Below, piece by piece: positions 1-64,000 of a stretch of DNA of 64,000 nucleotides. How positions within the stretch are numbered: the stretch's first letter is position 1; every line of letters begins with the position of its first letter. The translations under genes and the position numbers were made by a program. The notes under the pieces were generated by a model. It made no database searches and was not told the DNA's origin. It saw only the letters and a list, made by a program, of their open reading frames with translations. Source of the DNA: Undaria pinnatifida (lineage: Eukaryota > Sar > Phaeophyceae > Laminariales > Alariaceae); the NCBI GenBank assembly GCA_012845835.1, contig JABAKD010000014.1:3831710-3895709 (forward strand), written 5' to 3'.

Positions 1-244
1 TATTTTCAGGATGTCAGCCGTGAGTTCGACAAATTTCGGGTCAATACTCATCTTTGCAAGCTGCGTTATTCGTACTTGCAATATACTATATGGGTGAGTT
101 TTTTATTGGGAGGGGTCCTATTTTTTTTGTCCACTATAATGGTTAGTGTTGGTTTTTTACTTTAGGTGGGGAATTTTGAGCTAGATCTAACATCATATCT
201 ATTCTATAAATTTGTTACTGTAGTTTCCACTGTATTTAGCTAAG

Positions 245-471
245 TGCTTTTTTTTCACCAGTTGAGCTCCTCAAGTTTCGAGCTATCAGTTAGTGCGATG
301 ATTTTGCGAGTATATGCGTTTTAGGACTAGCGCATAGAAGGGTCGGTCGGGCTTCGCGAGTGAATGCCTTCGAAGTCATGATGCGGGTGAGATATTCAGC
401 TGCTCCTCATGTGAGGAGCTCAGAAAATTCTTAGAACTTGCTGCACCCCTACCTAGCGTGGGAGGGCACTG
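245..471. mobile_element. Family B inverted-repeat element, copy 1 (partial)
   Basis: The segment holds the family B core: GAGCTCCTC-type hairpin arms, the TTTTAGGACTAGCGCA motif, the TTGGTCGGG-like stretch and the end GCACCCCTACCTAGCGTGGGA. The left end is degraded. Family B elements are 250-310 bases and are bounded by GAGTCATCCCACG-type inverted repeats; no transposase is present. Confidence 0.6.
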
Positions 472-1004
472 TGAAGGATCTAGATCGTTATCTGTCCGAT
501 GTCCGAACGCCTGGGAAGCTGTGTAGCGCTCGGACTAAGAGTGTGTCTGGGTTCTTACACCATGTGGTGCGTCGAAAAGAGGCAAAAAAAGGCACGCGCT
601 CATGCTGCGCTAGGGGTGCACTTGAAAAAAAGTACGGTATTCCCCCTCACTTGAGGATCTCTATACCTCATGGCCTAGGCATACCCCGAAAGGGTCTAAA
701 AAACAGTACTATTTGTGAGGTAAATGAGGCAAGAGTGTCTTGTACATGCAATAAGTAGGCCGTGTGCGTTCAAAGAAAACCTTTCAAAAAACAACAAAAC
801 AAAAACGAAAAAAAATCCCACCACATGTCCACCACAAACCGCCCCCAGCCCGGCTACCGCAGCCATCTCAAGACGACGTGCTACGAAAAAAGCTCCACGA
901 GTTAGCGTAAGTTGTTAGTCCGCTCCTAGACCCCGGCTGTGTGGAAAATCGGCCTTGTACAGCTTTGGTAATCAGTGACCTAAACTACCGGCAGACGCTA
1001 CAGA

Positions 1005-1218
1005 ACAGACAGACAGACCAAGTAAATAACGGAAGCCTGTACCTGTATTGTACGCACCCCGTTATGTATAGGCCTTCTCGCCTTGCAAGGCAAAAAACAG
1101 CTAGACAGACAGACAGACTGACTGACTGACTGACTGACTAATAAAAAAATGGAAGCCTGTACCGTACGCACCCCGCTACGACAAGGCCCAGGCCTTCTCG
1201 CCTTGCAAGGCAAAAAAC

Positions 1219-1266
<48 letters not shown>

Positions 1267-1330
1267 TAATAAAAAAATGGAAGCCTGTACCGTACGCACC
1301 CCGCTATGACAAGGCCTTTTTTTTTTCTTG
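1005..1330. repeat. Tandem array of about 110-bp units with (CAGA)n
   Basis: Three to four units share the text GGAAGCCTGTACCGTACGCA, then CCTTCTCGCCTTGCAAGGCAA, and are separated by (CAGA)n and (GACT)n microsatellites. The short palindrome GCCTTGCAAGGC recurs in two of the units. Nothing coding is visible. Confidence 0.85.
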
Positions 1331-1465
1331 CGAGGAAAAACAAAAAAAAACGGCCTCGGTCGCTTTCGTTCCACCTCGTTCTTGCCTCGTTGCGAGTTGA
1401 TTTCCAACGACACATTTATTTCCTCAGTTTAGGAGTCAGGACGCGCCACCCCTATATCGTAAGCC

Positions 1466-1788
1466 GGTGCTACGATAGAGGTGACACTTTATGGACCACA
1501 ACAAACAGTTTCTGAACAACGGGGGACTCCTTAACCCAAAAATCGTCGGAGAACGTACATTTTTGTTTTTGCAAAATGACATAATATTTGGAATATACTT
1601 CGAAGTATATATATATCTAGGCAGTGAATTTGTCCATCGGGGTTGAACTTTTCAGTTTTACTCAAACTCAGATTTTGGGTGAGGTATGGAGCTCCTGAAG
1701 TGATCAAATTTAATCAAGTGACCACCTTCAGAAGACAAATCGAGTCACCACCCTCAGAAGGCCAAAAATATGCACCTCTATATACATG
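1466..1788. mobile_element. Family A inverted-repeat element, copy A1
   Basis: It starts GGTGCTACGATAGAGGTG and ends TGCACCTCTATATACATG. Inside are the family A blocks CTCCTTAACCCAAAAATCG and GGTGAGGTATGGAGCTCC. It is longer than the 245-265 base norm because of an AT-rich insert that contains the palindrome ATACTTCGAAGTAT. Confidence 0.7.
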
Positions 1789-2063
1789 TGTCTACAGCAG
1801 TAGGGGTTCCTCTATAGTGCTGGTATGTGCCAGACGGACATGCCGGCACGAGAGCGGCAACCGGCGCTACTACTCCGCGTACTGCCACTGCTGGTCGTTT
1901 TCATCTCTGCCAAGCGATGTCACGGGCGCTGTGCCGGCATATAGCTGGTCGTATCCATATACGCCAACATATTTCGCAAGCACAATTTATGATATAGCGG
2001 GAAACCGATTCTGCTCAACCGGCACCATAAGAGAACCACCCCTGCTGCAGTCGTACTGCTTAC

Positions 2064-2264
2064 CGCCTTCAGGCCTCTGATAGGACTAAGAGTAGCGAGT
2101 GATATTTGCGGCCGCTGTCCCTCCCTCCCGTGTCCGCTGCTATCGTCCCCAGCACCCGATTCTGCTAGAAACGCCTGAATCGTGTTGGTTGGAGCAAAGA
2201 GCAGCTGGCGGATTAGGTCGACGCTAAGCCGGAAGCAAGCGCGAAAAGGGACTCGGGGCACCAA
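2064..2264 (-). CDS. Candidate coding exon, HEAT-like, minus strand
   Basis: This 201-base open stretch begins after a strong acceptor (a T-rich tract ending TTCTGTCAG on the minus strand) and ends at a consensus donor GTAAGC. It reads RACFRLSVDLIRQLLFAP...IQAFLAESGAG and then a Gly/Arg-rich segment, so a helix pair followed by a flexible tail. It is GC-rich in AT-rich surroundings. It may be a later exon of the TOG gene, but both of its ends are phase 0 while exon 10 of that gene ends in phase 2, so at least one exon between them would have been missed. It could equally belong to a separate gene. Confidence 0.4.
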
Positions 2265-2387
2265 CTGACAGAAGAAAAAATGGCCACACAAGCGGCAGCC
2301 CCTGTTTGTTTTATGCAGGCGTGTTCATCTTTTCATCAGGAGTAAACCACTGATTAACTACTTTGTCAGCGCAAGGGTTAGGGTACG

Positions 2388-2518
2388 GGATGCGCGCTAC
2401 GATGGAGGTGGCGTTTTTTCATGGATTTTTTTTTTCTGAACGACGGGGACTCCTCAATCCCATAAACGTCGGAAAAATATCATTCTTGTTATTATTGCAA
2501 AATATGCGAAAAAAAAAT
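2388..2518. mobile_element. Family A element, partial copy A2
   Basis: One end only: GCGCTACGATGGAGGTGGCG, a T run, CTGAACGACGGGGACTCC and the CGTCGG block. It breaks off at a CCCTGACCCAAA telomere-like run. Confidence 0.6.
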
Positions 2519-2593
2519 GAACCAAACCCTGACCCAAACCCTGACCCAACCCGAGGCCAAGGGTTTGGTCATTCGGTTGCACTTTCAGGTTAG

Positions 2594-2853
2594 ACGCGTG
2601 TGCTACGATAGAGGTAGCACTTTTCGTCTGTAATGTTTTCTGAACGACGGGGCTCCTTAACTCAAAATCGTCGGAAACAGGCCATTTTTTTTTTTTGCAA
2701 AGATTCTCGTTTTATACGCAGGCCATGGAATTTAGTTATCGGAGTTTTCTTTTCTCCGAAATCAGTTTTTTGGAGGTTAAGAAGGACGTGCCTTAAGCTC
2801 CCAAAGTGAGGCCCCTCAGAAAAAAAAGTGGTTCACCTCTATCGTGGCAGGCG
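2594..2853. mobile_element. Family A element, full copy A3
   Basis: Both inverted ends are present: ACGCGTGTGCTACGATAGAG on the left and CACCTCTATCGTGGCAGGCG on the right, 260 bases. The inside carries the usual GAACGACGGGGCTCCTTAAC, a T run, GGCCATGG and the TTTTTTGGAGGTTAAG block. It has no open reading frame and is a non-autonomous DNA element (MITE) type. Confidence 0.8.
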
Positions 2854-2984
2854 CCTTGTACTCTTAAAAACAGTTTTTTGGGGTGAGGTATATCAACCAT
2901 TGTTTTATCAAGCCACCACCCTCAGAAGGCAAAAAACAATGGTTGGTGCACCGCTACTTCCGTGGCATGCGTCATCAATTTGGG

Positions 2985-3155
2985 TTGAGGTTAGGGTTCC
3001 GGTTCCGGTTCCGGTTACGGTTACGGTTGGGGTTACGGTTGGGGTTACGGTTAAGGTTACGGTTACGGTCACGGTTACGGTTGAGATTAGGGTTACGGTT
3101 AGGGTTACGGTTACGGTTACGGTTACGGTTGGGGTTAGGATTAGGGTTAGGATTT
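2985..3155. repeat. Telomere-like hexamer array (GGTTAC/GGTTAG variants)
   Basis: About 28 imperfect hexamers run GGTTACGGTTACGGTTGGGG, grading from GGTTCC to GGTTAGGATTAGGG. The array is an interstitial degenerate relative of TTAGGG. The Arg/Leu-rich and Asn/Pro-rich frames read across it are composition artefacts. Confidence 0.85.
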
Positions 3156-3379
3156 ACCTTGGTGCGTTCACCGCCGTATCCCTGCCGTTCGTGGGCGTTT
3201 CCGCTTCTCTTCAGGGACAGAGGCAAGGGTTGCTGAACGGTAGTTTCCATGTGGCTACGCCTGCCCATGTCGTCATATCTGCGGCGGACAGGAGTGTCGA
3301 GGGACGGGGGGGCGCACTTGTTTGGCTAGAGCTGCACATCGGAACGACGAACGATTCCGGTCCCATCCGGGCGAAAACG

Positions 3380-3640
3380 AACGACATCCGATAAGCAACG
3401 GATCAGATCGAATCGGATCGGATCACATCGGATTGAATCGCTCAAAAACCCTATAATACCGATTCGATAAACGATATGACGGGCGGGAATTCGGAACGAC
3501 TAATTGTTCCATACTTCCTATCCGATACCGGGGGCAAAAAAAAAATTACATCCGATAAAAAAAGTACATTATTTATCGGATCGGATTGGATCGCTAAAAA
3601 TCCCGATTCCAATACGAAACAAGACAGGCGGAGGCGGAAA
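3380..3640. repeat. GATCGGAT-rich low-complexity segment
   Basis: The pentamer-like words GATCGGATC, ATCGGATTG and CCGATTC recur on both strands. No gene is visible. Confidence 0.5.
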
Positions 3641-3849
3641 TACGGAAGTTCCGGTCACGGTACTGCCGAAGAAGCACGCATTCGTTTTTCAGTTGACCCC
3701 TCACCTAGAATTATTCACTTTTGGGACATTCTCAAAAGGGGGGTTGACGGGGGTAGTAGAGCGACATCACCAACCCGTTAGCAGTCAGGCGTTCGAATCG
3801 TATAGCAGTCAGGCGTTCGTATCGGATATCGGGATACTCTTTGCCCGAC

Positions 3850-4435
3850 TGTCACAAGGCTTAGGTTGAGTAGGCAATCGGTACTGGTAGGTCGGCCGGA
3901 TGCTTAGTTTGGGTAGGCAATTGGTTTTATTGGTGCGTCCGCCCGTATATCCGGCCGACCTGCTATCTCACCGGTCCAGGGGGGAAGAGTGTCATAAGGC
4001 TTAGGCTTAATTTTTGTAGGCAATTGGTTAACTTTTTTTTGCCAGTGATCAAACGGACTAATAGCCTCTAATACCTTACCATACCATCCTATGTACCGAT
4101 CCGATTTCTGATTTCATCGGAAATAACGGTACGGTATGAAACACTACTCGTGATGATGCACACTTTCGAAAGTTGACCCCTGCATTAGGCGGGTGCGGCC
4201 GTACACGGTTGGTAGCGCTTTTTTGGTCGAAACATTTTCTGGTCCTTGGCCGGGCTCCACGACCAAGGGACTGCCCAATTGGTAAGCCTTTTCCTGCCAC
4301 TGGTCAAAGGTACTAATACCCTCTACTACCTTAACACCATCCTATACAATCTTGTATGTGTATACCGATCCGATTTCCGACTTACCGGAAATATCGATAC
4401 GATGTCAAATACTACTCGTGATGGTGCACGCGGAC
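3850..4435. repeat. Diverged duplication of about 250-bp units
   Basis: The block from GTAGGCAATTGGT through TACCTTACCATACCATCC to CACTACTCGTGATGATGCAC at about 4018-4160 is repeated in diverged form at about 4272-4430 (CCAATTGGTAAGC, then ACACCATCCTATAC and ATACTACTCGTGATGGTGCA). A shorter GGCTTAGGTTGAGTAGGCAA motif precedes the first unit twice. Confidence 0.65.
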
Positions 4436-4530
4436 GGTAGTAGTAGTAGTAGTAGCAGCAGTACTAGCAGTAGCAGAAGTAATTTAGACGGTCGACCGTT
4501 GCAGTAGACGCGTGCAACGATAGACGGTTG

Positions 4531-4825
4531 GAGTCATTCCACGCTAGGGGTGCAGCGGAAGATTCTAAGAAGCTTCTGAGCTCCCAAGGCGAGGAGCTAG
4601 CTCAACAACATCAACATCACCCCAAAACATGACAATGAATCCGAAGACATTCGTTCGCGCGCGACCCGACCAACAATTTACGTGCCCTAGTCGTGAAAAA
4701 CCAAACACACTCGTGAAAGTTTTCACACAAACCGATGGTTCCACGCATCTTCAGGAGGAGCTCAACCAATCAGAACGTCAGAAACGTTTGGCCAGAAAAG
4801 TGCAGCCCCTACCCCGTGGGATGAC
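4531..4825. mobile_element. Family B element, full copy B2
   Basis: It is bounded by GAGTCATTCCACGCTAGGGG and CCCCTACCCCGTGGGATGAC. The core has GAGCTCCCAAGGCGAGGAGC and the CCTAGTCGTGAAAAACCAAA block. It directly abuts the family A copy that follows. Confidence 0.75.
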
Positions 4826-4826
4826 G

Positions 4827-5090
4827 ACGCGTGCTACGATAAAGGTATACCTTTTTTTGGCGAAAACTGTTTCTGAATGACGGGGGGCTCCTTTAGCCCG
4901 AAATCGTCGGAAAAAATACGCCATTTTTTTGCACGATTCTCGTTCTATACCTCGGCCATGAGATATTTCCATCCGCCATCAAGCAGGTTTATTTTTGACC
5001 GAATCCGTTTTTGGGTTCAGAAGGACGTGTCTTAACCTCCTGAAGTGAGGAACCTCAGAAAAAAAAGTGGTGCACCTCTATCGGTAGCGC
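4827..5090. mobile_element. Family A element, full copy A4
   Basis: The ends are ACGCGTGCTACGATAAAGGT and GTGCACCTCTATCGGTAGCG. The inside carries CTGAATGACGGGGGGCTCC, CGAAATCGTCGGAAAAA and GGTTCAGAAGGACGTGTC. One base separates it from B2. Confidence 0.8.
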
Positions 5091-5099
5091 TTTTTGGCG

Positions 5100-6480
5100 T
5101 CGACATTTTCTGATCTTCGGCCGGGCTCTTCGACTGATACACTGCCCCATTAGCGTTTGAATACGTTTTGAGTTCGTGCTCTGATGTTACTTATTTATAT
5201 ACTTGGGCCATGATATCGTCTCCCGCTCGAACATGGAAAATAATAAATAAATGTCTTGAATCTGGTGTGAAGAAACAATGGTTTAAATTTCACCCCCTCC
5301 CCCTCTTTATTTTCCTACAACTTGTTTTTTGGTGTCAAAAACTTTTTTTTGTGATGGGGTCGGGAGACATGCTGTTTTTGTTTAGTTTTGGAAGCACCGA
5401 ATCTCCCCCTTCTTCGTACAACGTACTTTTAGAGTATTGTTTTTGGTGGTGTAGTCAGATAACTCCGTTTTATTTTTTTCGTTTTGGAAGCACCCCCTCC
5501 CCCGTTTTCACACAACTGTATTTTAGTGTACATTAGGTGTTGGGCTTTTTTAGGATGATGTCGAAAAACCTTTCGTTTTTTTTCGTTTTTCGAAGAAAGT
5601 TGTATGGTCATCGCACAGCCTATCACAGCAATTTTTCCGGTAGTGTTATATAATCGCATTGCACATTCAGTTTTTCGGAAAAAACAGTTTTTGGAGTGAA
5701 GCATGCAAGAGCTTCTACAACATGTTTTAGTGTAAAAACATTAGGTTGTGTTTTTACGGTGTCGAAAGATATTCATTCTTTTCGTTTTTGGAAACAAGTT
5801 GTAGGATCACCGATCGCACAGCCGCCAACGATATCACAACAACTTCTCCGGGAGGGAAAGATTTTTTGGTTATATAATCGTGTTTGAACTTTAAGTTATT
5901 CTGAATTAAAAGTTTGTTGGGGGATGAGGCACAGAGCCTCTTCCGGTGACGGGGCTTCATAACGCTTAGGTGCCACCATGGTATGACTTGAACGCCCTTA
6001 CCTTGCCATGCGTCACCGCACGGTGATCGTTTCTTGCGCCGTTGGTTGCCTGGTTCTGCTGAATGGGCGCCTATCTGCTTCTGCGAAGCAGGCGATAACC
6101 TAGAGCCGGTAAAAAAAACTACGTGAAATGAAAAACCCTACAATACCTGGTGTACTATTACAAAAAAAGTACAGTCCAGGTGTGAGATCGAAGATTGCGT
6201 CGAAACCCATCTTTGCAAGCTGTGTGTGATACTCCGATCGCGCGTATAATTACTGGGTGTGCGGTATACACGATACAACGCCAATAAAAAGAAAAAAAAA
6301 AATCGTGCTGCTTTAAGACATTCGTTAAACATGGTTGTGGGTTTCCCTTGGTTTTCCTACACTTCCTCGAAGCGATTATGTGCGGTCGACGCTGAAGCTC
6401 ATGCCTCATGCTGTACAGCAGTGTAAATACAACAATAATACCGAAATATAGTAATACCAAAACATGGTAATACTAAACAA
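5100..6480. other. AT-rich stretch without a recognisable gene
   Basis: T-rich runs and a diverged internal repeat are present: TTTCGTTTTGGAAGCACC occurs twice, and AGTTGTATGGTCATCGCACAGCC near 5600 is echoed near 5800. Open frames are short and AT-driven. On the minus strand it lies 3' of TOG exon 10, so it is probably intron. Confidence 0.4.
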
Positions 6481-6489
6481 TAACACAGC

Positions 6490-6660
6490 AGCAGTGGGGC
6501 CTATACAAGGCGGCTATAATAAGGCGACCATTCGATATAGTGCGGTTGAAATCGGTTGGCACGACTGTAACTACACACACAACTGTCTATGCGAACAGGA
6601 CGGCCTGTAGTCGGCCAAAAGTCTCTTCGGACTATACCGCCTAATGTAGGCCCCACTGCT
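6490..6660. mobile_element. 171-bp element with inverted ends
   Basis: It begins AGCAGTGGGGCCTATACAAG and ends with the near-complement CTAATGTAGGCCCCACTGCT. About 25 bases pair at each end with a small gap. No coding capacity is present, so it is a MITE-like element outside families A and B. Confidence 0.65.
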
Positions 6661-6733
6661 CCAATACCGAAAAGTACTAATACTGTAATTCATTATTTTT
6701 TACGTGCGAGGAAGACGAAATGAAGCACGTCAC

Positions 6734-9700
6734 CTCCCTACAGGAACCGGAGTGGTGGGTTCCGCCGGCACTCCACCCCCCCCGGCCCTTGATCGCCCTC
6801 CACCGTACGCTAGAGAGACGGGGTCACCTCCACCTGCCCCCGCCCCCCCTGCAAGAGCAATGCCTCCCCCCCCACTGGCGGCGGCGCTGACCGCCCGTCG
6901 GCTCGCCCTGATCACGCGCCGTTGTGCAATCGTGTCAGAGAAAAAAAGCACCAGAAGGTGGGACGGTATCGGACGAGAAGAAGAGAGTTAGCAGGGGGAG
7001 GGTTTACAACGCATAATAACATAAGTTTGTGCTTAACTAGGAAACCGCTTTTAATAGCGCCAACGACGCTGTTGACGTCGAAACTAACGGTAAGAAAAAA
7101 TCGAAACCGACGACAACAAGATCAACGGCACTGCTGTTTGAAAAAAAGGTCATTCCAGGCGACTACGTGGATGAGAATTTTTGCAGGCATTTCCGTCGGG
7201 GGGATTACTTGTCGCGGTTCGGATCGGAACAGGGTGACCCGACCCGACCCGACCCGACCCGTCCCGTGAACCTTGAACAGCTCATGATCCGACCCGACCT
7301 GACCCACGACATTTTGATCACCTCCTGACCCGACCCGACCTGACCCGATCTGCGAGTTTTTGAAAAAAACGACCCCACCCTCGGGCCGGATCCGTGAATA
7401 GCCTTGTTTTTTTGTTGTGGGGGATCCGCTTGACACATCGGGGCTTGCACCTACCTAGTGCGTTCTACGACAGGGTTACGTAGCGTTTTCCCGGCAAAAA
7501 AAGTTTCAGATGTACGCCGGTAATCATCCGCTATCCAACATGTTATGGATCCGAGTTATATTTTATAGTATGTGGTCGTTAGCTTACCTATTCCACGGGA
7601 TCGTGTATCGGGTTTCGCTGGCAATTTTGATCAAAACTCAGTCGATGGGCGAGGTACAGAGCTCATAAGTGAGGAACCCCGAGAAAAACATGTCAGGGCT
7701 TTTCACGAGGTCGGATCTCTTCTCGCGGGTCGGATCGGATCAGGATGGCCGGACCCGACCCGTGATATTTCGAACACCTCCTTTTACCGTACCCGACTCG
7801 ATCTTGATATTTCGAACACCTCCTTTTACCCTACCCGACTCGATCCGCGAGTTTTCGAAAAATTCCCTTCCCCGACCCCCCGTTCGGGTCGGGTCGGGTC
7901 GTGACCCATGAAAAGCACTGAAAAGTATCAAGTGACCCCTATCGTAGCACGCGTCTTACTACGATAGCCCCTCCCCAAAACGAGCGATTTTCTTTAACGA
8001 ATGTTTCATGGCTGCTCGACACGAGGAAGCAGGCCACCAAAAATAATATCTTCATATATTTTTCTTGATTGCAAAGGGCTATCGAACGATGACGTCGGGG
8101 TGGTGGCAAGGGGCACCGTATTTCAAAAGATACGACCGGAAGCTGGTTTCAACATTTGGCGATTTCGTTAAAGAAAAGTTGGGGAGGATACTACCGTAGA
8201 ACGGCTCCGTAGCAAAAGTGCACGTCTGGCGCTGGCAACCTCACCTTGCGTTCCTGGAACCCCCACGCTTCAATGCCGACAGGAGACCGGGGTCCGGGAC
8301 AGGAGAAGCAGTGTCCCTCTCACTCCCCTTTCTCTCCCTAAGAGAGCCTCCATACGTGACCCTAACGCAGGCAGCATCATCGTTCCGGCTGCCCCATTTG
8401 CTTCGCTCCCTCTCTTCGGCACTTTTTTCCCGGCCACTTTCTCCTCCGTGAGTATTCCGCAACTCTTCTCGTCTGTGGTTGTTCTCTGATTCTTCTTGGG
8501 TAGTGACGCTCTGGCTTACAGCCTGATCTCGTTGCCGCCGATATCTGCGCAATACACCAACCGGGATTTGCTGAGCTTTGTAAATTTCGCCCCCAACCCC
8601 ACCGCCATCGCCACCACCGCTACCACCGCCACCACCGCCACCACCGCCACCACCGCCACCACCACCACCATCGCCAACGCCGCCTCCCCTAAGGGTTGCT
8701 GTTGCGTCCTTCCCTTCTTGCTCATCGCGCGGCGTCGATCGTGGGATAGCGTTTCCCCGCTGGTTATGGCTTTGGTGCCGTCTCGTTTTATCACTCTGAT
8801 TGGTCTGTTCCCACGACGGCGTGTAGCTGCGGTTTCTGGTGCCACCGTCCCCAATACCACCACCGGGGGTGGTAGTATCAGGTGTTTCTGTGCTGGGGGA
8901 TGCTGGGTATCCCCCTGATTTTTCGACCCGTCTCCGTCGACGCCCTTCTTGGGCTCTTGCGTTGCTGCTACCGTTGACGACGCCAACACTACCACCACCA
9001 TCACCGCCAACACCAACACCACCGTCGCCACCGTCACCACCACCACGACCACCACCAACACCACCAACACCACCAACACCACCAACACCACTAACACCAC
9101 CACCAACACCATCACCACCATCACCACCATCGCCACCATCACCATCACCGGCCATATATCCCCCGTTCCCTTGGCTCAGCCTGGCGTCAGGCACTACTTC
9201 CCTTCGGACGCTACAGTCCCACGGAGCAACCTCTTCTAGTTCGCCTGCTGCGTTGTTTTGCCAGCACCGAAGCGCGTGACCCCCTTCCCCGTGAGTGGCA
9301 ATGCCTCCGCCGCCGCTTCCATCGTCACCTCCACCACCACCTCTAACGAGTTTCTCACCTTCTCCTTTTCCTGGGAAAACACCGCTTGAGGCGCCACCAG
9401 CGCCCCCTGTAGCGTCTGTACCTCTTAAGCCGGCGCCGCTGCCGCCACCACCACCACCTCTACCACCACCACGACCTCCATTACCACCACCACCACCACC
9501 ACCGCCGCCGCCGCCGCCATTACCACCCCCACGACTCTCATACTGCGTTGCACCAAAGTCGACCGGCGCAGACCCGTGGCCTGCCGCCGTTGAATTATTT
9601 CCTCTGCCGGAGCTACCTTCTCGATGTAACCGAGTTCTCCCAGGGCTGCCACTACTACCGATGCTTTGGCCGTGAGAAGTAGAGGTGGCGGATAGCATCA

Positions 9701-12700
9701 ATGCAGCTTTCTGTTGCTGCCGCCTTTTCAGACACACAGGTAGACCATCGCGAGTTTCACATACCTCAGAAGAGAATTTTTGGGGCGGGGGTGAGAGTTT
9801 TGGGTCTTCGTTTGGCCGACCGCTGTCTCCCAGTCCGAGACCGCCAGGCTCGGGCACGGAACTAGTACGTCTCGCCTCAGAGTGGTCAGGTGAACGCCAC
9901 ACCGCCACACCCGTGCCGAGGTCAACGGTTCCGTCTTGGCTGAGGCGAGGTAGCGAAGACGCCGAATCCTGCAGCCTCGCCGTCAAGCGCCGCCGAGCGT
10001 CACTGGATCTGTTGAAGGAACAACACATAGCAAATTGATTTATTTACCCAAAAGATATGGTACAGTAATGAAACCACTTATCGAGTTAACCTGCACATAT
10101 GCCAGGTATGCATGTAGAACACATGTAAGTAGCAAAACAAAAAAACAGGGTGTAGAACGAAAATTGCGTAATGTGTTTTCACCCATACACAACATAAGGT
10201 GCAGAACCTATATATAGCGCATGCTATGGCAGGGGTGTTTTTTTTTTTTTCTCGAGGTTCCCCGCTTAGCGAGCGCTCCAGAAAAGCAAAAAAAACGATT
10301 TTGTTTTCAGGATTTTTTTTAAGAAAGTGCTACGAACATATCCGATAACAGTCCCATGGCCTATTGTAGGTATTCAACGAAAAGAAAGAAGCGATATGCA
10401 ATAAGCAATCAATCCCATGGCCTATTTGAGGTATACAACGGAACGAAAAAAAAAGGTGCTATCCGATAAGTGATCACTCCCACGGCCGATTATACGTGTA
10501 CAACGTAACAAAAAAAAAGGTGCTACCCGACGAGCAATACCATGGCCGACTATAGCAATACAACGAAAAAAACGAGCAATACCATGGCCGACTATAGCAA
10601 TACAACGAAAAAAAAAAATGATGTGCCATCCGATAAGCAATACCATGACCTACCATAGACATGCAACGAAACAAAAAAAAGGGCTTTCCGATGAGCAATC
10701 AATCCCATGGCCTAGTAGTATAGGTATACAACGACAATCGTTCCCGAAAAAAAACTTTTGAAATTCAGACGAATTTGGGTTAAGGAGCCCGCCCCGTACA
10801 CATTCAGAAAACGTACTGATCACCCAAAAAGTGGCTGCGTGCCTCTGTCGTAGCGTGCGTCATAAGCAGAGCAAACAACAAAAAAGGCAGTCAAGACATG
10901 TGTCCGTGGGTTTCCTTTTTGTTTCCGTGGCTTTCTTCTTCCGGGAATGTTATGAGTGACCAACGTTGAAGCTCGTACGGCACGTACATACATTGTCGGA
11001 TGGCCAGCGCAAAAATCGCAAAAGGGACTACCGTAGAACGAAAGCATTTTTTGCAATTTATTCACCCATACATACGTCGTAGAACATTTGAAGGTACAAG
11101 TATGTGGGTGAAATAACCAGGGCTGTTCACGGACAGCCGGTCGCCCCGGTGGCGTATCAGATTATCCTCGAGCCTGGTATAGGCTCGAGATTTGGAGTCC
11201 CGCCGAGTGCATACTCGTACAAATTCGTAGGGACTTTTTCTTGTTCACAAATTGACATGCGGAAAGCGCGAGAGCGTGATTAGCAACACTCGAGGAAAAA
11301 TCAACGAGCAGTGGGATTGCTGAACCCCATGCGTGATAAAAATTGAAGGCAAGGACCGGGGGGAAAAAGGGGCGACACCTGTGACCACAGTTTGTCCATG
11401 AGCTGGAGAGTAGAAGTGTGTGAAGAAACAAAAACAAAAAAAAGACGGATTCTCGAGTGGAAAGTCTCAAACACGCTACCAGGTTAGTGCTACCCCTGCA
11501 ACAATGTCGTAGCAAAAAAAATGCCTCGTTCCTCAGGCGAGAAACCTCGCGGGACAAAACTACTGCTAAGGCCACAACGTGCTTTTTTTCCTCCCCTCTT
11601 TTTCGAAGAAACCGAGGAACTATACTCGATGCCGTCGGATGGAGTTTTTTCGTCTGCGTTTTTGCAGTACTTCTATTTTTTATGTGCCTAGCCTAGGCTA
11701 TGGGATGCTTCACGGACGGGGGTGGTTGCACGTTCATCTACATTCTGGAACTTGTTTTTTTTGGGTGGTTGAAACGAGCTCCTTGAGCGAAGACAATAAA
11801 AAATACATTACCAGGTGGGTGCCACCCCTCTATAGCATTGCCTTAAACCAAACAGTGTTGCATAACACACACACAAAAAAAGTCACCCCACGCCAGGGGG
11901 TGCAGCAGATTCTAAGAATTTTCTGAGTTCCTAACATGAAGAAGGGCTCGATATCTCACCCGAAAAGTGACTTTCGAAGTATGATATTGTAGTAGACATT
12001 CGTTCGCCCAACCCGACCAACATTTTCTCTTGGCGCTATTTAGTCCTAAAACTAACACACTCGGGCAAAAAAGCATCTTGCTAACCGATAGTCCCACACT
12101 TGAGGATCCCAACCGCACTATAGAGGTCAGAAAAACGTTTCGGCTCAAAAAAGGCATCCCCCTAACGCACTATAGAGGGTAGAGGAGCCATCCCACGGAA
12201 GAGGTGCAGCAGAAGTCCCCGAGCTCCTCGCACGTGAGGAGCTCGATCAACGTCTCACCCGAAAAATGACTTCGAAGGCACTCGTTCGCCTCGCTCGCAC
12301 AACCCGACCAAGCTTCTACATGTACTCGTGAAATTACTTGATCAACGATTAACCGCTAGGTCCTCGCTCGAGGAGCTCAATCGGACAGGTACATTATTAG
12401 TTAATCCAACAACTGCAACCCCTACAGTGGGATGGCCCTAAAACGTACGTACGCCGTACATGTATCTGTCCCCATATGCTGTGCTTCGGTCACATCTCGT
12501 TCCCCCGTATCTATAGCCCGGGCTGTTTCGTGAAAAGCTGATCTGAGAATGCCGTAATCGTCGTTTTTTCTAGTCTGTCAGGGGCACGCACGTACATGCT
12601 ACTGAGCCGCCTTTTACCACAAAATTCTGGATTATTATATAGGATAAAGTATGGAAATCAGGGAAATTAGTCTGGCCCCTACCGTGGGACGACTCAGAGG

Positions 12701-15700
12701 CGGACTCCATTTTTTTTCCGAACATCCCTCTCTTCGGGAGTTCCAGTCCTCACCAAAAACAAAACTCGACTCTAGCGAGCAGCAGCGTTCACTTAATACC
12801 GAGATAGGCAAATCCCATGGGCTGGATGTGGAGCTATAGTAAGTATAGCCTAAAAACTCGGACTTTGACAAACAGCAGTGTTCACTTAATATCGATAGGC
12901 AGTCCCAAGGGCTGGGTGTACAGCTAGAAAATATAGCCTAAAAAACTCGGTTTGGCTAGCAGTGTTCACTTAATATTGACAGGCAATCCCATAGGCCAAG
13001 GTGTACAGCTAAAAAATTAGGAAACACAAACGGCTTTCCAAGTACATTTGGTAGTTTCCCAGTCGAGAGACCCGGTCGCACAGAAAACAAGTCGGGAATC
13101 ACCCCACACTAGGGATGCAGCAGAACATTCTAAGAACTTTCTGAGCTCCTTCCTATCATAAGGAGCAGCTCAACATCTCCCGCGATAGCATGACTTCGTT
13201 TAAGGTATTTCGTTCGCGCAACCCGACCAGCATTGCTGTGCGATAGTCCTGAAAATAAAAAACCATTGTACTCGTAAAATTGTCGTACTTTTCGATGTCT
13301 CCACGCTTGAGGAGCTTAACCGCACTACAGAGGTCAGAAACGTTTGCCCCCCTCCCCCCTAAAAGCGCAATCCCCACCGCACTACAGAGGGATGGCTCTT
13401 GTCCCGAAAACCTGCTACTCCCACCGATCCATCCGACGGCAGGAGCTACTTTTTTTTTTTTTTTTTTTAATCCTCCGGCGGATGGGGAAAAATAAAGCTT
13501 TAGCTCACCACACTTCCACGTATTTTCATACGCGTCGTGTGTCGATTTAACTCAGTTGCTTTCGCAGCCCAACGCTAGCTGGCGCACCCTTCGGGTCCCA
13601 TTGTAGGTATAGCGTAAGCTGTCCCTATCAGTGGTCTTCGTTACAACCCCGGCAGCGCAAGCTGCCGTTGTATACGGATGCGTGGCAGGAGCTACTGGTA
13701 CACTTTATGGGCCCAACATTTCTGGCCGATTGATTTGAGCTCCTCGAGTGAGCAACTACCGGTTAGCCTGACACTTTTACGAGAGTATGTTTGTCTTAGG
13801 ACTAGCGCAGACACAAAAGTGTTGGTCGGGTTGCGTGATTTGAATGCGTTTTCGACGTCATGCTTTCGTGTGAGACATTGAGCTAGCTCCTCGTGTTAGG
13901 AGCTTGGAAAATTCTTAGAATCTTCCGCCGCACCCTCTGCCGTGGGACGACTCACCTACGATGTACGCAAAACCCCCTATATATTCCCCTATTTTTACTA
14001 TCCATATATTGTTCTTCTCCCACCGTAGTAAGCATCTGCCTCTATGCGGTGGTTCCTCAGCTTTAGGATCACACGGTGAGTCAGAAATGCTTTTGGCCCG
14101 AAACATGCTATTAACACGAACCTCTTTTTCGTAGAACGTGTCTTAAAACAGGCTCAACAACAAAAAAAAACATGAGATATTTTTAGATACCGAAAGTAGG
14201 GCTGACTTCTCTCCAGAACCACTTGGGGTTGGGCGGGAACGGCCTCGGGAAGATCTCCATACCTGAGAAGGTTGGCCTGGTCCAAAATCGCCAAAACGTC
14301 GGCGTCCTTTATGCACCAAACGTCGGCTGCCACAGCCAACGCTTCCACGGCGGCTAGTCGTACCTAAGTCACGAAAGGGTGAGATATACGGTAGTTTTTT
14401 ATTTTTGCAAGAAGTGGCAAGCAGTTTAACATTGTTTCTGAGACAAGACAGCTGTGATATCGAAGTTTGTAGGCGCCACTGCCGTGGTGTATCGTCTCTC
14501 CCGTTGCGGCGTTATGGTTTATAGCAGCTGTCCCCTCTGTACCTGGCGGGCGTTATCGCCTTTCTGAACGAACGGCTCCGCCCTGCCCTTCGATCAGAAG
14601 GTATCCGGCGGACAGCAAGCAACGGGTACCAGAGATGCAACATCCAAGCAACCCTCGTGTGAGTGATCGGTACAGAGCCAGAGGCACCCATGCATAGCAG
14701 TAGTCGGTACCTAGGTCCCTGTTGCCCACTCTTACTACTCCGCATGGCTCGAGGAATGAATATCTTCGGCCGTGATCGAATGCGAGTTTACTAATTTACA
14801 ACGTAGGTCGAAGCTTTGTACATAATTTCCATCTCTGAATGGTTATCGCTGAGTGCGAGTCAATAGTATAAACCACGCCCCCAAAAAGAGCGACCTCTTA
14901 CTTCACGGAGGGGTCGGACGTGGCTTGTACGCGTCGTATCGCTCGACGAAAATATTCAACTACGAGCGAATGTGCGCTTCGAAGCTGCTCACGCGCATAC
15001 ACGCATACCCGAACGCGAGGACATAGAGGGTATGAAGCGCTAGACCCAACGAGGGATCAAAACAGCGATGAACCACGGTTCTCCGGGGGAGATAAGGTCT
15101 GCGCTTTGACCCATGCATGTACCAGGCGCACGTACAGGGTTATACGGGTCTGAAAACACCAGCAGCAAGTCAGGCTGTCGATATGCATCTTAGCGATCAC
15201 CGCTTTAGCACCCCACCCTCCGTTTTGGGGACGAAAACACCTTGGGATTAGAGTGGGATGACGTTTTTAGTTGGTAAAGCGTTCACTGTTAAACTAGTCT
15301 ACTCCTGTTATGTGGCCTGCAGCAGTCGGATCCTACAACGTCTCGGCGTACCACACGCAACTCTGAGAAGATGAGTTTCGACGAAATTTCTTGGTCCCGC
15401 AGCTGAGGTGTCTTTCGTTTTTTCGAACAAAAAAAACGGAAGGGTGCCAGATGGCAGGCAGCCTGTCGAGGCAGCTGCTGACAGAGCTGGTGCACCAACT
15501 GAGGTTCCGCCTGTGCGCGTACAGCGAACTCCAGGACGCGTGCTACACCTCGTCCTGCAAATGAACCGACGAAACGCATGCTTTGTCGTAGCTCGGAGCA
15601 CCCAGTCTCTCGTCGCTTCAACCAAAAGGAACTGTTACCTATAGAGTCGCACCACGGCGGGGGTTGCGGTTTTTGGGCCTAACACTTATGGGCGGATGAG

Positions 15701-18700
15701 AGCTACATTTTTCTGATACTTTTACGAGTATATTTGTTTTAGGACTAGCGCAGGTAAGCGTTGGTCGGATTGCTCGAGCGAAAGCCTTCCAAGTCGCGTT
15801 TCGGGTGAGGCATTGAGCTCGTCATGTCAGTAGCTCAGAAACTTACCGCTGCACCCGGCCCCTGCTACGATAGAGGTATTATAGCACCTTTTTTTTTCGC
15901 TCAAATGTTTTCTGGATGACGGCGTTCCTTAACCCAAAATCGACGGGGTTTTCGTTTTCGTTTTCGTTTCTTTAAGATTATTTTCGTTGTAAACCTAAGA
16001 CACGGCGTTTTTTGTCATCGGGTACAGCACTTTCTACTGGACCGCTCAATATTCGATGAACTAGATAGTTCACCTTTTGTTTGCTTATGCAGCACTACCC
16101 ACCAGACCACTCAGTCACTGTGACTTAAGTAGCCTACTATATGGTACTATATAACGAACAGGAACCCTTGAGCAGAAGGTAAGCGTGCGGATTGGGAGCA
16201 TGCCGCGTGATTTTGGACGGGCGAGAAGCAACTCCACCTGCGAAGAACTGCGCCCAATACCTACGCTCACCTCCGGTCGCTCGTCAGTCAGCAGTTCCCC
16301 CACATCGCACACTAGCCGTATTTCCTCCACCGACGTAGTATCCTTACCACCCGGTCTCTTCTGGGGGGTCAACAAATTATCGCTGCCGCTTCCTTCTGTG
16401 CCCCCTATCCCTGGCTCTACCCGGTGTTTCCTTCGTGCGTGCTCTACCGGCGGTTCACCGGAACCGTTACCACCCCCAGGTGATAACCGTGTTTCAACCC
16501 CCGGTGATACCCCCACTTCACCCTCCGGAGATGTTAACACCTCATTACCGCCCTTGCTTTGTCGGTTGCGCCCTGTGCCAACCCCGTCCTGACCTCTCAA
16601 CTCCGTAAACAATGGTTCCCCCGGGATTGATGGCAGTAGGCCGGTAATCACTAGCTTCAGGGAACCTTCTCGTGCACGCCACGTGGCGGATCGCAGCCCG
16701 TGTTGCACGAGGTATTGCTTCGACGCCTGAAACCCGGAAGATCGCACCAGCGCTGACAGGACGACCATGGCGTGGTGCCTTGCCGCGACCTGGGCATGGA
16801 TCATATTAAGCGGTAGAATGATATCGGTTGGTTGGTATGGCCGTTTGCTTTTAAATAAGGTGGATCTTAAACCTGTTTGAGTACAAAGCGTTCTTTCGGT
16901 TGTAACCAGCACTTTGTCCCCGAAACGAAGACAACTATGGCGTCGTGCCTTGCTGCGACTGGAGCATGAACCAATCAAGTGGTGACACTGGATGTATTCA
17001 ATAAAGCGGATATTTAGCCTTTAATTAAGGTGGATCTTTAACCTGCTTGATTACAAAGCGTTCTTTCAATTGTAAACAGTACTTTGTCCCCGAAACGAAG
17101 ACAACCATGGCGCCGTACCTTGCTGCGACTGGGGCATGAACCCATCCAGTGGTGACACTGGCTGTTTGTATTTAATAAAGCGGATATTTAGCCTGTTTGA
17201 TTGCGAGCGTTGTGTTATATATTTCGAATAGTAGGGTGCCTCCGAAACGTAGACCACCATGGCGCGGTTGCCTTGCTGCGACTTGATCGTGGACCAATGA
17301 AGTGGTTGTTGGATAAGGCCGTTTACTTTAATGATGTGGATATTTAACCTGTTTGGTTGCAAACGCCAGTGTAAAAACCCGGCAGAGCGCACCGGTGCCG
17401 ATAGGACCACCATGACGTGATGCCTTGCTGCGACCTGAGCATGGATCAACCAAGTTGTTGGTGGATACGGCTCTGTATTTTAATGTAGATATTTCACCTG
17501 TAAAATTGCAAGCGTTAGCCGATATTCCAACAGTAGTTTGTCTCCGAAGCGTAGAGCTAAATAGCCTTGTTTGGTACTGCACGGTATAGAAGCATGTATC
17601 TAACTCTAATTCCAAGTATTTTATCCTCGAAACGGGAGTGCTGTCCTTGAGGGGATACTACATACCGTACCCGCGTTGAGGCGGGGGGGATGGGGGGGGG
17701 GACTGTTGGGTTGGAGGGGGGCGATTGTTGGTTTCCACGACTGAGGGAGACGATATGACAAGATAGACGGGTCATAAATGCTCACAGCGTGGACGGAATG
17801 ACACAATACACCTCGGTGTTTAGCCACTCGGTCCCATCTTGTCAGATCCCAGCTGGATGCAAGCAAGTCACAGAGCAAGTGACGATGAGTAGCGGGATGC
17901 TTTGCTACGGTATCTTTTTGTTTTCTAGCATTCCTCGCTTGAGGGGTTGTATGTTGTGGCACCCCCGCTCTCCCGTTGCGGCGTTATGATTTATAGCAGT
18001 TGTCTCCTTTACAGCTGGCAGGCGTTATCATCTGCCTCAAACAACGGCTTCGCCCCCCCTACTGTCCGAAGGTTTCCGGCTGACAGCGAGCAACTAATAC
18101 CAGAGATGTAACGTCCAAGCGACCCACATATGAGTGGACATTACAGAGCCAGAGGCACCCTTGCAGGGCAGCCGTCGGTCTCTAGGCCCAATATGTTCCC
18201 CAAAATACGACTACATCTACAGTTGTTCACCCAGGCACAGAATTTGGCAATAAAACTGAAAGTGCAACCCGACTTTAGTATAGCCTAGGTGTAAGGGAGA
18301 AATGTATTTTTCCCAAAAAAAAAAAAATACTTAGATTCCGACGATATTGGGTCAAAGAGTCGTGTAATAATTCAGTTTTTTTTGGCCGAAACATGCCAAC
18401 CTCTATCATATGCAGGCGTCGTGAGGTTGCAGCTAATTTTCCTGATACTACTACTTCCTCATTTGAGGGAGCTCCGCGAAAAAAACAGAAAGAATAAACG
18501 AACAAAATCCCACGACCCAAGGCCAAAAAAAAAAAGACGAATTTTTGATAGCAAAACACAGGTAGTACTCCAACGATATTTGCTCAGTCGGTATTTCGTT
18601 TGGCCAAAACGCGCTCGTACCCTTTCCCGTACCGTGCGTCTTATCTCTCGTTCTCCCCTTTTACCGCGGCGCGATGTCTTACCTTGTGGTCTCCAAGCCT

Positions 18701-21700
18701 TGAGACCAAGACGTGGAAGAGAAGAGCGAGGTGCGGCCTCAAGAGCTCCCCGACGCGAACCACCAGCACGTGGAGGATTTGGAGGGACAGCAAAGCCTGC
18801 ACATGGCGCGGTCGGGGTTTCCACATGCAATAAGGCGAGGTTGGAACTAGCTGTGAAAACCAAGTCACGGGAAACACAGCACCTTCTGATGCATGAATGC
18901 TACAGGTTGTGAGGAGTGCACCGCAATCTTCTGAGGCTCCTCCACGTCAAGGGCCCGATGTCTCACAAAATAAAAAATGGCTTTGAGATTTAAATCATGA
19001 GTGCAACCGATAAAACAATCGCATGACTCTAATGTAAGTTTTTGTGCGTTGATTGGGTTTCCTAGATGGCATGCGGTGTAGTCGGTTTCAGATGCGAGTC
19101 TTCAAACGTACCTGCCAGTATGGGCCTGGCACGTACGTAGGCTGACTTCCGATTTGATTCTTACATCTTTTTCGGCGGATGCATTAAAATGCTGCAGCTA
19201 TGATATATACGTATACCGCGGTTGATTTGCCCTTTTTTTTCTTCCAGGGGTATTTTTCCATTCCAGAGTGACTGGAGCCTGTTCTGTGACCACGGACTTG
19301 ATTATGGGAGTCAATGTGAGAACCGCAACAACTGTATGTAGGTACATAACTATTAAGGTTGTACAACCAAAGTGGTATTCGAGATATGCTGCCGTAGAGT
19401 TGCATCATTTTTTTTCTGGAGATCCTCACCTGAGGGGCTTTCCCCCCCCATCCCCTCCCCCCCCAAAAAAGTTGTAAGAAAACTGAAAGCGATCCGACGA
19501 AGAAGAAAAAGAATATGAAGAAAAAAAAAACACGGCTCAGGTACGCAAAAACAGTCCTTTCGTGCGAAAAACGAAAACGATAGCGACGACGATTTTTGGG
19601 TTAAGGAAGGAGCCTCGTCTTCATTCATTCATTTAGTTTTTTCTTTTTTTTACAAAACAAAGTGCCGCTTTCTCGTACAAGCACGCGTCATTCTAACGAT
19701 ATCGGGCAATTTCTCAGTGGACAAGGCTACGGTGGGGGGGGGGGGGGGGTCCCCTTTCGGGGCCTCTTTTCTTCAGTGGCTGGGGGTCATTCGCGCGAGC
19801 GACCCCGCTGTTTCTTTTCGCGGTCTTAAGGTTTTCGTGCTTTTTTAATTTCGCGGCGTGGATCCTCCCTTGGATTGGTAGACAACGCTGCGCCAAACAA
19901 ATTACCTAAAGTATTTTTGTCAGAGTGAGGTACAGAGCCAATTGTGCGAGTGGCTCAGGCGCGGTAGTGGAGATGGGGGCACCCCTCCCCCTACCGCAGC
20001 CCTAAAGCCCAGTCAGATACACACTTTTTTACCGCGAAAGCGCTACCCCTATCGTGCCAAGCGTTTCAGTGAACCGGTACGTGTTTCTCCGCATCGATAC
20101 GATACACTCGCACAACATGCCGTTACAACTCCTCACAATTTTGAAGTCGGCGTCTTCCGTCAGCCTCAGTGCCACCACGAGGAGTTCCTCAAGAAAAGGC
20201 GCTAAAGCTAAAGCCGCCACCCCGTCCATACCCGACACCAACCCCTTCGCTTCCTCCATCTCTCGGACCCGATCCTGTCGCCGGCTCCCGGCTGTCTCCG
20301 ACACCCCCCTCTGATGTACTGCCTCCTTAAACCTGGCAGACTTGTTGTCGTCTCGTCCCTTGCTGCCTCTGGCGTCGATGCCAATAAGAGTACGCAATAG
20401 TTCCTCCGGAAGTGACGCTGCGGAGGGTAAAATCTCCTCCTTGTTGTTGCTTGTGGCGGCGACAACAGTTCTTCTGGTTGTTCGTTGGGCTACAGTTACG
20501 GCCGGTGCTACCCGTTCGACCCGCCGGGAGGGGGGTGACGATGCAGATGACGGTGTTGGTGTCAGTGAAGATGTAGGCGTTGTTTTCGTTGGTGATGTGC
20601 TCGTCGGTGCTGCTGTTGCTGTTGTTATCGGCGTTGTTGTTCCTCGTAATCCTCCCGTGTCACCGAGCTTTGTTCGGGTGGCGATGGCGCAAGAACCTTC
20701 ACCGCGATCGCCTCCAATCGTCGCCATCACTTCGGTCGTCGCTGGGCCGGCAAGGATCGGCCGTGGGGGCGAATCGCTATTGCGAGATGGTGGGTTCTCG
20801 CTGGGGTTTTCGTTGGTTTCGCTTTGCTCTTCGCTGACATCGCCATCTGAGTTGCTCCTGGCGGTAACATCGTCCTTCAAGCGGTTCTTTGCAGGAGCAC
20901 GCCCGGGAGAGTAGGGTGTGCGAAATGGCTTGTCGCAGCAGTCACCACCGGTCACAAAGACGCCATGTTCTTCAACAACAGTATCGAACTGCGACCGATC
21001 GTCTGTCGTAACCCCGCACGTGGTCAACGACGGGGGCACTAACTGTGACGAGCCACGGATGTCGCCGCCGACACTGATCCCACTGCCGCCGTTGTCACGA
21101 GTGTCGTCGGGACTACTGCCACTGCGACGGTTATCTCGGCTTTCCTCTCTCTGCGGGGCGGGAATGGTTGTGGTAATGGTAGCAATGGGAGACGGCAGGG
21201 AGGGAGCCGGCAGCTCTGGCTCGCTGCATTCTTCTCCACCACGGATGGAAGAACCTCTGCGCGGAGAAGGAGGCATGCTACTTTTTTCCGAGCCCACTCC
21301 ATTGTGGCCCTTCTGTTGATCGCCATAGCCCGTAGACTTCGCCCTCCTACAAGCCTTTGCTTTACCGCCATAGCTCATAGGCTTTACTTTGCCCTCAAAG
21401 CCTGCTTGTCCCACGGCTACAACGTGCATGTCATCGTCAGCGTTGTTGTTGTTGTTATTGTCGTCGGCGAACGGAGGTGCTCCGTTGCTGCCGTCGTCAT
21501 GCGGCTCGTCTTCCTCTCCTTTCCTGGTGTCTCCATAGTAGATTTTTGCGCCATAGTGCTTCAGGAGCTGTCTGTAGGCGGGGCCTAGACGCCTTTCTCC
21601 CGCTTGAAACCTGCGTGCGCGGACCCCGACGACAGGCGGTCTACGTTAGCTTGTACGCCGTTAGAATTACACCCTCGTTTTTTAGGGAAAGCTGCTTGGA

Positions 21701-24700
21701 TTTAGTGTAGGACTTGTTTACCGTATGAATAGTGCCAAACGCTGTAGAGCAGCGAGCGTGTTTTTGTAGAATACGTTTTTAAAGTGAGAAAAGGGAACCT
21801 TGTTAACGTTTACCTGGAATAATATGGCGGAAGAATTGACAGCACCCGCAACTGTAGCTTTTCTGTCCGCTTTCCACATGAGGAAGTCTCACTCGAACAT
21901 GGGTTCCTAGGTTAACGTCTCGTAGACCAGCACGCAGTATGTGTCGCTGGGCTCCTCTTTGGAAGTGCTGTCGCCTATATTTACTAGGGAGGCGGTTTTT
22001 TATTGGGGGGGGGGGGGGATAAGGGACGCATGCTACGGTAGAGGCGCACCTGTTTTTTTTTCTCCCATTCAAGAAGCTCCATATACCTCACCCCAAAAGA
22101 GTGATCCTTGATATCAACGAACGTGGAAGCGGACGTAACACATCCCATGTCCTAGGTATACCAAAAATTATATCGCTACGCATAAAAATAAATATAAAAT
22201 GAAACATTCGGGGCGATTGTGGGTGAAGGAAACCCCGTCATTCAGACACTTCCCCCCCCCCCCGCCCCCCCCCCCAAACGCTACCTCTATCGCAGGGTCC
22301 GTCGGTCGGGGTGTGCGAAATTGAATGAATTTGAACATGCTATTCCAAAGCCATTCGTTATTTTTTTAAGGCAGGAGGAGAGGCCAGAATAATCGAGCTG
22401 TTGTCGAGGGCCACCTGCTGTGTACGATGCGACTTTACGAGCCATCCCACGGCAGGACTTGTTGCACTTTTCGGGGGGGGGGGCGAACGTTTTTTTTTGC
22501 TGACCGGTTGAGCTCCTCGAGCGAGGGAATGAGGAAAATGCCGGTACATTTTGCGAGTATATTGGGTTTTAGGACTACTGCTATACTATTAAGTAGTGGC
22601 GCATAGAAGTGTTGGTCGGGTTGTTGCGTGAACGCAATGTCTTCGAAGGCGTGTTTCGGGTGAGATATCGAGCTGCTCCTCATGTTAGGAGCTCAGAAAA
22701 TTCTTAGAATCTTCTGCTGCACCCCTATCTAGCGTGGGATGACTCCCAACCCTGACGCTACCCCTAACCCTGACCCTAACCCTACCTCTAACCCCAACCA
22801 CAACCGAAATCCCAACCCTAACGCCAACCCCATCAACCAGTGTTTTCGGGGCTAGCCCTCTTCATCGCGTACACAGCAGTGTGCGTCAACGCGGCAACAA
22901 TAGTGAAAAAAGCCTACTGCAGTGTGGTCTCCCCGTAAACTCACGCCTCAGGTCCAGCTCGGTACATCCGTCCCAACGCATTCACCGCGGCGGCCACTAC
23001 CCCGTCGTCCACGTCACGCACCCTGCCGACGAGCCCTTTCATGAGGGATCCGTACTCTCGCTCGCCCAGCGCCATTCCATCAGCCTTTACGATTACATTG
23101 CAGAGTGGGTTGGGTTGGGTTGGGTTGGGTTGGGTTGGGTTGGGTTGGGTTGGGTTGGGTTGGGTTGGGTTGGGTTGGGTTGGGTTGGTTTGAAAGACTT
23201 GTAAAAGCTTGTCTATCCGTAGCACAAAGTGGGTTGGGTTGGCTGGGTTCGATTAGTCAGCGCTATAGTCCACCGGCATACGGTTCCATCGCACAGTGGG
23301 TGGCGTTCGCTAGAAAGATTATAATAGTCAGCAGCCGAACGGGTTGGGTCGAGTTGGAGGATTGGCCAGTAGTAGTTCGTTGGATTGGCTAAGGGAGCTA
23401 GCCAAAGCTTGTCCCTTTTGCGGTCGAATGAAAGTCGATGGCGGCGCGACGGGGAACTTCGTATAATTATGAGGCGGAACGTAGTAGCGCAGATGGGGCT
23501 GTGTTGGCCAGGAGGATTGCCTAAAAAATATGTCTGTCCGTAGCGCAGAGTGGCCGTCAACATCGTGAAACCTAGTTCAGCACACAGCGTGGGTTGGGTT
23601 GGCGACGGAGGTTTGTCACTAAAGGTGGGTTGGCTTGGCTTGAAGGCATAGTCAAAACTTGTCTATCCGTAACTGAAGTAAGCCTTGCAGTTACTTCGCA
23701 GAGTGGGTTGGGTTGGGTTGGGTTGGAATAGTCGGCGCTGGTCTACCGGCCTTATGGTTACTTCGAAGAGGCGAGTTGAGATGGCTACGATGATTAGCCA
23801 AGCTTGCCTATCCGTACATCCCCCTCAAACCCTGTAAAAGTGTTGATATTACCACACTGTTCATGTTTTTTTTTTACTGTATCTTGGTCGCAAAGAGGTA
23901 AATGCCGATTCAGTGCTGCGATCCCCCCACATCAGAGACCCACCAATAGCTGGGAAGAGGCGCGCGTGCTCCAGAGTCTGACGGTTTCGTCGTCATGCTC
24001 CATCCCATGGTGGACCAGCTGGTCAATCAGAATGCCTTCCACATCCGGCAACTGCTCTCGAAGACGAAGAAAATGGAAGACAATATAATGTAGACCAGAG
24101 GGTGGGCTAAGAATGCAAAAAAAATGACGGAAAACGCCTTGACGTGGATGAAATTATGCTAAAGAAAGAAAATTCTCCTCAAGATAATCTATTGATGAGA
24201 TGTTCATTACAAAGTCAAGGCCTGCGTCCAGCATAACTGTCGCTACCTAGGAAGCAGTTACACCGTATCGTCATCTATGCATACAGCTCAGTGGTTAAGG
24301 CGAATATCGTAACAAACCTCGCGGCCGCCGTAATTACCTAGCTTGAAACGCTGAATATTTATCGACCAATCAATTCATCGAACTCACAGCTGGGGCATCA
24401 CACCTATAATGATACTATTAATAATCAGCTGATATTAATCACCTGCCCGGCACCACATTCGACCAGGACCTCCCTGGCGGGTCCCCGCAGGCATTCTTTC
24501 GAGAAACAGTCTACGACGGACGGCACAATAGACGCGATGCAAGCCCTGGCGGCGTGCGAGCGATGACCAGGTCCCTTAAACTGCACTTGTGTGGGTTTTA
24601 TGGCCGTGCCGAGGTTCGGCTGCCTCTCCCCGGCAGCGTGCGTGCGAGACAGCCAACGTGCGGATTCTTTGAGAACCAACAAGCACTCCAAAGCCACCTG

Positions 24701-27700
24701 CAAGAACGTGCGAGAAAAGCATGGGGGAGACGACAATCACGTGGCGAAAATGTACCTTTTTTCTCGGCGAAGTGTACCGTTTGGCGGTACTTCTACGGAA
24801 GGTGGTAGTTAATAAGGTACCGACATAAATCAGGCAGGCGTGCATGCGAAACAGCCAAGATGTGGGACCTTTTTAAAAACCGACAAACACTCTAAACCTG
24901 CCTGCAAAAGCGACAAAAGGTGGAGACGCGATGAAAGGCCACAGTCGTGCGAAAATATGCCGTTTAGGCACGAAAAATCTACCTGTTGCCGCGAAAATGC
25001 ACCTGTGGGCGGTACTACGCGAGAATGGCAGCTGGGCTGTTTGTGCAGACGCGATGATGGGTGGTAAAAACGCAAAAAGATACCTTTTTTTCGGCGAAAA
25101 AGTACATTTTTTCCCACTATAATTTACCTTTTTATTGATACTGCAAGAGAATTGCAGTTGGGTTGTGAGTGTATACGCGATGAAAGGCGATTACTACGGG
25201 AAAGTTCGCCGGTTGACGGTCCTATTTCATTCGGTGGTAGGTAGAAAGGCATCGTTAGCAAGGTATCGGCGTAAATCAGGCGGTTTTGCAAATTAGATTA
25301 TGTTGGGTATCTCAAGACTCAAAGGAATGTATAAGGCAATGACATCACACCACCTTGCAGGTACCATAGTACATAAAAAATGGAAGTTGGGTTGTTTGTG
25401 TATTACTTCACGATTCTCAGTACGCAGTGCATCGTTCAATCAAACAGCCAGCACTCGACGTTGGTCGTCCTCTTTACGTGTCGAGCGCTCCTGCGACAAG
25501 CCACTCCCGTGACCTCCTTTTGGACGATCTGCGATCGAAATACATTATATAGACATCAGCCTTTCCTATGTATTCCTACCGACACGACCGAACGCACACA
25601 CTGCTGTTAGAGATACTCCACCACCACTGAGCTAGCTATCAGTGCTGACAGTTTGCCCGGTGGTTCTGGTGTTTCCCACCAATGTAACTCGTAGCTCAAT
25701 CGTTCTGGTGTATCTCTAACGAAGGCAGATTTGAATACAGGCGCACCTCTTCGGAACCTGGCTGATGGCCCAAGTTATGCTCGAGCAAAGCACGGACTCC
25801 GCTGAAGACCGCAGCAGGGTCGGGTTGCGACGACTCCCGCCTGCCACCGATGCCTCCTCCCCCCCCCCTTCCCACCCTGCCTCTAGCGTCATCACAGGTG
25901 ACAAGGCTGCGGATACGGCGTAGGGACGCCATGTTTGCCGCGATCGTGGCTGACGCGGTTCCGTGCGCTGGGAACGAGCGATTAACTTCGCTCGAAAACA
26001 CGCGTTGGTAACGAATTGCCCGATTCATTCGGACGCGCGGCCGGGGGAGGGGGGGGGGGGGGGTTGAATACAACTAATTTCGAACGCTGCTATAAAATAT
26101 TTCACGTCGTGGATGATTTATAGCGTCTGTGGGGTCATGACGTCAAAATAATACGAGTTGTGTGTGATCATTGAGTTAACCCTGGTGGGGTACATGCTTA
26201 TGTGCGATACAACAAAGGAGAGGTGCTGGACTATGATTGCGGGAGCTTGTAGCCGGAGGCAGCTCCAGAGAAGTTCATGCTACGCGCGTGTCGTGGAACT
26301 CTTTCACACATGTGACGGATAAGGATATGATCTAGATCATCTACAGTGGATCCGATAGCTGCAGTTATGGGATGCTGTGCAGGGTCTGAATATATAGAGA
26401 GTACATATCCAACTCAGTAAACATGTACTAGATTACACAGATCGTACAGATCGTACGGCTCCCGCCCGGCAACATGAGCATGAGCTAAGACCATAAACAT
26501 CTTCTCCGAAATATTTAAAAAATCCAAGAGGGGATCGAACGGTGATCTGTCCGACGTGTGAACTCTTTGCGATGGAGTCCGGCATGAAAAGCGGTACCAG
26601 GTATTCCGTAACCTAGCTGTCCGCGTTTTGCTATTTTACGCGTAATTGATGCTGTAAAATAGTCATTTGTATTCGTCGTTTTTCAGGGCTTTGAACGTGT
26701 CGGATCGCATCTCACGGGACGAGTCGGATCAGGGTGACCGGACCCGACCCGCGGGATTTTGATAGAAGCTCCTGATGCCACCCGACCCGACCCGACCCGA
26801 CCCGACCCGACCCGTAAGAGTTCAAACACTTCCTGACCCGACCCGATTTGATCCGCGAGGTTGTGAATACCTTCTGACCCGACCCGCAGGCAGGGTCATG
26901 ACCCGTTAAAAGTCCCGAATTGCTCCCTATTAAGTCCCCAAAACAGCATCCTGCAATTTACGGCCTTGCGTGTCATCGTGCAGATCGCCAACTTCACGCG
27001 TTGGCATCACACCCGAACCATGTGCATATTCGCGATTCTACGAGGAAGGCGTTTCGACCAAGCCTGTGGTGGGGGCAAGGGTGTACTCATTTCATGCACA
27101 GCCGTAGTCGTATGACGATTGACCCTCACATCCCTGCTTTGTCGGGACGGAGCACGCCGGGTTTAAGCAGATCAGGCACACATCGCGTGCACTACGCGAA
27201 GCCGCGAAGCACCGTGAGGTGTTCGGCGAGTCGCATGAAGGGTGAGCTGGACCCTGTTAAGAACCACTTGTGAGGCAGACTTCGGTACCTCGTGCGTACT
27301 TTCCTGCATATGGATGACAGCTTCCCTTGTTTGTTTTTTCCTGATGTAGCCACGGTCACAGACAGCACGGGGGAAAACTACGCAACTGCCTCATGGGTAC
27401 CTCATCATATACACACTTACGTGACATCACCCCCCTTGCGCGGAGTTAAGGTACTTCACCCCGCACCATAATGACCTAACTTCACCACCATCTCGTTCAC
27501 CACCAAAGCATACAAGAACGAGAAAACAAAAGACTAACTTCCTGTAACACTTCTTGTCTAACTCACGCAGTGAGAGGTGTGTTTTACAGCATCGATGCCA
27601 AACCGACGCCAACCCCAGGGGGGAGGTTACGTTTAAGCAGGGGTTTTCATTGGTCACATCGCTTCTCGTGGGTTGGACCAGATCCGGGTGACCCGACCCG

Positions 27701-30700
27701 ATTCGTGATCGTTGGAAAAAGTCCTGACCCGACCCTACCAGACCCGTGAGAAGCCAAACAACACCTGACCCGACCCGATTCGACACGCGAGTTTTGAACT
27801 CTCATGACCCGACCCGCGGCCCGGGTCAAGACTCGTGAAAATACCTGCGTTTAAGGTCTCCATTTTTCAGCGGCTCATGGCTACTCGTGCGAGAAAAGCT
27901 ACATCTCTCGTTGCTTTGTGCCTTCCGGTTTTTACGATATGCACAGAGTGATGTGATTTGTTTGATACGCTGCGCCGTCAAAATATGTTTTTTATGTCCG
28001 TTTTTTTCGAACGAGGTACTTAGCCATTCGCGCAAGCGGTCTAAGCTCGTTAGTGAAACGGGGGGCATAGCTCTAACACATATTACTTAATGAGGACACA
28101 CGCTCACCAATACGCGCAATCGGAGTATGACACACAGCTTGCAAAGATGAGTTTCGACGAAATCTTCGATCTCACAGCTGGAGTGTAGTTTTATTCTCTC
28201 AGAGGAACCTTAGGTTCCGTGAGAGCTTTCTTGCCCGATACTCAGACCGTGAGTGAGTGTCGCCTCTCACACGGAAGCTCCAAACCACGCACTTTTTAAA
28301 AGCCGAATCCATTTGGCGTTAAAATCCACCCCATCGACCCCGGACCTCGCCGTGAGTGCGCGGGCATGGGTGCAGACAAGATGAATCGGCGCTCTCCCGC
28401 CGCGCGGGCGCGCGCTCGTGGAGGCACGAGCAAAAGCATCTGGGTGTGGTAGAGCCGGTGTGTTTATTTTTGCGAGATAACTATACGTGTCTAATAAAAC
28501 AAAGACCGCTTTGACTTCAATATAAAGACAGATCCAGGTTTTTATTTCTGGATAGCAGATTTGAGCAGATTGAGAGGCTGCCAGCGGGAGGCCGAGCAGC
28601 CGAGTGTCGGAACGAGCGCCACAGGGGCCGGTTTGCAGCTCTCCGCGCGGGGGACGGGGCTCGCAGGGACATAGAGCGGGGAAAGCTTGGAAGATGGCTC
28701 CGAGCGAGGCGAGGGTGATCGCGAGGGCAGCATGCATGAGTCTCGATCAGAACGACAACAGACAAAACTTTCGGGCAGAGTGGTACCATGGGTAGGGTTG
28801 AAGGATATATATATAACATCCTTATTAGCGATAGCCAAACTCTCCTTCAACGTAAAGTAGGCTGATATGCATTCTGCTTCTTTTTCTGTTTTTTATGCCA
28901 CTTTCTTTAAGGTGGGGTAGTCTAAGACAAGCCAATTATGCCCTTCTTTACGTTACTTTTCGATGAAAATTCCCCCACGATGCTCGCTACATATGCGCCA
29001 TTTTCTGTCTTTTTTATTTTTTAGCTTTTAACCTTTTTAAAACCGCACTTCCGACATGGGGACCAAAAACACTCGGGAGTCAGAGGATTGTTTTGAGAGT
29101 TGGAAACGGACTTGGACATCTTGTCTTTGTACTTTAAATAAGCATCATAAACTTACAAAATGTGCCAAGAGCTGGCGGCTGGCAACGATTTCGCCACGTT
29201 TTAAAGTGTGGCTGATGTCTGTTTCACGTTGATGTACGGAACGAAAATCGCATTCTAGCACAAAACCAAGGTGGTATAGTGAGACAACTGCTCGTTTTGG
29301 CTTGCTATGCCTTTTTTATGTTGAAAATCAACCGATAATTGCTCGCTACAGGCCATGATTTTCGCTATTCCCCCAAAGGACAATTATGCCAAAAATAATG
29401 CGAGCATGATGGATATAAGCCTAACATAAAGATCCCGGTACTATATTTCCGGATAGCAGACTTGAGCAGATTAAGAGGGGCTGCCAGCGGGAGGCCGAGC
29501 AGCCGAGTGTCGGAACGAGCGCCACAGGGCACGGCTTGCAGCTCTCCGCCCGGGGAGCGGGCTCGCAGGGACATAGAGCGGGGAAAGCTTGGAAGATGGC
29601 GCCGAGCGAGGCGAGGGTGATCGCGAGGGCAGCATGCATGAGTCTCGATCAGAACGACAACAGACAAAACTTTCGTGCAGAGTGGTACCATGGGTAGGGT
29701 TGAAGGATATATGACATCCTCATTAACGATAGCGAAATTCGGGTATAAACGGTTTTTTGTGGCCAAAGTCGGGTACATTTTTCGTTTCAGTGTTCAGCAC
29801 AGCAGAAGCAGAAGAAGGTGTAGAGGCGGTAGTAGCTGTAGCACGGCACACGAGACTAGAGCCGGGTCAGTGTCGCTGTGCGTATGTCTCCTCGATCAAC
29901 CTCCAAAAAAAAGGTACTCGTACAGCAGCATAGATAGCTAGATAGTTCTCCCGTTTTTTCGGTTATAACTCTTGAAGGGACGATCTGCATCTCCGATCAC
30001 CAAAACATACAACCAACATCGGAACCCATACAAGTACTGTATTCGTATATTACGTAGCCCAGCAACGCCTGTGAAATCACACGTTGCCGCACTTGTCTCG
30101 ACGAACTCTCCACGGCTTACAGCGAAACCAGCACGAGAAGAGTTGCCTGTTGTTTGCGCGTGCACAGAAACCGTCGGGACTGGCCTTGGTGCCGTGTACG
30201 TTGAGTGCGGTGGACAAACGTGGAGGTCCCGTGCATTGAGGTCCCTTTTTTGCGGGACATACCTCGCCGCCTTTCCTACGACGAACTATTATCCTCTACA
30301 CATGAAGAGGATACGGCTTTTTTCTCTCATATTTTCTCCCGCCTCCACTCCTCCACTTCCACTACGCCGGTTTCCCGGAAGGACAGGTGGGAAGAGAGGG
30401 CGGGGGGGGGGGGGGGGGACTCAGTGAGGGAAGAGGGGGGGGGGGGGGGGGGGCTCTGAGAAAACAGCACGCCGCCTGATGCGAGGGCGCCTTTCCATTT
30501 TTTATAATAATACGATATAAAATGCTGCCATAGACGCGAGCTTCGATAGATAGAGATAGCATTTTTTGGCTACAACATTTTCTGGCTGACGAGGGCTTCT
30601 CATCCCCTTCAGAGCCCCCAAACCCCTTCCTATACTAACTACACGTGATTTTTTTCCCAAAACGGGTTTCCAGTTGTAAAGACGTTGACCCTCTTCAACC

Positions 30701-33700
30701 CAAAATCATCGGAAAAGTGTCGTTCTGGTTTTGCGACGTGGAGTTTTCGTTTTATCATACCTATAGCCCATGGGATGGTTCTTCGGGTATATGTCGTAGC
30801 ACTCTCGTTTTCTCAACAGGTAGTTGTTTTTGTGTCGGGTGCAGAGTAGCTCGTTATCGCGTGAGGAGGTCGAGAAAGGAAAGAGCGCACCTCCGCCTTA
30901 CTACTAGCAGCATGTATTGCACATATTTGCATTAGCATGCCCTAATGCCGAGGCCTGGGACTTCGCTTGACTGGCTCGAGCACCTCAGTAAGTATGTACG
31001 TGGAACAGTAGAGGTCTCTCTGTAGAGCTTGCTGTATAGTGCCGGAATGCCCGCGACAGTAGTGCCTGTGAAATCGCTTGGCACAAATGGGAGCAACCAG
31101 CAATGGCAGTATGCGGAGTAGTGCCGGTTGACGCTAAAGTGCCGGGGTTCTCGGCTGTGGCATGTATCGGCGCTATGGAGGGGCCACTACTGTGCGTATC
31201 ATGCCGGAGGAATTGTACTATTGGGAGTGCGTTTTTTTTTGCCTATTGCCTTAGCATGCACTGCAATTTTGCAGTCAGAAGCTACGTAAGAGTCTTGCAA
31301 GCAAATATGCGAAGAGGCGGGCAAGCGTCAAGCGTTCAGTCAGCCAAGGTTGTCTGTCGAGTCGTTTCTATCCGTCTAGACGCAGCGTCCCCCATCCCCC
31401 TGGTAGCAAAACCCCCAATTACATGAGCGGAAACCCCTTTTTTCAAAATGCTTTCAACAATACGGTATGGAAAGGGCTTTCCCTCCCCCCATTATTGTCT
31501 TGTATCCCCGAGGTTTGGCCTGTCAAGATTGTCTGTCAAAGCGTTTGCCTCGACGGCGTCCGTCTAGTCGCGAAGGCGCTGTCTGATAATGATGCTTGAC
31601 GAGGCTGACGCGCTTGGCCCAGCGCCGTGCGACGGCTGTTTCTACGAATACGTAGACACTTTCTGCAGACCCACGTTACGGTAGAGATGAACATTTTTAT
31701 TTTCGACGCTTCCCAGCTAAGGAGCTCTACGCCGCATCCGAAAAACAGATTTGGAGAAAATCAAAAGTACTTCCCGGGATGACCAAAATCCCATGGGGCC
31801 TAGGTATAATACAGCGAAACATTTTGCAAAAAAATGCAAAAATTCCGACAACTTTTTGGACTAAAGACTCTCGTCGATCAGAAACCGTTTCAGCCAAAAA
31901 AAAAAAGCGCTCGTACGAAAGGGGTGGTAGCATTTTTTTTTTTTTTCTGGCTAGATCGAGGGGACTCCTTGATTTGAGAAATCGTTACCCAGTCGGTGTT
32001 GTCGCAAAACAGCTTGTATTCAATGTTGTGCTTCGTTCAATAGCTGTCAATAGGTCATGGGAGGCGTGTTCGTCAGATGGCGCCTTTTCTCGAAGTCAGG
32101 TTGATGAGTGAGATATGGAGCTCCTCAAGCGAGGAGTGTCTCAGGTTTGTTTTTAGTTCACCCGCTACCGATACGCTTGCGCCCGCACCACGTGTCACAA
32201 TAAGTCAACCCCCGATCAAGAGAAGAGAAGCAAAAAACAACAGGCATAGCGGACAAGCCGCTAAAAAAGCTTCAGCTACCTCGTACGAACGTATCATAAG
32301 TTGATTTTACGCCGGCGGCTTCGTAAGGTTGATACTCAATAAACTGATCACAGGAACATAACACACCGGCCGCGCGCTCCATGCCAACGGAGCACAGTAC
32401 AGGACATGTGGTAAGAAGCAGGGTAATAAGAAAGGTAGACTGGTGACTACAGGAATGTAATAAACGCGGAAGCCGATATACTGAAGTTAGTGTAAAACGA
32501 CCCCTCTCCTAAGTAAGAAACCCATCCTCGATCAGAATTTCTGTTTCTTACTACGAGGACGGGCAAGTGTCCTGTTTTTTATTTGTTCTTTTCATGATTT
32601 CTGAAAAAAGCAAACCAACAGCCGCTGGAATATGAAACCAACTAAGGTTCGGGTTCGGGCTTGGGTTCGGGTACATTAACCCATTCCCAACTCCAAAAAA
32701 AGTTATCCTAGCCTAAATCCAAGTGTTTTGTCCCCATATATATCGGGACTGCGGTGCTAAAAGTTCGGGTCAGGTTTTACGGCGTTTTATCTAGAATCCC
32801 TTGTCATGTTACTGGACACAAAATTTTATTTTTTTCGTACTCTCATCCTATTACGGGGGACCATAGTAAATAGGACCTACGGTACACACAAAAAACAATA
32901 TATTTCCCTATTTTGACTAACAATATTTGGTCCTATTTACTATGGTCCCCCGTAATAGTACGTGGGAAACCAGTATTCAGGACCAAAAACGGTTATTGTA
33001 GTAAAAAAAGGGCACTATTGATGCGTGCTACGAGAGAGGTGCGCACGCCACAACTTTTCTTCAAGGTTCCTCAGTTTCGGAGCTTAAGACCTCTCCCAAT
33101 AAACTGATCTGGAGAAAAACAAAAATCCCATGGCCTAGGTACACGACGAGAATCATGCTAAGAAATGGCGTTTTTTTTCCGACGATTTTGGGTTAAGGAG
33201 CCCCGTCATTCAGAAAACATTTTCGCCAAAAAAAGGTATACCTCTATCGTAGCACGCGTCTATATAGGTTTTTGTGCATGCCGTGGGTCCTCATTACTAT
33301 GGTCATCATTTACTCGAGACAAACTTTCATTTTTTCCGTACTCTTATCCTACTTCGTGGGAAACCAGTACGTATTCAGGACCAAAAACGGTTATTATTGT
33401 AAAAAAAAGGTGATATATACCGGTAGTTTTTTGTGTATGTCGTGGGTCCTTATTACTATTAGTATGGCCCTCCGTAACATGTGTTTCTTTGTTTACATGC
33501 CTCGATATAAGGCGGCTCCAAACACCACACACCTGATCTTGAGGCACCACCCTTGCCACCGCCAGTCCCTGGAGAAGGTCCTTCCTGCTGCTCTCTACCA
33601 CCTACTCTTCGCGTCTCAGGCCCTTCCCCAACGCCAGACGAATAGACGAGCGGCACTAAACCGTGCCCGAGGCGATCGAGCAGCTGCATGGTTCCGCTCG

Positions 33701-33788
33701 ACTCTTTTCTTCTGCTCTGCCCTCCGCTGAGGCTGCTCTGCCCTCCACTGAGGATGCCGCTGCAGTTGCCAGTACCGGCGACGCTCAT
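6734..33788 (-). CDS. TOG/HEAT-repeat protein, CLASP/TOGARAM-like (3' end not reached)
   Basis: Ten minus-strand exons join by phase: 33788-33533, 25949-25739 (this donor is uncertain), 24545-24443, 24054-23944, 23084-22945, 21346-20137, 16726-16261, 14353-14263, 10008-8245 and 6907-6734, about 1,508 codons so far. Helical HEAT/TOG pieces are IVPSVVDCFSKECL and EDDETVR-like (exons 3-4), VVAAAVNALGRMY (exon 5), FLEELLVVALRLTEDADFKI (end of exon 6), GLRSATWRAREGSLKLVI (exon 7) and LLTDERPEVSV joined to AAVEALAVAADVW (exons 7-8). The last junction recreates a typical TOG helix across an 1.9-kb intron. TOG domains of this kind bind tubulin at microtubule ends (CLASP) or in cilia (TOGARAM). A roughly 320-residue Ser/Pro/Thr-rich insert splits the domain, and exon 9 adds about 590 Gly-, Ser- and Arg-rich residues. 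The ATG at 33788 is the first Met in a GC-rich island; an in-frame codon 13 residues upstream is less likely. Exon 10 ends in a GTGACG donor, so more exons lie to the left. Confidence 0.7.
7205..7405. repeat. Family C repeat (GACCCG-rich), copy 1
   Basis: Runs of CGACCCGACCCG alternate with GATTTTGA-type spacers (CACGACATTTTGATCACCTC) and CTCATGATCCGACC. The same order occurs in three other copies in this window. Confidence 0.75.
7459..7954. mobile_element. Family A copy A5, split by a family C insert
   Basis: A degraded family A left end (GCGTTCTACGACAGGG) continues to GAGGTACAGAGCTCATAAGTG and resumes after the insert to finish at GACCCCTATCGTAGCACGCG. The intervening family C segment (about 7697-7918) starts TTTTCACGAGGTCGGATC and ends GTCGTGACCCATGAAAAG. 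Confidence 0.65.
10217..10862. mobile_element. Family A copy A6 with internal tandem expansion
   Basis: The outer ends are GCGCATGCTATGGCAGGGGT and GCCTCTGTCGTAGCGTGCGT. Between them the family's inner block (AATCCCATGGCCTA...TATACAACG) is repeated about seven times with A-rich spacers, enlarging the element to 646 bases. Confidence 0.75.
10863..11880. other. Intron stretch with a family G fragment
   Basis: This belongs to the TOG-gene intron between exons 8 and 9. At about 11310-11420 it contains the family G text (CACCTGTGACCACAGTTTGTCC, inverted). No exon-like segment with paired splice sites was seen. Confidence 0.4.
11882..12180. mobile_element. Family B copy B3
   Basis: It starts GTCACCCCACGCCAGGGGGT and carries TTCTAAGAATTTTCTGAG, then GTCCTAAAACTAACACACTC. 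The distal end CGCACTATAGAGGG is diverged. Confidence 0.6.
12184..12437. mobile_element. Family B copy B4
   Basis: It has paired ends GAGCCATCCCACGGAAGAGG and CCCCTACAGTGGGATGGCC, a GAGCTCCTCGCACGTGAGGA arm, and the core around ACTCGTGAAATTACTTGATC. It sits four bases after B3. Confidence 0.75.
12750..13020. repeat. Tandem array, three units of about 85 bp
   Basis: Each unit carries GCAGTGTTCACTTAATATCG, then GGCAATCCCATAGGC or a variant, and AGCTA...ATAGCCTAAAAA. The first unit overlaps the end of a GGACGACTC family B-type terminus. Confidence 0.75.
13095..13397. mobile_element. Family B copy B5
   Basis: It starts GAATCACCCCACACTAGGGA and ends CACTACAGAGGGATGGCTC. The core includes AGGAGCAGCTCAACATCTC and AGTCCTGAAAATAAAAAACC. 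Confidence 0.7.
13455..13665. repeat. Family G dispersed repeat, copy 1
   Basis: The segment runs AATCCTCCGGCGGATGGGGA, CTCACCACACTTCCACGTAT and ends in the hairpin GGCAGCGCAAGCTGCC. Fuller copies lie in fumarase introns 7 and 12. Confidence 0.75.
13676..13953. mobile_element. Family B copy B6
   Basis: It contains GAGCTCCTCGAGTGAGCAAC, TTTTACGAGAGTATGTTTGT, CTTAGGACTAGCGCAGAC and the right end CTGCCGTGGGACGACTCAC. Confidence 0.65.
14500..14745. repeat. Family H dispersed repeat, copy 1
   Basis: This 245-base repeat begins TCCCGTTGCGGCGTTATGGT and includes ACAGAGCCAGAGGCACCCAT near its end. It matches 17965-18215 in the same orientation. Both copies lie in introns of the TOG gene. Confidence 0.8.
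14760..15640. other. TOG-gene intron without accepted exon
   Basis: Open frames are short. One stretch near 15483-15554 looks exon-like but is not needed once exons 7 and 8 are joined directly. No other feature is visible. Confidence 0.4.
15643..15858. mobile_element. Family B copy B7, abutting a family A piece
   Basis: It starts GAGTCGCACCACGGCGGGGG and has CTTTTACGAGTATATTTGTT and AGGACTAGCGCAGGTAAGCG. It ends GCTGCACCC at the family A end that follows. Confidence 0.65.
15859..16030. mobile_element. Family A partial copy A7
   Basis: A left end CCTGCTACGATAGAGGTATT is followed by TGGATGACGGCGTTCCTTAA and a TTTTCG run. The right end is missing or unrecognisable. Confidence 0.55.
16755..17545. 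repeat. Tandem array, five units of about 150-170 bp
   Basis: Units begin near 16755, 16925, 17095, 17255 and 17400, each with ACCATGGCG...TGCCTTGCTGCGAC and GATATTTAGCCTG. The array lies on the acceptor side of TOG exon 7. Its first unit (lowest coordinates) runs into the working acceptor at 16727, and the unit near 17390 retains the matching ACCCGG-type flank. Confidence 0.85.
17965..18215. repeat. Family H dispersed repeat, copy 2
   Basis: It begins CTCCCGTTGCGGCGTTATGA and ends near GTCGGTCTCTAGGCCCAATA. It is about 80 percent alike, by eye, to the copy at 14500. Confidence 0.8.
18305..18423. mobile_element. Family A right-end fragment
   Basis: The text CCGACGATATTGGGTCAAAG, TAATTCAGTT, GGCCGAAACATG and CAACCTCTATCATATGCAGG is the terminal third of a family A element. 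Confidence 0.5.
18424..19385. other. Intron stretch, nothing firm
   Basis: A GC-rich segment at about 18610-18840 is open in several frames on both strands. It lacks a paired acceptor and donor in a phase that fits the flanking TOG exons. No repeats of the named families were seen. Confidence 0.35.
19386..19689. mobile_element. Family A copy A8
   Basis: The right end TTTGGGTTAAGGAAGGAGCC continues to TCGTACAAGCACGCGTC. The left end ATGCTGCCGTAGAGTTGC is diverged. Poly-C and poly-A runs enlarge the middle. Confidence 0.55.
22026..22302. mobile_element. Family A copy A9
   Basis: The ends are ACGCATGCTACGGTAGAGGC and CGCTACCTCTATCGCAGGGT. The inside keeps CATCCCATGTCCTAGGTATA and GAAACCCCGTCATTCAG. 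Long poly-C runs have grown near the right end. Confidence 0.75.
22439..22744. mobile_element. Family B copy B8, full length
   Basis: The clearest family B copy: it starts GAGCCATCCCACGGCAGGAC and ends TATCTAGCGTGGGATGACTC, 306 bases. The inside carries GAGCTCCTCGAGCGAGGGAA, GGTTTTAGGACTACTGC and GGTGTTGGTCGGGTTG-like text. Confidence 0.8.
22745..22835. repeat. Telomere-like CCCTAA variant run
   Basis: CCCTGACGCTACCCCTAACC grades into CCAACCCTAACGCCAACCCC. It is an imperfect interstitial (CCCTAA) array next to the end of B8. Confidence 0.75.
23101..23190. repeat. (GGGTT)n array on the acceptor side of TOG exon 5
   Basis: About 17 perfect GGGTT units are present. On the coding (minus) strand this reads (AACCC)n and lies 15 bases upstream of the AATCGTAAAG acceptor at 23085, so it extends the pyrimidine-rich tract. 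Shorter runs recur at 23230, 23590 and 23705. Confidence 0.9.
24620..25290. repeat. Diverged tandem units of about 210-250 bp upstream of TOG exon 3
   Basis: The block GCGAGACAGCCAACGTGCGG, AACAAGCACTCCAAAGCCAC, then GGCGGTACTTC recurs as GCGAAACAGCCAAGATGTGG, GACAAACACTCTAAACCTGC and GGCGGTACTACG. A third partial unit begins near 25140. The array lies just 5' of the exon 3 acceptor on the minus strand. Confidence 0.7.
26300..26600. repeat. Family J dispersed repeat, copy 1
   Basis: It contains GATCGTACGGCTCCCGCC, GGCAACATGAGC and GGTGATCTGTCCGACGTGTG. Related text occurs at 40300-40580 and in the segment upstream of the first LSm11-like exon. Confidence 0.6.
26690..26910. repeat. Family C repeat, copy 3
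   Basis: GTGACCGGACCCGACCCG, GGGATTTTGATAGAAGCTCC, then repeated CGACCCGACCCG and GGTCATGACCCGTTAAAAG. Confidence 0.75.
27055..27640. repeat. Family F dispersed repeat, copy 1
   Basis: Key text is GAAGCACCGTGAGGTGTTCG, GGCGAGTCGCATGAAGGGTG, GATGACAGCTTC and ATCACCCCCCTTGCGCGGAG. It matches 60230-60790 in the same orientation and 55925-56185 inverted. Confidence 0.75.
27640..27845. repeat. Family C repeat, copy 4
   Basis: TTTTCATTGGTCACATCGC, GGGTGACCCGACCCGATTCG, CCTGACCCGACCC and CCGGGTCAAGACTCGTGAAA. It directly follows the family F copy. Confidence 0.7.
28290..28825 (-). repeat. Family D unit, copy 1, with short signal-peptide-like ORF
   Basis: On the minus strand the unit starts near TATATATATCCTTCAACC and CCTACCCATGGTACC. 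An ATG at 28737 then opens MHAALAITLASLGAIF, a hydrophobic signal-like helix, followed by QAFPALCPCEP and a 156-codon frame. The unit recurs at 29410-29720 and 37085-37640. Whether it is a small gene family or a mobile repeat is unresolved. Confidence 0.5.
28870..29400. repeat. AT-rich segment with a diverged 100-bp duplication
   Basis: The text AAGGTGGGGTAGTCTAAGAC, TATGCCCTT, GATGCTCGCTACATATG near 28910-29000 has a diverged partner near 29265-29370 (AAGGTGGTATAGTGAGACAA, TATGCCTTT, AATTGCTCGCTACAGGC). No gene is seen. Confidence 0.5.
29410..29725 (-). repeat. Family D unit, copy 2 (shorter)
   Basis: It carries the same start region and the same leader MHAALAITLASLGAIF (ATG at 29639). A one-base length change after CPCEP alters the downstream frame, giving a 72-codon frame. 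The distal half seen in the other two copies is missing. Confidence 0.5.
30533..30915. mobile_element. Family A partial copy A10
   Basis: ACGCGAGCTTCGATAGATAG, GGCTACAACATTTTCTGGCT, then AACCCAAAATCATCGG and AGCCCATGGGATGG are in family order. The right end near AGCGCACCTCCGCC is degraded. Confidence 0.5.
30916..31670. other. Stretch without recognised gene
   Basis: Open frames to about 107 codons on the plus strand (31103-31426) have no recognisable motif and no clear splice partners. It lies inside the first intron of the TOG gene on the other strand. Confidence 0.35.
31671..31918. mobile_element. Family A copy A11
   Basis: CCACGTTACGGTAGAGATGA, ACAGATTTGGAGAAAATC, AAATCCCATGGGGCCTAGGT and CAGAAACCGTTTCAGCC, ending AGCGCTCGTACGAAAGG. 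The order is that of family A. Confidence 0.65.
32815..33008. repeat. Segmental duplicate unit 1 (filled site)
   Basis: It reads TTTTTTTCGTACTCTCATCC, then a 105-base insertion, then GTGGGAAACCAGTATTCAGG and ACCAAAAACGGTTATTG. The partner unit at 33305-33415 lacks the insertion. Confidence 0.8.
32851..32955. mobile_element. 105-bp TA-flanked inverted-repeat element
   Basis: The ends are perfect 27-base inverted repeats beginning TTACGGGGGACCATAGTAAA. The element is flanked by TA on both sides, and the paralogous unit 450 bases away has a single TA at the matching point. This is the signature of a Tc1/mariner-type (Stowaway-like) non-autonomous insertion. Confidence 0.85.
33021..33259. mobile_element. 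Family A copy A12, compact and complete
   Basis: The ends are ATGCGTGCTACGAGAGAGGT and ATACCTCTATCGTAGCACGC, 239 bases. The inside has GGTTCCTCAGTTTCGGAGCT, AATCCCATGGCCTAGGTACA, TTTTGGGTTAAGGAGCCCCG and ATTCAGAAAACATTTTCGCC. It is the best template for the family together with the copy at 55657. Confidence 0.85.
33305..33415. repeat. Segmental duplicate unit 2 (empty site)
   Basis: TTTTTTCCGTACTCTTATCC runs straight into TACTTCGTGGGAAACC, without the 105-base insertion seen in the upstream partner. Confidence 0.8.
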
Positions 33789-33789
33789 G

Positions 33790-36680
33790 CCTCTTATTTT
33801 TTTTAATACACAAAATACTTCAAACACGTCAATCGTGTGAGAGTTCGTCCGGTTGATTGGAGTGGCCGATACTCAGCTTTGCAAGCTAAGCGATACGTCG
33901 GTCGCGTGTGTTTGCGGCAGTGAAGCAGAGTATGTTTCTTTACAAGAAAACCATATCTTATTACTGTAGTCTTATAGAGTATGCCTCCAAGATTTAAACC
34001 GTACGGTAATCTTGACACAGAACGCTTAGTCTATCTAGACTTTAGACTAAACGAAAAAATATTGTCTCAGTCTCTGAGGTTAGAAAAGCGGTCCAGAGAC
34101 CTCGTTGCCGCGGTGATGGCAAACACCCATGCTTATACGGGTGCCGCGTCCGAAAACACTGGATGCACAGGCTGCGACCGCCACCGCAGTCGCGTAACCT
34201 GACGGCATGGATCGTGGGGGTCGACCAGGGCATCAAAGACACGTGTTGGTTAGAATTGCAGTTTGACCAGTATGTCGTACTCGTCTTCGACGATCATAGA
34301 ACGAGGAACAACTCTTGCTGGACGAGACTCTCAATGATCGTCCTTTTCCAATATGTAAATCACGACAAACCAGATAGCGGCTACCTCTATGCTTTTATGT
34401 ACCCGACTGTAGTCCCTCATCGCTACGTGGTTACGACGAAAGACAGCACCAAGACAAGCGATGGAAGGCATCATAAGCTTGCACGAATCATATCGTACGG
34501 TATCATCATACAACAACATTGCTTCTAGCAGCACCAATCTCGTCCGAACACAAACAGAGTAAACTTTATTTCACCTCAGAAATTGACTTACAACGCGCTA
34601 TTTGGATGCGGTCAAGCACCACAGGCTGCCCACGAGGACTGGCTACAGCTTTTTGGCAGGGTGCTCAGCGCTCTCGAGCACACGGGTGGTGCAGTCCCCC
34701 AGTCCTCATATGTGGGTGGATCATGGGATTTCAGGAGGCGTGTTTTGTGCCGTAAACGAGTCACTGCTGTAAACGAGTTCAGCCGTCATGGTCCCGCGTT
34801 AGTGCGTTATATTTTAGTGCATAACCCCATTTTAATGCGGTTACCATTACTTGTCGCCACCTTCCGAGTATTACAGAGAATTGCAATATCCCGAGGTGGT
34901 AAGGTGTACCGCTTTAGTGCGGTTGGCTAGCCACCGCATTACACGACAGTTGAACTCTAAATGTAACCGTCGGTTCTCGGTTGTTTTTCGGTTTGGACGA
35001 AAAATAACGCCACTAGAACCAATTGAACCCCATACAAGATTGTTTACACCATGTGGACATAAGTTTAATAACTTTAAACATTTTATTATATATATAAAAC
35101 GGTATTTATAACTTAGTCCGAACTGGTGTGGTATGTTGTGGCTAGTGGCGCTGGTGAGATCTTGCTCTCTTGCGTTTTTCACTACTGCTGTGCGCACACC
35201 GGTGTGGAGCGAGGGCTGTGTCCCCTGCTCAGCGTGATGGAGGAGCCACGGACCTCGCTGTGGTCTAGGCTGGTGATGTTCTACTCCGTATGCAAGTCGG
35301 ATCAGCTTAAACCGGAGGTGAGCAAGAGGTGAAAACATGCAACTTTCTTCTGGTTGATCAGAAGTACAACAGCAGCACGAGTACACATCATCCTGTCGCT
35401 AAGATAACAAGCAAGGCATCAGGCATCAATCTATAGAGTGAGACGCCGAGTGAATACGTGCCAGGTACACTCTCTCGCATCACATGCTCATACGTACCTG
35501 GTAGGCGCTTCGCGCTGGATTCGCGATCACAACAAGGCGGCAGGCGCATCGATCGGCCTTTCGTCCAAATGCGTGGTCCAGCAGCAGCACAGCAGTATTA
35601 ATAGCATTAATATTAATAGTGAGAAAGACAAGGTTGATATTTACAGGGATGTACGCAACCCGGTTTCATTGTCGTTGTACTGAAGCTAGTGCAGCACGCA
35701 CCCTCTCCCAACTCCCACTAAGCAACCCAGCCTGGTTCAGCAGTCTGTTTCTTATTCTTAATAGGCGTCCTGTACTCTGCACTCGTACAATACATACAAA
35801 TTGCTATTCTCGTGGAGCCTACAAATTGGCGATAAGGTTTTGTGAACAGAAGTTCTCCGCGGGTAAAGTTATCGTGCTGAGCCTGTTGAGCCGCACCCAC
35901 GGGAGAGTTGAGCCGCGCTCAGGGAAGTCACGGACCTCGCACCGGTATATCCACACGAAGCATCATGGATTGCTGCGGTAGAAAACGCGCGAACGAAGTA
36001 ATAATCAGCTGAGTATGAAGCAGCTTGAATTGACTTGTCACAGATGAAGCTGCCGTGTGGTTTAGCAACAATAATACCAGCTACTCAAGTAGCAAATGCT
36101 ACTCCTGAACTGCAGCGGCGCAAGAAGAGAGGAAGAACGAAAACCGTGTGTTATTGCGGCAGTGTTCGACGCTTTAAACCGCGCATAATGCGTACAAGTA
36201 TCAGGGGGTGCCTGATATGTACCAGGTACTTTTTTTTTCATAGGCGGCATGGTTATAGATAGGCGCTAATGTTTTCGCAATCAGGAACGGCCATATCAGA
36301 TCGATCGCACCACATCCCGTCCGCTCTGTGAAGTTTAGCGGCGTAGAGCCAGGATAGTACTACGGTGGGGGACCACGTGGGAAGCCCTGGTGCTGTTCCT
36401 TTTTCGCCGTTTTTTCTCTTTTTTGCCCAGTTTTAGTTGTGAAGGTGTTTTGTTCTCGCATTAACTCGCATTATCAAGTCCGTAGTCACAGACAGAACAG
36501 GCTATTGTTTTTATTACCACATCAACAATACCCGTACCATAATACTGGTGCTGTTCCTTTTCCCTTTTTATGCCCTTTTTTGCCCACTTTTAGTTATGAA
36601 GTACTTGTACCTGGTATATATACCCTCTGGTATTGTTTTTATTACCACTTCAACAATACCCGTATATGTATATGTAAAAT
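33790..36680. other. Intergenic region between divergent TOG and LSm11-like genes
   Basis: It is AT-richer than the exons, with only short frames and no family A or B copy recognised. An upstream LSm11-like exon, if present, should lie between here and 38.8 kb on the plus strand; I could not identify it. Confidence 0.4.
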
Positions 36681-36689
36681 ATTACCGTT

Positions 36690-36940
36690 TTTGTTTGGCT
36701 CGCTGCCCTCCGGCGGCCGAGTGTTTATTCTCGCTCTTTCGGCCGCGCGGCAAGCTAGCCTGCCATGGGTACATCATGAAGCATGTCTGGATCTCGGCCG
36801 AGCTCCGTGGCGGCGCTCGGCGCATTAAACGTCGCTTAGCTGGCTCTATTTTGCAGGGGATTGCGTTCCGCCTCCCTGAGACGAGCAGGTCACTTGCAAC
36901 ACCCCAAATTGTTTTTCAATTTTTGATAATTTGATGAACT
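36690..36940 (+). repeat. Family K dispersed repeat, copy 1
   Basis: It holds CATGTCTGGATCTCGGCCGA, GCTCCGTGGCGGCGCTC, then AACGTCGCTTAGCTGGCTC and TTGCGTTCCGCCTCCCTGAG. It pairs with 61985-62215. In both, a short plus frame contains VWISAELR. Confidence 0.7.
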
Positions 36941-37084
36941 TTTACAAAAAAAAATCTTCGTTGTTTTGTTCGTAAAAAAATGGCTCGCTACTCAACTAAC
37001 TTCAGCAGCAGCACAGAAGCAGTAGCAGCAACCGCCCGGACTAAGTTAACCTCACTCAGCAGCAGCAGTACACATACATATGGA

Positions 37085-37645
37085 TCGGATTAGTGTGGGG
37101 TTTGGGGGCGCGCCGCCCTGGGCCGTTTCGGCCCCGGATCTCGACGTGGGTGCGTGGGCATGGGTGCAGACAAGGGTAAACCGGCCTGCGCTCTCCTGCC
37201 GCGCGGGCGGCCGCTCGTTGAGGCAGGAGCGAAAGTGTCTGTGGGCGTGGTTGACCCGGTGTGTACATTATTTTTCTCTTGCGGGGTAACTAGACGTGTC
37301 CGAATGTAAGGGCCGTTTTTACTTGATCAAAAAGACATCCCGATATTATATTTCCGGACAGAGCGGATGCCAGCAGGAGGAGGCTGGAAGGTAAAGGCCG
37401 GGAGCAGCCGAGTGTGGAAACGAGCGCCATAGGGCGCGGCTTGCATCTCTCCGCGCGGGAGACGGGGCTCACAGGGACATAGAGCGGGGAAAGCTTGGAA
37501 GATGGCGCCGAGCGCGGCGAGGGTGACAGATATCGCGAGCGCAGCATGCATGCGAGTCTCGACCAAGCAATTTTTTGTGGGGGGGCAGAGTGGAACCATG
37601 GGTAGGGTTCAAAAGGATATATAGCTCCTTATTAACGATAGCCAA
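37085..37645 (-). repeat. Family D unit, copy 3
   Basis: It includes the proximal block with ATG at 37551 opening MHAALAISVTLAALGAIF, where a six-base insertion keeps the frame. The distal block (GGGCATGGGTGCAGACAAG, GGTTGACCCGGTGTGTA) is shared with copy 1. Confidence 0.5.
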
Positions 37646-38411
37646 ACTCAGGTACATGCACGGTGCTGCTATGGCCGAAATCGGGTACAGTTCTACTTCA
37701 GCGTTCGCCACGCGCCCGGGACGCCATCTGATTGGCTGGGTGGGTCGGTTCTAGGTCTGTTTCTATTATCGTACACACATATCATACACGCATACATTTC
37801 TGACCACATGCATCAAGTAGTAGCGGGTTCAGGCGGGAACACTATCGATCTAGCTCTACATTCTACGGGGATAAACGAGGAGTGCCGCCACCCAATTAAT
37901 TATTGTACAACATCCAAGAGCGACTGGCATTGGCTGGTCAACCTTATCCATTACCACCAAGAAAATGCAAACACATACATGTGACGTATTATATAGCAAC
38001 GAGCGCTATTCCACGTACAGTACACAGCATCCCCTGGCCGCTAATAATTCGTTTGCGCGTACATCATCAGTACAACGTGCACGCACCGCTATCACACTCT
38101 TCCCGCTGAACACTACTACACTTTCTTTGGAGCAATGCACTACTACTAGCTCATGCCACGCAGAGTGATAACGTCCGCCATCACCTATCCCCGCCCCCGC
38201 GGGGGAGAAGGGGCACGCGCGAGGTAACTGTGAAAAGAAAAACAATATTAAATAGTAACAGTATACCAGGTGCAAGGTTCTCCTTCGGGACGCGGGTATC
38301 GTGAAATCCCGGGGGCGTCGCAAGGCGAAAAGGGAGGCCTCGGTAACACACGTATGCGTATGTTTCCACCTATAATGGTGTTACGCGTACTCACATAGAT
38401 AAACCCCACTG

Positions 38412-38829
38412 CTGCTCGAAAGAGAAAGAGCTGTCGGCGTTAGTTCAGGCAGATCATTATCTGTCCGAAATGTGAAGTTTTTATACCTCTCTCGTAGCAT
38501 GATCTAAACCTGGTACGTGTTTTATTGTTTGTGTTCCCCAGTTCACTGATCTTTACGATCTAGGTCAAGCAGATCATGACCTGTCACATGTGTTGACGTT
38601 TTCATACTCATCTCGCGATTGTTCCCTCTCCCCGGGGTTCCCGTGTGGACGTGATGGTGGAGGTCATCAAATAGCGCGGCTCGAAAGAAAGCAGGCAGTC
38701 GGCACTATTGCTAAGACCGCACGATCTGTAGATCAGGCAGATAGTGATCTGTCCGATGCGTGGACTTTTGGACTTTTTCGTACTTCTCTAGCTCTTGTTA
38801 CCTGTATCGCCGGGTTTCCCATTATGCAG
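38412..38829 (+). repeat. Degenerate tandem copies of the first LSm11-like exon border
   Basis: At 38412-38436 a remnant of exon text (GCTCGAAAGAGAAAGAGCTG) occurs. At 38557-38705 a fuller copy runs AGGTCAAGCAGATCATGACC, GTGGACGTGATGGTGGAGGT, CGGCTCGAAAGAAAG. The working version follows at 38725-38910. The unit is about 150-160 bases. Confidence 0.8.
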
Positions 38830-38832
38830 GTG

Positions 38833-39981
38833 ATGGCGGAGATCGTCGCTAAGTACGGCTCAAAAGAAAAAGAGCTGTCGGCTCGGCTGCTTAAAAAGTA
38901 CGGACGACCGCTAGCGCAGTCCGTATCCGCGATAGAACTGCGGAAAACCTTGGCCCAATTCGGCATGGAGGATCAAGATTGCTCTGGGGGTGGGTCTTCG
39001 GCGGCGGCAGCGGCACCCGGCCCCGAGAGTGACGCAAGTCGGGATACGTTCAGAGATCCTGAAACACCACGACCCGTTGCGGGGTCGTTGGATTTCCGGT
39101 CCAAGAATTTCGATGCGCTCCAGGTGCGAAGAAAGATATTTTAGGGAGGGGGCGGGAGCGGGTCTCGGCGTCTGTCGCTTGTGTGTTGTTGAATCTGATG
39201 TGTAAATTTTCTTTGATTTTGGCTGTGGGAGTTGAAGAGAACGAGCGACGCTGAACGTGTTTGGTGCGAAATACGGGGTGATTGGGGTGTCGGTGAAGCT
39301 TTCTCCCTTTGGTGATGGTAATGAGGGTATGCCGCTGTCCTCCAAGAGCAAGAGGCGAAGTGTAAATAAACCGTAACGAGATGTTCTACCTCTGTCGCGC
39401 TGGCCAGTTGCGTTGGAATATACACGCTCCGGGGACTCCCTTCACCGAAGGTATCCCCCCGTCCGCCCCCGCCCCCCCCCTCCCCCCTCCCGCCCTCCCG
39501 CCCCCCCCGCCCCATGCAGGCGTTACGGCACAGGACGCTGCGCCCCCCCTTCCCGAGAGAGCCAGCTCTAGACAATCTGGCCAAGTTTCGCCGACTCATG
39601 CCCAGGACTACGCGTCCGCCTGCGCCCGCGCCTGTACCCACGCCTTCATCTGCTCCTGATTCTGCCGCTACTGCTACGGCTGTGCCTGGAGCGATGTTAG
39701 CACCCCCGGCAGAAAACGTTTTTTCACCAGGGGCTGGCGGTACACCAGCGAATTTGGCGACACCGGGAGTTGTTACCTCTGGAGTTTTGCCGAGTGGAGG
39801 CCTCGACGCCACTGCCACTGTAACCGCGGGTATCGGCGGCGGTAGCAGTGGTGGTATCGTTAGCGGTAGTGATGGCACTGCTGGCGGTGCCGGAGCCGAC
39901 GCTAATACTGCGAGTGGACCGGGTCTCGGCGGCGTAGGCAATGACAACATCAGCGACAACAACGACAACAACAACGACCGC

Positions 39982-40038
<57 letters not shown>

Positions 40039-43000
40039 TTCAGTGAAGGAGGGCGCGTGGGGAAGGCTACGGACGGCGACGATAATACCCAGAGCGGCGG
40101 TGCTGTTGGAACTCTTCGCGACAATTTTCCGGACATACTGAAGCCAGGGGAAGGGGGTTCTGTGGTGGGACACTATGGGCCCTTGAGCTCCGCGGTCGAG
40201 ATGAAGATGGCAGACAAAGCGATGGCGTTCGTGCGACGGGGCGTTGAGTTGGCCAGCAAGCCGAAGGCGATGCCCGGTAAGTATTGCACGCTTGAGATAG
40301 ATCACGATCTAGACCTCGAATAGATCCTATACCTGTCGTTATGATATGTTGTGCAGGTAGATCCTACATCTTCCGTTGTAAGATTTTGTGCACCTGATCT
40401 GTGTAGTACGGATACAATGTCGGAAACATGAGCTAGGTCGTGCAGATCGTACGGAGCCCTCCGGCAATATGATCTATCTAGACTACGCCTATCTTATACT
40501 GGTATGGACCAGGGATCTATCTGCCCTGAAAGACACAGATCGTCAAGTGGAACCTGATCTGTTCGATGTGTGGAGTATTGTATCCTCGCTGATATTTTTT
40601 CTCTGTTTTATTCTCTGCGGACTTGCTGTTTTGTCTCGAAGATGTTTTTTGTCGCTTTTTTTTTTCTGTTTGCACGACGAGGGGAGGAAGGTTGGTTGCG
40701 ATCTGATGATCGATACGGCTGGGTGGGAGGGTGGTAAGATGACATTGGTAGGTCGTGGCGCGGAGGGTCGAAACAGCCACCTGGTTTGCGGTGTTCAGAA
40801 AGTAGCCACCCAGTCAACCGCCCCTACAGAAGTCTACGGCGTTCGTTCATTCTGAAAATGCAGCGCCAACTAAATAATGTTCCTCACTGTATTTTTTTAC
40901 CCTGTCACCACTAAAAAGATGATTCCACTCTGATTCCAAGTAGATTGCTCCCGAAAGCGTGGGCGCAGTTCTAAGCGGTCTAAAGGAAAACGGGGCATGC
41001 ATTTCTATGCCAAACTGTGGAGGCACGCGAAAGCTAAGTCCTGGATTCCTTCCCCCCCGCCCCCCCGTTAGTAAAAAGCCAACAGTTTCTATGTAATATA
41101 TGGACAAAGCGTAATGAGCGCCCAAATGTTGGAGGTTTCTCTATCAGGAGTAGGATTGGTGCTCCGCCTCGAAAAGGATACGTCGTCAATGGTCACTTGA
41201 CTAAGGCAAGCAACAAATGAGTACGCCCCCCCCCCCTAGACACAACACAGGGCATCTTCTTCTGTCTAAGTTTGGAGGAACACGAAAACTAAGTCCTGTT
41301 AATTTGACTCCTACCCCCCTACACACATTCGACGATATTCCAGATCGGTCAGCGGGTTCAAAGGGTAATCCGGTGCAGCGAATAATGCGCGAGTATGCCG
41401 GTACCGGACCGTACAGACTGCTCTACCGCCTGCACGAAGAAAAGAGAAGGGCGAGCGTCATGATCCGGCGGGTAAACAGGTGAAATATTTGAGAATTTTT
41501 GTTGCAACACCGTTTTCTGTTTCGGTCCAAAACAAAAGCGATGTGTCGGATGTTTAAGTTTTGCACCCGAACGATTTTTTTTTCGCGTGATGTTGCTCAT
41601 TGTGCTCGCCCCTTTTTGTGTTGTTGATAGTGGGATGCCTACTGTGAAGTGGAACGGCCAGTTATACAACAGCAAAATACCGAGAAAGGCGGCGCCTCGG
41701 TCGTGAAGAAACTTTGCTTCTTCAATTGGCGGTCGTTGGTTTCGGGTGCTCCCTTCGTGTCTGGCGTTTTGTTTCGATTTAGTAGGAGTTACGTGGGGAT
41801 AGATGACCCGCAGATGCCCCCCCCCCCTCCGTCCCCCATCTCCCCCTTCCTGTCTTGCTTGTCTCACCCCCTTTTGCGCTGTGACGCGTACTTCTTTCGC
41901 GTTGGGCCCACCCACCTACCCATCGTCTCACCCACCCACCCACCCACCCACCCACCCACCTACCCACTCACCCATCTACACACCCACCCTACCCTACCCA
42001 CCCACCCACCCAACCACCCAACTTACCTACATATTTACTCACCCATCCACTCATCCACCCACCCGCTAACCCACCCGCTCACTCACCTACCCACCCCATC
42101 CACCTACCTACCCATCCACCCACCTACACCACCCACCTACCCACCCGCCCACTCACCCCATTCACCTACGCACAAACCTACCTATCTACCCACCTACGAA
42201 CCTACCGACCACACCTACCCACCCATCCACCCACCAACTCACCCCACCCTCCTACTCACTCACCCACCCGCCCCACCACGTGCCGGTACGTTCAATAGCG
42301 TTCGCGGTACCTGCACAGGCTTGATCCGAGCTTTCGACAGGCACATGAACCTGCTCCTAGCAGACGTTAAGGAAGAGTACACCGTTTTGGTTCCCTGCCG
42401 CGAGCCGAAGCCGCGGTCTCAGGAGGAGGAGGGGCACCTTGCGAGGAATCGTTCCAGAAAAACGTCCCATGAAACGGCCGGAACACCTTACGCTAGGGAC
42501 AATGTTGGGGCAACCGCCACCGCTTCAAGCTCAGGCGTTTTGGAGGGGGGGGGAGATGTCGGAGCTGCTGCTCCGAGTTCAGGTCTAGTGGGGACGGGGG
42601 CAGCTGGCGACGGCTTTGGTGTCCGAGCACGAACAGATGGTAGGCCTGATAGCTCGTGGTCGAGGGGGGGGAAGGGGGGGGGCGGGGGAAGGGAAGCGGG
42701 GACGGGGGGGGAAGGGTCTGACATGAGCCCGTCTAGCGACGAAGAAGGCGTCGTAGAGGAGGCAGAGGAGGGGGAAATAGTTGATGAGGCGGGAAGTAAT
42801 GTTGGGGAAAAAGAGGCGGGCCACGAAAAGACTAATGTTCGAAAAAATGATGTGCGAGTTGAGGGAGGGGGGGATAAGGGGCCAGACCATCCTGGGGGGA
42901 ACATGCTTTCGGCTGACGAGAGGACCACCGGGAGCGACGTTGCTGTAAAACGTGGCGATGGTTGCAGTGGAACCGTCACTAACGCGGGCAAAAAAAGCAC

Positions 43001-43373
43001 AACAGCTCCCGATTTAGGCAAGCCCTCGCAAAAACGACCGGAAAGAAACTCCACAGGGGGTGGTGACGGCACGGTTGGCGGTGCCGCTGCATATACCGGC
43101 AAGCATATATCCGGTAGTGACATGGATAGCAGCGGAACACCCGATTTTAGTGTTCTGGTAGGAGCACCTCAAACAGGGGAAGGCGCGCATGAAAAGGGGG
43201 AAGCGGAGGAGTTTGCAGAAGAGAAAAGGCCGGGGAGACGAAAACCTCGGACTAGGGGGCCTTGGCGCGGGGAGTTCAAGTCGGTGAAGCAGCAGAGGTT
43301 CTTGAAGCAGGTGCTCGTTCGAGGGGACAACGTGGTGATGGTGTGGGAAGCGCCCGGACGCAAGCCACGATAG
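38833..43373 (+). CDS. LSm11-like Sm-fold protein with long linkers
   Basis: Four exons join in phase: 38833 (or 38830)-39123, 39520-40276, 41344-41479 and 42299-43373, giving 752 residues from the ATG at 38833. The layout is that of LSm11, the U7 snRNP protein of histone pre-mRNA 3' processing. There is an N-terminal DFRSKNFDALQ...LDNLAKFRRLMP block, a long disordered region with poly-Asn, an Sm1 motif (SVRGTCTGLIRAFDRHMNLL, from residue 395), a linker of about 300 residues rich in Gly, Glu and Asp, and a C-terminal Sm2 motif (QVLVRGDNVVMVWEA). A long insert between Sm1 and Sm2 is the hallmark of LSm11. The first exon starts in mid-motif (VAKYGSKEKEL...LLKKYG) and has a good acceptor TTATGCAG, so an upstream exon is likely and the true start may lie further left. 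The stop lies in a family A transposon end. The U7 role is inferred from layout alone. Confidence 0.8.
39985..40035 (+). repeat. (CAA)n in coding sequence: poly-Asn
   Basis: Perfect AAC codons give about 14 asparagines in exon 2 of the LSm11-like gene. The repeat is in frame and probably length-variable. Confidence 0.85.
40300..40580. repeat. Family J copy 2 in LSm11-like intron 2
   Basis: It contains GTGCAGATCGTACGGAGCCC, TCCGGCAATATGATC, ACCTGATCTGTTCGATGTGT. It is related to 26300-26600. Confidence 0.55.
40995..41325. repeat. Diverged duplicate in LSm11-like intron 2
   Basis: CAAACTGTGGAGGCACGCGA, AAGCTAAGTCCTGGATTCC (about 41010-41060) recurs as TAAGTTTGGAGGAACACGA, AAACTAAGTCCTGTTAATT (about 41265-41305). 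The second copy ends 20 bases before the exon 3 acceptor. Confidence 0.7.
41905..42275 (+). repeat. (CACC)n-rich tract filling the end of LSm11-like intron 3
   Basis: About 370 bases of CCCACCCACC variants end 23 bases before the acceptor at 42298. As the coding strand it is an extreme pyrimidine-rich tract. The Pro/Thr/His frame across it is an artefact. Confidence 0.9.
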
Positions 43374-43670
43374 AAGGCGCAACTCTTTTTTCAGAAATTC
43401 CTCACGTTAGCTCTCAACCTCACCCTGAAATTTACTTTGAGAAGAACGAAAGGTGCACCGCGTTTAGCAATCCCATGGTCTACGATGCTACTGCAAACAC
43501 CAAAGGTTTTCCAACCGATTGTCCTTTCTTAAAGGCCTTATGTTGCTGCCCACGCAACGCCCCAAGCATCGCTGACCTCACTGGTGCTCTGCTGGGTGAT
43601 TTGCATGGGGTGCCTGGAATCAAACGGAAAGTCCGGCTGAAAAAAAACAGCACCGGGGTAGTGTTGCGCC
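43361..43670. mobile_element. Family A copy A13 overlapping the LSm11-like stop codon
   Basis: CAAGCCACGATAGAAGGCGC matches the family left end (GCGTGCTACGATAGAGGTGC). Inside are CAGAAATTCCTCACGTTAGC, TTTGAGAAGAACG and AATCCCATGGTCTACG. The right end near GGTAGTGTTGCGCC is weak. The stop TAG at 43371-43373 falls in the left terminal repeat. Confidence 0.65.
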
Positions 43671-44620
43671 TTCCAAAATATTTCAAGAACGGCATACCTA
43701 TCCGAGGGAAGGGTGTTGCCCACTGAACCACACAACCAGACGCAGACGGTGCGAAAAGAGCTGAAACTTCGTGAGAGTCTGCAAGGTGACGAACGGTCGC
43801 CAGTGGAGAGGATGTGCGCATCAGGGGTGTGTGCCAGGGTAAGGGCTCTCGACAATCGATATTTCAAGGGGGGTATCCCTTTAAAGTGAGTGAAAGCGGA
43901 CACGAACACACACATGATGACGCGTTGAAATTTAAAAACCTTCCGGAAGAGCAGTTTTTCGGCCTAGGACCTGTACAGGAATATTCGGTAGTTCCTCGGC
44001 TGAGAGCCCCGTCGGGCGTAAAGATTTTGGCTTGAATTAGTTTCCGCTATCGTTGCACGCGTCCCCGGGTCTTCTATAGATTCCTGGGGTGTGGATTGCT
44101 TGGTTTTTGCTATGAAGACCATGCAACTTGCCTTGAGTTGTGGCTAGATTTACGGTGGATTCCTTTAGAGGACTCCGCCCAAAAAATATCTCCCGGACCG
44201 ACATTCGAAAATGTGTGTTCGTGGTAGTGTGAGTAGTTGTAGTAGTACTGGTAGCAGTAGCAGTAGCAGGGGTAGTAATAGTTGGCCACCGTACCGAAAG
44301 AGAGAAGGTTCGCAAAAGAGCTGGTCACTCTTGAGACGATTGCGGCAGGCCGGTATCTTGTGAAACCCGAAGAGATGCTTGCGTGAGGCGTCGTAGACAC
44401 GCGCACGAAACATTTTATCCCAAGAGAGAAACAGGCCATCCTCAGCTCCACGTTCTACTCCCGAAGAATGAACAGCAAATAAAAACTGCTTATCGCGCGC
44501 GGAACGGTCTCCGAAGAGGATCCCCACCCTAAAAAACAATACAAATGACCCTCAATGAACCTGTTTGGGACTTCAAGGGCAAAACGTTACGCAAACGAGT
44601 GACGAGTACAGAACATTATC
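43671..44620. other. Convergent intergenic region, no firm gene
   Basis: A minus frame of 124 codons (44165-44539) and a plus frame (43814-44035) have no recognisable motif. A short (GTAGCA)-like run lies near 44240. Confidence 0.4.
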
Positions 44621-44621
44621 G

Positions 44622-44957
44622 ACGCCTTCTACGATGGGGGTAGCACGTTGAGGCAAACATATTTTCTGAATGACGGGGCTCCTTAACGCCTTTACAACTG
44701 GAACCCCTTTTGGGAGACAAATGTACTTGAAGTTAGTATAGAGAGGGATTTGGGCCCCCTAAAAGGTCGTCGGATCGTCGTTCTTGTTGACCAATATGAA
44801 AATATTTTTCGTGTACTTCAGGCCATGGTTTTGGTCAATCGAGTTACACGTTCAGTTTACTAAAAATCAGTTTTTGGGTGAGGTATCACTAGAGCTCCTC
44901 CAGTCAAGAGCCTTGCAGGGGGAAAAAAAAACGGCGCCCCTCTACCGTAATTGTTCG
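44622..44957. mobile_element. Family A copy A14
   Basis: The left end ACGCCTTCTACGATGGGGGT leads to CTGAATGACGGGGCTCCTTA, CTTCAGGCCATGGTTTTGG, GGTGAGGTATCACTAGAGCT and the right end GCGCCCCTCTACCGTAATTG. A 60-base insert separates the first two blocks. Confidence 0.7.
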
Positions 44958-45365
44958 TGATATCGATATCGACCACACCAGGCAGCCCCGCGCCGCTGGG
45001 GTAGAGGATGTGTCCGGACTGCAATGAGAAAGGAGCTGTGCGACACGCTTGCAGCATGGCGATGCTCGTACTGCTGCATGCTTTTCCTGGACGCTCGATA
45101 ATATCGAAACCACCATTTTGTTTGTCCGTGTACATGGGTGCCAATATTACGTCGATGGCAAATATTTTGTTTCGTATATAAAAAACAATGTTTTATTATC
45201 AGGTATATGTTTATAAATACAATTTCTGAAACATAATCCATCACCACAGATGGTATTCTCCTTTCATAAACAACAAAAAGGCAGCACAGCACAGTTAACC
45301 ATAGCAAAAACCGCGCTGGTCTCAACCTCAAACGACTGCCGAATACTTCGGCCAGCTCAGCTTAA

Positions 45366-46775
45366 CTATTCCACCGGCACGGCTACCGGAACCTCAGCTT
45401 GAGCGACCGCGCCCTTGCCCCCGCCCACTCCCCTCGCCTCCGCCTCCTCCGCCTCCTCCGCTGCAGTGTCTAAAATATAAATCAGAGCTTGCTCCAACCT
45501 CGTTGGGTGCCCGTGCCACTCTACCACCCCAAATGCGTCCCCTGTCCCTCCCTTGACGACGTAGCAGTGCGGGATGGTATTGGTTCCATGGGCACCCTGG
45601 TAGCCCTCTGTCAGCGCCCCCTCTTGGTCGGCCAATAGGGAAACCGACCGAAGGGGGCGCTGGTACGTCTCGACGAAGTATCGGAGGTCCTCTTCCCGCT
45701 CCTGGGTCACGCCCGCAAACGTCACCCCTGTTTTCGTCGTATAACCGGCCGAACGACGACAACGACAAATAAATACGAAGACAGAACGAAGAATCACGTT
45801 AACGACAAAGCCAGAGATTGAAACGTTGTAATATTGATAAATATGTACAGCCAAAGAATCCGACGTTTGCGCAGTGACCATACGAGAAGGAATATAACAC
45901 ATAAAAATACCATGAAGACAAAGCGTAAAGTTTCAAGGATCAAACGAAAGACACAACGTAAAACATGAGACAAAGGCAAGAGACACGGGTAGAGAACAAA
46001 ACAACAAAAAAGGACAACCGAAACGACGGCGACAAAAAAACGGCGAACTTAATGACAACGACGAAAACGCAGACATCGACAACAGACAACGAAACAAATA
46101 ACGATATTTGCGACAACAACAGCACAACCACGATCATCACCAACAATAGCAGCAACAACCAAGCAAGGTCAGCGACAAAGCCAAAAACAGCTGTAGCATC
46201 AGCCACAGCAACATCAACCACCGCAAAAACAGCAACAGCGACGACAACATCCGTCACACCATCTCCAACAGCAACAACAACCGCCACAGCAACCAGCAAT
46301 AGCACAACCACAACAACAACCGCGCCACCACCACCACCAAAAGCAACAACAAAAGACGAGTGAAAGCCTGCGCCGCGTAAAAGAACAAAACTAATCTAAA
46401 AAATCCAACGGCCAAGAGGCTCATAGAAAAAACATGAACTACTCCGCTCTTCTTCCCCCCTCCCCCCCCCCCTCCCCCCGTCCCCCCTCCTCGCGCTGTA
46501 ACCAGCCTACCTTCGTCCTGATACCTCGCCACTACAGAGAGAATAGACGGCAAGCATCGCTCGCTGTTGGCGCACCACGTCGCGAAAAAGAAGACCACAC
46601 ACAGCGACCCCTCAGCCGGAGCCTTGAGCGGCTCCCCCGCGACGAGGGCTAGCCCGGGAGCATTCGCGGGGGGGGCTGTTAACTTTCGGTCCTTGCCGCT
46701 ATCACCGGCCCCGGACGCGTTCGTGGCGGCGGTGGTGGTGGTCGCGGTATTCCCTTCAAGAAGATCTTCGTTCAT
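45366..46775 (-). CDS. Thioredoxin-fold (TlpA/nucleoredoxin-like) protein, 2 exons
   Basis: Exon 1 is 46775-46511 and exon 2 is 45727-45366. The 783-base intron has a GTAGGC donor and an AACAG acceptor, and the splice falls inside a Gly codon, giving 208 residues. Residues 55-165 look like a thioredoxin fold: a strand CVVFFFATWC (59-68), a helix RCLPSILSVVARYQDEG, a strand VTFAGVT, a TIP segment (140-ish) that would supply the cis-proline, and the final strand FGVVEWHG. The usual CxxC is replaced by C68-ANSER-C74, so a classical disulfide oxidoreductase mechanism is doubtful. The Ala/Thr-rich N-terminus and the Glu/Ala- then Gly/Val-rich tail look disordered. No signal peptide is evident. It converges on the LSm11-like gene and is divergent from fumarase. 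The intron is a CAA/ACC-rich low-complexity tract. A substrate cannot be named. Confidence 0.85.
45728..46510 (-). other. Intron of the thioredoxin-like gene
   Basis: The intron has a GTAGGC donor and a GAAAACAG acceptor. It is filled on the plus strand with CAA/ACA/ACC triplet variants from 45960 to 46350 and poly-C runs near 46450; no further exon is needed. Confidence 0.75.
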
Positions 46776-49246
46776 TTTGTCGTCGCTCTCGAAGAACCGC
46801 GCGTTTCGAAGGTAGACGTATATCTGGGAGTTTGTTCCCGGATGTAAGGCGTGGGAAGAGGGGGGTCGTTAGAGGCAAGCAGGTGGATGACAGGCAGGGG
46901 GTACAACATTAACCTTGTAGACTACATATCTAGAGTTTATTTGTTCGAGGGGAGGATTACCAACATGAGCGCGCCATCGGAGAGACCGGATTTCCCCGCC
47001 CGCTGTAAGAGAGGTCGTTTTGGTATCGGAAGCAAACATCCGTACGGCGGAAACCCCATTGATCGTGGACGCATGACATCGTGAGACATATTTTAAGGCC
47101 CTATCACCATTACGTTTCCTTCCGCCTTTCGCTCTGGACTTGTGATGCGGCTGTACTCTGTAGTGCTACTCCCCGTGACGAAGGAGCTGCGATTGTCGGC
47201 CAAACAATCTCAGCTCCATGTGTCCCTGGGGATATCACACGTTATCGGGAGTTTGGATACACTGCTCCGTTGCTTCTTGCTGCTGTACGCGTAGTCGTAG
47301 CTATAAGCAGCGCATCTAGACTACACGTACAGCAGTAGTGCCAGCCAGCGCGTGGTGACTTGAATGGGCACATCAGCAGTATTTCGCCAGGTAAGGTGTC
47401 TCTCGCCGATAGGCAGGAGCTAGTCCGTTGGCTGGATCCTCAACCCGGGTGCAAAAACGAAGCCTGAATCCATTGGATATCCAAACTAAAGACAGTTTAT
47501 TAATAGTCGCAGTTAGGTCCAGGATTCACGGGTTCAGGTTCAGACATTCAGGGGGCGTCTAAACTCCCCCCAAAAGGCATTGGAACGCTTGGAACTTGGA
47601 ACCTGGAACGACAACTACTTTTGCTCGCTGTTGATTGGTTATCAAATCGAATAGATTCCTAGCGTTCGCACCCTGACGGTAATTTTTGGAAGAGGAAGAG
47701 AAGGGGAAAATCCTAAAGTAGTTTTATTGTGCAGCAAAACCGAACGGCCCACCTGGAACGAGATTTACAGCAACTGATTGGTGCTGGAAGTGGTTCTTCA
47801 TAGGCTTCAGGCCCACGAGGGTATGGGTGCACATGTGATGACTTAGGACCTACGGGGTGGAGCGCATGTGGACGCCGTAGGTCTTGCCCGCGGCAGGAGC
47901 CACGCGATACCGCCATGGCCTGACCAGGAGGCCCATGAGGCACATGACTGGGTTGCGAACGAGGCTCTGGCGATATATATTCTGGCAAAAGTGTGGCACC
48001 GATTACCGTACAAGTTTCGGTAGCCTTCGTCGAGCCACGAGGGCAATATCACAACTTTTAGACCTGTCCCGACGGTGCCATTTGGATGGCTAGCACCGTC
48101 GTCTGTGAGGCTTGCCTTGGGATCTTTTTGTGTGTGAAGTTGTTCTCTGTGTCAGGAGCAATCGCTGCCCACGTAACGATACCTCTGCCTTACGAGGAAT
48201 CGAGCTGCACGGTCCCGCCGCAAAAGTCAGTTGAGCTATTATTTGTTCGGGTCGCTCGCCCAGCTTCGCATCGGACACAAATAGGTAGGAATGAAACGAA
48301 CGAATGCGAGCAGCCTCGTTCCATTCCAACCGTTCCAACCAAGGTCGAAATAAGTTAAGACACACCCTCAGGCATGCAGACGCACCAAGTTGAACAAGCT
48401 TCCGCGGGTTGCTGAATACCATTTAATAGAAGGCATTTGCTGAACATCAAGTACTGAATACCAGCGGGAACTGTTGAATAACAGCAGGTAATTGCTGAAT
48501 ACTTGAAGGGCTGCAAACATGATTCCCCGCCATTTCCAAGTAGTTCGTTTCCCAGGAGGTGGGTGCGGTTTCTGTTCTCTTCGGAATCTGAATCTGCCGC
48601 GCTGTGCTGTACAAGTACGAGTACAGCGGACAACAGAGTACCAGGTACCTGGTATCGATGTATCCAGGATGTATCGACAATGCCATACGTACCTCAAGCG
48701 AGAGCAACAGGATGCCGTACGCACTTGCTCTACTCTTAGTCTCTCGGGTGCTTCATATATCTGCCAGCCACGACCATGTTCGCGACGCGGGTCGTAGGCA
48801 GGTACTCAGTTGCTTCTCCTCGTCCATGACCTCTTCGCCCCCCCCAGCGGGTTCGCTTATTATGTCAACTCACCATCGCCATAGCAGGAAAGCCGACCTC
48901 GTGCATTCCCCAGCCCGGCACGTTGGTGTTGAAGAAGAACGTCATGCCAAACCCTACACCACCCACGAGAAAGCTCAAGGCCATTGCATAGGGGTCGAAT
49001 ATACGCACCAACGTCATTGCGTGCGCTTGCTTTCCCCAAAGACAGCAAGGTCCTGCCTATACCTCGACTGCTGCGCTGGCTTCGAAATTGGAAACCTGGG
49101 TTTTACAGCTGAATCGTACGGCGTTTTGTATCCGGGGCAATACAACCTGCGCTGGCTCCCACACGCCACACTGGGCGCACCCGCACACATCTTCACCCTC
49201 TGTCCTAACCAATTTTGAGTAGCAACAAGGCGATACCACCCGACGA
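46776..49246. other. Intergenic region between divergent thioredoxin-like and fumarase genes
   Basis: It should hold both promoters. No TATA box is convincing. A near-tandem 20-30 base repetition (CAGCGGGAACTGTTGAATAA and neighbours) lies at 48420-48500. Short frames only. Confidence 0.45.
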
Positions 49247-61676
<12,430 letters not shown>

Positions 61677-61985
61677 GGGGGGGGGAGGCGGTGGAGAAAA
61701 GGTGGTGGTGGGACAGGTAGGGGGTGTTGGGGGGGCGGGGGGGTTGGGGAAGTAGTTGGGAAGAGGGGGTGGGGGGAGGGTCGGGGGTGAAGTGGGGATT
61801 GGGTGGGGTTTGAGTTGGGGGTGGGAGGGGGGGCGGGGTGGGTTGGGGTAGGGGAAGGCGGGGGGGGGGATAACCTCCCCATTCCCCATTAATGGTGCGC
61901 CGCTGTCCTCTTCGCCGGCCGTTGCCTTCTTCTGCTATCAATTTATACATTTGTTTAAAATGTACCTTTTTTTTTGGCATGGTGT
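61677..61985. other. G-rich region after the fumarase stop
   Basis: About 190 bases of GGGGGTGGG variants start eight bases after the TGA. No clear AATAAA-type poly(A) signal is seen in the following 300 bases. Confidence 0.6.
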
Positions 61986-62215
61986 TCTCCGACGGCCTAG
62001 AGTTTGTTTTCGCACGTCGGCTGCGGGGCAGGCAAGGGGACCGTGGGTACAATACGATGCATGTCTGGATCTCCGCCGAGCTCCGTAGAGGTGCTCTGAG
62101 CGTTCAACGTCGCTGGGCTGGCTCTTTTTATCAACGGGTTGTGCTCCGCCTCGCTGAGGCGATTAGGTGCATGAAAAACCCCACGTTGTTTTCGTCCCTT
62201 CAATAGAAATAGCTT
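61985..62215 (+). repeat. Family K dispersed repeat, copy 2
   Basis: GATGCATGTCTGGATCTCCG, CCGAGCTCCGTAGAGGTGC and TGTGCTCCGCCTCGCTGAGG match 36690-36940. A short frame again holds VWISAELR. Confidence 0.7.
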
Positions 62216-64000
62216 GTTCCGTTCTAATATTTTTTATTCCGTTCCGCTCTCCCGCCAGCTGCAGCATCATCAGTCCAACATGTTTTACCCTTTCTGCTCC
62301 GCTGCGGCGCAGCTACATACCGCTAGCAACAGCACCAGCAGCAGCAACACATCTCTTGTACATATTACGTATCTGTTACACCGTACCCCTGTGACATCTG
62401 TTCTAAACCTCGCACTGAACTTATAACACTCCTAGCCTGACAAAATGCCCCCCTCCGTCCGTCTACTTGGGACATTGTCACCTAGCTACTGTTTATCGCG
62501 TTGGTATGCTACCTGTGCCGTATCTTTGAGATAATCGCACCGGGCAAGATCCACAGAGCAAGGCCCTTTCTGCGGTTTGCCTCGTTTCGCCGAGCCGCCC
62601 AGGGCCCGTAGAAACCCAAACGTTTATTACTCTTCTCGTTCTGCTGCTGCTGTGTTTCTACACCACACAGGCCCTCCAGGCTCAGTAATACTTGTGGCAT
62701 ACTGCAGTAGGAACCGGCACGATAGGGGGATATCTACTGTCAGACGTGTCTTCCTACATTATGTCATATCATAACTGGTATCGTACGACATTCGTAGCGT
62801 TTTCGGTGATGGATCTCGCAAGCGGATGCAATTACTTTGATGTTCGGCAACCATGGACACAGGATTGCTATAAAGTTGGTTTTTGTCTTCGTTGTTAATG
62901 GTGCGATACGTGCGTGTGTTCCCTCCGGTCCGACAACGAAGCACCGACCGCAGCACACGTACCCACGACCTAGGATATGTGTTGTGATTCTCCCATTCCC
63001 CAAGAAACGATATGTTTGTTTTCGTCGATAAACATTTATTTTCGCTTTTTTTTGTTTCCTGTGCGCCTACTATTTTTTCGGAGATAAGCGATCGCTACTA
63101 CTACTCGCAACTACCGGATCTTGCGCTCGTGGTTTATTCGGACTGTTGGACGGTGACGGTATCCGTCCTTGTTGTACTCACTTTTAAGGGTGCCACAATT
63201 GGTCTATAAGGGGTATGGTTTCGGTCAAAAGGGGGGAAAATGTGGTCAACAGGGGGTAGTACATACATTTCGTAGGTTTGGGGGAGCATAGACCCCACGT
63301 TGTAGCCCAAAAGACGGATTATTTGGGCCCCTCTTGCGTCGCGGCCCCGTTAGCCCCAACACCGTGCCCGAAGAAAAACGAAACGGTGTGCGTGCTCGGC
63401 ATGGGCTGCGGGTGTCTTGCCAGCGCGTCAGAAAATAATCTTTGACAGTTTGAGGCAAGCGCAGGCACTTTCCGAGGGTGTGTTTTCCCCATAACACCAA
63501 ATGACCGAAAAACACGGTGGCATAGTCTACCCCCTTTTAACCATTTCCATTGCAAATATCCCGACAGGATGTACAGCGGCGCATTGGCCCCGGGCTTCTA
63601 CTAAAGTTTGGGGGTGCAGTTGTGGAGGAGTGGGAAACCGCTGCTTTGCTTGCCCCATATGTCCTCTGAGCTTTGACTTTCCATCGTGCGAGCTTTAGTC
63701 AACTATTGTTGTGGTGCGGGGGCAGTCGTCGTCACTCACAGCTCACAGAGAGGACACAGAGTGCAGAGCAAGTTCTGAGAAAAACCATTGACGACGCAGG
63801 TAACTAATCGAGAAGACGACTGATGATCAAAATTGATCGAATGCCCAAACTCGTAGGTCTCATCACACAAAGGCACCCCGGAAGTGGGAGGTAGCTCATC
63901 ACGCCTGTCTGTGTGCCGGCTATCGATACTACATAGCAGAAGTAGTGGCCTTGTGGGGGCCAATCGTCCGGGATCGACTTTTTGAGAGTCATGCCTGGCG
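62216..64000. other. Right-hand stretch without recognised gene
   Basis: Frames do not exceed about 90 codons and show no motif. A GCAGCA-type triplet run lies near 62330 and poly-G near 63230. Nothing else can be supported. Confidence 0.4.

Follow-up and report, generated by a model that had tools for sequence, protein, structure and literature searches.

The window analyzed here is a stretch of 64,000 nucleotides from the brown alga Undaria pinnatifida (contig JABAKD010000014.1; positions are counted from the first base of the stretch). Its plus strand carries a gene for fumarase (class II fumarate hydratase), whose 13 exons join into an open frame encoding a protein of 530 amino acids. In protein searches, the closest homologue was the fumarase of Ectocarpus siliculosus, with 88% identity over 87% of the query, and the fumarase of Ascophyllum nodosum was 81% identical to the window protein. 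The homologues support the fumarase exons with the exception of the N-terminal leader, and the joined-exon frame required no new intron. Note that the donor of exon 6 appears to be GC, not GT (AAG/GCGAGA, 54253-54259); the joined protein fits the homologues. The gene is laid out as follows:

49247..61676, plus strand: fumarase gene, 13 exons (open joined frame and homologues)
49247-49580, 51609-51706, 52505-52605, 53147-53273, 53491-53646, 54155-54253, 55480-55629, plus strand: exons 1-7
57318-57396, 57715-57782, 58206-58283, 58628-58716, 59316-59400, 61548-61676, plus strand: exons 8-13

Comparison of the window with itself also revealed an inverted pair of ~190 bp (85% identical) in fumarase introns 7 and 12 (56541-56726 and 59435-59623), possibly a dispersed element.

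The earlier note on this DNA had proposed that at least five exons in three unrelated genes are accompanied by decayed copies of their own splice-site regions. For fumarase, with 12 introns and thus 24 junctions, each junction segment (60 bases on each side, low-complexity sequence masked) was aligned to its own intron and to the eleven others. Own-intron scores of 117, 59 and 62 were obtained for the exon 3 donor, the exon 12 acceptor and the exon 13 acceptor, respectively, while the remaining 21 junctions scored at most 22. The top cross-intron control score for all fumarase junctions was 26, and the three matches are therefore not due to chance. Decayed copies thus accompany three of the 24 junctions within the respective intron, in a gene that retains an intact protein. 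The copies are arranged as follows:

52563..52645, plus strand: working copy across the exon 3 donor (52605/52606), self-score 117 by alignment
52748..52829, plus strand: decayed exon 3 donor copy, 89% identical, 185 bp downstream, beyond a 102-bp unrelated spacer
58829..58947, plus strand: exon 12 acceptor, decayed copy 1, AG kept, first base 58869, followed by a stop codon
59060..59197, plus strand: exon 12 acceptor, decayed copy 2, AG kept, first base 59118
59254..59400, plus strand: working copy and exon 12 (acceptor 59315/59316), fitting the Ectocarpus protein
61076..61176, plus strand: exon 13 acceptor, decayed copy 1, first base 61122, in-frame stop after 10 codons
61233..61343, plus strand: exon 13 acceptor, decayed copy 2, first base 61283, out of frame with exon 13 (distance 265)
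61498..61676, plus strand: working copy and exon 13 with the stop codon (acceptor 61547/61548), by joined frame and alignment

The AG is preserved in all four spare acceptors, those of exon 13 included. The spacer at the exon 3 donor (52646-52747, 102 bp) contains a short palindromic, TATCGA-rich stretch.

Two further arrays lie outside the fumarase gene:

16730..17555, minus strand: array of five units of ~170 bp each (window self-comparison and alignment)
38395..38720, plus strand: upstream copies of a probable exon edge at 38831, the later one clear (38555-38703), the earlier one weak
38721..39124, plus strand: working copy and probable exon, near an LSm-domain gene at ~42.3 kb

The minus-strand array is real; its four upstream units share 58-71% identity with the last unit (first base 16789), which the earlier note took as the working copy. 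The segment starting at 16789 lies inside a long open frame. However, its exon status is unsupported, and the array may not be at an exon edge. A protein search with the joined frame returned the window's own upstream piece alone, a protein that continues beyond the proposed donor, and no homologue for the supposed exon; a Pfam search of the frame found no domain. For the frame lying upstream in this supposed gene, a homologue does exist (42% over 62%). Codon scores were -14.7 bits for the supposed exon and -12.9 bits for this upstream frame; the measure decides little here because the frame with a homologue also scores negatively.

At 38831, the clear upstream copy was found as a BLAST pair (38555-38703 and 38721-38882), and the weaker, earlier copy was seen in multiple alignment only (60% over 108 columns). 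The exon candidate has one open frame with a codon score of +3.2 bits, which places it above the 95th but below the 99th percentile of random open windows; 38831 is a probable exon edge. An LSm domain (Pfam PF01423) was detected in the open reading frame 41631-43370 at 36.9 bits (cut-off 23.4). The hand-joined frame from 38831 reached just 20.1 bits for LSm, under the Pfam cut-off, and a PDB search with this frame yielded nothing useful. The exon presumably belongs to the nearby LSm-domain gene.

Direct copies were thus present at all five places, four of acceptor type and one of donor type, but not all five are confirmed exon edges. As to the three genes, fumarase is confirmed and the array near the LSm-domain gene is probable, while the minus-strand exon lacks support. 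The working copy is indeed the last in four of the five cases, as had been reported. This arrangement reflects geometry and not preference, since at an acceptor only the downstream copy can remain joined to the body of the exon, and at a donor only the upstream copy.

We assembled an independent sample from the Undaria pinnatifida assembly (511 Mb, 68 contigs). A Pfam kinase search of the genome, in which 131 of 844 first-look candidates were scored, gave at least 132 matches. Thirty loci from this search were combined with 40 further regions, for which kinase exons were hand-picked from the search rows and gene clusters avoided, resulting in 70 loci and 243,676 bases. In these 70 loci (244 kb), 101 local pairs were direct and only 4 inverted (139:5 when the window was added), and at least one direct pair occurred in 35 of the 70. 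From sample and window together, 74 independent arrays were obtained; the window contributed 20, of which 15 lay away from the five places noted earlier. The median array had an offset of 193 bp, an aligned length of ~98 bp and an identity of 79%, with the middle half spanning 70-154 bp for aligned copies and 138-364 bp for offsets. The copies abut within 10 bp or overlap in 17 of the 74 arrays. The median gap is 100 bp, and more than 10 bp separate the aligned copies in 57 of 74, several less diverged arrays included; many arrays are therefore not plain head-to-tail repeats, or part of the unit has been lost. Two arrays, the minus-strand one with its 170-bp units and the one at 38.6-38.9 kb, are nearly head to tail.

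We then compared splice junctions with the surrounding sequence. Kinase splice sites were set by a simple in-house score, not from transcripts, and sites under the score cut-offs were dropped; the donor rule required GT and ignored GC donors. This left 47 acceptors and 46 donors from 61 kinase exons in 57 loci. The other 13 of the 70 loci (L009-L014, L017, L018, L020-L024), intron-poor or poorly bounded, were omitted from the main count, a decision made after earlier results on the loci were in view. In the 57 loci, copies covered 7 of 93 junctions (3 of 47 acceptors and 4 of 46 donors), 8.2% of flank points located 150 bp or more from the exon, and 3.4% of exon interior. When junction positions were rotated within loci, 6.7 covered junctions were expected against the 7 observed (P = 0.52). 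With all 70 loci counted, the values were 3 of 56 acceptors, 4 of 49 donors and 7.0% of flank; the omitted 13 loci alone gave 0 of 9, 0 of 3 and 0.4%. The 95% interval for 7 of 93 is 3.1-14.9%, and with these small numbers a junction enrichment of up to ~two-fold is still compatible with the data. Adding 38 exons predicted de novo resulted in 9 of 169 junctions covered, with 9.7 expected. This second figure includes false exons, which pull it toward background: the predictor overlapped 7 of 11 internal fumarase exons (6 exactly), and in the sample loci it made 28 antisense against 95 sense calls. On these counts, the position of the copies is independent of the splice sites.

Matching of junction segments gave the same picture. 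At a threshold of 36, and with half-masked segments dropped, 36 acceptors and 36 donors were compared with their own surroundings and with other loci. Of the acceptor segments, 3 of 36 had a match in the sequence upstream of them, a far higher rate than with other loci (2 of 1258); of the donor segments, 2 of 36 had one in the sequence downstream, against 1 of 1254 with other loci. No exon-side match was found at this threshold for any of the 36 acceptors or 36 donors. However, random flank points matched their own neighbourhood at 8-10% (139 of 1426 upstream and 112 of 1474 downstream), and junctions did no better. The rate is therefore far above that of shuffled pairs and equal to that of random flanks, which confirms the local copies and, within the power of the sample, refutes a process specific to splice sites. 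The earlier note had itself named an equal frequency in random intron windows as an outcome that would refute its proposal. The 4:1 excess of acceptors in the window is likewise not general, since donors were covered as often as acceptors in the sample.

What stands of the proposed pattern is that local direct duplication adds intron sequence, has occurred repeatedly in genes unrelated to each other and in some cases crosses a splice site (7 sample junctions). What the background rate at junctions does not support is the splice-site-spanning segment as the unit of growth. A process targeted to splice sites, in which introns would be extended chiefly at their ends by duplication of exon-edge segments, would account for five arrays at supposed exon edges within one window and for the fumarase fraction of 12.5%. 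Yet this fraction does not stand out from a background of 8% (P = 0.30), both sample counts lie at expectation, and random flank points match as often as junctions. We consider such targeting very improbable. As copies are about as frequent at exon edges as elsewhere in introns, no special splice-site process is needed.

The explanation we hold to be very probable is a background of local direct duplication that sometimes runs across splice sites, with the spare copies kept where they are spliced out. Short segments would be duplicated locally and in direct orientation at many places in the brown algal genome, each event presumably having been a tandem duplication. Most copies would land in introns or intergenic DNA and decay, and a few would span an exon edge. 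At an acceptor, the downstream copy would stay with the exon and the upstream copy would turn into intron; at a donor, the roles would be reversed. Splicing would then discard the spare copy, leaving a longer intron and an unchanged protein, and junction-spanning duplications would be tolerated for this reason. Selection would act as a filter, with exon-internal copies lost and intronic and junction-spanning copies persisting. The spare copy was on the intron side in 9 of 9 sample cases and 5 of 5 window cases. The spare splice sites are probably ignored by splicing. By analogy, break repair is the most likely source, either through fill-in of staggered ends followed by end joining or through synthesis-dependent copying.

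Alternatively, the copies might persist because they serve as alternative splice sites or as decoys, perhaps tuning expression via nonsense-mediated decay. The preserved AG in both spare acceptors of exon 12 and both of exon 13 would fit this idea, as would the spare acceptor at 59118, which precedes the exon 12 acceptor by exactly 198 nt with the frame open throughout and, if used, would add 66 residues in frame to fumarase. However, the exon parts of three of the four spare acceptors run into a stop or are out of frame, and in protein alignments the extra segment is absent from the Ectocarpus and Ascophyllum proteins. Moreover, a divergence of ~20% would be expected to spare most AG pairs by chance. 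Retention as decoys therefore appears improbable. Still less credible, and in our view extremely improbable, is that the copies derive from transposable elements or satellites arriving repeatedly beside exons. About a third of the array copies match other sample loci (23 of 74), one array (L050) is satellite-like with a period of 109, and a few spacers are weakly alike. But random segments match other loci about equally (83 of 300), the fumarase junction copies carry the gene's own exon sequence, the orientation is almost wholly direct, and the spacers form no single family. The lack of such a family also argues against the spacers as one inserted element. Introner-like or transposable elements were considered as well; the dispersal of one sequence that would mark them was not seen at 23 of 74 against 83 of 300, in a sample of ~0.06% of the genome. 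Separately, a repeat of ~220 bp at 30000-30224 in the window has at least 39 similar places in the genome, with 82-92% identity.

Only 4 of the 74 arrays (5 of 86 with a looser cut) contained copies at least 90% identical. In a simulation with planted head-to-tail copies of 80-200 bp, whose divergence was set at eight evenly spaced levels between 0 and 35%, 77-100% of the duplications were recovered, and ~34% of the finds were expected at 90% identity or more, a share that depends on the assumptions of the simulation and would shift with others. Young copies are thus scarce where about a third would be expected, which suggests that most intron growth is past and makes it doubtful that the introns are growing now, as the earlier note had worded it. 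The shortage could result from a drop in the rate at which copies arise, from a burst in the past, from rapid divergence early on, or from nearly identical copies having been collapsed during assembly. A transition/transversion ratio of 1.12 speaks against RIP-like (C-to-T, repeat-directed) mutation as the cause of decay. We tentatively raise the possibility of a past wave of short direct duplications in the kelp lineage, which may have left recognizable copies over ~8% of the flanking sequence of genes with introns and made many introns longer, also across splice sites, before fading. The fading is suggested by copies at least 90% identical being about six times rarer than an even age spread predicts.

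These results point to a harmless route to intron lengthening and show that copies across splice sites can be accounted for without a dedicated process. Should young copies prove scarce throughout the genome, brown algae would offer a datable episode of intron lengthening. Mean intron length is given as 1,057 bp for Saccharina japonica and 703 bp for Ectocarpus (PMC4421812), and exon shuffling in brown algal ROCO genes is treated in PMC11378527. Judged by titles and the beginnings of abstracts, none of the matches listed from the open-licence literature describes such duplications in brown algae.

Related events are described in other organisms. In the potato RdRp gene, a duplication across an intron-exon boundary made a new intron and inserted exon sequence, as confirmed by RNA reads (PMC4974935). 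There, as in Undaria, the 3' end of an intron and the 5' end of an exon were duplicated, with the extra copy beside the original; in contrast to the potato case, the Undaria spares look decayed within a longer intron. For vertebrates, PMC2671141 and works cited there report repair-mediated local duplications, short 'doublets', some of which contain intron splice sites, with decreasing intensity through primate evolution. The doublets resemble the Undaria copies in being short, closely linked, partly spaced and sometimes inclusive of splice sites. They differ in that the Undaria copies are almost all direct and shortly spaced, whereas in the vertebrate study pairs no more than 50 bp apart were discarded, and of the two duplicated exons reported there one is inverted. 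Small tandem duplications in mouse cells with induced breaks are ascribed in PMC8355091 to fill-in of staggered breaks and end joining. Like the Undaria copies, these are direct and short, with no tie to any gene part, and they are adjacent, as part of the Undaria copies are; they were seen at the induced breaks themselves, whereas Undaria shows old products only.
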